From positions 1 through 32,112 of the IMG/VR virus record IMGVR_UViG_3300042197_001023: a DNA stretch of 32,112 bases; one strand, given 5' to 3'. This document shows, piece after piece, positions 1 through 32,112 of this stretch. Under the pieces are notes generated by a model that was not told the DNA's origin, ran no database searches, and worked only from the letters and a program-made list of their open reading frames with translations. The position numbers were made by a program, and so were the translations under genes. The stretch is from a virus. The number at the start of each line of letters is the position of its first letter. Positions within the stretch are counted from its first letter, which is position 1.

Positions 1-41
1 ATCTGATCAAAATCTAAGTTTGAAAAGTTTATCTGTGGCAT
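1..41 (-). CDS. 6: Baseplate wedge protein gp6, N-terminal fragment
   Basis: Only the first 13 codons lie in the window (MPQINFSNLDFDQ). This matches the usual N-terminus of cyanophage gp6, a baseplate wedge subunit that joins neighbouring wedges. It starts one base after the stop of gene 25, which is the order expected in T4-like cyanophages. The gene runs off the left edge, so nothing else can be checked. Confidence 0.75.
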   Translation of the reverse strand, partial: MPQINFSNLDFDQ

Positions 42-443
42 CTATCGAACCGTTTGAAGTATAAAATTAATTTGTTGAGGCGGAACTGGATTTCCGATGA
101 CTTCATAATCAATAAGAACATGATATCCATTTTGTTCAAAATCTGGTGTTACATTTACTGCTCTTAAAAACACCCTTGGTTCAAAATTTTTAATTACGTT
201 ACGTATTTCGTTCTCAATATCTGTGGTAACACGAACATCAAGTATTTCAAATAAACTTCTGTTCACATTTGTGCCCAAAAGTGAATTAAATGGTCTTTCG
301 CCATTTAGAGTCAGAACCAAATTTCTCAATGATCTATTAATTGCACTTACATTATTTAAAGGAAGTAAGTCATATGTGATAGGATGAGCCTTAAAAGAAA
401 GGCTAATATCCTTAAAACCACGACTAACGTTCTCTAAAGGCAC
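42..443 (-). CDS. 25: Baseplate wedge subunit gp25
   Basis: This 133-residue protein has the length of T4 gp25 (132 residues). It shows the lysozyme-like gp25/GPW pattern: an N-terminal segment on the wedge, a conserved middle (RSLRNLVLTLNGERPFNSLLG) and a C-terminal domain with the ENEI and EPRV elements. gp25 is part of the sheath-initiating baseplate wedge. A perfect late promoter lies 22 bp upstream and gene 6 follows directly. Expression is probably late. Confidence 0.92.
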   Translation of the reverse strand: MPLENVSRGFKDISLSFKAHPITYDLLPLNNVSAINRSLRNLVLTLNGERPFNSLLGTNVNRSLFEILDVRVTTDIENEIRNVIKNFEPRVFLRAVNVTPDFEQNGYHVLIDYEVIGNPVPPQQINFILQTVR

Positions 444-464
444 AATTTTACAGTAATACTGACT

Positions 465-472
465 TATTTATA
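465..472 (-). promoter_or_regulatory. T4-type late promoter upstream of gene 25
   Basis: The minus strand reads TATAAATA, the full T4 late-promoter consensus used by gp55-type sigma factors. It is correctly placed to transcribe genes 25 and 6. A weak dyad (AAAAGGTCCCCTTTTT) just upstream may end the preceding unit. Confidence 0.8.
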
Positions 473-544
473 CCAAAAAGGGGACCTTTTAATTAACTTA
501 TTCAAATCATTATTTTCAAAAATGCCAAGTGTTGTGATCACATT

Positions 545-805
545 TTATTCATTCAAAATTTTCGATTCATAAAGAGGTTCCGTTCCATACTCCCAGTCAT
601 CATAGTCATCATCATTGCGAATTTTTTCGTGAATTTCATTTTGAATATGAAAATCGTGTTTTTTAGTTGTTAAATCGTCATTTTTAATTTCACGAAGCAT
701 TTTTTGCTTCTCTATTTTTGATTCCCAACCATATTCTGATGATAAAAATTCAGTTCCCCACTCATTTTTCATAAATTTTTCGTCTTTATCGACTTGTTTG
801 GTCAT
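545..805 (-). CDS. Small acidic hypothetical protein (86 aa)
   Basis: This is a charged protein rich in Asp, Glu and Lys, with two similar segments (NEWGTEFLSSEYGWES near residue 14 and WEYGTEPLYESK near residue 71). There is no membrane segment and I recognise no domain. It overlaps the end of the upstream gene by 20 bp, which suggests translational coupling in the late block. Confidence 0.6.
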   Translation of the reverse strand: MTKQVDKDEKFMKNEWGTEFLSSEYGWESKIEKQKMLREIKNDDLTTKKHDFHIQNEIHEKIRNDDDYDDWEYGTEPLYESKILNE

Positions 806-1481
806 TGTTTTGCTCCTGATTTGTTAAATCAGAACTTTTTACGGGGTTGCTATCCCGAATTTCTTTAATTTCATACATAAAATCGTCTGATGTCTCAATT
901 TTACGTTGATTTTCAACAGAATATTCGATTAAATCAATTTCATATCCAGGATTTTTGGTAATTCTATTCTTAGTCCACGCATCATCATACCATAAAATCT
1001 TATTATTTGGATACGCATAGAAATTTCCATCATCCATTTTAAAAAAATGAGCACATTTATGCTCTGGAGTCTCACTGAAATTCGTATTCAGAGTAGATTT
1101 TGACTCCCATGACCAATCAAGAGTGAACATATAAGTTCCTTCACTCTTTTTTCCCTTATAGTTGATCAGTTCAGCACGTAAGTTAGCCAATCTTGAACGT
1201 ACTTGAACATCGATATAAGGGGAGAAACAGTCCCACCACATACACTCTTCTAATTGAGGAACTGGTGCATCAGGTTTCCAACAGAATGCATGAATGGGTC
1301 TACGTGTCCAGTTGACCCCATTCTCTAAAAATGCCTCAAAGAGGGGCACATGCTTCTCTAAGGACGCTACAGAGTGTACATCGCATAAAGTTACTTCCCC
1401 ATGACCTTTTTTATGATTGTAAAGAAATTCATTACGAATATAGCAAGTAAATGTAGGAAGATTGTGATTTAGGTAAGACAT
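786..1481 (-). CDS. Conserved cyanophage hypothetical protein (231 aa)
   Basis: The N-terminal part (MSYLNHNLPTFTCYIRNEFLYNH, then a GHGE element and RRPIHAFCWKP) resembles a family common in cyanophages beside structural genes. The function is unknown. The C-terminal 40 residues are polar and look disordered. A terminator lies about 90 bp upstream, so the gene probably has its own promoter; the only late-like sequence seen is CTAAATG overlapping the start codon. Confidence 0.75.
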   Translation of the reverse strand: MSYLNHNLPTFTCYIRNEFLYNHKKGHGEVTLCDVHSVASLEKHVPLFEAFLENGVNWTRRPIHAFCWKPDAPVPQLEECMWWDCFSPYIDVQVRSRLANLRAELINYKGKKSEGTYMFTLDWSWESKSTLNTNFSETPEHKCAHFFKMDDGNFYAYPNNKILWYDDAWTKNRITKNPGYEIDLIEYSVENQRKIETSDDFMYEIKEIRDSNPVKSSDLTNQEQNNDQTSR

Positions 1482-1560
1482 TTAGAGTTTTTCGATATTT
1501 TGTTTTTTTCGGGTTTCTTCAAAACGAGAAACGACGGCGCCTCCGGTAACTAATTATGAA

Positions 1561-1596
1561 AAATAAAAAAGCACTTAAAGAAACCTCTAAGTGCTT
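1561..1596 (-). terminator. Rho-independent terminator after the glycosyltransferase unit
   Basis: On the minus strand AAGCACTTA pairs with TAAGTGCTT (9 bp stem, arms 1588-1596 and 1569-1577, loop about 10 nt), followed by a T-rich run. It closes the 1755-2504 / 1603-1746 unit. Confidence 0.8.
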
Positions 1597-1602
1597 GAAA
1601 GA

Positions 1603-1746
1603 TTATTTGCCCTGTCCTCGATAAGGTTTCTTTGCTTTGTTTCTGCTGGTTGCAGCATACTTTGTATTCTTCCCGAGTCCCTGTCGTGTATTTTTTGGAT
1701 GCGACTCAAGTTGTGCTGAGCCACTCAGAGATTTACGATTTGCCAT
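1603..1746 (-). CDS. Small basic conserved cyanophage protein (47 aa)
   Basis: The product is very basic. It has a MANRKSLSGSAQ start, a KNTRQGLGKNTKYAATSRNK middle and a KKPYRGQGK end, a pattern I associate with a small protein conserved across cyanomyoviruses. Lys and Arg content suggests binding to nucleic acid or virion components, but the role is unknown. It starts 8 bp after the glycosyltransferase stop and is followed at once by a terminator. Confidence 0.75.
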   Translation of the reverse strand: MANRKSLSGSAQLESHPKNTRQGLGKNTKYAATSRNKAKKPYRGQGK

Positions 1747-1754
1747 GGTTTATT

Positions 1755-2504
1755 TCAGATAATACGAGTTTTTTCATGTCCAACACGAATCACAGGATCG
1801 CACCAGATCTCATATCCCTTTGCCTTTGCATCGAGACAGAACGATACATCTTCACCACACATATCCTGGACTTCACCAGAATTAAAGACTTGCATCTTTG
1901 GAGCAAACCAAGGATATTCAAGACTTTCAAAGACACCTTTTTTAATCAGAACCCAACCAAATCCAGTGTAATCAACTGTAAAGAGTTTCTTACGTTTCTG
2001 AATGGTCTCAAGAGTTTCGTGATTCATCACGCCACCATTGTTCTTAAAGTCATCCTCTTCCAACCAGTGAGCAACGGAAGTAGTATTACCGTCTTCTGTG
2101 CAATACCATCCAGACATAATATCTTTGTCATGAAAGACAAGACGATAAAACTTTTCAGTATCAAAGACAATATCTGAGTCGATCCAGAGTTGATAATCAT
2201 ATTCCAGCTTACCATCCCAGGGTTTCTGATTTGGACCACGAAGAACATTTGCACCAAGACACTTGCATCGTGCAAAGTTAACCATGGATGAATAGTCTTG
2301 TGAGATTTGAATACTTGCACCAGCTTGTACAAGATCAAAACATAATTGCACAAAATTTTTGAGAAAGATGTAAGAGCAACCACGACCAGGAAGACAAAAG
2401 ACAACAGATTTGCCTTTGATCATCTCCTTTGCTCTTTCAATATTAAACTCATCTTTGTTTTTTTCTTTTGGAGTATTTGCAATAACCGTAAATCCTTTAG
2501 CCAT
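1755..2504 (-). CDS. Glycosyltransferase, GT-A fold (249 aa)
   Basis: A hydrophobic beta strand leads into a DxD metal and nucleotide-sugar motif (WIDSDIVFD, D109 and D111). Upstream is an N-terminal Rossmann-like half, and downstream an acidic region (CGEDVSFCLDAKAKG) typical of family-2-like acceptor regions. Such genes near structural genes in cyanophages may glycosylate virion or host-surface components; the acceptor cannot be read from sequence. A CTAAATA late promoter lies 36 bp upstream. Confidence 0.75.
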   Translation of the reverse strand: MAKGFTVIANTPKEKNKDEFNIERAKEMIKGKSVVFCLPGRGCSYIFLKNFVQLCFDLVQAGASIQISQDYSSMVNFARCKCLGANVLRGPNQKPWDGKLEYDYQLWIDSDIVFDTEKFYRLVFHDKDIMSGWYCTEDGNTTSVAHWLEEDDFKNNGGVMNHETLETIQKRKKLFTVDYTGFGWVLIKKGVFESLEYPWFAPKMQVFNSGEVQDMCGEDVSFCLDAKAKGYEIWCDPVIRVGHEKTRII

Positions 2505-2539
2505 AAGTGAATAATTACTTCAGTTTCATTTTACCGTGC

Positions 2540-2546
2540 TATTTAG
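2540..2546 (-). promoter_or_regulatory. Late promoter CTAAATA before the glycosyltransferase
   Basis: The minus strand reads CTAAATA, a late core variant reported for cyanomyophages beside ATAAATA. It ends about 36 bp before the ATG at 2504 and no other promoter is seen there. Confidence 0.55.
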
Positions 2547-2552
2547 AAGATG

Positions 2553-2717
2553 TCAATACGACGCTTCAGAGTATGAAGGTGGTGATAACTGTAAAATTTC
2601 TATATCTTCTAAATCAATTTCATCTTTATCAATCTTATCATATAATTGATCTAAAGTAAGACTGTGAGCAACAACACAATTTTGAGAATAAACGTGATAT
2701 ATTTTTTCCTTTTGCAT
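2553..2717 (-). CDS. Small conserved hypothetical protein (54 aa)
   Basis: It starts MQKEKIYHVYSQNCVVAHSL and continues with an acidic helix (LYDKIDKDEIDLEDIEI). The KIYHVY opening followed by a cysteine and H-S-L is familiar from small cyanophage proteins of unknown function. The leader carries CCGGAG upstream of the ATG, which can serve as ribosome binding site. The next upstream gene ends 23 bp away. Confidence 0.65.
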   Translation of the reverse strand: MQKEKIYHVYSQNCVVAHSLTLDQLYDKIDKDEIDLEDIEILQLSPPSYSEASY

Positions 2718-2739
2718 GATTTTTTTCTCCGGAAATTTT

Positions 2740-2898
2740 TTATAAAGAAATGTTTTCGATGATCAATTTGTTATTCTCAAAACTATAGTCGAGTGTGTCT
2801 CCTTCCTCCCACTCTAAAGTTTCCTGCAATTCGTTTGGAATATGAATGTAATATTCTTCTTTGTTCTCGTCGTATCGGAATTCTGCTGTATAGTTCAT
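2740..2898 (-). CDS. AbrB/SpoVT-like small protein (52 aa)
   Basis: The pattern IHIPNELQETLEWEEGDTLDYSFENNKLII (residues about 18-48) matches the swapped-hairpin AbrB/MazE fold: I-P-x-x-L, W-x-x-G-D and a final beta strand. Members bind DNA as dimers, often as transition regulators or antitoxins. No toxin-like partner lies next to it, so a regulatory role is inference. Confidence 0.6.
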   Translation of the reverse strand: MNYTAEFRYDENKEEYYIHIPNELQETLEWEEGDTLDYSFENNKLIIENISL

Positions 2899-2922
2899 AT
2901 GTGAAGTATTTTTCTTTATATA

Positions 2923-3051
2923 TCAGTTTAAAAGTCTAACGAGGATAAATGCAGAAAAGAATAGAATAATATTGAGAAACTTTCTGGGATGTCGAATTAA
3001 CCAACCAGCTAAGACAACTCTCCAAAAATTCCAGTAGGGGGTTTTTGTCAT
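2923..3051 (-). CDS. Small membrane protein (42 aa)
   Basis: An aromatic amphipathic start (MTKTPYWNFWRVVLAGWLIRHP) is followed by one hydrophobic segment, about residues 26-40 (LNIILFFSAFILVRLL). The ATG overlaps the stop of the next gene upstream as ATGA, which decides the start. A longer in-frame start at 3117 would run through that gene and is less likely. Confidence 0.65.
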   Translation of the reverse strand: MTKTPYWNFWRVVLAGWLIRHPRKFLNIILFFSAFILVRLLN

Positions 3052-3191
3052 TTCTTTTTGCGTCTCTTTGAGGATGATTTTTTCTGTGCAGGACTTCGAA
3101 ATATTCCAGAAGCGCATCTTTTATCTTTTTTGTGTTTTCCTCCAAATATCCCCCAACCATAGGAATTATTTGTTTTTCTTTTTGGTGTCAT
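3048..3191 (-). CDS. Very basic small protein (47 aa)
   Basis: The sequence runs MTPKRKTNNSYGWGIFGGKH to a Lys/Arg tail (SSSKRRKKK). About a third of the residues are Lys or Arg, suggesting nucleic-acid or membrane association. It is coupled to the membrane peptide downstream through ATGA. The leader (AAATTTCCGGAAAATAAA before ATG) closely matches the leader of the gene at 2717. Confidence 0.6.
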   Translation of the reverse strand: MTPKRKTNNSYGWGIFGGKHKKDKRCASGIFRSPAQKKSSSKRRKKK

Positions 3192-3407
3192 TTTATTTTC
3201 CGGAAATTTTTTTAGAGAGAAGGATATTGAGCTCGGGTTTTCAAAGTTTTATAGCTTAGAGGGACCCATAAAATTAATATAGGGGGGGGCGCATCGCCGA
3301 CCGACGATATAACCAACCAACCGCAAAACACTGCTGTTCACGGATATCTCAAAATACGCATATGACTGCCCCCAGTATACACCAAGGGCAGCACGGTTGT
3401 CTACATT
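3192..3407. other. Gene-free junction with a G8 run
   Basis: I find no supported gene in these 216 bp. They separate the late virion-linked block from the small-gene region. They hold an AT-rich part and a GGGGGGGG run followed by the dyad GGCGCATCGCC (about 3282-3300), which may form a terminator-like hairpin on the minus strand. Confidence 0.5.
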
Positions 3408-3566
3408 TTAGAACTGCAATTCAAACGCAGACGGTTCACCTCCACCATAACTTTCACTACTCTCACTGTCACTCACTGTATCAGCAACGAGTGCATCCAG
3501 AATGGACAGAATTTCATTGCCAGTGTTACCTTGACGCAGCAGAGAAACGTAGACTGACTTGGACAT
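3408..3566 (-). CDS. Small hypothetical protein (52 aa)
   Basis: MSKSVYVSLLRQGNTGNEIL, then SILDALVADTV and a Ser/Glu/Gly tail ending FELQF. The SLLRQGNTGxEILxILDAL part is a compact helix-turn-helix-like stretch that I associate with small cyanophage proteins; the function is unknown. It is the last gene of the unit headed by the CR at 4318. Confidence 0.6.
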   Translation of the reverse strand: MSKSVYVSLLRQGNTGNEILSILDALVADTVSDSESSESYGGGEPSAFELQF

Positions 3567-3642
3567 TTTGTTCGTTGTGTGTGAGTAACTGTGTGTAAGT
3601 GAGTGTCTTTATAGAGGCGCATCTCATTCCTCTTGTGATACC

Positions 3643-3822
3643 TTACAGGAGTTCGGGGAAGGTATCAGAAACTTCAGAGATTAACTGCTCGTCGCTGATG
3701 TCTTCTAGATCAGATTCCATCAGTCCGTATAACAGTTCCTCCTTCTCAGTAAGTGATAGACTGTCGATGAACTTGTTGATATAGGTCTCAACTAGTTGGT
3801 CACGATTTGCGAGCATTGTCAT
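3643..3822 (-). CDS. Small acidic hypothetical protein (59 aa)
   Basis: A helical acidic protein (KFIDSLSLTEKEELLYGLME, then DLEDISDEQLISEVSDTF). The start MTMLANRD overlaps the upstream stop as TGATG; a second ATG two codons later is possible. No known domain. Confidence 0.65.
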   Translation of the reverse strand: MTMLANRDQLVETYINKFIDSLSLTEKEELLYGLMESDLEDISDEQLISEVSDTFPELL

Positions 3823-4010
3823 CAGTAACGAACGATGTGGTTGATGTAGTTTAGACCCCAGGAGTAAGCATCATCAGGGTCCTTCAATGTTTGCTTGACA
3901 GTATACTTGTAACCGTCTTCAGTTTCATACTGATAGACCCACACATTCCATCTGCCAGACTTTGCTTGTTGAACGAAAAATGGACGGGTTTCAGTGTTAG
4001 AAACTAGCAT
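3822..4010 (-). CDS. Small hypothetical protein (62 aa)
   Basis: It is rich in aromatic residues and strand-forming (PFFVQQAKSGRWNVWVYQYE, then DGYKYTVKQTL and YSWGLNYINHIVRY). The W-x-V-W-V-Y-x-Y core suggests a small beta sheet. It is coupled to the downstream gene by TGATG and follows the DUF7249-like gene by 28 bp. Confidence 0.65.
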   Translation of the reverse strand: MLVSNTETRPFFVQQAKSGRWNVWVYQYETEDGYKYTVKQTLKDPDDAYSWGLNYINHIVRY

Positions 4011-4038
4011 GAACTTGTGAGGAGAGTGTGAGTGAAGG

Positions 4039-4287
4039 TCAGAGATCTTCGAAGACTTCGTTGAGTTCGTGATGATTCAACTTGTCACTGGTGAATGATA
4101 CTCCATCAGGAGTCTCTGAGATAAGTTCTTCAATGGAATCTACGAACTCAGAGTAATCCTCACAACGACGGGCAATGTCATACAAACCAGGATCATTCTG
4201 CAACCACAGAGCAACATTCCAGGTCTCATAATTCGTCCAACCGTTATACTCAGTATCGGTCAGATTGGTTTGGAAAGTGGTAGTCAT
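4039..4287 (-). CDS. DUF7249-like protein (82 aa)
   Basis: The motif YNGWTNYETWNVALWLQND (residues 14-32) is the hallmark of a short family of unknown function found in phages and bacteria, with the typical GLYDIAR continuation. The rest is acidic and helical. It is the first gene of a four-gene unit behind a CR that lies 30 bp upstream of the ATG. Confidence 0.75.
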   Translation of the reverse strand: MTTTFQTNLTDTEYNGWTNYETWNVALWLQNDPGLYDIARRCEDYSEFVDSIEELISETPDGVSFTSDKLNHHELNEVFEDL

Positions 4288-4317
4288 TGAAGAAGAATTA
4301 AAGGGGGGTTGGTTCTT

Positions 4318-4348
4318 ACACTATAGGGACACTTTCAAGGCCCCAGGT
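4318..4348 (-). repeat. CR element 1, heads the 4287-3408 unit
   Basis: In minus sense it has CTGGGGCCTTGAAA and GTGTCCC, then TATAGT followed by GTGTAAG. No start codon follows directly; the ATG is 30 nt downstream. This copy shows that the element extends past TATAGT as RTGTAAG even where it is not coding. Confidence 0.9.
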
Positions 4349-4353
4349 TTCAA

Positions 4354-4554
4354 TCAACCAGAGATTTGAGTGTAGAGTGCATTGAAGGCATTGTAGTCGG
4401 TGAAGTAAAACTTCTGCTCTTCTTTGTCCCAAAGTTGATACGCATCGCAACCGAGTTTGTAATCAGAAACGACGTATTGTTTGAAGTCGGTGTCAACAAC
4501 AACGGTGCCGATTTGTTCTTTGATCAGGTTGTAATCGATGGAGGTGTTCTTCAT
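4354..4554 (-). CDS. Small hypothetical protein (66 aa)
   Basis: MKNTSIDYNLIKEQIGTVVV, then TDFKQYVVSDYKLGCDAYQLWDKEEQKFYFTDYNAFNALY: a mixed, probably globular small protein. There is no internal Met, so the ATG directly after the CR hexamer TATAGT must be the start. No Shine-Dalgarno sequence is seen. Confidence 0.7.
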   Translation of the reverse strand: MKNTSIDYNLIKEQIGTVVVDTDFKQYVVSDYKLGCDAYQLWDKEEQKFYFTDYNAFNALYTQISG

Positions 4555-4583
4555 ACTATAGAGACACTTTCAAGGCCCCAGGT
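4552..4583 (-). repeat. CR element 2, fused to the start of the 4554 gene
   Basis: Core with GTGTCTC in place of GTGTCCC. TATAGT is followed directly by the start codon ATG (4552-4554). Confidence 0.9.
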
Positions 4584-4868
4584 GACTGTAACTCAATGAA
4601 GTCTTCAAGTATATCCAGACAGCAAAATATGACTCCTAAGTGATAAGAGTTGACGAAGCAATCCTATCAGGAATCGACCTGTTTTTTGTTTAATTGTGCA
4701 TTACCTGGTTCCCGATTTTATGTTCTGTTTTATTGCGACGGAGACAAGATGAACTCCCCTGGGTGTTTCAAATTGATGATCTATTGTTGATCTGCTGATT
4801 GACTTTTTACCCTTGACGGAAAGTTCAATTTAGCAGATCATTTTCAACTGTTTTATTTATAACATATG
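4584..4868 (-). promoter_or_regulatory. Gene-free region: late promoter followed by a stem-loop
   Basis: I find no coding region. TATAAATA (4854-4861, minus) is followed at once by an inverted repeat: TGATCTGCT at 4788-4796 pairs with AGCAGATCA at 4832-4840, and ATTGA with TCAAT extends the stem inward. The nearest downstream gene starts about 300 bp away at 4554. A promoter plus stem-loop of this kind resembles the PeSL cassettes described between genes of T4-type phages, but with a late promoter. Confidence 0.5.
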
Positions 4869-5084
4869 TCACTCAAAAACGTCACAGTAAATGTCAAACA
4901 ATTCTCGAAGTTTGTCCTCAGAATAGATCACCAACTGTGCGAGGTCTTCAGTGTTAATGGTGAGAGGATTTTCACCCGCCCACTGTATCAAATCACGCAG
5001 ACAGATAGACTCAGCTACTGTGTCACCTTGAAATATCTCTTGCAGCAGAAATTGCGATTCTTCAGTGATGCTTTGAGTGATCAT
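4869..5084 (-). CDS. Small acidic hypothetical protein (71 aa)
   Basis: Helical and acidic (MITQSITEESQFLLQEIFQG, then LRDLIQWAGENPLTINTEDLAQLVIYSEDKLRELFD). No recognised domain. A strong sigma70 promoter ends about 25 bp upstream, with AAAGG as a plausible ribosome binding site, so this is probably an early gene transcribed alone. Confidence 0.65.
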   Translation of the reverse strand: MITQSITEESQFLLQEIFQGDTVAESICLRDLIQWAGENPLTINTEDLAQLVIYSEDKLRELFDIYCDVFE

Positions 5085-5109
5085 GAAATTAACCTTTAGA
5101 GACCTTGTT

Positions 5110-5139
5110 AGTATATATCAGGTAGGTCGTATCTGTCAA
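5110..5139 (-). promoter_or_regulatory. Sigma70 early promoter for the 5084 gene
   Basis: Minus strand: TTGACA (5134-5139), an 18-bp spacer, then TATACT (5110-5115). It lies about 25 bp before the ATG at 5084 and fits host RNA polymerase. Confidence 0.75.
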
Positions 5140-5439
5140 GGGGTTTGTGGTGCCTTCCTGACGGTCCTGGGAGTGTCTCTGGGGGGTCTTGACATTTGGG
5201 GGAGTTTGTGATAGCGTGCGGACTTTAATCACCAAAGATCTCTACCTTTCTCTAAGTATTCTCTGCCATTCTCTAACATTCTCTGCCATTCTCTAAATGA
5301 TTCCAAGAATCACAACATTTTAACCAATTTGTTACATTTTTAACATTTCTCTCATTATAACTCAATTCTTTTTTTCCACAGGAGGAAAACATTTTCACCG
5401 AATACATAAAATAACACAATACAGGTAAAAAGTTCAGCA
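5140..5439. other. Gene-free region with short tandem repeats
   Basis: No gene is supported here. It contains a G-rich stretch and a tandem repeat of about 20 bp (ATTCTCTGCC ATTCTCTAA, two full copies plus a third start, 5250-5296). It then becomes AT-rich towards the HNH gene, whose leader is ATAAAATA followed by AATACAGGTAA. Confidence 0.5.
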
Positions 5440-5970
5440 ATGGAGAAGAGATTTAAGTTTCTCAATGAGGTAGAAGGACTGGAGAACTTTACTGAATACG
5501 CTGTAGACACCGATGGCAATGTTTGGTCCTTTAAGAATCGCAGACAAAGAAAACTCAAGACAAACTATAAGAAAAGAATCAACGGTAAGTGTTATGGAAT
5601 GTGTGTGACATTGACTAACAAAGAAGGAGAAAGACGTAACATCAGTGTTCAACAACTGATGTCTCTTGCGTTCTTACCAAAGCAGGAGAATTGTAAAAGA
5701 GTGAGACATCGAAACGGAAATCTTTATGACAATCGTTTAGACAATCTTGAATGGATTGTTTCTAAACCAAGAGGAAAAAATGCAGACAAAGTGAATCATG
5801 AAACTTACATCATTGATCGTTTCATTTTAGACAAGATCCGACAGGTTTATGTTGCATCCATTCGTAAAGGTTTGCCTGTTCCTGATAACAATACATTCTT
5901 CAATAGTATTATCGAAGCAGCACTTGAAAGTTACATTATGCAATACGGATTACGTCGATTGATGCAATAA
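5440..5970 (+). CDS. HNH homing endonuclease with NUMOD4-like N-terminus (176 aa)
   Basis: It lies against the direction of the neighbouring genes, as free-standing homing endonucleases often do. The N-terminal region (YAVDTDGNVWSFKNRRQRKL, about residues 20-39) matches NUMOD4. An HNH core follows (VRHRNGNLYDNRLDNLEW, about 88-105): H, GN and N..NLEW are present. The C-terminal 70 residues are helical and may bind DNA. It would nick or cut DNA lacking the insertion. The leader AATACAGGTAA is shared with the other plus-strand HNH gene. Confidence 0.8.
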   Translation: MEKRFKFLNEVEGLENFTEYAVDTDGNVWSFKNRRQRKLKTNYKKRINGKCYGMCVTLTNKEGERRNISVQQLMSLAFLPKQENCKRVRHRNGNLYDNRLDNLEWIVSKPRGKNADKVNHETYIIDRFILDKIRQVYVASIRKGLPVPDNNTFFNSIIEAALESYIMQYGLRRLMQ

Positions 5971-5974
5971 AAAA

Positions 5975-5994
5975 GAGGGGTGAAGATTCCCCTC
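5975..5994 (+). terminator. Bidirectional terminator after the HNH gene
   Basis: GAGGGG pairs with CCCCTC around an 8-nt loop. The plus side continues CTTTGATTTAATTTT. The minus side continues TTTTTTATT, so it can also stop transcripts of the convergent gene ending at 6020. Confidence 0.75.
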
Positions 5995-6019
5995 CTTTGA
6001 TTTAATTTTGAAACCTCAT

Positions 6020-6334
6020 TCAGGCAAGTCGCATACCTGAGAAGAAAGGAATGGGAGCACCTTCGTATTGAACAAACCATTGAAAGTTCTTCTGAAAGAC
6101 ATACTCTCCATCCATACCAAAGGCAGAAAGAAGTGCATTAAGACGGGACTTTGTGGTGTTTGATTGCCAACCACCATCGAACAATTCCATCCAGGTTTCG
6201 CCAATCCGAGCAATCAAATTACCGTGCAGATAAACATCAGAAACGTTTGTGCAAGAGATAACTTGAGTGTTTGCAATCTTGAGGTCCTTGTTCTCTTGAA
6301 TTGCAGCAATCATTTGTTGTTCGATCTTACGCAT
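6020..6334 (-). CDS. Conserved cyanophage hypothetical protein (104 aa)
   Basis: I chose the start MRKIEQQMIAAIQENKDL. From there the sequence follows a known cyanophage and bacterial pattern: NTQV, a VYLHGNLIA strand, WMELFDGGWQSNTTKSRLNALL, a VFQKNFQWFV strand. The function is unknown. Upstream in-frame starts (GTG at 6385, or the CR-linked ATG in another frame) add residues outside the family pattern. The CR lies 56 bp upstream. Confidence 0.75.
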   Translation of the reverse strand: MRKIEQQMIAAIQENKDLKIANTQVISCTNVSDVYLHGNLIARIGETWMELFDGGWQSNTTKSRLNALLSAFGMDGEYVFQKNFQWFVQYEGAPIPFFSGMRLA

Positions 6335-6389
6335 TGTGGTTTGAGATAAAAAGATTCTGGACCTGTTGATTGAGGCACGGTCCACTCCT

Positions 6390-6421
6390 CATACTATAGG
6401 GACAATTTGAAGGCCCCAGGT
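6390..6421 (-). repeat. CR element 3, upstream of the 6334 gene
   Basis: Core with CCTTCAAATTGTCCC. TATAGT is followed by ATG AGG AGT, which is out of frame with the gene at 6334, so this ATG is unlikely to be its start. It shows ATG is a conserved part of the element even when not used. Confidence 0.88.
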
Positions 6422-6433
6422 TTCTATCACTCT

Positions 6434-6592
6434 TCAATCATCTCCAAAGTTGTTAGAAAGAAAGTCCTCAAGTTCAGTAAGTTTGTCGTTACTTAAGTTC
6501 CAAACATACTCACTGATGATAGTATCAAAAAGGTCAGCATCTTCACGACACTTTTCTTTCAGAAACCACTCAATTTCAGTTCGGTTAGTCAT
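6434..6592 (-). CDS. Small hypothetical protein (52 aa)
   Basis: MTNRTEIEWFLKEKCREDAD, then LFDTIISEYVWNLSNDKLTELEDFLSNNFGDD: an all-helical acidic protein. The start overlaps the upstream stop by 8 bp (ATGACTAA). A longer start at 6643 would lie inside the upstream gene. Last gene of the six-gene unit headed by the CR at 7445. Confidence 0.65.
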   Translation of the reverse strand: MTNRTEIEWFLKEKCREDADLFDTIISEYVWNLSNDKLTELEDFLSNNFGDD

Positions 6593-6749
6593 TTTTGGAA
6601 CATGATTGCAGTTTGGTCGCATACAGTTTACGGGCACATTCATATTCCTGTTCGGAATAGTTCCCGTTGTCTATTGTCCAGATTAGTGCTTCCAAAAGGA
6701 CATCAATCTGTTCATCAGTGAAGTGAAACTCTTTGCGGGTGTTAGTCAT
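6585..6749 (-). CDS. Small hypothetical protein (54 aa)
   Basis: MTNTRKEFHFTDEQIDVLLE, then a helix ALIWTIDNGN and YSEQEYECARKLYATKL. The TDEQIDVLLEAL pattern is typical of small helical phage proteins of unknown role. Its ATG overlaps the upstream stop as ATGA. Confidence 0.65.
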   Translation of the reverse strand: MTNTRKEFHFTDEQIDVLLEALIWTIDNGNYSEQEYECARKLYATKLQSCSKND

Positions 6750-6946
6750 TTCAGAACGTGAATGTAGTCAAAGGTTTTAATACACCAACCAGTTGCACAT
6801 GTAATCTCTTCGACTAGATCTTCATCATCACTTGCTTCCCAGATAGTGTTAGTTACTTCGTCGATGATTTCTTGTTGTGCATCTTGAGAAATTGTGCCAA
6901 AATCATCCTCAAAATCAAACTCAATGTCAACGATTTGGAATAACAT
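6746..6946 (-). CDS. Small acidic hypothetical protein (66 aa)
   Basis: I chose the start MLFQIVDIEFDFEDD because GGAG lies 7 nt upstream of that ATG, inside the end of the previous gene. It is acidic, ends WCIKTFDYIHVLK, and contains a Cys pair (ITCATGWCIK). No known family. Confidence 0.65.
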   Translation of the reverse strand: MLFQIVDIEFDFEDDFGTISQDAQQEIIDEVTNTIWEASDDEDLVEEITCATGWCIKTFDYIHVLK

Positions 6947-6948
6947 AA

Positions 6949-7092
6949 TCAAACTCCGAGAACTTTATCAACGACAGAATCGTATGCTTCTACATTCAAC
7001 CAATCGGGGATTTCACACCCAACGTGAAACTCAACAAGTGCTTGAAGAACTTCTAATTCTTCAGCAGTGAGTTGGAGAGTAGTTTGTGACAT
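6949..7092 (-). CDS. Small hypothetical protein (47 aa)
   Basis: MSQTTLQLTAEELEVLQALV, EFHVGCEIPDWLNVEAYDSVVDKVLGV. The TAEELEVLQALVEFH helix resembles small cyanophage proteins of unknown role. It ends GGAGTTTGA, giving the ribosome binding site for the next gene. Confidence 0.6.
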   Translation of the reverse strand: MSQTTLQLTAEELEVLQALVEFHVGCEIPDWLNVEAYDSVVDKVLGV

Positions 7093-7094
7093 AA

Positions 7095-7274
7095 TCAGAA
7101 ACGAATGATAGGGTGATCAACATCAAGGACATCACATTCCTCAGTCGCAAACACTAACTCTACAGATGCTTGAAATACTTCATCAGGTTCATCTTCAGAG
7201 CAGATTGCAACATCCTGATTCAGTTGTTCTTCAGAAAGTTGAGAAAGTTGTTCTAGAAGTTCTTTGTAAGTCAT
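7095..7274 (-). CDS. Conserved small protein (59 aa)
   Basis: MTYKELLEQLSQLSEEQLNQ, DVAIC, an acidic middle, then a strand and DVLDVDHPIIRF. The TYKELLEQLxxLxxEQLNxDV opening with a D-H-P-x-I-R-F end is a pattern I know from short phage and cyanobacterial proteins of unknown function. The ATG follows the upstream stop by 2 bp. Confidence 0.65.
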   Translation of the reverse strand: MTYKELLEQLSQLSEEQLNQDVAICSEDEPDEVFQASVELVFATEECDVLDVDHPIIRF

Positions 7275-7276
7275 AA

Positions 7277-7447
7277 TCAATCAACAACAGAGTAACAAGC
7301 AACCCAGGAAGGTACACCAGATAATGCTAACGAACTGTTGCGATCATCAGCATAATCTTGTGCAGCATCTTCAGAGTAGAAAGGTCCAATGTACTCAGGA
7401 GAATCGAGAGCATTGGAATCGAAACGGACGGTGAAAGTGGTGTTCAT
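7277..7447 (-). CDS. Small hypothetical protein (56 aa)
   Basis: MNTTFTVRFDSNALDSPEYI, GPFYSEDAAQDYADDRNSSLALSG, ending WVACYSVVD. The beta-helix order (TVRFD, FYSEDAAQDYADDRN) suggests a small alpha/beta fold. The ATG is directly after CR 4 and no other in-frame start exists nearby. First gene of a six-gene unit. Confidence 0.65.
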   Translation of the reverse strand: MNTTFTVRFDSNALDSPEYIGPFYSEDAAQDYADDRNSSLALSGVPSWVACYSVVD

Positions 7448-7476
7448 ACTATAGGTACAATTTCAAGGCCCCAGGT
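7445..7476 (-). repeat. CR element 4, heads the 7447-6434 unit
   Basis: Core with TTGAAATTGTACC then TATAGT, fused to the start codon ATG of the first of six coupled genes. Confidence 0.9.
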
Positions 7477-7485
7477 GACGATCAA

Positions 7486-7668
7486 TCAAAGACCATTGAT
7501 AAAATCAGCAAGTGCATCATCGTACTCTTCTTTAGAGTTGTAGATGCGACCGTGAATGTTACGCGGATAGGTTACATTCTGTCGTCCAGCATCAGCAATC
7601 ATTCGGCAGTCAGTTTCATCGTAACCCATCTCAATCAGGTTTTGAACGTAAGGATTATAGTGTGTCAT
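7486..7668 (-). CDS. Small hypothetical protein (60 aa)
   Basis: MTHYNPYVQNLIEMGYDETD, CRMIADAGRQNVTYPRNIHG, RIYNSKEEYDDALADFINGL. The first 30 residues look like a short UBA-like helix pair (LIEMGYDETDCRMIADAG), but I do not assign that fold. It lies 9 bp after the gene at 7678. Confidence 0.6.
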   Translation of the reverse strand: MTHYNPYVQNLIEMGYDETDCRMIADAGRQNVTYPRNIHGRIYNSKEEYDDALADFINGL

Positions 7669-7677
7669 TGTTGTTAC

Positions 7678-7860
7678 TCAGTTACCAAAGAAAGCATCAA
7701 ACTCATCAGCAATCTGATCAATCAATTCATCAGTTGCATTGAGATCGAAAGTATAGCAAACCCAATCTACAGTATCATTCAGATCAGTGTAGTTGTTGCA
7801 CAGAAAGTCACGCAGATCAGGTGCAATGTCGGTTTGGAAGTCGATTGAAGTGTTAGTCAT
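7678..7860 (-). CDS. Small acidic hypothetical protein (60 aa)
   Basis: MTNTSIDFQTDIAPDLRDFL, then LNDTVDWVCYTFDLNATDELIDQIADEFDAFFGN. Helical and acidic. The start is fused to CR 5, and its first six residues resemble the product at 4554 because both are encoded by the CR flank. Confidence 0.65.
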   Translation of the reverse strand: MTNTSIDFQTDIAPDLRDFLCNNYTDLNDTVDWVCYTFDLNATDELIDQIADEFDAFFGN

Positions 7861-7889
7861 ACTATAGGTACACTTTGAAGGCCCCAGGT
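7858..7889 (-). repeat. CR element 5, heads the 7860-7486 pair
   Basis: Core with CCTTCAAAGTGTACC, TATAGT, then the start codon. Confidence 0.9.
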
Positions 7890-7901
7890 TACCTTCATCA
7901 A

Positions 7902-8030
7902 TTATTTGCGAAGAGGACTATTCCAATACCTGCGAAAGACAGTAACAAGAATGATGCCCGTCGAAACAACACCAACCAAACCAAGAAAGGTAACAGCATC
8001 ACCAGAAAAGTTGTAAGTAGAGATTTCCAT
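7902..8030 (-). CDS. Single-pass membrane peptide (42 aa)
   Basis: MEISTYNFSGDAVTFLGLVG is followed by a hydrophobic segment (about residues 13-32) and a basic end (RRYWNSPLRK), so the C-terminus probably faces the cytoplasm. The layout recalls PsbN-like or other small photosynthetic-membrane peptides, but I see no diagnostic motif. Second gene behind CR 6. Confidence 0.6.
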   Translation of the reverse strand: MEISTYNFSGDAVTFLGLVGVVSTGIILVTVFRRYWNSPLRK

Positions 8031-8060
8031 TGTGTGTAAAATAAGTGAGATTTGCTTTCT

Positions 8061-8312
8061 TCAACCACCAAACATTTCATCAAAGAGATCACCCATTTCA
8101 ATGATTTCGTTCTGACGATCAATCTGATTTCGCATCTCAATGAGTGCTTGCTGTTGCATTTTGAGTTTCAACAACTGGTCACCAAGTTTGTGGAGTTTGT
8201 TGTTAATTTCAACACGATCCATTCCGTTCACCGTAGTCACAGTGATTGGCATACCTTGTGACATCGTGGTGCGTTCGGAGATGATGTTGGGCATTGCTTG
8301 AGTGCTGTTCAT
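8061..8312 (-). CDS. Coiled-coil hypothetical protein (83 aa)
   Basis: The second half is a long helix with coiled-coil character (NNKLHKLGDQLLKLKMQQQA, LIEMRNQIDRQNEII), ending EMGDLFDEMFGG. The ATG touching CR 6 is the first start; another Met lies at residue 7 (AMPNII). Confidence 0.65.
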   Translation of the reverse strand: MNSTQAMPNIISERTTMSQGMPITVTTVNGMDRVEINNKLHKLGDQLLKLKMQQQALIEMRNQIDRQNEIIEMGDLFDEMFGG

Positions 8313-8341
8313 ACTATAGGGACAATTTCAAGGCCCCAGGT
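8310..8341 (-). repeat. CR element 6, heads the 8312-7902 pair
   Basis: Consensus form: TTGAAATTGTCCC and TATAGT, fused to ATG. Confidence 0.92.
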
Positions 8342-8346
8342 GAGCA

Positions 8347-8511
8347 TCATCCAGGAAGGTCAAACTTAATTCTAACCATGTCCCTCTGAAACTTCTCAAT
8401 CTTTTCATACACATCCACAAACAATTCGCAGAGGTTGTGTAAATCTACATTCTGTCCATCAGGTGCAATGAACTCACGAATTGTGTTGTACTTTTCTTCT
8501 GAACTACTCAT
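8347..8511 (-). CDS. Small helical hypothetical protein (54 aa)
   Basis: MSSSEEKYNTIREFIAPDGQ, NVDLHNLCELFVDVYEKIEK, FQRDMVRIKFDLPG. Its ATG overlaps the stop of the gene at 8508 as ATGA, so the pair is translated together from the sigma70 promoter at 8805-8833. CR 6 follows its stop by 5 bp. Confidence 0.65.
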   Translation of the reverse strand: MSSSEEKYNTIREFIAPDGQNVDLHNLCELFVDVYEKIEKFQRDMVRIKFDLPG

Positions 8512-8798
8512 ACAAAATACTCCTCTAAAATAGATTTTTTCGGTGGTTCCATTCCACTATACGCAGTGGTGGTAGATTTGACATCATCAATCACCTTTCC
8601 CACATCTTTGTAATTTATAGGACGATGGAACTTACCTGTCTTGGTGTTGAAAAATCCCCAGCAACAACGGACAATTTTTCCATTGTTGTAATCAAACTTT
8701 CTATCGTAAACAACTACAATTCTAACTATGTTGCGTTTATATTCCTCAACTTCATAATGAGTTTGCGCGGGCGGTTGATGTGGAAAATTGATTTTCAT
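8508..8798 (-). CDS. Conserved cyanophage hypothetical protein (96 aa)
   Basis: From MKINFPHQPPAQTHYEVEEY the protein follows a cyanophage family pattern: YKRNIVRIVVVYDRKFDYNN, CCWGFFNTKTGKFHRPINYK. A start six codons upstream exists but overlaps the -10 box of the promoter. The chosen ATG lies 6 nt after the -10 hexamer, so the mRNA may be leaderless. Confidence 0.7.
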   Translation of the reverse strand: MKINFPHQPPAQTHYEVEEYKRNIVRIVVVYDRKFDYNNGKIVRCCWGFFNTKTGKFHRPINYKDVGKVIDDVKSTTTAYSGMEPPKKSILEEYFV

Positions 8799-8804
8799 AT
8801 CCAA

Positions 8805-8833
8805 ATAATAATACAAAAAGTTTAACTTGTCAA
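8805..8833 (-). promoter_or_regulatory. Sigma70 early promoter, possibly for a leaderless mRNA
   Basis: Minus strand: TTGACA (8828-8833), 17 bp, TATTAT (8805-8810), then TTGGAT and ATG. The expected transcription start falls on or beside the A of the ATG at 8798. The -35 box overlaps the stop codon of the GIY-YIG gene. Confidence 0.75.
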
Positions 8834-9429
8834 GATGAGTGGGACACTATTCTTGCCGTCCATCCTTTATGTTGTTTGTATTTTCCAGTAATTACACTAT
8901 GTAAACATCCAGCATTTAATCCATTATCTCTACAAAATTGTTTAAGGTTATTTGATTGATATTGTCTTCCATTTGGACTTGTAAAAATATAATTATATTT
9001 ACATCTCAACTCAATTTGTTCTTTTGTCAATTTAATTCCTAATCTTGACGGTGGTTTAATGTTTTTTCTCTTTAATGTATCTCTAATTTTATTTTTTATC
9101 TCTTCAGTAAATATATAATTCTTTCTTCCTTCAAATAAAGCATTTTTATGATCATCATTTAATCGTCTTCCTGATGTTCCTTCTCCACCATTAGTTTTGT
9201 TTCTTAAAATGCCTGTCCCTAAGTCTTTTCTACCTAAGATAGAAATCATATAAACTTCATGCCTAAATGCTTCTTCTTCTGTTAGATTATTTTTTAGAAT
9301 TAAAACTCTTTCTTTTTTAGGAACACCTACAGTGTGTCTTTTATCGTATAAACGATGATTTTTTCCCTTTCCAATGTAGTAAGGTGTTCCATCTTCTCGC
9401 AAATATGCGTAAGTGTAATAATTAGTCAT
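8830..9429 (-). CDS. GIY-YIG homing endonuclease (199 aa)
   Basis: The N-terminal nuclease domain (about 1-90) has the paired motifs YTYAYLREDGTPYYIGKGKN, an Arg-rich helix, and EVYMISILGRKDLGTGILRN followed by NGGEG. This is the arrangement of Seg and I-TevI-like phage enzymes. A linker is followed by a C-terminal DNA-binding module (about 145-195: SPNGRQYQSNNLKQFCRDNG, KYKQHKGW) that is also present in the HNH enzyme at 10759. It would cut phage genomes lacking it. Expression seems to be under a late promoter buried in a stem. Confidence 0.88.
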   Translation of the reverse strand: MTNYYTYAYLREDGTPYYIGKGKNHRLYDKRHTVGVPKKERVLILKNNLTEEEAFRHEVYMISILGRKDLGTGILRNKTNGGEGTSGRRLNDDHKNALFEGRKNYIFTEEIKNKIRDTLKRKNIKPPSRLGIKLTKEQIELRCKYNYIFTSPNGRQYQSNNLKQFCRDNGLNAGCLHSVITGKYKQHKGWTARIVSHSS

Positions 9430-9435
9430 TTGCTT

Positions 9436-9527
9436 TTAACTAACCGCATTAGTATTTATAATACAAAGGAGGAGATTTCTCTCCTCCCACCTTACAGATT
9501 GCGGTCAGTTAAGGCACTATTATTTAT
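9436..9527 (-). promoter_or_regulatory. Late-promoter/stem control module A of the GIY-YIG gene
   Basis: Arms TTAACTGACCGCA (9500-9512, minus sense first) and TGCGGTTAGTTAA (9436-9448) pair over 13 bp including one G-U. Inside are a GGAGGAGA/TCTCCTCC hairpin (about 9469-9488) and the late promoter TATAAATA (9453-9460). The downstream arm ends 8 nt before the start codon. A second late core (ATAAATA, 9521-9527) lies outside the stem. Read-through RNA should hide the start region; RNA from the inner promoter lacks the first arm. Confidence 0.75.
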
Positions 9528-9700
9528 CATTGAACACGCACACCAATGACTTCACAGGGTTGACTATCATCGAACCATTCATAAAACTCATTCATAATGG
9601 CATCTGCTGTATCATAATCACCAGATTTTAGATGATACTCTACCATACTGTCAACCTGATCTTTGATACTCAGAATGAGATTGTGTCGTGCTTTGTTCAT
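9527..9700 (-). CDS. Small hypothetical protein (57 aa)
   Basis: MNKARHNLILSIKDQVDSMV, EYHLKSGDYDTADAIMNEFY, EWFDDSQPCEVIGVRVQ. Helical start, strand end. Its 3' end overlaps the outer late promoter of module A, so the endonuclease was inserted directly behind this gene. Confidence 0.65.
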   Translation of the reverse strand: MNKARHNLILSIKDQVDSMVEYHLKSGDYDTADAIMNEFYEWFDDSQPCEVIGVRVQ

Positions 9701-9703
9701 CGT

Positions 9704-9865
9704 TCAGACAGAGAGAGTAACGTCGATTTCTTTAATGTTTAGACCACAGAGTTGTTCATAAACTCGGTTGAGAATAATTTTAGCAGCAGACTTTGCTTTG
9801 GATTTCTCATACCAGATGGTACAAAGTCCATCAAAAGTTTCAACGTAAATGCGATAGTTTTTCAT
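9704..9865 (-). CDS. Small hypothetical protein (53 aa)
   Basis: MKNYRIYVETFDGLCTIWYE, KSKAKSAAKIILNRVYEQLC, GLNIKEIDVTLSV: strand-strand-helix-strand. This pattern of RIYVET followed by a KAKSAAK helix is common among small phage proteins with a double-psi or ferredoxin-like shape; the function is unknown. TAATG overlap with the upstream stop. Confidence 0.65.
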   Translation of the reverse strand: MKNYRIYVETFDGLCTIWYEKSKAKSAAKIILNRVYEQLCGLNIKEIDVTLSV

Positions 9866-10014
9866 TAGTCAAGACACACAAAGTTGTAATCAATAATGTC
9901 TTCACCTTCATCAAGATTGAGACATTCAGCAATAGCATCAGGGATAAACTTGCGAGGATGACTATTCTCATCAATCACAATCTCAAGTTTAACAACCCAA
10001 GTTTTGGTAGTCAT
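9865..10014 (-). CDS. Conserved small protein (49 aa)
   Basis: I chose the start MTTKTWVVKLEIVIDENSHP, followed by RKFIPDAIAECLNLDEGEDI and YNFVCLD. The element VTIDExSHPRKFxPDAIxECL recurs in cyanophages; the function is unknown. Longer starts would run into the previous gene. It begins one base before the upstream stop. Confidence 0.7.
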   Translation of the reverse strand: MTTKTWVVKLEIVIDENSHPRKFIPDAIAECLNLDEGEDIIDYNFVCLD

Positions 10015-10015
10015 T

Positions 10016-10189
10016 TCAGTTCTGGTGTTGTTTGAGGTGAAGTTTGATACAATCCATAACCTCATCAAGTGTTGGAGCATTACCATCATAGTAGTAATCC
10101 ATATTCATTACATCTGTGACTTTGAGAGTGTAATAAACATCTCCATTAGGAAAATACTGTTTGATTTCGATGTAAGTTTCGTAATCCAT
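10016..10189 (-). CDS. Small hypothetical protein (57 aa)
   Basis: MDYETYIEIKQYFPNGDVYY, TLKVTDVMNMDYYYDGNAPT, then a helix LDEVMDCIKLHLKQHQN. Beta hairpin then helix. The start follows the upstream stop by 2 bp. Confidence 0.65.
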   Translation of the reverse strand: MDYETYIEIKQYFPNGDVYYTLKVTDVMNMDYYYDGNAPTLDEVMDCIKLHLKQHQN

Positions 10190-10191
10190 AA

Positions 10192-10431
10192 TCAGTAGAG
10201 GAGAGAAAATGAACCACAGAAGCGACGAACCCATTGCAAAGTATCATAATGGGAACGCGGTTTGCTCATCACCATACTCGTATTCTTTTCAGGATTGAGA
10301 GCAATCGCAACATACTGATGACCACATTCTTGCCATTCAGGTGTCACTTGCTGAATGAACATTTGGCAGACTTTGCCTTCTTTCCAGTTGGTCGTGTAGT
10401 GAAAGATTTCAGTCATTTGATCAGTGCTCAT
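10192..10431 (-). CDS. Hypothetical protein (79 aa)
   Basis: MSTDQMTEIFHYTTNWKEGK, VCQMFIQQVTPEWQECGHQY, VAIALN. The family-like part begins at MTEIFHYTTNWKEG, so the second ATG (10416) may be the true start and the first five residues may be CR-encoded. Aromatic and strand-rich. First gene of a five-gene unit. Confidence 0.65.
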   Translation of the reverse strand: MSTDQMTEIFHYTTNWKEGKVCQMFIQQVTPEWQECGHQYVAIALNPEKNTSMVMSKPRSHYDTLQWVRRFCGSFSLLY

Positions 10432-10460
10432 ACTATAGAGACACTTTGAAGGCCCCAGGT
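10429..10460 (-). repeat. CR element 7, heads the 10431-9527 unit
   Basis: Core with CCTTCAAAGTGTCTC, TATAGT, ATG AGC AC. Five closely spaced genes follow. Confidence 0.9.
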
Positions 10461-10469
10461 TACTAACTG

Positions 10470-10724
10470 TTACCAAGTTCCGCGTTGGATGTGGATTTTA
10501 CGGATCTCCTGATAAAGAAACTGACGAAGTTTAGGGTCGGTAGTGTTATCAAAAGCATAATGTAGACGATTTAGGTATTCTTGTTGTGTGATACCAATGT
10601 TACCATTCCCACCCAAGTCATTGAGTGAAGAACCTGCCTTTCTTCGTGGTTGAGAAACTGTACCAGAAGTTCTCAACTTCGGTTTTATTTTAGATAGATT
10701 AGATGTTGCAAAATCAGTAGTCAT
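10470..10724 (-). CDS. Small basic hypothetical protein (84 aa)
   Basis: A polar basic N-terminal half (LSKIKPKLRTSGTVSQPRRK) is followed by a helical half (QQEYLNRLHYAFDNTTDPKL, RQFLYQEIRKIHIQRG). No known domain. It diverges from the plus-strand HNH gene across a 34-bp gap. Confidence 0.6.
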   Translation of the reverse strand: MTTDFATSNLSKIKPKLRTSGTVSQPRRKAGSSLNDLGGNGNIGITQQEYLNRLHYAFDNTTDPKLRQFLYQEIRKIHIQRGTW

Positions 10725-10728
10725 TATG

Positions 10729-10735
10729 CTAAATA
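10729..10735 (+). promoter_or_regulatory. Late promoter CTAAATA for the HNH gene at 10759
   Basis: CTAAATA followed by ATACAGGTAA, 23 bp before the ATG. The AATACAGGTAA leader also precedes the HNH gene at 5440, where the late-like core is ATAAAATA. Confidence 0.6.
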
Positions 10736-10758
10736 ATACAGGTAACTTTGGTTAAACA

Positions 10759-11412
10759 ATGAGGCACAAGCATCACATCATTCCCAAGCATAGAGGTGGA
10801 ACAAATGACCCATCAAATCTGGTTGAGATTAGTTTGACGCAACACGCAATGTTTCATTATTGTGAATGGAAATTGTATGGAAAGAGAGCAGATTATGTTG
10901 CTTGGAAAAGATTAGTTGGTAACTTAAATGATGAAGAACTTGTGCATCAAAAACTCATTATGGGAGGAGAAAATGGAGGAAGAAAAGTCAAAGAACTTGG
11001 TTTAGGTATCTTTGCGATGAGTAAAGAAAGGAGGAGTGAAGTTAGCAAAAGAGGAGGAAAGATTGGCGGAAAGATTGGTGGATTGAGTAAAAGTGAAAAG
11101 AAACTAAATGCCGCCAGAAAAAATATGTTAAAGGCAGTTGAAAAAGCAAGAGAAGCAGGAGTATTTGATTATGAAATGTCTAAAGAAAGAGGAATAAAAG
11201 GTAATAAATCTCAAAGAGAAAAGTTTGAGAATGAAGGTAGAACAATCGCAGAACAAAAGTGGATTGTAACTACACCAGAGGGAGAAACATTAGAAGTATC
11301 AAATCTCAAAAAGTTTTGTAGAGAGAATAACTTACTACCAAACAAAATGTGTGAAGTTGGTAAAGGAAAGTGGAAACAACATAGAGGTTATGCTTGTAAG
11401 AGATTAGAGTAA
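10759..11412 (+). CDS. HNH homing endonuclease (217 aa)
   Basis: The HNH motif is at the extreme N-terminus: KHHIIPKHRGGTNDPSNLVE followed by SLTQHAMFHYCEW (H, N and H positions all present). A Gly/Lys-rich linker with GGKIGGKIGG repeats leads to a C-terminal module (about 165-215: TPEGETLEVSNLKKFCRENN, GKWKQHRGYACK). That module is shared with the GIY-YIG enzyme at 8830. The gene is on the opposite strand to all neighbours and abuts a gene stop at 11414. Confidence 0.85.
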   Translation: MRHKHHIIPKHRGGTNDPSNLVEISLTQHAMFHYCEWKLYGKRADYVAWKRLVGNLNDEELVHQKLIMGGENGGRKVKELGLGIFAMSKERRSEVSKRGGKIGGKIGGLSKSEKKLNAARKNMLKAVEKAREAGVFDYEMSKERGIKGNKSQREKFENEGRTIAEQKWIVTTPEGETLEVSNLKKFCRENNLLPNKMCEVGKGKWKQHRGYACKRLE

Positions 11413-11413
11413 G

Positions 11414-11650
11414 TCATCGTGCAATAATGTCCAGAGTTTCCATCAGCATCATAGAAAGGTCTACTTGATTGTCTTCATCAACCACAGGAATGTTAGCATC
11501 AACGAACTCAGATGCTAATTGTTGCAGAAGGACAGTCATTCTCTCATCAGCATAAGCAAAGGTGGCAAAATCACTCTTGAAACCATCACGCAGCAGACGC
11601 AGAGAACGTGTTACTGTTAGGTCTTTGATTTCTTGTTGGTAGTCAGTCAT
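11414..11650 (-). CDS. Small hypothetical protein (78 aa)
   Basis: I chose the start MTDYQQEIKDLTVTRSLRLL, which lies 1 bp after the upstream stop. It continues RDGFKSDFATFAYADERMTV and an acidic helical end (QVDLSMMLMETLDIIAR). No recognised family. Last gene behind CR 8. Confidence 0.65.
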   Translation of the reverse strand: MTDYQQEIKDLTVTRSLRLLRDGFKSDFATFAYADERMTVLLQQLASEFVDANIPVVDEDNQVDLSMMLMETLDIIAR

Positions 11651-11651
11651 T

Positions 11652-11852
11652 TCAGTTACCTTCAGAGATTTGGTTGAGAACATTGCGGGCAAATCGCATA
11701 AAATCGTATGCACTCACACCATCAACAGAATAAAAGTCAAGGACATCAGATCCGTTGTAAGTATTCACAATCAGCAGACAAGCATCATACAGGGCAGCAA
11801 GATGCTCCTCTTTTGAGTGAAACTGAATTGCATTGTAGGTGGGAAGTGTCAT
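11652..11852 (-). CDS. Small hypothetical protein (66 aa)
   Basis: MTLPTYNAIQFHSKEEHLAA, LYDACLLIVNTYNGSDVLDF, YSVDGVSAYDFMRFARNVLN. Helical. ATGA overlap with the upstream gene. Confidence 0.65.
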   Translation of the reverse strand: MTLPTYNAIQFHSKEEHLAALYDACLLIVNTYNGSDVLDFYSVDGVSAYDFMRFARNVLNQISEGN

Positions 11853-11968
11853 TTCAGTTTGAGTTTGAGTGATTGAAGTGCTTGTTTGCGGGACTTAATT
11901 TTGCCCTTACACATACCCTTGGTTCGTTTACACTTACCAGAATTGTGTTGCCAGTTGGGTGTCTTCAT
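11849..11968 (-). CDS. Very basic small peptide (39 aa)
   Basis: MKTPNWQHNSGKCKRTKGMC, KGKIKSRKQALQSLKLKLK. A Cys-x5-Cys pair (C13, C20) among Lys and Arg residues could form a mini zinc site or bind nucleic acid; this is inference. The start is fused to CR 8 and the stop overlaps the next gene as ATGA. Confidence 0.6.
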   Translation of the reverse strand: MKTPNWQHNSGKCKRTKGMCKGKIKSRKQALQSLKLKLK

Positions 11969-11997
11969 ACTATAGGAACACTTTCAAGGCCCCAGGT
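11966..11997 (-). repeat. CR element 8, heads the 11968-11414 unit
   Basis: Core with TTGAAAGTGTTCC, TATAGT, ATG. Its upstream edge overlaps the stop codon of the metallopeptidase gene. Confidence 0.9.
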
Positions 11998-12467
11998 TAC
12001 AGTCGATGACGTGAAATGGTGTGGCAGATAGTGTTACAAATGTTCACACCTGTGGTCTCGAAGATGTACTCTTCATACAGAGTTTCTTCTTGATCTCGTG
12101 CTTCAATCTCGTGTGGTTGATACCAATACTCATACTTTTCAACTGGTTCTTTACAATAACAAACTTTTCCGCGACGTAACTGCAGTGAACCTACAACCCA
12201 TTGGCGAAGATGCACCAACTCGTGTAAAAGAGTTTTTGTATACAACTCTTTGTCCATGTAGGTGTTTAATTCAATCAGAAAGTGCCGAGGACGGTAAGTT
12301 TCATCAGCAACATCACAATAACCATGAACACCTTCTCTTCGCAGTCCTCGATGTAAAATCTTCACATCAATCTTGTGACGTGGAAGAAACTTATTCAAAA
12401 ACCAGGAAGTAACACTTTCACAGAGGAGTTTGCTATAACCGTATCCAGAATGTGAAATGTCAGGCAT
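11997..12467 (-). CDS. SprT-like zinc metallopeptidase (156 aa)
   Basis: The zinc motif LHELVHLRQW (HExxH at residues 82-86) is followed by a third-ligand region QPHEIEARDQEE (about 118-129), as in SprT and related phage peptidases. The upstream domain (LPRHKIDVKILHRGLR) is typical of the fold. Longer starts up to 12611 would overlap the zinc-ribbon gene; MPDISHSG fits the family length. Phage versions may degrade DNA-bound or repair proteins, by analogy with Spartan. Confidence 0.7.
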   Translation of the reverse strand: MPDISHSGYGYSKLLCESVTSWFLNKFLPRHKIDVKILHRGLRREGVHGYCDVADETYRPRHFLIELNTYMDKELYTKTLLHELVHLRQWVVGSLQLRRGKVCYCKEPVEKYEYWYQPHEIEARDQEETLYEEYIFETTGVNICNTICHTISRHRL

Positions 12468-12525
12468 GATCCCCAATGTAGAAACCAAATGAATGAAAAA
12501 ACAAAGATAAGTTTGTATGTTGCTG

Positions 12526-12735
12526 TCATCCCATACCTCTTGGAAATTGGTGTTTACAATCAGGACACAACCAGTGATCAATTCTATCACCATTAAGCAA
12601 CTCAACGCCAATCACACGACTATAGAAATAGGGAGGAGAATAGTTTTCCCAGTATTCTTCTGGGATAGGCAAATCAAACCAATTTGTACCACATTTGGGG
12701 CAATTCTCAAGTTTTGTGATGTCAGTGTAGTTCAT
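12526..12735 (-). CDS. Small zinc-ribbon protein (69 aa)
   Basis: Two Cys knuckles (CPKCGTNWFD near residue 12 and CPDCKHQFPRG near 58) make a four-Cys zinc ribbon. The start MNYTDITKLE overlaps the upstream stop as ATGA. It probably binds nucleic acid or serves as a protein contact; the partner is unknown. Confidence 0.7.
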   Translation of the reverse strand: MNYTDITKLENCPKCGTNWFDLPIPEEYWENYSPPYFYSRVIGVELLNGDRIDHWLCPDCKHQFPRGMG

Positions 12736-13193
12736 TTTGCGTACAGATAACCACCAGACCAATCTGCATTTTCAAGCAACCATTCACGATCAGCAATCAA
12801 TCGCAGGTCATAACGAACACCTTTGGCAGGTGCTTTCCAGGATGCAGACTTATACACTTGTCCAGTCTTTTTATCAATGAAGCAATGCACACTGCGCGAT
12901 CCTGCTGCGTTCATAATCACTTTATGATACTTTCTACCAGTTTCAGGATAGAACTCATAATCACAAATACCATCTTTCAGTTTAGCAATTTGCTTCTGAT
13001 GATACTCAACTGCCTCACCATACTTGTCAATCGTCGTTTGATGAGAACGGATAGAATAGTCGATGTAGTTCTGACGCAGTGCTTCACACAGAGCATAAGT
13101 GTGCCCCAGAACAGCAAGTTCAATGTTCTTGCGTGCTTCTTGTTGTGCAGAATAGTCTGCAAAGGTTGTAGTAGTCATTTGTGCAGTGCTCAT
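12732..13193 (-). CDS. Conserved cyanophage hypothetical protein (153 aa)
   Basis: The C-terminal half carries a signature found in many cyanophage proteins: HKVIMNAAGSRSVHCFIDKK, TGQVYKSASWKAPAKGVRYD, and an end WSGGYLYAK. The N-terminal half is helical. The first five residues (MSTAQ) may be CR-encoded; the ATG at 13178 (MTTTTFADYS) is an alternative start. Function unknown. Confidence 0.75.
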   Translation of the reverse strand: MSTAQMTTTTFADYSAQQEARKNIELAVLGHTYALCEALRQNYIDYSIRSHQTTIDKYGEAVEYHQKQIAKLKDGICDYEFYPETGRKYHKVIMNAAGSRSVHCFIDKKTGQVYKSASWKAPAKGVRYDLRLIADREWLLENADWSGGYLYAK

Positions 13194-13222
13194 ACTATAG
13201 GGGCACTTTGAAGGCCCCAGGT
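13191..13222 (-). repeat. CR element 9, heads the 13193-11997 unit
   Basis: Core with CCTTCAAAGTGCCCC, TATAGT, ATG AGC AC. The downstream flank is nearly the same as at CR 7 (ATGAGCACTG, then CAAATGACT). Confidence 0.9.
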
Positions 13223-13223
13223 T

Positions 13224-13781
13224 TCAGAAGTCCAGATGCTTGTTAATTGCTGCTTGGATTTCTTCAGAAAGTGAAGTCGGAGGAAGAATGGGATTGACTT
13301 CACCAATGTCACACTTATAGTAATCTCCGAGACCAAACTTTGCAAAGACACCATCACCATCTGCAAAATAACGGTCTCGTGCAACTTCATCCTCAACAAC
13401 AATCACTTGGAATGTAGTCAGACAGAGAACGATTGCAACATCAAAAGTTTGGTCATTCTTGAAATCTTCCAGAGTTTTCTTGTTACCCTGAAAGTTTTTC
13501 ATCTTGATAACTTGCGTCTGATGTGGAGTGCGTTTGTAGAACAGATTTTGACGCATTTTCAGTTCTACTTTGAGACCCCCAAAGAGAAAATCGTGTCCAA
13601 TTTGATCTACTCGAACAAGATTAGAAAACTTCTCAAGTGCTTTCTCAATCGTTGTAGATTTGGTAAAATTATCTGCACGGGATGTGAACCCTTTGTCACC
13701 GTAAGTGGAACAAACTACACCAAAAACTTTGTCCCAATTCACCTCACTTTCGAGGTGGTCAATAAGATTTGCGATTGTCAT
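13224..13781 (-). CDS. Possible PD-(D/E)xK nuclease (185 aa)
   Basis: The stretch IGHDFLFGGLKVELKMRQ (about 61-78) gives D64 and E73-x-K75 on adjacent strands, the pattern of the restriction-like nuclease core. A later strand FDVAIVLCL (113-121) fits the third core strand. This is motif reading only; a non-nuclease relative is possible. It has its own sigma70 promoter and a CR upstream, after a strong terminator, so it is a single-gene unit. Confidence 0.5.
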   Translation of the reverse strand: MTIANLIDHLESEVNWDKVFGVVCSTYGDKGFTSRADNFTKSTTIEKALEKFSNLVRVDQIGHDFLFGGLKVELKMRQNLFYKRTPHQTQVIKMKNFQGNKKTLEDFKNDQTFDVAIVLCLTTFQVIVVEDEVARDRYFADGDGVFAKFGLGDYYKCDIGEVNPILPPTSLSEEIQAAINKHLDF

Positions 13782-13818
13782 TGTTGAACTAACTCCGTTA
13801 GTGTCTTGTACGTTTTAG

Positions 13819-13847
13819 AGTATAACAAATCCGTTTTGGATTGTCAA
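13819..13847 (-). promoter_or_regulatory. Sigma70 early promoter for the nuclease-like gene
   Basis: Minus strand: TTGACA (13842-13847), 17 bp, TATACT (13819-13824). It lies between CR 10 and the gene. GGAG lies 13 nt before the ATG. Confidence 0.82.
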
Positions 13848-13850
13848 CTC

Positions 13851-13881
13851 CTTTAGTAGGGACAATTTGAAGGCCCCAGGT
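13851..13881 (-). repeat. CR element 10, between a terminator and a sigma70 promoter
   Basis: Core CTGGGGCCTTCAAATTGTCC kept, but followed by CTACTAAAGGAG instead of the TATAGT-ATG end. Lying just after a terminator, it can only act on the nuclease-like gene. Confidence 0.85.
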
Positions 13882-13895
13882 TAAAACTATTTTCT

Positions 13896-13970
13896 AAAAA
13901 ACCTGCAATTCTGCTGCACTGAATGACCTATGACACCCTGACAGTAGAATTGCAGAAAAATCAGGTTTTT
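13896..13970 (-). terminator. Large terminator after the helicase
   Basis: Minus sense: CTGCAATTCT pairs with AGAATTGCAG (arms 13946-13955 and 13903-13912) with a loop of about 33 nt that has further pairing (ACTG/CAGT), then GGTTTTTT. A second symmetric pair (AAAAACCTG / CAGGTTTTT, 13896-13905 and 13962-13970) allows an alternative fold and possible two-way action. Confidence 0.75.
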
Positions 13971-14002
13971 GCTGTAGTGGTGGACAGGGTTCTCAATGGG
14001 TC

Positions 14003-15250
14003 TCATTTGCGAACCACCGACACAGCAGGTTGACCCTGATTAAAGGTAGTATCAACAACCGACTGAACTGCGCGGGCAGTAGTGATACCAACCTTGTTGT
14101 AGACAGGAATACAAACCAGACCGAACGATTTGCTATACTGACCGAGGTTGCCAGGTTCAATAGCACCAGAACGCAGATTAGCAGCATCATCGTGATGCAA
14201 ACGGATCACACGACCGATAGTTTGAGAGATACCAATGTAGTCCATGTTCCGCATAAACAACACTGCTTCCAATCCAGATACATTGATGCCCTCAGATAGG
14301 ATGCTATGATGTAGCACAACGAACTTCTTAGAGTTGTCTTTGCCCCATGCAGATAGAGTGTCGAAGAATACTTCCCGATTGACTTTGCGACCGTCAATAA
14401 CAGCACCAGTCTTGGCAGTAATGTACATCCAAGAGTAACCGCGTTGATTGAGTTCGTAGCAGAAATCAGTTTCTGACACCAGAGCAACAATTTGTTTGGT
14501 TGCTTTAGCACAAATCAAAATCTTACCGACTTTGTTGTCATCAATCGTTTCCAGCAGGTTCTCAGCATCTCGGTCAAAGTTAGTCTGCTTTCCAGTCACC
14601 ATTGGAAGTTGCTTGACAATCACTTTGGGGGGCACAATAAACCCACCTTCAACCAACTCAGGAGCAGGAACTTGGCAGATAACCTGACCATAAACCTGAG
14701 GAATGTTCATTCCAGGTTTGAACGGAGTGAGAGAATGTTTAGGAGTAGCAGTGAAGAAATAGCAACGATTTGCAGATGCAGAAAAGTGCTCAGTTGCAGG
14801 GAAAAAGTGTCTCTGAACAGAATTATGTGCCTCATCGAAGTAGATTGTGTCCACATCAATCTCTGCCTCTTGCAGACGATTTAGAGAGTGATAGGTAGTG
14901 AAAATCAGTTGGTGACGATTTGTGACCTTGCAACCAACATCGTGTGCTTGAATGTCAGACACTTTGGTGCTGCTATAATGATGAGTTTCACCAGAGTGAA
15001 CGTGCATCACTTCAGCATCAGTGATAAACTCCAGAAACTCAGAAGAAAGTTGCTCAGCAAGCAAAATACGCGGAGCAACTATAACAATCGTCTGAGGAGT
15101 TTGTGATTGCAACTGACGCAAAGCATCATAGATCATCTTCAGAGTTTTTCCACCACCAGTAGGAACAATAATCTGTCCCTTTGTGTGATTTTGCATTGCA
15201 GCAACAGCACGTTCTTGATGTGGTCGAAGTTGGATTTGCATTTGCGTCAT
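14003..15250 (-). CDS. SF2 DNA/RNA helicase, DEAH type (415 aa)
   Basis: Two RecA domains are visible. Motif Q/I: LRPHQERAVAAM and PTGGGKT (residues about 31-37). Motif Ia: IVIVAPRILLAEQL. Motif II: YFDEAHN. Motif III: FFTATP. C-terminal motifs: HSILSEGINV (V) and QTIGRVIRL (VI). This is a cyanophage helicase of the UvsW/type III restriction-like group, probably acting on replication or recombination intermediates. The start follows CR 11 and a large terminator ends the unit. Confidence 0.9.
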   Translation of the reverse strand: MTQMQIQLRPHQERAVAAMQNHTKGQIIVPTGGGKTLKMIYDALRQLQSQTPQTIVIVAPRILLAEQLSSEFLEFITDAEVMHVHSGETHHYSSTKVSDIQAHDVGCKVTNRHQLIFTTYHSLNRLQEAEIDVDTIYFDEAHNSVQRHFFPATEHFSASANRCYFFTATPKHSLTPFKPGMNIPQVYGQVICQVPAPELVEGGFIVPPKVIVKQLPMVTGKQTNFDRDAENLLETIDDNKVGKILICAKATKQIVALVSETDFCYELNQRGYSWMYITAKTGAVIDGRKVNREVFFDTLSAWGKDNSKKFVVLHHSILSEGINVSGLEAVLFMRNMDYIGISQTIGRVIRLHHDDAANLRSGAIEPGNLGQYSKSFGLVCIPVYNKVGITTARAVQSVVDTTFNQGQPAVSVVRK

Positions 15251-15254
15251 TATC

Positions 15255-15285
15255 TAATAGTGGGACACTTTAAAGGCCCCAAATT
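15255..15285 (-). repeat. CR element 11, upstream of the helicase
   Basis: Variant with GGGGCCTTTAAAGTGTCCC, then ACTATTAGATAATG leading into the helicase start. The final CTGG flank is changed to TTTGG. Confidence 0.82.
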
Positions 15286-15289
15286 GTTA

Positions 15290-16285
15290 TCAAACAACAG
15301 GAATAAGGACTTTAGGCAACTGTTGGTTCTTGACGATTTTTTGAGGAATTGACCCCAAAATGTCGTAAGGATTTACATTGCGAAGTATCATTCGTTTGGC
15401 AGCATATTGCAGAACCAAATCGTCCATCTCCTTGAGTTCATCAATGGTTTCTTTTTGACGTTTGTCAAGTTCTTCGTGAGAGCAAGCATCACTATCAAAA
15501 AGTGCGATGTTCATTGTGGTTTCATTGTCCACAAAGTTCTTCATAATTTGAGGGAACAATCGTGCCGTACGCGTAATGTCTTTTGTATTCAAAAGGTCAG
15601 CACCAACTCCAATATCTTTAAGGAAAGTTTGTGCCTCATCCCTATCATAGGACTCGATTACACCTTGTCGGGTATAGTGTTTGATGACATTCTTAGCAAT
15701 CGCATCAACTTGCTGACCACTGAAGTTGTGATACAGAGTGTTGATGTATTTGACGATTGATTGCTTGTGATGTTTGCGATTTTCAAATCGTTTGCGACAC
15801 AATTCAGTCACTTCTTTGACAGTGAAAGGTTTCTTTCCATCATCTGCATTGGCAGACATTCGGAAGTCATCCAGAGCATCTTCCATTCCAGACTGAAACT
15901 CTGTGCAGGTCTTTTCATCAAAAGAATACTCAGAAAACACCCACTCGGTATAACCAAGTTTCAAAAGTTTCTTAAGACGACCAAACCCATCTGCAAGATT
16001 TTCTTCAGGATAGACAGAAGGTGTTTGTTTCGTTACATCAATTCCACGGTCAAGTGAAATCTCAAGTGCATCTCTGGTTCCAGTTCCACCCTCAGTACCA
16101 CCAACCCTAACAGAATTGTCAGTGTTTCCAGCAGCATCTTTGGTGTTAATTTGGGAGAGTTTAATCCAACGATATCGGTTAAACTTCCAACCAGGATATG
16201 AAATTGGTTGAGGGAGAAGTGCCTCAACTTGTTTCCGAAGTTCCAGCGGAACGCTACCCTTCGGGAGAGAAATAAAATGTGACAT
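15290..16285 (-). CDS. Conserved phage protein with ParB-like N-terminal region (331 aa)
   Basis: Residues about 70-115 (DALEISLDRGIDVTKQTPSV, ENLADGFGRLKKLLKLGYTE) follow the ParB/sulfiredoxin-type order: a strand, then a D-G-x-x-R loop and a helix. The middle and C-terminal parts are helical and charged. It could be a DNA-binding or nuclease ParB-like protein; this is a weak match. A sigma70 promoter lies 30-60 bp upstream and the helicase follows. Confidence 0.5.
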   Translation of the reverse strand: MSHFISLPKGSVPLELRKQVEALLPQPISYPGWKFNRYRWIKLSQINTKDAAGNTDNSVRVGGTEGGTGTRDALEISLDRGIDVTKQTPSVYPEENLADGFGRLKKLLKLGYTEWVFSEYSFDEKTCTEFQSGMEDALDDFRMSANADDGKKPFTVKEVTELCRKRFENRKHHKQSIVKYINTLYHNFSGQQVDAIAKNVIKHYTRQGVIESYDRDEAQTFLKDIGVGADLLNTKDITRTARLFPQIMKNFVDNETTMNIALFDSDACSHEELDKRQKETIDELKEMDDLVLQYAAKRMILRNVNPYDILGSIPQKIVKNQQLPKVLIPVV

Positions 16286-16315
16286 AATGTTTGTGCTAAA
16301 AGCAACTACAGAACA

Positions 16316-16344
16316 AGTTTAACAACTTTGGGAAGGGATGTCAA
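16316..16344 (-). promoter_or_regulatory. Sigma70 early promoter for the ParB-like gene
   Basis: Minus strand: TTGACA (16339-16344), 17 bp, TAAACT (16316-16321), about 30 bp before the ATG at 16285. Confidence 0.75.
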
Positions 16345-16354
16345 GCCCTGGTCT

Positions 16355-17242
16355 TCACCAATTTTTGGGAAGATTAAAGTTATTGTAACTAAAAACTTGA
16401 CGATTGACAAGTTTGAATGTGCCAAACTGATTGGTCATCACATAACCTTCGTGGTCACATTCATCGTCACCAACGTAACAAGTCACATCCTCTTCGGTAG
16501 TGATACCTTCCATCAGCAATTCCTTTGCTTGAGTGAGAAGATTGAACAGCAGCAACAAGTTACCACTCAGGCAGTCAATCTCACGACCCTCACGAATACA
16601 TTTGTTGACTGCAATCTTCAGGTCTGCTACTTCTTTTGCATCAGGGTACTTAACAAAATTGCTAACCACACTTGCAAGACCAAGAAGAAGATCAACTCTA
16701 CGACGACGGGAGGTAAATTGTGCATCTACATTCAGAAACTTAACATCAGGAGATTGCAGTTCCTCATCAACACCGAAAGATGCAACTGCGTCTTTGAGAT
16801 GAGTAGAACTGGTATAGGAAGTGTGTGCAGCAATGATCACATTCTCTTTCACAAGGCGACCGAAGTTGTATTCAATCGTGTTAGGTTTGTAGAAGTCATT
16901 ACCACCGAAACCGATGAAATCACCTTGCACAATACCTTTGATGCGAGGGAGATTATCAAAGCAAACGTGCAAAATAGATGCCACTTTGGGCACATCACCA
17001 TGATTTACTTCAATGTCATAGTGAGAATAATTGATCTTGATTTTTCTCTTGTTGAATACACTTTTCGTACCAACAAAAAACCTACCAGTGAAAGGACAAG
17101 TACCCCACACAATCGCAGGGGCACCGTCATACTTTACACTGAGAGTAGAATTACGTTCGCGCAGAAACTTAATAACCTGCTGAGCAGATTGCTTACCCAG
17201 CAGGATCTCGTCCTCAGGATGTTCCAGGTGAGTGTTCTTCAT
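16355..17242 (-). CDS. Nucleotidyltransferase/ligase-like protein (295 aa)
   Basis: The start MKNTHLEHPEDEILL is a known N-terminus of a cyanophage family, which fixes the ATG directly after CR 12. The stretch VKYDGAPAIVWG holds K37-x-D-G, the adenylation motif of ATP-dependent ligases. FVGTKSVFN, then RIKGIVQGDFIGFGG and NTIEYNF may supply further nucleotide-binding motifs. It probably forms a covalent AMP adduct and may seal or modify nucleic acid; the substrate is unknown. Confidence 0.6.
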   Translation of the reverse strand: MKNTHLEHPEDEILLGKQSAQQVIKFLRERNSTLSVKYDGAPAIVWGTCPFTGRFFVGTKSVFNKRKIKINYSHYDIEVNHGDVPKVASILHVCFDNLPRIKGIVQGDFIGFGGNDFYKPNTIEYNFGRLVKENVIIAAHTSYTSSTHLKDAVASFGVDEELQSPDVKFLNVDAQFTSRRRRVDLLLGLASVVSNFVKYPDAKEVADLKIAVNKCIREGREIDCLSGNLLLLFNLLTQAKELLMEGITTEEDVTCYVGDDECDHEGYVMTNQFGTFKLVNRQVFSYNNFNLPKNW

Positions 17243-17271
17243 ACTATAGGGACAATTTCAAGGCCCCAGAT
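17240..17271 (-). repeat. CR element 12, fused to the ligase-like gene
   Basis: Consensus form (TTGAAATTGTCCC, TATAGT, ATG). Its far edge meets the 3' end of the AT-rich oxygenase gene (6 bp). Confidence 0.9.
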
Positions 17272-17276
17272 TTAGA

Positions 17277-17933
17277 TTAAGAATAATTTATGTTAGTTTG
17301 AGATGTTTCGTTAGTAATAGTAAAATCCATATTAAAAGTTTGTCTTATACCTTTACTTTGTGGATAAGTTCCGTGTAATAACCAAACTGGAAATATTAAC
17401 AATTTTCCAATTTCTGGAGTAATAGTCACAACTCTAGGAGACATCTCATAAACAGTTACATTTATCTCACTACCCATAATTAAAAATATATCATTACCGG
17501 GATCTTTTTGACTATTTTTCTGCGGAACTTTTAAATATAAAACTGTTGATATTCCATTAACTCCTAATTTATTAACGTTGTGACAATGAATGGCATGATA
17601 TGAATTTTCTTCTCCAATTACAGACCAACAACTGCTATCTTTAAGATTAATACAATTGAATATTTTTGTATTTAATAGTGTTGATTTTTCCAACTTTGTA
17701 ATGATTTCTTTTTTATATTGTGTTTTAATTTCTTCAAACTTTTTATTGTTAAATTGAAATGATCCATCGTTCAACCAATATTGATCTGCATTTTCTCCCT
17801 TAGTGCTATACCCATTTTTATCTTTTAATAGATTATGCAAATTTTCATCTATAAGAGATAATATTTTTTCAACAAGATTTAGGTCTATCTTCTCCTCTAT
17901 CACCCAATTCTGTCCATTTTGATATACATTCAT
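17277..17933 (-). CDS. 2OG-Fe(II) oxygenase, phage type (218 aa)
   Basis: The order of motifs fits the phage/cyanobacterial 2OG-FeII_Oxy_5 type: YHAIHCHNVNKLGVNGISTV (H116 and H118), LYLKVP, then LLIFPVWLLHGTYPQ (H187) and IRQTFNMDF (R197 for 2OG). Such enzymes hydroxylate peptides or small molecules; the substrate is unknown. Base composition is clearly more AT-rich than the neighbours and its 3' end lies against a CR, which suggests recent acquisition. Confidence 0.75.
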   Translation of the reverse strand: MNVYQNGQNWVIEEKIDLNLVEKILSLIDENLHNLLKDKNGYSTKGENADQYWLNDGSFQFNNKKFEEIKTQYKKEIITKLEKSTLLNTKIFNCINLKDSSCWSVIGEENSYHAIHCHNVNKLGVNGISTVLYLKVPQKNSQKDPGNDIFLIMGSEINVTVYEMSPRVVTITPEIGKLLIFPVWLLHGTYPQSKGIRQTFNMDFTITNETSQTNINYS

Positions 17934-17949
17934 AATAAAAAAATTTCAA

Positions 17950-18549
17950 TTACTTTGCGTCAGTGAGTTTTGTGAGTTTGACTTTGCTTGGATGAATACC
18001 TCTTCTTTCTGCTTCACCTTGTTTTGCCAGTTCCTGTGCAAAACGATGTCCTCTTCTGGTAATATCTTTTCTCTGTGCTCTTGACATTCCAACTACAGCT
18101 CTCTTTGGTTGATCCGCAGGTCTCTTATCAACTTCTGCTGCTTTCTTTGCAGTCAATTTTCTTGCTTGAGCCGAAAGTTCTGATGCTTTTGGTTTTGATT
18201 TTGCTGCTGGTGTTGATGCTTCTCCACCTTTTTTAGCAGCAAGTCTTGCAAGTGCTGCTTTCTTTCTTTCTGCTTTTGCTGCTGCTAATTGTGCAGATGC
18301 TGCACTTCCACGTTCTTGTGTTGGTTCTGCGGTTTGTGAACCTCTTTGCTTACCAATATCTGTTCTTGGTTTATACGCAGATGGTTGTCTTGTTTCACCT
18401 GCTTTTGCCTGTTTCATTCTACGCATTTCGGGAGCAGTTTTCTTTCTTTCTGCCCCAACTCTACCACCTTCACCAGTCTTTCTAATTGATGCAGATTTCA
18501 TCAGATCCGCATCGTATGCTTCAGCAACAAATTGAGAAAACGTCTTCAT
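17950..18549 (-). CDS. Ala/Lys/Arg-rich conserved cyanophage protein (199 aa)
   Basis: MKTFSQFVAEAYDADLMKSA, RKTGEGGRVGAERKKT and PTQERGSAAS are signatures of a long basic, low-complexity cyanophage protein. The MKTF-x-QF start also occurs on virion-linked cyanophage proteins. The middle (residues 75-160) is almost only Ala, Lys, Arg, Ser and Pro. It has its own late promoter and a terminator upstream, so it is a late gene, possibly a virion or DNA-packaging component. Confidence 0.75.
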   Translation of the reverse strand: MKTFSQFVAEAYDADLMKSASIRKTGEGGRVGAERKKTAPEMRRMKQAKAGETRQPSAYKPRTDIGKQRGSQTAEPTQERGSAASAQLAAAKAERKKAALARLAAKKGGEASTPAAKSKPKASELSAQARKLTAKKAAEVDKRPADQPKRAVVGMSRAQRKDITRRGHRFAQELAKQGEAERRGIHPSKVKLTKLTDAK

Positions 18550-18566
18550 CTGAATACTTTTCTAAG

Positions 18567-18573
18567 TATTTAT
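18567..18573 (-). promoter_or_regulatory. Late promoter ATAAATA for the MKTFSQF gene
   Basis: Minus strand AATAAATAC, 18 bp before the ATG at 18549 and just after a terminator. Confidence 0.7.
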
Positions 18574-18580
18574 TAAAATA

Positions 18581-18605
18581 CAAAAAAGAGGGTTTTGCAA
18601 CCCTC
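18581..18605 (-). terminator. Rho-independent terminator of the CR 13 unit
   Basis: Minus sense GAGGGTT, loop GCAA, AACCCTC, then TTTTTTG. Perfect 7-bp stem. It separates the small-gene unit above from the late gene below. Confidence 0.85.
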
Positions 18606-18614
18606 ATTGTGACA

Positions 18615-18758
18615 CTATTTGAATTGTCCTACTCGTTCTCTACGAAGTTTGAGAAGATTGTCGTAGGTTTTTTGTTGACCTTCAGTAAAGATGAAATCCT
18701 GCTTTCTCCAGATTTCCTGAAGTTCTCGCAGGTCGCGCATAATTTCGTGAGATTTCAT
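18615..18758 (-). CDS. Conserved small protein (47 aa)
   Basis: MKSHEIMRDLRELQEIWRKQ, DFIFTEGQQKTYDNLLKLRR, ERVGQFK. This helical pattern recurs in cyanophages. Second and last gene of the CR 13 unit, followed by the terminator. Function unknown. Confidence 0.7.
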   Translation of the reverse strand: MKSHEIMRDLRELQEIWRKQDFIFTEGQQKTYDNLLKLRRERVGQFK

Positions 18759-18760
18759 GA

Positions 18761-18904
18761 TCAGTCGTTGATAGCAGTAACGTGAATGACTTTTGCGTTA
18801 GGATTTCGTGCGATTGCAACTTCTTTTGCGTCTTGATAATCACGGGCATAAACTTCTTCGTAGAATGTTTTGCCTGCGACGTAGAGTTGAACTTTACACT
18901 TCAT
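18761..18904 (-). CDS. Conserved small protein (47 aa)
   Basis: MKCKVQLYVAGKTFYEEVYA, RDYQDAKEVAIARNPNAKVI, HVTAIND: a beta-beta-alpha-beta shape seen in a common cyanophage family (VQLYxxGKxFxEEVxAxxYQDAK). Start 14 nt after the CR flank. Confidence 0.7.
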   Translation of the reverse strand: MKCKVQLYVAGKTFYEEVYARDYQDAKEVAIARNPNAKVIHVTAIND

Positions 18905-18917
18905 GGATTTGGTGCTT

Positions 18918-18950
18918 ACATTACAGAGACAATTTCAAGGCCCCCAGATT
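18918..18950 (-). repeat. CR element 13, heads the 18904-18615 unit
   Basis: Variant: CTGGGGGCCTTGAAA (one extra G), TTGTCTC, TGTAAT, GTAAGCACC. The ATG inside is followed directly by TAA, so it cannot be a start here. Confidence 0.85.
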
Positions 18951-18953
18951 GTT

Positions 18954-19055
18954 TTAATTTTTATTTTGATGCTCATCCAGGTAATCAAAGTGTTTGGAAA
19001 ATAGAACAAAGAAGAACCAAGCAAATGCTGCTGAAATGATAAGAAACTCTATCAT
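18954..19055 (-). CDS. Tiny membrane peptide (33 aa)
   Basis: MIEFLIISAAFAWFFFVLFS is a single hydrophobic span, followed by KHFDYLDEHQNKN. ATGA overlap with the gene upstream. Its 3' end meets CR 13. Confidence 0.55.
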   Translation of the reverse strand: MIEFLIISAAFAWFFFVLFSKHFDYLDEHQNKN

Positions 19056-19186
19056 TTTTGTTGTTGAATTGCTTGTTGACGATAGTATGCTTTGAACATA
19101 GCATCATCACGTTGAATGCAGAAGATGTTCCAGGCAATAATTGCAGAGAACCCAATCAATCCAGCAGCAATGTATTTGGTGCTCAT
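19052..19186 (-). CDS. Small membrane peptide (44 aa)
   Basis: MSTKYIAAGLIGFSAIIAWN has one membrane span (about 4-23), then a polar tail FCIQRDDAMFKAYYRQQAIQ. Overlaps the genes on both sides as ATGA. Three membrane peptides in a row suggest a shared envelope or thylakoid site. Confidence 0.6.
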   Translation of the reverse strand: MSTKYIAAGLIGFSAIIAWNIFCIQRDDAMFKAYYRQQAIQQQK

Positions 19187-19374
19187 TTAGAAGAAACTCC
19201 AAAGTTATTCAAAATCATATTGGCAAGAGCAATGATAACAAGGTTTTGCCAGAAAGCCAAATATACACCAAACCAGGACAGAATAAGTCCAAGCAAAAAT
19301 GCTTCAAGAAGGATACCGACAGTTGTAATAACTACAGCACCAATAATCACACCAATAGTAGTAGAAGGTTTCAT
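19183..19374 (-). CDS. Two-span membrane protein (63 aa)
   Basis: Hydrophobic segments at about 7-30 (IGVIIGAVVITTVGILLEAF) and 33-55 (LSWFGVYLAFWQNLVIIALA), with a short loop. No known family beyond similar small cyanophage membrane proteins. Confidence 0.65.
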   Translation of the reverse strand: MKPSTTIGVIIGAVVITTVGILLEAFLLGLILSWFGVYLAFWQNLVIIALANMILNNFGVSSK

Positions 19375-19377
19375 AGG

Positions 19378-19782
19378 TCAAACAGCAAGTGCTCCAGAGG
19401 GGATTTCTTGACTTTCAAGATAAGTTTCGTGCCAGTCACAGGTATCATAGCACAACCAACCTTCAGTTTCAGTGAAGACGTAACCATACTCTTCATTGTT
19501 TTGAAGATACTCACTCAGGTTTTTATCAAGACGGGGAGGGCAATCTTCACCACGTTGAGAGTAGTAAAGTGGACCTTGTGCCACAGTTTCATTGTTGAAA
19601 CCAGCATTAGTCCAAGCAGAAGACATATCACCACCGTCAATCAGTTCAGCAACTTTCTCTTTGGTGTTGTAGTGAGTGTTCAGAATCCGACCCAACCAAG
19701 AGGGATAACCATCCCAATGATGATAGGCAGAGAGAATAGAACCATCAGGAAGTTCAAGACCAAGACGTGCGCGAGTTGCCAT
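19378..19782 (-). CDS. Conserved cyanophage hypothetical protein (134 aa)
   Basis: MATRARLGLELPDGSILSAY, HHWDGYPSWLGRILNTHYNT and DLIDGGDMS-like elements (ELIDGGDMSSAW) form a strong signature of a widespread phage family of unknown function; the HHWDGYP segment is its most conserved part. First gene of a four-gene unit behind CR 14. A truncated relative of its first 16 residues lies at 20736. Confidence 0.78.
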   Translation of the reverse strand: MATRARLGLELPDGSILSAYHHWDGYPSWLGRILNTHYNTKEKVAELIDGGDMSSAWTNAGFNNETVAQGPLYYSQRGEDCPPRLDKNLSEYLQNNEEYGYVFTETEGWLCYDTCDWHETYLESQEIPSGALAV

Positions 19783-19897
19783 TTGAGTTGTTTATGGGTT
19801 TGGGTGTAAGAAGGCATGGTAAATGTTTTTACCCCAACCTCATTTTCCTGCTTCTAGTTTGTCAGGATGGTTGGGAACCAACTTTTGCTTCCCTCTT

Positions 19898-19926
19898 ACA
19901 TTACTAGGACACTTTCAAGGCCCCTA
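19898..19926 (-). repeat. CR element 14, heads the 19782-18954 unit
   Basis: Variant: GGGGCCTTGAAAGTGTCC, TAGTAATGTAAG. The outer CTGG flank is lost where it abuts the stop codon of the oxygenase at 19927. The ATG inside is followed by TAA. Confidence 0.82.
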
Positions 19927-20604
19927 TTAATTGTAACTGATTTTATTTTCATTTTGATTTGGTGTAGAGGTTAAGTTTGGGAGTTTAGATTTTCCTTGTA
20001 TTTCCGAGGCATTTAAAAATTCTATCCACCCAGTTGCTATGTATTTCTCTCCAGACAAAGGGGGATTTCCTCTATGGGTGTGTGTAAAATAAGCTGGAAA
20101 AAGAATAAAAGTTCCTGCTCTTGGTTTAACTCTCATTGATTGATATAAAAATTCAGTTTCTCCGCCTTCTTCAACATCATTTAAATATAAAATCCAAGAT
20201 AAAACTCTATTTCTATCATCAAAACTTCCTTCATATTCACAATGCCAAACATGATAACCTTCTGTTGGCAAAGTTTTTTGTAATTTTACATGTTTTGATC
20301 TATGACGATAAAGTCTTTGTAAGATTGAATAGTTATTATTATATAAAGGATATATAAAATTATAAAATCTTTGATGATAAGATAATATAAACTCATCCGC
20401 ACATTCAATCTCAGAAAGAAAATAAGTCGATCCATCCTTTTTAATCAATCCATTACATTCTCTCTCATAGGTATAACCAAGTTTATTAAGGCGTTCATAC
20501 ATTTTTATTGCTTCTTCACACTCTTCTTTTGTAAAGGCGTTCTCATATATTCCTATAAAATCTTTAAATTCATACTTCAAGTCAGATGGATTAAATTGTG
20601 TCAT
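19927..20604 (-). CDS. 2OG-Fe(II) oxygenase, prolyl-4-hydroxylase-like (225 aa)
   Basis: The jelly-roll core is seen from residue 115: EGYHVWHCEYEG (H121-x-E123, Glu in place of the usual Asp), VLSWILYLNDVEEGGETEF, PRAGTFILFPAYFTHTHRGN (H175 or H177) and EKYIATGWIEF (K187 for 2OG). It is of the phage P4H-like type. Very AT-rich compared with the flanks, and its stop is flush with CR 14. Substrate unknown. Confidence 0.78.
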   Translation of the reverse strand: MTQFNPSDLKYEFKDFIGIYENAFTKEECEEAIKMYERLNKLGYTYERECNGLIKKDGSTYFLSEIECADEFILSYHQRFYNFIYPLYNNNYSILQRLYRHRSKHVKLQKTLPTEGYHVWHCEYEGSFDDRNRVLSWILYLNDVEEGGETEFLYQSMRVKPRAGTFILFPAYFTHTHRGNPPLSGEKYIATGWIEFLNASEIQGKSKLPNLTSTPNQNENKISYN

Positions 20605-20613
20605 GATGTTGAT

Positions 20614-20736
20614 TTAAATTATTACCAAGTTGCATATTTGTTCTTGAGTTTGTGAACCTTTTTTACTTCCAATATCTTTAAGTGGTTTGATAGAGCCATC
20701 TTTAAGTTCAATGCCGATGCGAGAACGAGTTGCCAT
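20614..20736 (-). pseudogene. Chimeric gene remnant (40 aa)
   Basis: The first 16 residues (MATRSRIGIELKDGSI) match the start of the protein at 19782 (MATRARLGLELPDGSI). The next part (KDIGSKKGSQTQE) matches residues 63-77 of the basic protein at 18549 (TDIGKQRGSQTAEPTQE), also at DNA level. It is therefore a fusion of two gene fragments, left beside CR 15 and the AT-rich cargo. It is probably non-functional. Confidence 0.65.
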
Positions 20737-20750
20737 AATGAAAAGGAGTT

Positions 20751-20780
20751 ACATTAGTGGGACACTTTAAAGACCACAAT
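20751..20780 (-). repeat. CR element 15 (degenerate), upstream of the remnant
   Basis: Variant: TGGTCTTTAAAGTGTCCC, ACTAATGTAAC. It has lost the GGGGCC part, and it heads a broken gene, consistent with decay. Confidence 0.7.
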
Positions 20781-20790
20781 AAATTTTAAA

Positions 20791-22287
20791 CTATTTTTCA
20801 TAGATCAAATCTCCAATTACTAAAACATCCAAATCACTATTGGCAAATAACCCCATAGCATCATTTATTGATCCTGCAATTGGTTTTCCACCATTATTTA
20901 ATGAAGTATTGAGCAACATGGGGATTCCTGTTATTTTTTCAAATTCATTTATTACACTATAATAGTTTGTTAGTTCAGAAGAAACTGTTTGAATTCGACA
21001 AGTGCCATCAGCATGAGTTATTGATGGAAAAGATTTTTTATCTAAAATATCCATTACATATAGCATGTAAGGAGATTTATCGTTCCAATCAAAGTATTCT
21101 GACGTTTTTTCCTCTAAAATTGATGCCCCAAATGGTCTAAAAAATTCTCTGTTTTTTACTTTCTCATTTATTATTTGTTTTCCATCATAAATTGTTGGAT
21201 CCATAAGTATGCTTCTATTTCCAAGAGCTCTTGGTCCCAACTCTCCTTTACCCTGATACCATCCAACTATTTTTCTTTGTGATAATAATTCTGCCGTCTT
21301 TTTAATCGTATAATCAGACACTATAGTTTCTGGAACTTCATCGGTTTGCCAATATGGAAATCCAGAATTATCAAATGGTTCTTGGTCAAAGTAAATTCTC
21401 AAAAATTCTACAATTCCTAAAGTTAAACCTTCATCATTACAATGAGGTAAAACATGAAAATTTGGTCTTTCTTTTTTTATTTTACTGTTAATAACTGTAT
21501 TTTGAGCTATACCACCACTATAAGATATCGTATCATTTGGTTGAGAATTATTTTTAAAGTGATCAACATAAATTTTTTCAGTTACGTTGTGGCAATAATA
21601 TACATGATCAAATATTTTTTGAAATGTTACATTTTTTTCATCTTTGCTAGTTAAAAAGTTATCTTTATCCCATAGGTCGAATAATGTTTTTAAATTATAC
21701 TTTTCATAATCAATATCTCCAGAAAATTTTCCATATGCTTTCATAGCCATTATTTTTCCGGCATGATCTAAAGAATTTCCTTTTAATCCAAAGGATTTTC
21801 CAACATCACCTAATATTCGACCTAAACTAGGATATTCCGATAAAGAGTGCTCTAAAATTTTTTTATTCTCACAAAAAATCGAGTGAGTAATGAAATCATC
21901 ACCAAATCCATCAAAAACAAATTTGTTTTTTGCATCTATCCCCAAAGGCCAATCACTTAAAGAATGTGCATAATGGTGATCTATCCTAAAAATAGGGCAT
22001 TCAAATCCAAGTAATTTAAAAATTGGTACATCAATCACTTCATACAATTTTTTTTCGTTACATTTTATATTTGGATATCGAAAACAATCCAATACTATTC
22101 CTATAGCATCTACTTTTTTTGGATCAATTTTCCATTTTTTAATTATTTTTATCCAAGAACTTAAATCGCAATATCCAAAATGTTTAATTTGATAATCTCT
22201 TTCGGGTTTATAATATTTTATATTTTTACCATCAGAATAAGTTACATTTGAATCGTGTTCACACAATCTTAATCCAATAAATTTCAT
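20791..22287 (-). CDS. Carbamoyltransferase, NodU/CmcH family (498 aa)
   Basis: An N-terminal TsaD/HypF-like domain opens with the nucleotide-binding region (HDSNVTY) and the metal-type motif DHHYAHSLSDW (about 113-123). It continues through GFGDDF and GNSLDHAGKIMAMKAYG. The C-terminal domain has GWYQGKGELGPRALGNRSIL and MLNTSLNNGGKPIAGSINDA, the family's signature. It transfers carbamoyl from carbamoyl phosphate to a sugar or antibiotic-type hydroxyl; in phages the likely target is a glycan. Full length for the family is usually 550-600, so it is short. Very AT-rich, with late promoters upstream. Confidence 0.88.
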   Translation of the reverse strand: MKFIGLRLCEHDSNVTYSDGKNIKYYKPERDYQIKHFGYCDLSSWIKIIKKWKIDPKKVDAIGIVLDCFRYPNIKCNEKKLYEVIDVPIFKLLGFECPIFRIDHHYAHSLSDWPLGIDAKNKFVFDGFGDDFITHSIFCENKKILEHSLSEYPSLGRILGDVGKSFGLKGNSLDHAGKIMAMKAYGKFSGDIDYEKYNLKTLFDLWDKDNFLTSKDEKNVTFQKIFDHVYYCHNVTEKIYVDHFKNNSQPNDTISYSGGIAQNTVINSKIKKERPNFHVLPHCNDEGLTLGIVEFLRIYFDQEPFDNSGFPYWQTDEVPETIVSDYTIKKTAELLSQRKIVGWYQGKGELGPRALGNRSILMDPTIYDGKQIINEKVKNREFFRPFGASILEEKTSEYFDWNDKSPYMLYVMDILDKKSFPSITHADGTCRIQTVSSELTNYYSVINEFEKITGIPMLLNTSLNNGGKPIAGSINDAMGLFANSDLDVLVIGDLIYEK

Positions 22288-22302
22288 AAAATTAATATTT
22301 TT

Positions 22303-22327
22303 TATTTATCAATTAATTTATATTTAT
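22303..22327 (-). promoter_or_regulatory. Two late-promoter cores before the carbamoyltransferase
   Basis: ATAAATA occurs at 22303-22309 and 22321-22327 on the minus strand, the nearer one 16 bp before the ATG. The region is AT-rich, so one may be chance. Confidence 0.55.
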
Positions 22328-22461
22328 TAAAAATCATATTCAGCGTTCAAAAGAGTATCAAAGGATTGATCATCAAACTGATCGTCAAACTCCTTAAACT
22401 CTGGGAGATCATAGATCTCACCAGGAGCATCTGCGATTTCGGACCAAAGTTCGTCGTACAT
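22327..22461 (-). CDS. Small acidic hypothetical protein (44 aa)
   Basis: MYDELWSEIADAPGEIYDLP, EFKEFDDQFDDQSFDTLLNA. The true start is this internal Met: a longer reading to 22518 only translates CR 16. Strongly acidic; DNA-mimic or protein-binding roles are possible but not shown. Confidence 0.6.
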   Translation of the reverse strand: MYDELWSEIADAPGEIYDLPEFKEFDDQFDDQSFDTLLNAEYDF

Positions 22462-22474
22462 AGTTGCGTTGCTT

Positions 22475-22506
22475 ACACTAAAGGAACAATTTAAAGGACC
22501 CAAGTT
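22475..22506 (-). repeat. CR element 16, upstream of the 22461 gene
   Basis: Variant: TTGGGTCCTTTAAATTGTTCC, TTTAGT, GTAAGCA. It keeps the spacing to the -10-like hexamer. Confidence 0.78.
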
Positions 22507-22507
22507 A

Positions 22508-22645
22508 CTAACAGTCATAAACTTTGTAATTAGATAAAAGTTTAATTTGTTCTTGGAGTTGTAGAATCTCTTGCTGTTGTGATGTAATCTTTTGTTGCAA
22601 TTCAGTGATGCGTCCTTGATATTGAAACTTAAGTTGGTTAATCAT
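22508..22645 (-). CDS. Coiled-coil peptide (45 aa)
   Basis: MINQLKFQYQGRITELQQKI, TSQQQEILQLQEQIKLLSNY, KVYDC: a single Gln-rich amphipathic helix with leucine heptads. A GTG start 10 codons upstream (22675) would overlap the previous stop as GTGA and is an equal candidate. Confidence 0.6.
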   Translation of the reverse strand: MINQLKFQYQGRITELQQKITSQQQEILQLQEQIKLLSNYKVYDC

Positions 22646-22671
22646 TCTATTAGAGTGTTCTACGTTTTGTG

Positions 22672-22911
22672 TCACGTCGTAAATGCCTCAACGACACTGG
22701 ATTCTATATCTTCAGCAAGAGGATAAGTTCTTGCATTGACTACTTTTTCACGAAGATTTACATAAAAATCTTCATTCATTCCATCATCATATTCTTTAAT
22801 CAAATCAAAACATTCATCATCATCCTCTGCAATCACATTCCAGATTCCACCATATTCTGAACGGGGAAAGTTTGCAAAGTGATCAACGATGTAAAGAAAC
22901 TTTTGTGCCAT
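22672..22911 (-). CDS. Conserved cyanophage hypothetical protein (79 aa)
   Basis: MAQKFLYIVDHFANFPRSEY, GGIWNVIAEDDDECFDLIKE follows a cyanophage family (KFLYIVDxxxxFPxSEYGG, VIAExDDEC). The end ESSVVEAFTT is also typical. Function unknown. It has its own sigma70 promoter and also follows the CR 17 gene. Confidence 0.75.
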   Translation of the reverse strand: MAQKFLYIVDHFANFPRSEYGGIWNVIAEDDDECFDLIKEYDDGMNEDFYVNLREKVVNARTYPLAEDIESSVVEAFTT

Positions 22912-22934
22912 TTGTTTTTGTAAGTTACTCCTTA

Positions 22935-22963
22935 ATTTTAATGTGAAATGATGCGATTGTCAA
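22935..22963 (-). promoter_or_regulatory. Sigma70 early promoter for the 22911 gene
   Basis: Minus strand: TTGACA (22958-22963), 17 bp, TAAAAT (22935-22940). The -35 box touches the stop of the upstream gene. Confidence 0.72.
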
Positions 22964-23107
22964 TTAAATGAACTCCGCAAGAATGTAGTCTACTGGAACT
23001 TGATACTTTTCAGCAAGTTCATTAACTTCTTTCCAGAAGTTATCATCGTTTTCATTTGCCCTTTCTATTGCGTGCTGAACAAAAAGGTCAATCGTTTCGT
23101 CACTCAT
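22964..23107 (-). CDS. Small acidic hypothetical protein (47 aa)
   Basis: MSDETIDLFVQHAIERANEN, DDNFWKEVNELAEKYQVPVD, YILAEFI. All helical. An ATG four codons earlier (METS) lies in the CR 17 flank. Confidence 0.62.
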   Translation of the reverse strand: MSDETIDLFVQHAIERANENDDNFWKEVNELAEKYQVPVDYILAEFI

Positions 23108-23116
23108 TGAAGTCTC

Positions 23117-23149
23117 CATACACATAAAGAACAATTTCAAGGCCCCAGT
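23117..23149 (-). repeat. CR element 17, heads the 23107-22508 unit
   Basis: Variant: CTGGGGCCTTGAAA core intact, TTGTTCT, TTATGT, GTATGGAG. Confidence 0.82.
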
Positions 23150-23167
23150 AATTTTTTTGGAGTCTTT

Positions 23168-23356
23168 TTATTTTTCAGACTCTTTTATAAGTTTGACTTG
23201 ATTCCAATCATCTTTGTACACCAAGACACAAACATCATTTGCTCGATTATTTCCGATGCTAACGCAAATTGAGATGTATTCGTTACAAACAAAACGAACT
23301 TCACCTATCCAACGATTATATTGAACAATAATACCTTTGGCGAAGGAAGGTTTCAT
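23168..23356 (-). CDS. Conserved small protein (62 aa)
   Basis: MKPSFAKGIIVQYNRWIGEV, RFVCNEYISICVSIG, DVCVLVYKDDWNQVKLIKES. The WIGxVRFV strand pair with a terminal VCxLVYxxDWxxVxLIKES is a familiar cyanophage small beta-barrel-like pattern. Function unknown. Confidence 0.7.
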   Translation of the reverse strand: MKPSFAKGIIVQYNRWIGEVRFVCNEYISICVSIGNNRANDVCVLVYKDDWNQVKLIKESEK

Positions 23357-23388
23357 ACATTGAAGATATTTGTTTAATATCTATGTTT

Positions 23389-23601
23389 TTATTTTGTAAT
23401 AATTTCCCAATGATCATCACCACTTTCGGGTATCCAAAAGAAGTATCTTTTATTGATTGATGCTAAGAACAATTTACCATCTTTGCGATTTTCTACTTCA
23501 CAACTATGAAGTCCATCCATCATATTTGCAAATCTATTTTTTGCCTTACTTGACTTTGGTTGAACGCAAATAAACTCTTTTTTAGTCACGGTTTTAGTCA
23601 T
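23389..23601 (-). CDS. Small hypothetical protein (70 aa)
   Basis: I chose the start MTKTVTKKEFICVQPKSSKA because a longer reading to 23640 only translates CR 18. It ends YFFWIPESGDDHWEIITK. Basic start, aromatic end; no known family. Confidence 0.62.
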   Translation of the reverse strand: MTKTVTKKEFICVQPKSSKAKNRFANMMDGLHSCEVENRKDGKLFLASINKRYFFWIPESGDDHWEIITK

Positions 23602-23603
23602 TT

Positions 23604-23634
23604 CATTAAAAGAACAATTTAAAGGCCCCAGATT
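23604..23634 (-). repeat. CR element 18, the last copy
   Basis: Variant: CTGGGGCCTTTAAATTGTTC, TTTTAATGAAATG. The used ATG (23601) is the second one, 5 nt beyond the vestigial ATG. No further copy is seen to the right end of the window. Confidence 0.82.
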
Positions 23635-23797
23635 AACCACCCTTTTCTCTTAAACTTCTTACAAGATACTCAGTAAATGCTTCCATCTTTTGTGGCGCAA
23701 CTTGTGAAATGTCGTGATTGATTGCATCTTTAAGTGCCTCCATTTCGTTCCACTCAAAATCAGTAAGTTTGTCTTTATTTCTTGATGAAAGTGTCAT
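23633..23797 (-). CDS. Small helical hypothetical protein (54 aa)
   Basis: MTLSSRNKDKLTDFEWNEME, ALKDAINHDISQVAPQKMEA, FTEYLVRSLREKGG. Its stop overlaps the edge of CR 18. No known domain. Confidence 0.62.
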   Translation of the reverse strand: MTLSSRNKDKLTDFEWNEMEALKDAINHDISQVAPQKMEAFTEYLVRSLREKGG

Positions 23798-23890
23798 AGT
23801 TTTGTTCCCGAATACCCCAATATGTTAGCATATCAATATAAATTATCTATAAATTTAATAATCTCTTCGGGATTGCTTTACAATTCTTAA

Positions 23891-24115
23891 TTACCCATTA
23901 AAGAATGGTCCAAAAGAACCACTACCGCCAGATTTTCGACTTTCAAGCATATCCATCAGTTCTTCAATCTTCTTGCACTGCTCCATATCAAGAAGAAGTT
24001 GAGAAAGTTGTTTTACAACTAAAGGATTTTCGTTGGTTGCAGCACTTTTGATTGCGGCACGAAGATGCGACTCTGCTTCTAAAAGATGGTCCAGTGTTTG
24101 TTTTGATAACGCCAT
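23891..24115 (-). CDS. Conserved cyanophage hypothetical protein (74 aa)
   Basis: MALSKQTLDHLLEAESHLRA, AIKSAATNE, LLDMEQCKKIEELMDMLESR, then SGSFGPFFNG. The LLxAESxxRxAxKxAAxNE opening and Gly/Phe end are typical of a short helical cyanophage family. Last gene of the long coupled train starting far to the right. It begins one base from the upstream stop. Confidence 0.72.
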   Translation of the reverse strand: MALSKQTLDHLLEAESHLRAAIKSAATNENPLVVKQLSQLLLDMEQCKKIEELMDMLESRKSGGSGSFGPFFNG

Positions 24116-24609
24116 TAAACTTTCCTCAAAAGATAAGAACCATCCCCTCTATCAACCCACTCAACTTTATCCCCTTCTTTGAGATTTGCTGCTTCAAGTA
24201 AATCATCGGGGAAAGATACAAAATATTCACCACTTGGACCATCCATTTCAACAGGAAGTTGCCATCTTACTACTTTGTCTTCTTTTTTATTTGCAACTTG
24301 ATACTCTAAGTCACTGTGTCCCCAAGGACGCATACCATCATCTTTTCCTTCATAATACTCTCTTTCACTCAAAACTTCTTTTACATAATCATCATATGCC
24401 TCAATATGTCCCTTACCATTACCATTCAGCAATGCAAGAAGTTCATAACAACGACCAGTATGATGCTTGAAGTAATAATACTCTTCATTCACAACACCTT
24501 TGATAGTATCATAGATTTCTTGTGGTGATACTTCCGCAGAAATCAAAGCATCCCTAACCCAAGTGTTTAGTTGTTGAAGAGAATGTTTTTTGTAATCAAA
24601 GTCAGTCAT
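24115..24609 (-). CDS. Conserved protein with AbrB-like C-terminus (164 aa)
   Basis: The N-terminal 60 residues (MTDFDYKKHSLQQLNTWVRD, SAEVSPQEIYDTIKGVV, CYELLALLNG) follow a cyanophage family. The C-terminal part (FVSFPDDLLEAANLKEGDKV, EWVDRGDGSYLLRKV) looks like a SpoVT/AbrB strand-loop unit. Such a fusion could be a DNA-binding regulator; this is inference. The start is the Met that follows the upstream stop. Confidence 0.68.
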   Translation of the reverse strand: MTDFDYKKHSLQQLNTWVRDALISAEVSPQEIYDTIKGVVNEEYYYFKHHTGRCYELLALLNGNGKGHIEAYDDYVKEVLSEREYYEGKDDGMRPWGHSDLEYQVANKKEDKVVRWQLPVEMDGPSGEYFVSFPDDLLEAANLKEGDKVEWVDRGDGSYLLRKV

Positions 24610-24611
24610 AA

Positions 24612-24860
24612 TTAAAACCAAGAACCTTTGAGTGATTTGTGAGATTGCTTCATTGCCTTATAGAGTTTTTTAATTTCTTGATAGGCATTTTCTGCTGTCA
24701 TCTTACCACCGATTGCCATATTCGTCAAGTAAGAGACGTGATGTGAAAAGTTGTTTAAGTTGTTAATTGTAGCAATATCTAGAAAACTCATATCAGCATC
24801 TGGGTTCATTGGAGGAGTTGGATACAAGAACTCCTCTTTCACTTGTTTTGATGTAGTCAT
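24612..24860 (-). CDS. Conserved small protein (82 aa)
   Basis: MTTSKQVKEEFLYPTPPMNP, SFLDIATINNLNNFSHHVSY, LTNMAIGGKMTAENAYQEIK, KLYKAMKQSHKSL. Helical after residue 25. A cyanophage pattern of unknown function. ATG near the TAA of the gene before. Confidence 0.65.
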   Translation of the reverse strand: MTTSKQVKEEFLYPTPPMNPDADMSFLDIATINNLNNFSHHVSYLTNMAIGGKMTAENAYQEIKKLYKAMKQSHKSLKGSWF

Positions 24861-25120
24861 TTATTACCAAGATTAAATTGATTTATAGTATAAGGTTCTA
24901 CTGCTAAAATGTCAATACGAGCATCAACTGCATCAATTTGATTTGAGAGTTCATATAAGCAATTGCTTGTTTCTATATTTTCTTCTTCTAGATTTTTAAT
25001 ATCTAAAAGTAATGACTGATACTTTTCTTCCAGTTCAACAATTTTTGCGTACAGGTCAGTATTTTCAATTATTGGCTTTTTAGACGGTGCGATAATCCAT
25101 TTTACAAATTTAATAATCAT
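24857..25120 (-). CDS. Coiled-coil hypothetical protein (87 aa)
   Basis: A short hydrophobic/basic N-terminus (MIIKFVKWIIAPSKK) may bind membrane. It is followed by a long heptad helix (LYAKIVELEEKYQSLLLDIK, NLEEENIETSNCLYELSNQI). ATGA-type overlaps on both sides. Confidence 0.65.
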   Translation of the reverse strand: MIIKFVKWIIAPSKKPIIENTDLYAKIVELEEKYQSLLLDIKNLEEENIETSNCLYELSNQIDAVDARIDILAVEPYTINQFNLGNK

Positions 25121-25347
25121 TTTTTTAAGTTTCTTAATTCACTTTGAACATAAAGCATCTCATCTTGCAATCTAATAATTCTTTCGTCAAAAGATTTAAT
25201 CCATTCAATAATCATATAATTTTCTCCAGTGTCATCATTCTTAACTGTGTAATAATAATCGTTTCTATCTTCTTTTTCATATGGATATAGTCTTGCTTCC
25301 CAATCGGAAACTATTTGCCACAACACTATTCTGATTTTTCTCCACAT
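25117..25347 (-). CDS. Small hypothetical protein with coiled-coil end (76 aa)
   Basis: MWRKIRIVLWQIVSDWEARL, YPYEKEDRNDYYYTVKNDDT, a strand, then a helix DERIIRLQDEMLYVQSELRN. With the gene after it (24857), it forms a coupled pair of heptad-rich proteins that may associate. Confidence 0.65.
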   Translation of the reverse strand: MWRKIRIVLWQIVSDWEARLYPYEKEDRNDYYYTVKNDDTGENYMIIEWIKSFDERIIRLQDEMLYVQSELRNLKK

Positions 25348-25496
25348 TAGAGTATCCCAATAGATTTAAGATAACGACGATATGCCATGTAACGTCCCAG
25401 AGATGGTTGTCCTGGAACATCTAATTGGTGGCAGATTTCACAATACATTAGAAACTCATACCACGGAGTTGTTTCATCCAGAACGTGATAATTCAT
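25347..25496 (-). CDS. Conserved small protein (49 aa)
   Basis: MNYHVLDETTPWYEFLMYCE, ICHQLDVPGQPSLGRYMAYR, RYLKSIGIL. The STPWYEFLMxCExxHQxDxPGxPSLGRY pattern is shared by cyanophage proteins. Starts and stops overlap neighbours (ATGA, TAATG). Confidence 0.7.
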   Translation of the reverse strand: MNYHVLDETTPWYEFLMYCEICHQLDVPGQPSLGRYMAYRRYLKSIGIL

Positions 25497-25666
25497 AGGA
25501 GTTCTTTCCAAAATCCATCACCTTTTTGCAGTGCTAATGATACTGTTGTATGCTCTCTTGCGTGTCTGTCAAGGTCATTTTCTTTAAAGTAAATGTTAGA
25601 CCTTTCAACAGCACATTTAAAGATATTAGCCCACATCTGTTGATGTGGTGTCAGTCTGAGTTTCAT
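25493..25666 (-). CDS. Small basic hypothetical protein (57 aa)
   Basis: MKLRLTPHQQMWANIFKCAV, ERSNIYFKENDLDRHAREHT, TVSLALQKGDGFWKELL. Helical. It overlaps the 3' end of the gene before it by 41 bp in another frame. Confidence 0.6.
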   Translation of the reverse strand: MKLRLTPHQQMWANIFKCAVERSNIYFKENDLDRHAREHTTVSLALQKGDGFWKELL

Positions 25667-25754
25667 AGAGTTGTTTAAGTGCTTCTATAACTTCTTGAGT
25701 TTCTTCCCACTCCCAAGTATTACCATTTTTGTCAACGAAAATACGTGTTGTCAT
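25626..25754 (-). CDS. Conserved small protein (42 aa)
   Basis: MTTRIFVDKNGNTWEWEETQ, EVIEALKQLYETQTDTTSTD. The TRIFVDKNGxTWEWEETxEV start is a known small cyanophage pattern: beta hairpin plus helix. The last 13 codons overlap the next gene. Confidence 0.68.
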   Translation of the reverse strand: MTTRIFVDKNGNTWEWEETQEVIEALKQLYETQTDTTSTDVG

Positions 25755-25966
25755 AATTTTCCTTCAATAACTGAACTATAAGTCACTTCATTAGATTTGT
25801 CAAACGCACTCTCTTGGTTTTGTTTCAAATACCAACGAGTTGCAGTAACACATTGTTCTTCACTAAGAGATGTAACCAACCCCTTACCTTCTTTATCATA
25901 ACTATCCCACGTTCCCCACTTCTTTTGCTCCACATAGAAAGCATCATCATACAGTTGTTTTTCCAT
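25751..25966 (-). CDS. Conserved small protein (71 aa)
   Basis: MEKQLYDDAFYVEQKKWGTW, DSYDKEGKGLVTSLSEEQCV, TATRWYLKQNQE, ending VIEGKL. The WDSYDKEGKGLxTSLxEEQC element is conserved in cyanophages; the function is unknown. ATGA overlap downstream. Confidence 0.72.
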   Translation of the reverse strand: MEKQLYDDAFYVEQKKWGTWDSYDKEGKGLVTSLSEEQCVTATRWYLKQNQESAFDKSNEVTYSSVIEGKL

Positions 25967-26108
25967 AATGATTTAATTGTCGTTTGAGTTCTACTTGAAT
26001 TGAAATGAGATGACTATACATAAACTTTTCATATTCATTATCTTTGAGCAAATTGACAAGATTATCAATCTGCATCAGTCCCAGAATAAGTTTTGTTTGT
26101 TCAGTCAT
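25947..26108 (-). CDS. Conserved small helical protein (53 aa)
   Basis: MTEQTKLILGLMQIDNLVNL, LKDNEYEKFMYSHLISIQVE, LKRQLNHYGKTTV. The LLxDNEYExFMYSHLIxxQVELxRQL part is a cyanophage family. It overlaps the start of the next gene by 20 bp. Confidence 0.7.
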   Translation of the reverse strand: MTEQTKLILGLMQIDNLVNLLKDNEYEKFMYSHLISIQVELKRQLNHYGKTTV

Positions 26109-26259
26109 TTCTTACGCTTTGTAGTGCAAGCAAAGTTTCAATTGGTATCCACGCTGGATTTTCTTTTGCGAACTGAACCTGAACCTCTGTTACTTTTTGG
26201 TTTAGGTGTTTGCTCCACACTTCTCTTGTTCCCTTTACTGGGTGAAACGGGTTCTCCAT
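26101..26259 (-). CDS. Small hypothetical protein in overlap (52 aa)
   Basis: MENPFHPVKGTREVWSKHLN, QKVTEVQVQFAKENPAWIPI, ETLLALQSVRND. It overlaps the previous gene by 122 bp in another frame. Its composition is protein-like and its end overlaps the start of the next gene, which argues that it is real, but the long overlap lowers certainty. Confidence 0.5.
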   Translation of the reverse strand: MENPFHPVKGTREVWSKHLNQKVTEVQVQFAKENPAWIPIETLLALQSVRND

Positions 26260-26422
26260 CACGATAATCAATTTTAATAGTTCTCTCATCCAGTTTATAC
26301 CTTTCTAAGTATTTTTGCAAGTGTTCTTCACATTCAAACCAACAGATTGTCGTGTTCTTCTTTTCACCAAATTCAAGACGAATGGAAAATGTATTATACG
26401 GAAATAGAAAATTTTCAATCAT
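26138..26422 (-). CDS. Conserved hypothetical protein (94 aa)
   Basis: MIENFLFPYNTFSIRLEFGE, KKNTTICWFECEEHLQKYLE, RYKLDE follow a cyanophage pattern. A basic, disordered tail (SKGNKRSVEQTPKPKSNRGS, GSVRKRKSS) follows. Function unknown. It is the first gene after the AT-rich glycosyltransferase. Confidence 0.7.
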   Translation of the reverse strand: MIENFLFPYNTFSIRLEFGEKKNTTICWFECEEHLQKYLERYKLDERTIKIDYRDGEPVSPSKGNKRSVEQTPKPKSNRGSGSVRKRKSSVDTN

Positions 26423-26438
26423 GTTAATAATATTATAC

Positions 26439-27260
26439 TCAACAATAAAATATTTTATTGTTTTTTAAAGAATTTGACAAACAGATAGATGTGTCATATA
26501 CATCAAAATTTCTCCACATTTGATCATAATTATTAGTTTTTTCAAATCCCAAAGAACTTATATCACCTGCCTTCGAGGATTTTTTTATTGCTACTATCTC
26601 TTCACTAGAATCCAAAAAAAATCCTAAAAATTTTTTTTTGTCGTATCCAAAAATTTCAAATTTATCAATGAATTCTTTATCAAAATATTTTTGAGGATGA
26701 AAATGACACAATTGACCGGTTGTAGCAATATTTAAATTTGGTTTAGATAAACATATTGATCTGCCCAAAACAGTTGTAGCTGTTACATCTATACTACATA
26801 CCCCATAATATTCTTCCCTACAATGCAACTTAATTAAATTAATAGCATTCTCCAATGGTTTTGATTTTGGTTGAGAATATATAATTCCATTGTGAACAGC
26901 CCATGATTGCATTGACGCTCTGGGATTGTCACGAAAAGCAAAAAATTCTAATGAATCATGAGGTGTAATTTTGTTTACAAAATAAGTATTCAAGTCCGCA
27001 TAAATTCCACCATAAAGGTACAAGAGGCAATATCTTGCTAAATCTGCCTTACACGCGAAAGGTTTTAGTTTTTTATAACAAAGAAAAACTTCTTCATCAA
27101 AATATTTTTTAATTATCTCTTCTATTTCTTCTCCAGAATAAAGATGATATTTTTCATTTGGATATAACTTTTTTATTTGCTCATAACAAAAAATGTGAAA
27201 ATCGGGGAAAGTGCTTGGGAGTTTTTTTGTTTCATTAATTAATATTTGATGTATTATCAT
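26439..27260 (-). CDS. GT32-like glycosyltransferase (273 aa)
   Basis: The core LKPFACKADLARYCLLYLYG followed by GIYADLN (about 65-92) is the OCH1/capsular-sugar type motif. The second Asp of the DxD pair is replaced by Asn (D-L-N), as in few relatives, so activity is uncertain. The N-terminus MIIHQILINETKKLP fits IPxIIHQIW-type starts. Strongly AT-rich beside its neighbours, so probably acquired. It may modify phage or host glycans together with the carbamoyltransferase. Confidence 0.75.
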   Translation of the reverse strand: MIIHQILINETKKLPSTFPDFHIFCYEQIKKLYPNEKYHLYSGEEIEEIIKKYFDEEVFLCYKKLKPFACKADLARYCLLYLYGGIYADLNTYFVNKITPHDSLEFFAFRDNPRASMQSWAVHNGIIYSQPKSKPLENAINLIKLHCREEYYGVCSIDVTATTVLGRSICLSKPNLNIATTGQLCHFHPQKYFDKEFIDKFEIFGYDKKKFLGFFLDSSEEIVAIKKSSKAGDISSLGFEKTNNYDQMWRNFDVYDTSICLSNSLKNNKIFYC

Positions 27261-27262
27261 AT

Positions 27263-27316
27263 TCAATAATCATCCTGATACTCAATATCAGAGTTTGCGT
27301 TCATTAGTTCTACCAT
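27263..27316 (-). CDS. Possible micropeptide (17 aa)
   Basis: MVELMNANSDIEYQDDY. It lies in an otherwise tightly packed gene train and follows a short frame ending DTVTQGY by 3 bp. There is no independent support, so it could be a non-coding gap. Confidence 0.25.
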   Translation of the reverse strand: MVELMNANSDIEYQDDY

Positions 27317-27375
27317 AGTTTAATAACCTTGTGTCACTGTGTCTTCATGTTGAATACCAATGTCCCGCAGTGCTC

Positions 27376-27474
27376 TCACATCATATTCTGATGCAGCAAT
27401 ACTCCACTAATGATACACAAGTAAAGTGCTACCAGAACACTTAACATAATGACTACTTTTGTTTTATCACTCAT
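27376..27474 (-). CDS. Tiny membrane peptide (32 aa)
   Basis: MSDKTKVVIMLSVLVALYLC, IISGVLLHQNMM: a short charged start and one membrane span. ATGA overlap with the upstream gene supports translation. A frame with GTGA overlap follows (RALRDIGIQHEDTVTQGY, to 27319) and may be a coupled 19-residue peptide. Confidence 0.55.
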   Translation of the reverse strand: MSDKTKVVIMLSVLVALYLCIISGVLLHQNMM

Positions 27475-27869
27475 TGTCCTGTGATGTCTTCATACCCCAT
27501 CAGTTTACCACCAGAAAAGTGAAGACGCAAGGTGGGCCAGGCAATCCATTCACCACCCCAAGTTGCTGGATAAACCCGAATGTATTTTGTCAGATACCAA
27601 GGACGAATTTTGCCGTGATTGCCGTTAGGTATCCACTGAAAGTTAAAGAGTTTTTGTCTATCATCATAACCCTCATCACCTTCTTTAAGTTCTACAAAAT
27701 CAGCAGTATGTGAGTAATCAATGTAATACAACTGTCCCCCAGGAGACAACCAATAATGACTCATTGTTCCACCGATACCATACTCTTCAATATCTTTTGT
27801 TTGAAGTTCAGTGTCAGTAAATTGTTCTCCAAGATCATATGAAGAACGTAAAAAATCCATCATTCCCAT
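27471..27869 (-). CDS. Conserved cyanophage hypothetical protein (132 aa)
   Basis: FLRSSYDLGEQFTDTELQTK, DIEEYGIGGTMSHYWLSPGG, then WIPNGNHGK and GEWIAWPTLRLHFSGGKL make a strong match to a cyanophage family of unknown function, rich in Trp and strands. The ATG of MGMMDFLRSS overlaps the upstream stop as TAATG. Confidence 0.78.
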   Translation of the reverse strand: MGMMDFLRSSYDLGEQFTDTELQTKDIEEYGIGGTMSHYWLSPGGQLYYIDYSHTADFVELKEGDEGYDDRQKLFNFQWIPNGNHGKIRPWYLTKYIRVYPATWGGEWIAWPTLRLHFSGGKLMGYEDITGQ

Positions 27870-28462
27870 TAGTCCCACCACCAGCAGAGATTTGTAAGTG
27901 TATTTAAAAATTGTTCGTGATAAACAGTGCGACTTGGGTTAGGTTTCCTGTCTTTCATATCTTGAAGATATTGTATGATACCACGAACCACAGGAGTGTC
28001 TTGAAAGTATTCGTGCATTCTGTAACAATCAAACTTCTCATTGTATTCAATGAAGTCGTGTAATGGGTTCATATTACGACGGTATCCCCAGATGAATACA
28101 TCTTCATCTTTGATGCCTTCTTTGTTGATGATTTCTAATGGATAAAACTTTTGTCCCTCTTCGTCTTCAACTGCATCTTCTTCCCTTTCTTCTTTTGTAT
28201 CAAACTTAAAGTGAAGTCCATCATAATACTTATCGTGCAACTCTTCATTCGGAGCCACACGAACTTTCTCATTTTCTGCCAGAATATATTCCATACGACC
28301 TTTCGCATCCTCATCAGTCAAACGAAACACGATGTTGCCGATGTAGTAATCCACAGGGCCACCATACATATTCTCTGACCTTTTTTTACGAAATGAGAGA
28401 TGTAGTATCTCAAATCCAGGGTCTTCATTTTCAGTTTCTACCAATCCTTGTGTGATACTCAT
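27869..28462 (-). CDS. Acidic hypothetical protein (197 aa)
   Basis: Mixed sequence with an acidic middle (FDTKEEREEDAVEDEEGQKF) and an aromatic end (FLNTLTNLCWWWD). The part PGFEILHLSFRKKRSENMYG, PVDYYIGNIVFRL suggests a beta domain. I do not recognise a family. Coupled at both ends (ATGA upstream, TAATG downstream). Confidence 0.68.
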   Translation of the reverse strand: MSITQGLVETENEDPGFEILHLSFRKKRSENMYGGPVDYYIGNIVFRLTDEDAKGRMEYILAENEKVRVAPNEELHDKYYDGLHFKFDTKEEREEDAVEDEEGQKFYPLEIINKEGIKDEDVFIWGYRRNMNPLHDFIEYNEKFDCYRMHEYFQDTPVVRGIIQYLQDMKDRKPNPSRTVYHEQFLNTLTNLCWWWD

Positions 28463-28647
28463 CTAAATCCCTTTGCCTCTTTTCTATCTAGCACTTCAAT
28501 ATGACTTAGAAAGTTTCCATTACGGTTCCACCATAATAGTTGAACATCTTCATAGTTGTCAAATACTTGATAAGTGCCGTCATCATAAACAACTTTATAG
28601 TCGTGACGAAGATAAGGTTCATTTGATGTTTGTTGAAAGATTTTCAT
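28459..28647 (-). CDS. Conserved small protein (62 aa)
   Basis: MKIFQQTSNEPYLRHDYKVV, YDDGTYQVFDNYEDVQLLWW, NRNGNFLSHIEVLDRKEAKG. The DYKVVYxDGxxxxFDxYxDVQxLWWN pattern is a known cyanophage small-protein signature. The start is set by the ATGA overlap with the peptide upstream. Confidence 0.72.
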   Translation of the reverse strand: MKIFQQTSNEPYLRHDYKVVYDDGTYQVFDNYEDVQLLWWNRNGNFLSHIEVLDRKEAKGFR

Positions 28648-28733
28648 TTGTTGATTGTTGTGAGAAGAACCCATAACCAAACCTCTAATACGATAAGAAC
28701 AATGATTTCAACAAAAACTGGTGGAAGTGTCAT
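28644..28733 (-). CDS. Tiny membrane peptide (29 aa)
   Basis: MTLPPVFVEIIVLIVLEVWL, WVLLTTINK: one membrane span. It overlaps the stop of the GIY-YIG gene and the start of the next gene, both as ATGA. Confidence 0.5.
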   Translation of the reverse strand: MTLPPVFVEIIVLIVLEVWLWVLLTTINK

Positions 28734-29422
28734 TTTTTCATTCTACCTAAAATCCACCCATTACCAAGACATTCTATACTTCTTTTCGTCGTTTGTCCAT
28801 TATTCCACCATTTTGTTCCTCTTACTCTTTCAGACAATATTTTTATTGTCTCTTTTTGACTTTCATTTTGAAGTTTTCCTTTTTTTGCTTCACTTATTTT
28901 TCTTTTTATTTCATCACTAATAACTTTATTCAAATTACCCTGTTTTATTTTTTCTTTATGTTCTTCTGAAAGTTTTCTTCCAACATTCCATTTATTTCCT
29001 ATTTTTGATTTCCTCATTTTTTCTATACTTTCGTCAGAATGTTTTTTAACTCTACATTTTTCAAGTATTTGTTTTTGTTCTTTGGAAAGTGTTTTTCCTT
29101 TATGAACTTTACTTATTTTTTGTTTTGCTTCATCACTCATTCTCATTCCAACAGAACCCTCACCACCATTAGTTTTGTTTCTCAAAATACCAGTTCCCAA
29201 ATCTTTTCTACCAAAAACAGCAATCATATACTTTTCGTGCTTAAATGCTTCTTCTTCGGTTAGATTTTGTTTAAGAAATATTATTCTTGATTTATCTTTA
29301 GGTAGTTTTATTTCATTTTTACTTTTTTTATATGCCCTATTTCCCCAACCTTTACCAATGTAATAAGGTGTTCTGTTCTCACGCAAATAAGCATAGGTAT
29401 AAAATCTATATGGATTTACCAT
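28730..29422 (-). CDS. GIY-YIG homing endonuclease with NUMOD3-type repeats (230 aa)
   Basis: The nuclease domain (FYTYAYLRENRTPYYIGKGW; KYMIAVFGRKDLGTGILRNK; NGGEG) is close to that at 8830. It is followed by three or four NUMOD3-like helix repeats (MSDEAKQKISKVHKGKTLSK, RKLSEEHKEKIKQGN, SDEIKRKISEAKKGK) and a C-terminal end TKWWNNGQTTKRS with GWILGR. The repeats bind DNA along the groove. Controlled by stem module B. Confidence 0.9.
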   Translation of the reverse strand: MVNPYRFYTYAYLRENRTPYYIGKGWGNRAYKKSKNEIKLPKDKSRIIFLKQNLTEEEAFKHEKYMIAVFGRKDLGTGILRNKTNGGEGSVGMRMSDEAKQKISKVHKGKTLSKEQKQILEKCRVKKHSDESIEKMRKSKIGNKWNVGRKLSEEHKEKIKQGNLNKVISDEIKRKISEAKKGKLQNESQKETIKILSERVRGTKWWNNGQTTKRSIECLGNGWILGRMKK

Positions 29423-29435
29423 AATTCTACTCTTA

Positions 29436-29525
29436 AACTGACTGCATTAGTATTTATATTACAAAGGAGAGGAAAAATCCTCTCCTACCTTAAAGATTGC
29501 AGTCAGTTAAGGCACTATTATTTAG
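29436..29525 (-). promoter_or_regulatory. Late-promoter/stem control module B of the GIY-YIG gene
   Basis: Arms AACTGACTGCA (29498-29508 in minus sense) and TGCAGTCAGTT (29436-29446) pair perfectly. Inside are GGAGAGGA/TCCTCTCC (about 29466-29485) and TATAAATA (29451-29458). CTAAATA (29519-29525) lies outside. Compared with module A, both stems differ in sequence but keep pairing. Confidence 0.75.
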
Positions 29526-29730
29526 AAGAGCAATCCAAGAAATAAAAATATCGTGCAGAATTATCAGGAGTATATTGTATTACACTACAACGATTATTAT
29601 ACCTATCAACCACCGCAAACTTTTGCTCTACTGGTGTTGGTTGCATTTCCAGCCAGTTTGCAGCACCATTCATTAGAAGTGCGAGAAATCCAAGTCCCAC
29701 AAAGAAAATAACAAATCCTCTAATCCTCAT
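29518..29730 (-). CDS. Small membrane-anchored protein (70 aa)
   Basis: MRIRGFVIFFVGLGFLALLM is a signal-anchor or signal peptide of about 20 residues. It is followed by a soluble domain (QPTPVEQKFAVVDRYNNRCS, YFYFLDCSSK) with two Cys that may pair outside the cytoplasm. Nearby upstream ATGs are possible. It overlaps the previous gene by 11 bp. Its 3' end carries the outer late promoter of module B. Confidence 0.65.
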   Translation of the reverse strand: MRIRGFVIFFVGLGFLALLMNGAANWLEMQPTPVEQKFAVVDRYNNRCSVIQYTPDNSARYFYFLDCSSK

Positions 29731-30076
29731 CATTATCATCCCAAGGTGCTTTACGGTTCATCAGTTCTTTAATCCTCTCCACCACAGCAGGATTTGGTGG
29801 TTCATTTATTTTTCGCACAAGTTCATCAAATGCTTCTGCTGACAGAATAATCCTTTCTGGTTCTTCTGCTAATCGCAATCTGCGTTCAGGACTGATAGTT
29901 GGATAGTATGGGTCATCATAAGGATAGATATATTCTTGCATCCATCCAATACTTAAACTCTCCCAGAACTCACCATATCCCCAAGTATCACCATCATCAT
30001 AACAGTCAAGAATATACAGGACATTACGGAAACCATCAAGAAAGAGTTCCCATTTTGTTGGGTTTTCAAATCTCAT
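29720..30076 (-). CDS. Hypothetical protein with DUF1778-like C-terminus (118 aa)
   Basis: The N-terminal half is Tyr/Asp/Trp-rich (DCYDDGDTWGYGEFWESLSI, YIYPYDDPYYPTI). The C-terminal segment PERIILSAEAFDELVRKINE, PPNPAVVERIKELM, RKAPWDD closely follows the DUF1778/TacA antitoxin pattern (S-A-E, L-x-x-P-P, A-P-W). No acetyltransferase-type toxin is next to it. The start is coupled by ATGA. Confidence 0.65.
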   Translation of the reverse strand: MRFENPTKWELFLDGFRNVLYILDCYDDGDTWGYGEFWESLSIGWMQEYIYPYDDPYYPTISPERRLRLAEEPERIILSAEAFDELVRKINEPPNPAVVERIKELMNRKAPWDDNDED

Positions 30077-30360
30077 TTCAACAACTCATCAGCATCATAA
30101 TCATCAATACCAAGTTTGTCTTTCACAAATTGAGTAAAATCCATAGCATCTCGTTCATAGACACAATACCCACCATTATTATCACTTTCTGTGTAGTTGG
30201 AGAAATAATCATCAAACACTACCATAATTGCAAGTGCTCTGGATTTATCGTGTTCTGTGATGGTATTATGAGGATGTGCTACGATTTTTGTGATACACTC
30301 AAAGAGTTCTTCACGAGTATATGAGAATGCTTTTGCTTCTTGATTGAGATTGTAAGTCAT
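30073..30360 (-). CDS. Conserved hypothetical protein (95 aa)
   Basis: MTYNLNQEAKAFSYTREELF, ECITKIVAHPHNTITEHDKS, ALAIMVVFDDYF, GGYCVYERDAMDFTQFVKDK, acidic end. Helical and acidic. ATGA overlaps on both sides. Function unknown. Confidence 0.68.
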   Translation of the reverse strand: MTYNLNQEAKAFSYTREELFECITKIVAHPHNTITEHDKSRALAIMVVFDDYFSNYTESDNNGGYCVYERDAMDFTQFVKDKLGIDDYDADELLK

Positions 30361-30551
30361 ACAGTTTCATCACTAAAGTAGTAGTTCAGTTTATCACCAT
30401 CGGCGTGAATATTCAAGTGGTAAATCTTTTTGTCTTGTGTATAAATGCCCACCCACAGGCTGCGTTCATTCATACTTTCCAGGTGAAACATTTCAACCTC
30501 TTCCAGCACGATTTCGTCTGGGTTTTCTTCCCACCTTACAAGTTTAGTCAT
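30357..30551 (-). CDS. Small hypothetical protein (64 aa)
   Basis: MTKLVRWEENPDEIVLEEVE, MFHLESMNERSLWVGIYTQD, KKIYHLNIHADGDKLNYYFS. Strand-rich (WVGIYTQDKKIYHLNIHADG is a typical hairpin). Coupled by ATGA at both ends. Confidence 0.66.
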   Translation of the reverse strand: MTKLVRWEENPDEIVLEEVEMFHLESMNERSLWVGIYTQDKKIYHLNIHADGDKLNYYFSDETV

Positions 30552-30748
30552 TTTTCAAGTTCCTCCGCAAGTTCATAAAGAACACGAGCATCAACTACCA
30601 TATCTTCACCATCACCAAAATGATAATATTGAAACTCATTCACAATCTCACGAACAGCAGTCGCAAGTGCTTCTCTCATATCATCTGTGGGTTCTACGAT
30701 CAGTTCTCCACAAAATGCGTTCCAGATTGTTTGTGCTTTATTGTTCAT
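30548..30748 (-). CDS. Small helical hypothetical protein (66 aa)
   Basis: MNNKAQTIWNAFCGELIVEP, TDDMREALATAVREIVNEFQ, YYHFGDGEDMVVDARVLYEL. Helical with an acidic end. It overlaps the gene before it by 11 bp. Confidence 0.66.
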   Translation of the reverse strand: MNNKAQTIWNAFCGELIVEPTDDMREALATAVREIVNEFQYYHFGDGEDMVVDARVLYELAEELEK

Positions 30749-30977
30749 CTTTTAAAAATAGTGCGTCAAGTCGTTCTCTATACAATCTTTCAAAATGTAA
30801 TGTTAGTAAGTATTCATCATAAGTAATAGTCATATGATATTTACCTTTCAAAGTAAGAATAGTTTCCATATCTTTAACCTCAGTATGAGGCAAATTTAAA
30901 AACTCTTGATAGGTTATTAGTTTATCTTTATTTTCCTGTGGAAATTCAGGTTCTTGTGGGAAACCAAAATTAGTCAT
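30738..30977 (-). CDS. Small hypothetical protein (79 aa)
   Basis: MTNFGFPQEPEFPQENKDKL, ITYQEFLNLPHTEVKDMETI, LTLKGKYHMTITYDEYLLTL, HFERLYRERLDALF. The Pro-rich start is followed by a mixed alpha/beta part. No known family. 8-bp overlap with the gene upstream. Confidence 0.64.
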   Translation of the reverse strand: MTNFGFPQEPEFPQENKDKLITYQEFLNLPHTEVKDMETILTLKGKYHMTITYDEYLLTLHFERLYRERLDALFLKDEQ

Positions 30978-31383
30978 TGTTCTTCTTCACTCGTTCAAGA
31001 AACTCATCTGCTTGGTTACGAAGACCTTCAATCAATCCTTCAATATCTTCAATCGCAATGTGATTATACTCCCGATTAAGATATTCACAACGAATAGCAT
31101 CAATCATACTTTCCATTGCAATAATCTGTTGATGCTCTGGTGCGATTATGCCCCAAGGAAGTCCAGAAGTTTCAAGATTGTGAAAGTCATTATATCGTTG
31201 CAGAATACGATTACTCTTCTCACGACGTTCTGCTTCCTCAAAAAATTCGTCAGGATAAGGTTCTTGATTTCTCATAAGTTTCCTCAGTTGTTCTCTGCCG
31301 TATTCCGTGAGTTCGTGTTTTTTGTTTCTCAATTCTTGAATTTCTTCTTGGGTGAGATTAACCCACGGCATATCTTCATTCAT
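30970..31383 (-). CDS. Helical hypothetical protein (137 aa)
   Basis: I chose the start MNEDMPWVNLTQEEIQELRN. The middle (KHELTEYGREQLRKLMRNQE, then EFFEEAERREKSNRILQRYN) and the end (IEDIEGLIEGLRNQADEFLE) are long charged helices. The segment MPWVNLTQEEIQELRNxxHELTEYGREQ is familiar from cyanophages. It overlaps the upstream gene by 8 bp. Confidence 0.66.
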   Translation of the reverse strand: MNEDMPWVNLTQEEIQELRNKKHELTEYGREQLRKLMRNQEPYPDEFFEEAERREKSNRILQRYNDFHNLETSGLPWGIIAPEHQQIIAMESMIDAIRCEYLNREYNHIAIEDIEGLIEGLRNQADEFLERVKKNND

Positions 31384-31741
31384 AACTCTCACCAATACTT
31401 TCTAACAATTCACGGGCAAATGTGATCCTACCATACCGATCACCATCATCAAATATAACATCTTGATCTTCTGAGTATTCATAATAATCTCCACCACCTT
31501 TACCATCATAGCAGGTTTTTCGTTTTGCTGTGGATTTGATTTCAGTCAGCAAGAGTTCAAGTTTTCGTGCGTCCGTCATTTCTTTAGGATCTTCACTCTT
31601 CTCTAATTTCTCAATTCTATCACACAACTCTGTGATAATACAAATCAAAGAAGGATAGTCAATCGTTTCCGTGTCATTTCCATTCTCCATATCAATGTAT
31701 GTGGAATAGGAAAGTTCTCTAGTAAAGTTGCGTTCAGTCAT
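31376..31741 (-). CDS. Hypothetical protein (121 aa)
   Basis: MTERNFTRELSYSTYIDMEN, a helical part (IITELCDRIEKLEKSEDPKE, ARKLELLLTEIKST) and an acidic Gly/Tyr-rich stretch (GKGGGDYYEYSEDQDVIFDD). The start MTER is shared with the next gene upstream. No recognised domain. Confidence 0.64.
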   Translation of the reverse strand: MTERNFTRELSYSTYIDMENGNDTETIDYPSLICIITELCDRIEKLEKSEDPKEMTDARKLELLLTEIKSTAKRKTCYDGKGGGDYYEYSEDQDVIFDDGDRYGRITFARELLESIGESYE

Positions 31742-31944
31742 AATCCAATGTTTCTCACATATTCGTGTGTTGTTACTACTTTTTGAACATCTTTGAGTTG
31801 TGTTTCAAGTTCTCTAATTTTAAGATAGAGTTCCTCCAAGTGTGATGTGAGTTTATATGCGTTAATTTCGCACATTTCATAGCAACTTTTTTGAGTTGTG
31901 AGGTCTCCAAAGATAGTTCTCCAATCGTCGGTGCGTTCAGTCAT
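31738..31944 (-). CDS. Coiled-coil hypothetical protein (68 aa)
   Basis: MTERTDDWRTIFGDLTTQKS, then a Leu-heptad helix (LTSHLEELYLKIRELETQLK, DVQKVV). ATGA overlap downstream; overlaps the upstream gene by 8 bp. Confidence 0.64.
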   Translation of the reverse strand: MTERTDDWRTIFGDLTTQKSCYEMCEINAYKLTSHLEELYLKIRELETQLKDVQKVVTTHEYVRNIGL

Positions 31945-32112
31945 AATAAGTGTTGGTGCTTCCGTAGTTCAAATAATACCAGAACAGTTCTCTCATTCTA
32001 TCATCGTCTGTAAATCCGTCAAGATGGTTCCACATATGATTTCTCCAACTATACACACAATACTCAAAAAGATGGATTGATGTATAGATGTTCCACTTTT
32101 TCCAAGTGTCTT
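31937..32112 (-). CDS. C-terminal part of a hypothetical protein, cut by the window edge
   Basis: The last 57 codons are visible: DTWKKWNIYTSIHLFEYCVY, SWRNHMWNHLDGFTDDDRMR, ELFWYYLNYGSTNTYYD. Very rich in Trp, Tyr and His. The frame is open to the right edge. It is coupled to the gene at 31944 by ATGACTGA. Confidence 0.6.
   Translation of the reverse strand, partial: DTWKKWNIYTSIHLFEYCVYSWRNHMWNHLDGFTDDDRMRELFWYYLNYGSTNTYYD

Follow-up and report, generated by a model that had tools for sequence, protein, structure and literature searches.

Two leader modules in front of homing endonuclease genes

The DNA under study, referred to below as the window, is the 32,112-nt stretch spanning positions 1 to 32,112 of the IMG/VR record IMGVR_UViG_3300042197_001023. 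Its minus strand carries two GIY-YIG type homing endonuclease genes, each preceded by a compact leader module, and the two modules form a 92-nt direct repeat that is 84% identical (Table 1). The GIY-YIG assignment rests on motif and profile matches because an AlphaFold2 model of one of the endonucleases was weak (pLDDT 66), with no usable PDB match. The first-pass annotation of this DNA had described two modules with a common order, comprising an outer late-promoter core, arm 1, an inner hairpin, an inner late promoter, arm 2 and a start codon, and both are present as described. The pairings quoted there are also correct: CCGCA/TGCGG in one copy is matched by CTGCA/TGCAG in the other, and GGAGGAGA/TCTCCTCC by GGAGAGGA/TCCTCTCC. 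That description captured the arms and the inner hairpin, but missed a further hairpin, P1, did not recognize the inner hairpin as terminator-like and overlooked the extension of the outer stem, which in both window copies also covers the bases immediately ahead of the start codon.

Table 1. Modules and associated genes in the window
Feature	Position	Strand	Basis or remark
GIY-YIG type homing endonuclease gene 1, 199 aa	8830..9429	-	Motif YTYAYLR..YYIGKG; PHROG 314 homing endonuclease, E 7e-10
Copy 1, whole module	9427-9526	-	GIY-YIG start codon at 3' end
Copy 1, outer late-promoter core TAAATA	9521..9526	-	Conserved core; same extended profile as inner core
Copy 1, P1 hairpin with arm 1 in loop	9488..9516	-	5' strand 9510-9516, 3' strand 9488-9494
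Copy 1, arm 1 (TTAACTGACCGCA)	9500..9512	-	Pairing with arm 2
Copy 1, terminator-like inner hairpin (GGGAGGAGA GAAA TCTCCTCCT)	9467..9488	-	Terminator scan; U tract to ~9461
Copy 1, predicted short RNA, ~56 nt (putative)	9461..9516	-	Predicted two-hairpin fold, from outer core to terminator
Copy 1, inner late promoter TATAAATA	9453..9460	-	Match to cyanophage late consensus
Copy 1, arm 2 (TGCGGTTAGTTAA)	9436..9448	-	At about the predicted 5' end of late mRNA
GIY-YIG/NUMOD3 type homing endonuclease gene 2, 230 aa	28730..29422	-	Pfam NUMOD3, E 1.9e-15; PHROG 314 homing endonuclease, E 1.8e-12
Copy 2, whole module	29420-29524	-	GIY-YIG start codon at 3' end
Copy 2, outer late-promoter core TAAATA	29519..29524	-	Core and extended profile
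Copy 2, P1 hairpin with arm 1 in loop	29486..29514	-	5' strand 29508-29514, 3' strand 29486-29492
Copy 2, arm 1 (TTAACTGACTGCA)	29498..29510	-	Folding, covariation and swap test
Copy 2, terminator-like inner hairpin (AGGAGAGGA TTTT TCCTCTCCT)	29465..29486	-	Folding; U tract too weak for scan
Copy 2, predicted short RNA, ~56 nt (putative)	29459..29514	-	Predicted folds
Copy 2, inner late promoter TATAAATA	29451..29458	-	Repeat and promoter profile
Copy 2, arm 2 (TGCAGTCAGTTTAA)	29433..29446	-	Folding and swap test

The predicted folds are unusually stable, with energies of -37.1 kcal/mol for copy 1 (z -7.6) and -34.8 kcal/mol for copy 2 (z -5.3); in each case 0 of 200 shuffles reached that energy. 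Preserved pairing in the two window copies alone would nonetheless be thin evidence.

A module family with covarying arms

The two window modules are members of a larger family, with at least 109 distinct copies among T4-like cyanophages, including the isolates S-SRM01 (6 copies), B23 (3 copies), S-B68 and S-N03. The covariation search that the first-pass annotation had proposed was run and gave a strongly positive outcome. Across 80 aligned copies 96.6% of helix cells are paired, and all 21 of the 21 pairs are altered on both sides in some copies; for the arms and the inner hairpin the covariation also holds on a plain MAFFT alignment. An alignment-free swap test, in which cognate arm pairs are compared with swapped ones, yielded arm 1:5'-mRNA duplexes of -21.6 +/- 2.2 kcal/mol for cognate and -10.0 +/- 3.9 kcal/mol for swapped pairs among the 109 distinct copies. 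Swap test and covariation together rule out chance complementarity or a merely copied repeat. At a duplex threshold of -17, which 35/35 modules reach, none of 30 other late-promoter-like sites before open reading frames of the same phages qualifies, ruling out an arrangement general to all late genes.

Homing endonuclease genes, recognized by family match or sequence motif, lie directly downstream of 54 of the 55 modules present in 20 whole records. The association was first thought to concern two GIY-YIG genes, but the module serves several GIY-YIG types as well as HNH types and NUMOD genes. As one leader precedes GIY-YIG, HNH and NUMOD genes, the expression unit and the endonuclease domain evidently recombine as separate modules. 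Several of the cassette genes carry a wrong annotation, either 'translation initiation factor 2' or hypothetical.

Rfam searches of the window and 15 related loci returned no family match for the module. They gave no intron match either, and a group I intron around the endonuclease gene was discarded; in two empty-site comparisons the cassette sits between two genes, not within one. The C4 antisense RNA covariance model had no match in the window at E values up to 1.

A hairpin around arm 1 and a predicted short RNA

In the window copies P1 is formed by TGCCTTA paired with TAAGGTG or TAAGGTA, and encloses arm 1 in its loop. This pairing is found in 109/109 copies, with varied sequence. P1 and the start-proximal part of the arm stem share one 5' strand. 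Minimum-energy prediction for the full-length RNA gives the arm stem in 109/109 copies and P1 in 0/109; in the predicted fold of the short RNA P1 appears in 106/109. Since P1 is predicted to fold only in the short RNA, the most plausible reason for its conservation is an RNA, or a stage, in which arm 2 is lacking. Alternatively, P1 could arise only transiently during folding, or P1 and the arm core could both be present in a pseudoknot, an arrangement that nested folding programs do not cover. RNAalifold did not recover P1 from the 5' half, the reason being that MAFFT fails to align P1 between sequence classes.

The inner hairpin is followed by a U tract with at least 5 U in 8 nt in 97 of 109 copies. 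The window tracts are modest, and a terminator scan called the hairpin in copy 1 and missed it in copy 2. The outer core, P1 and the terminator all lie on the same strand as the endonuclease gene. A transcript running from the outer promoter to the terminator would be a short RNA of about 55 nt, with a hairpin loop complementary to the 5' end of the mRNA. A terminator-like hairpin before a late-promoter-like sequence is also seen at the glutaredoxin gene of S-SRM01.

The strand shared by P1 and the arm stem might be taken for a conformational switch, in which the two structures alternate (or form a pseudoknot) and a ligand, a protein or transcription speed sets the state, and with it termination or translation, in the manner of an attenuator or riboswitch. 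Such a device is improbable: loops and arms vary freely in sequence and, apart from the promoter elements, share no conserved unpaired core, Rfam gives no riboswitch match, and the terminator hairpin, being free of overlap with the arms, is compatible with both states. An immunity system of orphan short RNAs was rejected: a model of the 5' half found 3 of 60 matches without the full module, and all three of these HEG-less halves look like remnants of lost cassettes.

Promoter cores and the edge of the cassette

The inner core is preceded by A in 109/109 copies, and ATAAATA stands immediately before arm 2 in every one of them. The inner promoter, TATAAATA, matches the cyanophage late promoter consensus NATAAATA (PMC2984593), and its placement fits late transcripts that would lack arm 1. 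When modules were located solely through the protein, 48/48 of those with this architecture have the outer TAAATA; three variant modules (L034, L057 and L059) are devoid of it. The extended profile of the outer core equals that of the inner core, the preceding base being only A or C. The outer TAAATA is missing from two empty sites, and the core therefore arrived with the cassette at both; a host promoter is ruled out at these two sites. In S-N03 this same TAAATA supplies the stop codon of gp44.

The coincidence of the outer promoter with the cassette edge could also be accommodated by a DNA-level element, with the inverted arms serving as a protein operator or as a recombination or homing site and RNA pairing being incidental; I-TevI indeed binds an operator that overlaps its own late promoter (PMC2988022). 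This carries very little probability, as arms that are unrelated in sequence yet complementary in every case, lie 50-60 nt from each other and serve both GIY-YIG and HNH proteins are unexpected for protein operators, and the arms are placed inside the cassette, not at both of its ends.

Predicted accessibility of the translation start

The SD-AUG region has a predicted unpaired fraction of 0.35 in the long transcript and 0.62 in the short (late) transcript, the latter being higher in 108 of 109 copies. The logic of I-TevI, invoked in the first-pass annotation, is thus supported by the sequence and by this predicted change, but it leaves the outer late promoter unexplained because transcripts from that promoter would be repressed. 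The outer promoter, the conserved P1 and the terminator, taken together, suggest a separate short RNA. When the late mRNA is combined with its cognate short RNA, the predicted unpaired fraction is 0.35, and net binding is predicted at -13.7 kcal/mol for cognate and -3.2 kcal/mol for non-cognate partners. Within genomes, arms of different modules cross-pair no less than those of random modules, and orthogonality was dropped as a sign of trans action, this comparison giving no signal.

A lock acting purely in cis, of the I-TevI/segB/mobE type, is a serious though somewhat doubtful alternative. Here arm 1 hides the start region, the terminator insulates, the inner late promoter provides escape, the outer TAAATA is a stop codon or weak promoter and P1 is a transient intermediate. 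The layout equals that of characterised T4-type cases (PMC2988022, PMC3014915), and the predicted accessibility change, the gp44 stop codon of S-N03 and the variant modules without an outer TAAATA all agree with it. What it leaves unexplained is the retention in 109/109 copies of a P1 that is incompatible with the predicted cis stem, together with the full late-promoter profile of the outer core, including the restriction of the preceding base to A or C.

A proposed double lock on endonuclease expression

From the helices and their covariation, the HEG linkage, the promoter-like cores and the cassette boundaries at two sites, we infer how the promoters might be used, where transcription might terminate and how repression, including action in trans, might be exerted. 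On this view a mobile homing-endonuclease (HEG) cassette would carry its own expression control in the form of the module, which would keep the nuclease late and scarce. The reading preferred here, which is on balance probable, is a double lock combining cis sequestration with a same-strand antisense RNA directed against the late mRNA. Points that count against it are the modest U tracts of the window copies, with copy 2 missed by the terminator scan, the lack of an orthogonality signal, the rarity of HEG-less 5' halves and the three variant modules without an outer TAAATA.

In the first layer, transcripts arriving from upstream would run into the terminator hairpin, and in read-through RNA arm 1 would pair with arm 2 and so enclose the stretch ahead of the start codon; that arm 1 represses translation is very likely. 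In the second, the mRNA initiated at the inner late promoter would begin at or near the first base of arm 2, and its start region, in the absence of arm 1, would be free; escape by this route can be proposed with good, if slightly lesser, confidence. The third layer would act in trans: the outer late promoter, which forms the cassette's left edge, would initiate an RNA at or near the first base of P1. This RNA would end at the terminator after about 55 nt, display arm 1 in its 5' hairpin loop and pair with the 5' end of the late mRNA, capping output as gene copies rise. The chances that a separate trans-acting short RNA exists appear evenly balanced. The same even weighting applies to the tandem two-promoter unit as a whole, in which an upstream late promoter may make a terminated hairpin RNA antisense to the 5' end of the endonuclease mRNA; this unit, common to unrelated endonuclease families, would confer copy-number-dependent self-limitation and possibly silence related incoming cassettes.

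If this holds true, the module is an RNA element that controls selfish endonuclease genes beyond T4, is widely conserved, has strong covariation support and is missing from Rfam. Why phages keep homing endonucleases late and scarce becomes directly testable in isolates such as S-SRM01 and B23. A covariance model of the module finds such endonuclease cassettes, including mis-annotated ones.

Comparison with known systems

Translational control by a hairpin that sequesters the ribosome binding site is documented for I-TevI, I-TevII, I-TevIII, T4 segB and Aeh1 mobE, with a late promoter located within the stem at I-TevI and predicted at segB (PMC2988022, PMC3014915). The cyanophage module resembles the I-TevI type in having a homing endonuclease gene, a start region paired with an upstream arm and a late promoter placed so that late transcripts would be devoid of that arm. 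It differs in adding P1 around arm 1, a terminator-like hairpin within the stem and a second late promoter, the outer one, at the edge of the cassette, and in being one type common to many unrelated endonuclease families. In T4 gene e, encoding lysozyme, upstream-initiated transcripts mask the ribosome site and late promoters in the 5' strand free it (PMC3014915). Masking of upstream-initiated RNA and release by late promoters would be common to both leaders, but gene e is not a mobile cassette and no terminator, P1 or outer promoter is described for it (PMC3014915).

RNA-OUT of IS10, a short terminated RNA (69 nt), base-pairs with the mRNA for the mobile element's enzyme at its translation start region, and control is stronger at higher copy number (PMC5006887). 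The predicted cyanophage short RNA would act in a manner akin to RNA-OUT/RNA-IN. RNA-OUT, however, derives from the opposite strand, whereas the short RNA is predicted to come from the same strand, upstream, through a separately maintained complementary arm. The C4 antisense RNA is encoded on the same strand as its target and upstream of it. In phages P1 and P7, C4 is a structured short RNA whose loops pair with the target mRNA at the ribosome site (PMC5320573). It differs from the RNA predicted here in its length of ~77 nt, its excision by RNase P and its three-stem fold. Cyanophage S-PM2 produces CfrI, an RNA of ~225 nt antisense to psbA and an endonuclease gene (PMC2984593). CfrI is likewise a cyanophage RNA linked to a homing endonuclease gene, but it is distinct from the present module.

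The modules of the window

The window, a 32-kb virus record from IMG/VR, has the character of a T4-like cyanophage, with most genes on the minus strand. Two GIY-YIG type genes are each preceded by a leader module whose make-up is given in the table below. The first-pass annotation had described its parts correctly, save that it missed the P1 hairpin around arm 1 and did not recognise the inner hairpin as terminator-like; the U tract of this hairpin is modest in both window copies. Two HNH-type genes on the plus strand, antisense to the surrounding genes, have no module, and a TAAATA lies ∼30 nt upstream of the second. A separate 18-copy element (CCTGGGGCCTTGAAATTGTCCCTATAGTATGA and variants) is found where many small genes begin; its ATG resembles a start codon in several copies, GGGGC/GTCCC could form a short hairpin, and it may be a leader or an early or middle promoter.

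Features of the window and of related loci
Feature	Position	Strand	Remarks
GIY-YIG type gene 1	8830-9429		∼100-nt module upstream
GIY-YIG type gene 2	28730-29422		∼100-nt module upstream
Module, 5' part		minus	TAAATA, short spacer, P1 hairpin (TGCCTTA...TAAGGT)
Arm 1			Inside P1 loop; CTGACCGCA in one window copy, CTGACTGCA in the other
Module, 3' part		minus	GC-rich hairpin, short U tract, TATAAATA, 4-nt spacer, arm 2, start codon
HNH-type genes	5440-5970, 10759-11412	plus	
18-copy element	4316, 4551, 6389, 7444, 7857, 8309, 10428, 11965, 13190, 13849, 15252, 17239, 18916, 19896, 20749, 22473, 23118, 23601	minus	
Remnants of lost cassettes	L098:2980-3084		Module 5' half without endonuclease
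	L003:1572-1671	minus	As above
	L235		As above
Module before protein of no recognised domain	L209:29-136		
Cyanobacterial-type tmRNA (also scored as permuted) and wcaG RNA, related phage contigs	L024:1186-1451 and L037:3066-3168		

Size and distribution of the family

Paired arms are found in 51 non-redundant upstream regions, drawn from relatives of both window proteins and from L004, a NUMOD3-gene locus found by DNA pattern. The exact window architecture is present in 48 of these, all 48 with the outer TAAATA, a figure less biased than the total below, as 47 came from protein searches or the window, the L004 pattern itself containing TAAATA. The remaining three (L034, L057, L059) represent a variant without the outer TAAATA, in which the terminator-like hairpin carries arm 1 in its own loop and arm 2 extends to the start codon.

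R1, a covariance model built from 18 copies, gave 83 matches in 100 loci and 55 in 20 whole records. The non-redundant total is 109 modules. Copies in related phages do not count as separate events, and the total cannot itself prove TAAATA constant, as the collecting model begins there. S-SRM01 carries six modules, B23 three, and S-B68 and S-N03 one each; a scan with stricter filters detected none in ACG-2014f, Sf-CH5, RN05-S, MC09, MA01, ME01, S-H34, S-SKS1 and P-SSM2. The extended profile TAAATA-N-TAATG is common to the outer and inner cores; the outer core is preceded by A in 78 modules and by C in 31, and by G or T in none.

Linkage to homing endonucleases

The genes 3' of the 55 genome-wide matches, assigned to classes mainly on sequence motifs, some also backed by Pfam or PHROG, comprise 30 genes of the YTYAYLR GIY-YIG type, 7 YKITF, 6 YYSYE and 3 IYCxYC genes, five HNH genes of one type, three other HNH-like genes and one without a recognised domain. 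This last (L209), the sole such case among full genome-wide modules, encodes a protein whose N-terminus (LNEVFNVDGLDYI) is similar to that of the L004 NUMOD3 protein (LNKFFNIDGPTYI). Arms occur in 35 of 35 modules; 30 other late-promoter-like sites lying upstream of an ORF all lack them. The leader has therefore passed from one unrelated endonuclease to another: the HNH gene of L155 has almost the same module as GIY-YIG genes, and the NUMOD3 gene of L004 has a close one.

Other GIY-YIG genes (L028, L031, L032, L036, L038) have a different, armless leader, with ATCGTCGGCGC..., a GGAGG/CCTCC hairpin and a late-promoter-like core. GIY-YIG type endonuclease genes in S-SRM01, Sf-CH5 and B23 (L191, L220, L221) are annotated 'translation initiation factor 2'.

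Two sites reveal the cassette edges. S-N03 harbours the module and an HNH gene between gp44 and gp62, and the cassette TAAATA supplies the gp44 stop codon; gp44 and gp62 abut in MA01 and flank a different small ORF in S-H34, and neither phage has this cassette or its TAAATA there. In S-SRM01 the inserted segment, which separates DUF1825 from gp32, starts with TAAATA, ends with the endonuclease stop codon and has GCTTGA at each edge; the site is empty in S-SKS1 and P-SSM2. On these comparisons the outer late-promoter core is assigned to the mobile cassette at both sites. Module remnants without an endonuclease are rare (L003, L098, L235), which argues against the predicted short RNA keeping a role of its own after loss of the endonuclease; in L098 the remnant is followed by apparent last codons of an endonuclease gene.

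Covariation and predicted control

The proposal that the stems differ between copies and keep their pairing is borne out. Across 80 distinct copies in a model-fitted alignment, 96.6% of cells are paired, all 21 pairs show double-sided changes, cells changed on both sides number 510 versus 140 in shuffles, and the covariation score is 0.768 (0.228 shuffled, at most 0.137 when slid). Such an alignment is biased towards its own structure, and two other checks therefore matter: a plain MAFFT alignment of 18 copies keeps eight arm pairs in 18/18 (score 0.411 versus 0.204), and an alignment-free arm swap puts cognate pairs at −21.6 kcal/mol and non-cognate ones at −10.0. P1 likewise varies in sequence with pairing kept (TGCCTTA/TAAGGTA, TACCTGA/TCAGGTA, TGTCTGT/ACAGACA, TGCTTAA/TTAAGCA, TATCTGT/ACAGATA).

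The predicted minimum-energy fold of full-length RNA has the arm stem in 109/109 modules and P1 in none; for RNA spanning outer start and terminator, the predicted fold has P1 in 106/109 and consists of two hairpins in 108. Over the stretch that begins 14 nt upstream and includes the AUG, the predicted unpaired fraction is 35% in long transcripts, 62% in inner-promoter transcripts, and again 35% for late mRNA paired with its cognate short RNA. A pure I-TevI-like lock, with a 5' arm hiding the start region and a late promoter within the stem yielding an arm-less transcript, has no need for P1 or the putative outer promoter, yet both are conserved. Three-layer control is the simplest reading to use every conserved module part, and the most likely one: arm 1 would bury the start region in long transcripts, transcripts from the putative inner late promoter would leave it freer, and a short RNA from outer promoter to terminator would pair with the late mRNA.

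Comparison with known systems

A literature search, with most subscription papers outside its coverage, found no description of the module. The cyanophage late consensus is NATAAATA (PMC2984593). The predicted trans part would resemble IS10 RNA-OUT (PMC5006887) or phage C4 RNA (PMC5320573) in action; the predicted short RNA, unlike RNA-OUT, is encoded on the same strand and has no Rfam match, and is therefore a member of neither. The cis part, as predicted from sequence, would operate like the control of I-TevI, segB and mobE (PMC2988022, PMC3014915).

Follow-up and report, generated by a model that had tools for sequence, protein, structure and literature searches.

PeSL (promoter early stem-loop) cassettes are defined by a stem-loop terminator and carry a sigma-70-type early promoter within the repeat. 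They are reported from T4-type phages (Arbiol 2010 and Comeau 2014, as cited in PMC4503421). Cluster K mycobacteriophages have start-associated sequences, SAS and ESAS (passages of PMC3203893). The archaeal halovirus HF2 contains intergenic repeats with promoter-like motifs, whose promoter activity was tested (PMC8707807). In the T4-like cyanophage S-PM2, shuffled small ORFs form an 'ORFanage' in the variable region; the authors weighed PeSL-mediated shuffling and judged it unlikely for want of dense repeats (PMC4503421).

The window analysed here is a linear virus record of 32 kb (32,112 nucleotides) from a T4-like cyanophage, with the gp25 baseplate gene at 42-443 and a UvsW-like helicase gene at 14003-15250. 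An element of about 40 bases, CR, sits between its genes. The 18 copies are all on the same strand, co-oriented with the genes, in the zone 4311-23635 (-); dinucleotide shuffles yield 0.05 copies. It corresponds to the hypervariable small-gene region that one group of T4-like cyanophages has upstream of the gp25 gene. A position matrix identified 415 copies across 89 loci, and reversed sequence gave none. Within each locus of the searched set the copies are restricted to one strand, and in long contigs they are confined to one block. Gene calls and families were simple and our own, and the genomes are metagenomic fragments. The consensus in gene sense is AAcCTGGGGCCTT[C/G]AAAGTGTCCC TATAGT [A/G]T[A/G]A(G)CAC, also given as CTGGGGCCTTNAAANTGTCCCTATAGT. 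It consists of a lineage-specific 5' box (CTGGGGCCTT in the window), the conserved AAAGTGTCCC and the -10-like TATAGT. Copies 13 (18911-18950) and 16 (22468-22507), both on the minus strand, are members of the set. Beside the zone, the gene at 24115-24621 (-), kept there in many relatives, encodes a MazE/AbrB-like DNA-binding C-terminus scoring below the Pfam cut-off.

As in PeSL cassettes, a repeated regulatory element lies among small genes in a T4-like variable zone and at exchange junctions, with many copies bordering exchanged genes. However, CR lacks the stem-loop terminator and shows no clear canonical sigma-70 early promoter, and start codons are often embedded in it; the comparison is one of descriptions, among them that in PMC4503421. 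A terminator hairpin with a T-run was found within 120 nt upstream of 3 of 359 copies, and of 1 in the control. TATAGT is conserved, and sigma-70 promoters are not enriched, the best matches near CR being no better than in shuffles. Identity with PeSL, to which the first-pass annotation had drawn a parallel, is not supported by these two results: we regard CR as a PeSL-like exchange joint, not PeSL.

CR resembles SAS in being a short asymmetric repeat, mostly in one orientation and directly upstream of starts, whose upstream part is lineage-specific, as that of SAS is subcluster-specific. However, the SAS consensus GGGATAGGAGCCC is unrelated to CTGGGGCCTTNAAANTGTCCCTATAGT, CR ends in TATAGT and overlaps ATG, and the passages of PMC3203893 considered do not link SAS to exchange joints. 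HF2 shares with the cyanophages a repeated intergenic element that has promoter-like motifs; it is an archaeal virus with tested promoters (PMC8707807), whereas CR is known from sequence. Unlike in the ORFanage, dense repeats do exist in the CR zone (PMC4503421).

The position of CR relative to genes is highly regular. In 75 non-redundant loci, 268 of 351 copies lie 0-14 nt past an upstream stop codon, and the downstream gene is co-stranded with CR in 347 of 355 cases. In most copies TATAGT ends between 0 and about 20 nt ahead of the gene start. ATG occurs at core position +25, directly 3' of TATAGT, in 148 of 359 copies; in another 166 the start lies between +30 and +75, most often at 42-43, and usually GTAA or ATAA replaces ATGA. 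Genes of family 201 start with MSTTQMTFTITDQP if the CR ATG is in frame; where it is out of frame, it is mutated and the start is MTFTVTDEPRIING. In family 79 the common MIDFPTLQ-type start is preceded by MSTTQ-, MSNTPT- or MTTSTP-. Since orthologs switch between both start forms, the CR ATG appears to be used in frame and removed out of frame.

CR is probably a promoter-like cassette for gene starts. The N-terminus MKNTHLEHPED of the DUF6267 protein is conserved in phages lacking CR, and near the starts of these orthologs there are -10-like hexamers, TGCTATAAT in Syn9 and S-CAM8, TGCTATACT in ACG-2014f and TATACTGTAAGCATC in S-SRM01; in Bellamy some orthologs are preceded by another promoter-like sequence. 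No classic -35 box was found in CR. The T4-type late promoter TATAAATA does not fit the consensus TATAGTRT at positions 19-26. A transcript begun 6-7 nt downstream of TATAGT would miss the ATG in the 148 copies where the two abut, and therefore those genes need read-through transcripts, or CR acts on RNA. One possibility is thus an RNA-level start element involved in translation or mRNA processing, similar to the start-associated sequences of mycobacteriophages. The ATG within many copies, its replacement by GTAA or ATAA where the gene starts elsewhere, and the rarity of Shine-Dalgarno boxes at CR starts (0-4% vs 13-22%) speak for it. However, CR folds neither stably nor unusually (z from about 0 to -0.8) and has no Rfam match at the gathering score, and a -10-like hexamer stands at almost the same position ahead of the orthologs in CR-less phages, so that we consider an RNA element rather unlikely.

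Several minor features concern possible promoters. Just downstream of copy 10 (approximately 13820-13850 (-)) the TATAGT half is gone and there is instead a near-perfect sigma-70 promoter, TTGACA and TATACT separated by 17 nt; this site spans 87 bp in the window and only about 26 bp in the relative L052. The antisense strand of CR reads CATACTATAGGGACA / CTATAGGGA. We take the resemblance of CATACTATAGGGACA to the start region of the T7 promoter to be probably due to chance. No match to PF00940 (T7-like polymerase) was found in six contigs with CR; the control genomes gave none either.

Three AT-rich genes in the window look like cargo, two 2OG-Fe(II) oxygenases and a carbamoyltransferase. Their GC content is 26.9, 29.5 and 28.6%, respectively, compared to 41-44% in the neighbours. 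As had been noticed earlier, they stop beside CR copies 12, 14 and 15: the distance from the stop codon to the CR core is 9 nt for the oxygenase ending at 17277, 2 nt for that ending at 19927 and 13 nt for the carbamoyltransferase ending at 20791. However, the data do not support ending flush against a repeat as a signature of cargo. Nearly all genes upstream of CRs end there, and three of three is thus unremarkable. The glycosyltransferase gene at 26439-27266 (-) (PF04488, 27.8% GC), outside the CR zone and with no CR nearby, is likely another acquired gene.

Oxygenase 1 (17277-17933 (-), PHROG 81 / PF13759) lies between a gene at 17950-18549 (-), 97-98% identical in relatives L052 and L068, and CR copy 12 (17234-17273 (-), core 17250-17267). 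The TATAGT of this copy abuts the ATG of the DUF6267 gene (16355-17242 (-), PF19782, phrog_455), whose start codon is inside CR. Compared to L068, the window contains 672 extra base pairs (17273-17944), whose boundary coincides with the 5' edge of copy 12; in the empty site of L068 the two flanking genes meet through a single CR, TAATTGAA followed by CCTGGGGCC. In L052 the same site is occupied by an ORF of 103 codons between two CRs, of which the left one goes with the left flank of the recipient and the right one with its right flank. There is no CR on the left side of oxygenase 1.

Oxygenase 2 (19927-20604 (-), PHROG 61 / PF13640) ends at CR copy 14 (19891-19930 (-), core 19907-19924). Its relative in L168 (88% amino acid identity) is located after a gene of the 17950 type, that is, a different upstream gene. 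The homology between the window and L168 extends from the tail of the 17950-type gene (about 20682) through oxygenase 2 to the end of the CR core at 19907, past which the downstream genes differ. Thus the right-hand break is inside CR. The ORF at 20614-20736 (-) is a chimeric remnant (repeats D15, D17), in which the start of a 19378-type gene is joined to the decayed tail of a gene of the 17950 type, the latter read in a different frame. This fits the arrival of oxygenase 2 as a unit of 17950-type gene, oxygenase and CR, as read from the composition of the remnant.

One may suppose an ancestral origin of the cargo genes followed by loss from the relatives, as pairs of genomes alone cannot polarise the direction of change. 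This is very improbable: the cargo is far more AT-rich than its neighbours, the viral collection, searched at the given sensitivity, yielded a single near-identical relative of oxygenase 1, and oxygenase 2 is at different places in two genomes. Nor do the relatives show the cargo as a block common to all of them.

The carbamoyltransferase gene (20791-22287 (-), PF16861/PF02543, phrog_1601) has CR copy 15 (20744-20783 (-), core 20760-20777) at its 3' end and none on its left side, where it is preceded by a small gene at 22327-22459 (-) with a 70% amino acid match in L168. It is absent from the orthologous junction of L168. The gene order there is gene 22327, CR, gene 19378, so that both carbamoyltransferase flanks meet at one CR, the ortholog of copy 15, directly after gene 22327. 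The homology between the window and L168 stops just past the stop codon of gene 22327 and restarts at copy 15. The outer CTGG is indeed absent from copies 14 and 15, which read AATAGGGG and TTATTGTGG. However, CTGG is missing independently of the junction with cargo, since L168, having no carbamoyltransferase, reads AACAATGGGGGCC at the corresponding CR, and the joint between the oxygenase and CR in L168 itself reads TTAATGGGGGCC. We therefore rejected CTGG loss as an insertion scar.

The breakpoints inside CR or at its edge, expected if the repeats are exchange sites, were observed in L068, L052, L168 and L046. In L046 the order differs in the two-gene block enclosed by CR copies 4 and 5 (7437-7890 (-)). 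The 22 DUF6267 genes preceded by CR have upstream genes from 15 different families. At CR junctions we counted 137 distinct insertions; 72 of them hold two or more CRs. The fraction of breakpoints, defined as HSP ends, that fall inside CR is 18% vs 3.8% expected for a uniform distribution, which is a hint only, as low-identity ends are fuzzy.

We compared pairs of neighbouring genes both of which are present in another genome. The adjacency is lost in 864 of 1710 comparisons with CR (50%) and in 749 of 3958 without it (19%); for gaps of at least 15 nt the numbers are 864 of 1710 and 235 of 2038. Counted per adjacency, with at least four comparisons for each, the loss is 0.59 with CR and 0.40 without it (permutation p=0.003). 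An earlier adjacency test averaged over families revealed no significant difference between CR and non-CR junctions.

All this could also be explained by CR being a passive boundary. Illegitimate events or homology of flanking genes would act anywhere, and the only insertions to survive would be those that fall between a stop codon and the control signal of the next gene, a gap which here is beside CR. This is quite possible. The intergenic space is filled by CRs (median gap 48 nt with CR and 2 nt without it), and tolerance of longer gaps could explain a part of the excess. Oxygenase 1 and the carbamoyltransferase are exactly in the gap between stop codon and CR, with no second CR, and single-gene insertions are equally frequent on both sides of CR (19 at the 5' side and 17 at the 3' side, with 9 more between two CRs). 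On the other hand, CR-free gaps of at least 15 nt change less (0.34 vs 0.59 per adjacency, permutation p=0.003), and some breaks are inside CR. Moreover, CR-free places tolerate insertion, since the homing-endonuclease-like ORFs at 8830-9429 and 10759-11412 are in stretches missing from L046 and away from CRs.

There are four such ORFs in the window, at 5440-5970 (+), 8830-9429 (-), 10759-11412 (+) and 28730-29422 (-). They are of the HNH and NUMOD/GIY-YIG types, some with scores under the Pfam cut-offs. The two minus-strand ORFs, 20 kb apart, share sequence, including a stretch of 92 nt upstream of them that is 84% identical.

Overall, these data are probably best explained by a promoter-like cassette whose junctions host insertion, replacement and reordering of genes. 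CR would be reused many times as a start cassette in the small-gene zone, and its junctions would become exchange sites because it fills much of the intergenic sequence and is repeated in nearly identical form. The breaks inside CR at oxygenase 2, the L052 gene and the L046 block agree with recombination between CR copies. The other two cargo genes, oxygenase 1 and the carbamoyltransferase, would have entered the short gap between stop codon and CR, leaving CR to serve the downstream gene. As neither has a CR on its left, homology between CRs can account for no more than one of the two ends of either gene. Hence the earlier proposal that the repeats provide homology for gene replacement agrees with the breakpoints at and inside CRs and falls short at the left ends of these two genes.

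CR copies are more alike within loci than between loci at positions -6 to +24, regardless of the flanking genes. At the variable position 8 the similarity is 0.65 within and 0.38 between genomes (null maximum 0.42). The similarity of left flanks follows the upstream gene; on the right, similarity according to the downstream gene begins only at +25. This pattern fits recognition of the 5' box by a lineage-specific factor, as well as conversion between the copies. More tentatively, CR might be a modular start cassette of a cyanophage clade, with the -10-like half and a lineage box recognised by a phage factor that co-evolves with it. Recombination would keep the copies uniform and make them exchange points for metabolic genes; an in-frame CR would capture the start codon and add an N-terminal tag (MSTTQ-, MSNTPT-), while an out-of-frame ATG would be mutated to GTAA or ATAA.

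A terminator-less repeat at the joints bears on how metabolic genes are gained and lost in variable zones of T4-like cyanophages, and its presence at swap joints makes a proposed route for the acquisition of host-type genes directly testable. Environmental relatives provide empty, filled and rearranged states. Related elements occur in the cultured phages S-SM2 (9 copies) and SynMITS9220M01 (11 copies), so that laboratory tests are feasible both of promoter activity and of recombination at CR. These isolates have the same 3' half (AAAGTGTCCCTATAGTRTRAGCAC) and different 5' halves (AAAGGGGGGTCGCC and ATGTTACTCACCTCT, respectively). CR was not found in the analysed stretches of S-CREM1, Syn9, S-CAM8, S-SRM01, ACG-2014f and Bellamy. 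A sparsely annotated stretch of S-SRM01 (L165, 22731-28125) contains ten CTCGACGAG repeats. ACG-2014f (L167, 6188-28019) has its own element of about 20 copies, TGCTATACT with a conserved CATACCAAAGG, located 27-33 nt before the starts of small genes in the equivalent variable zone.
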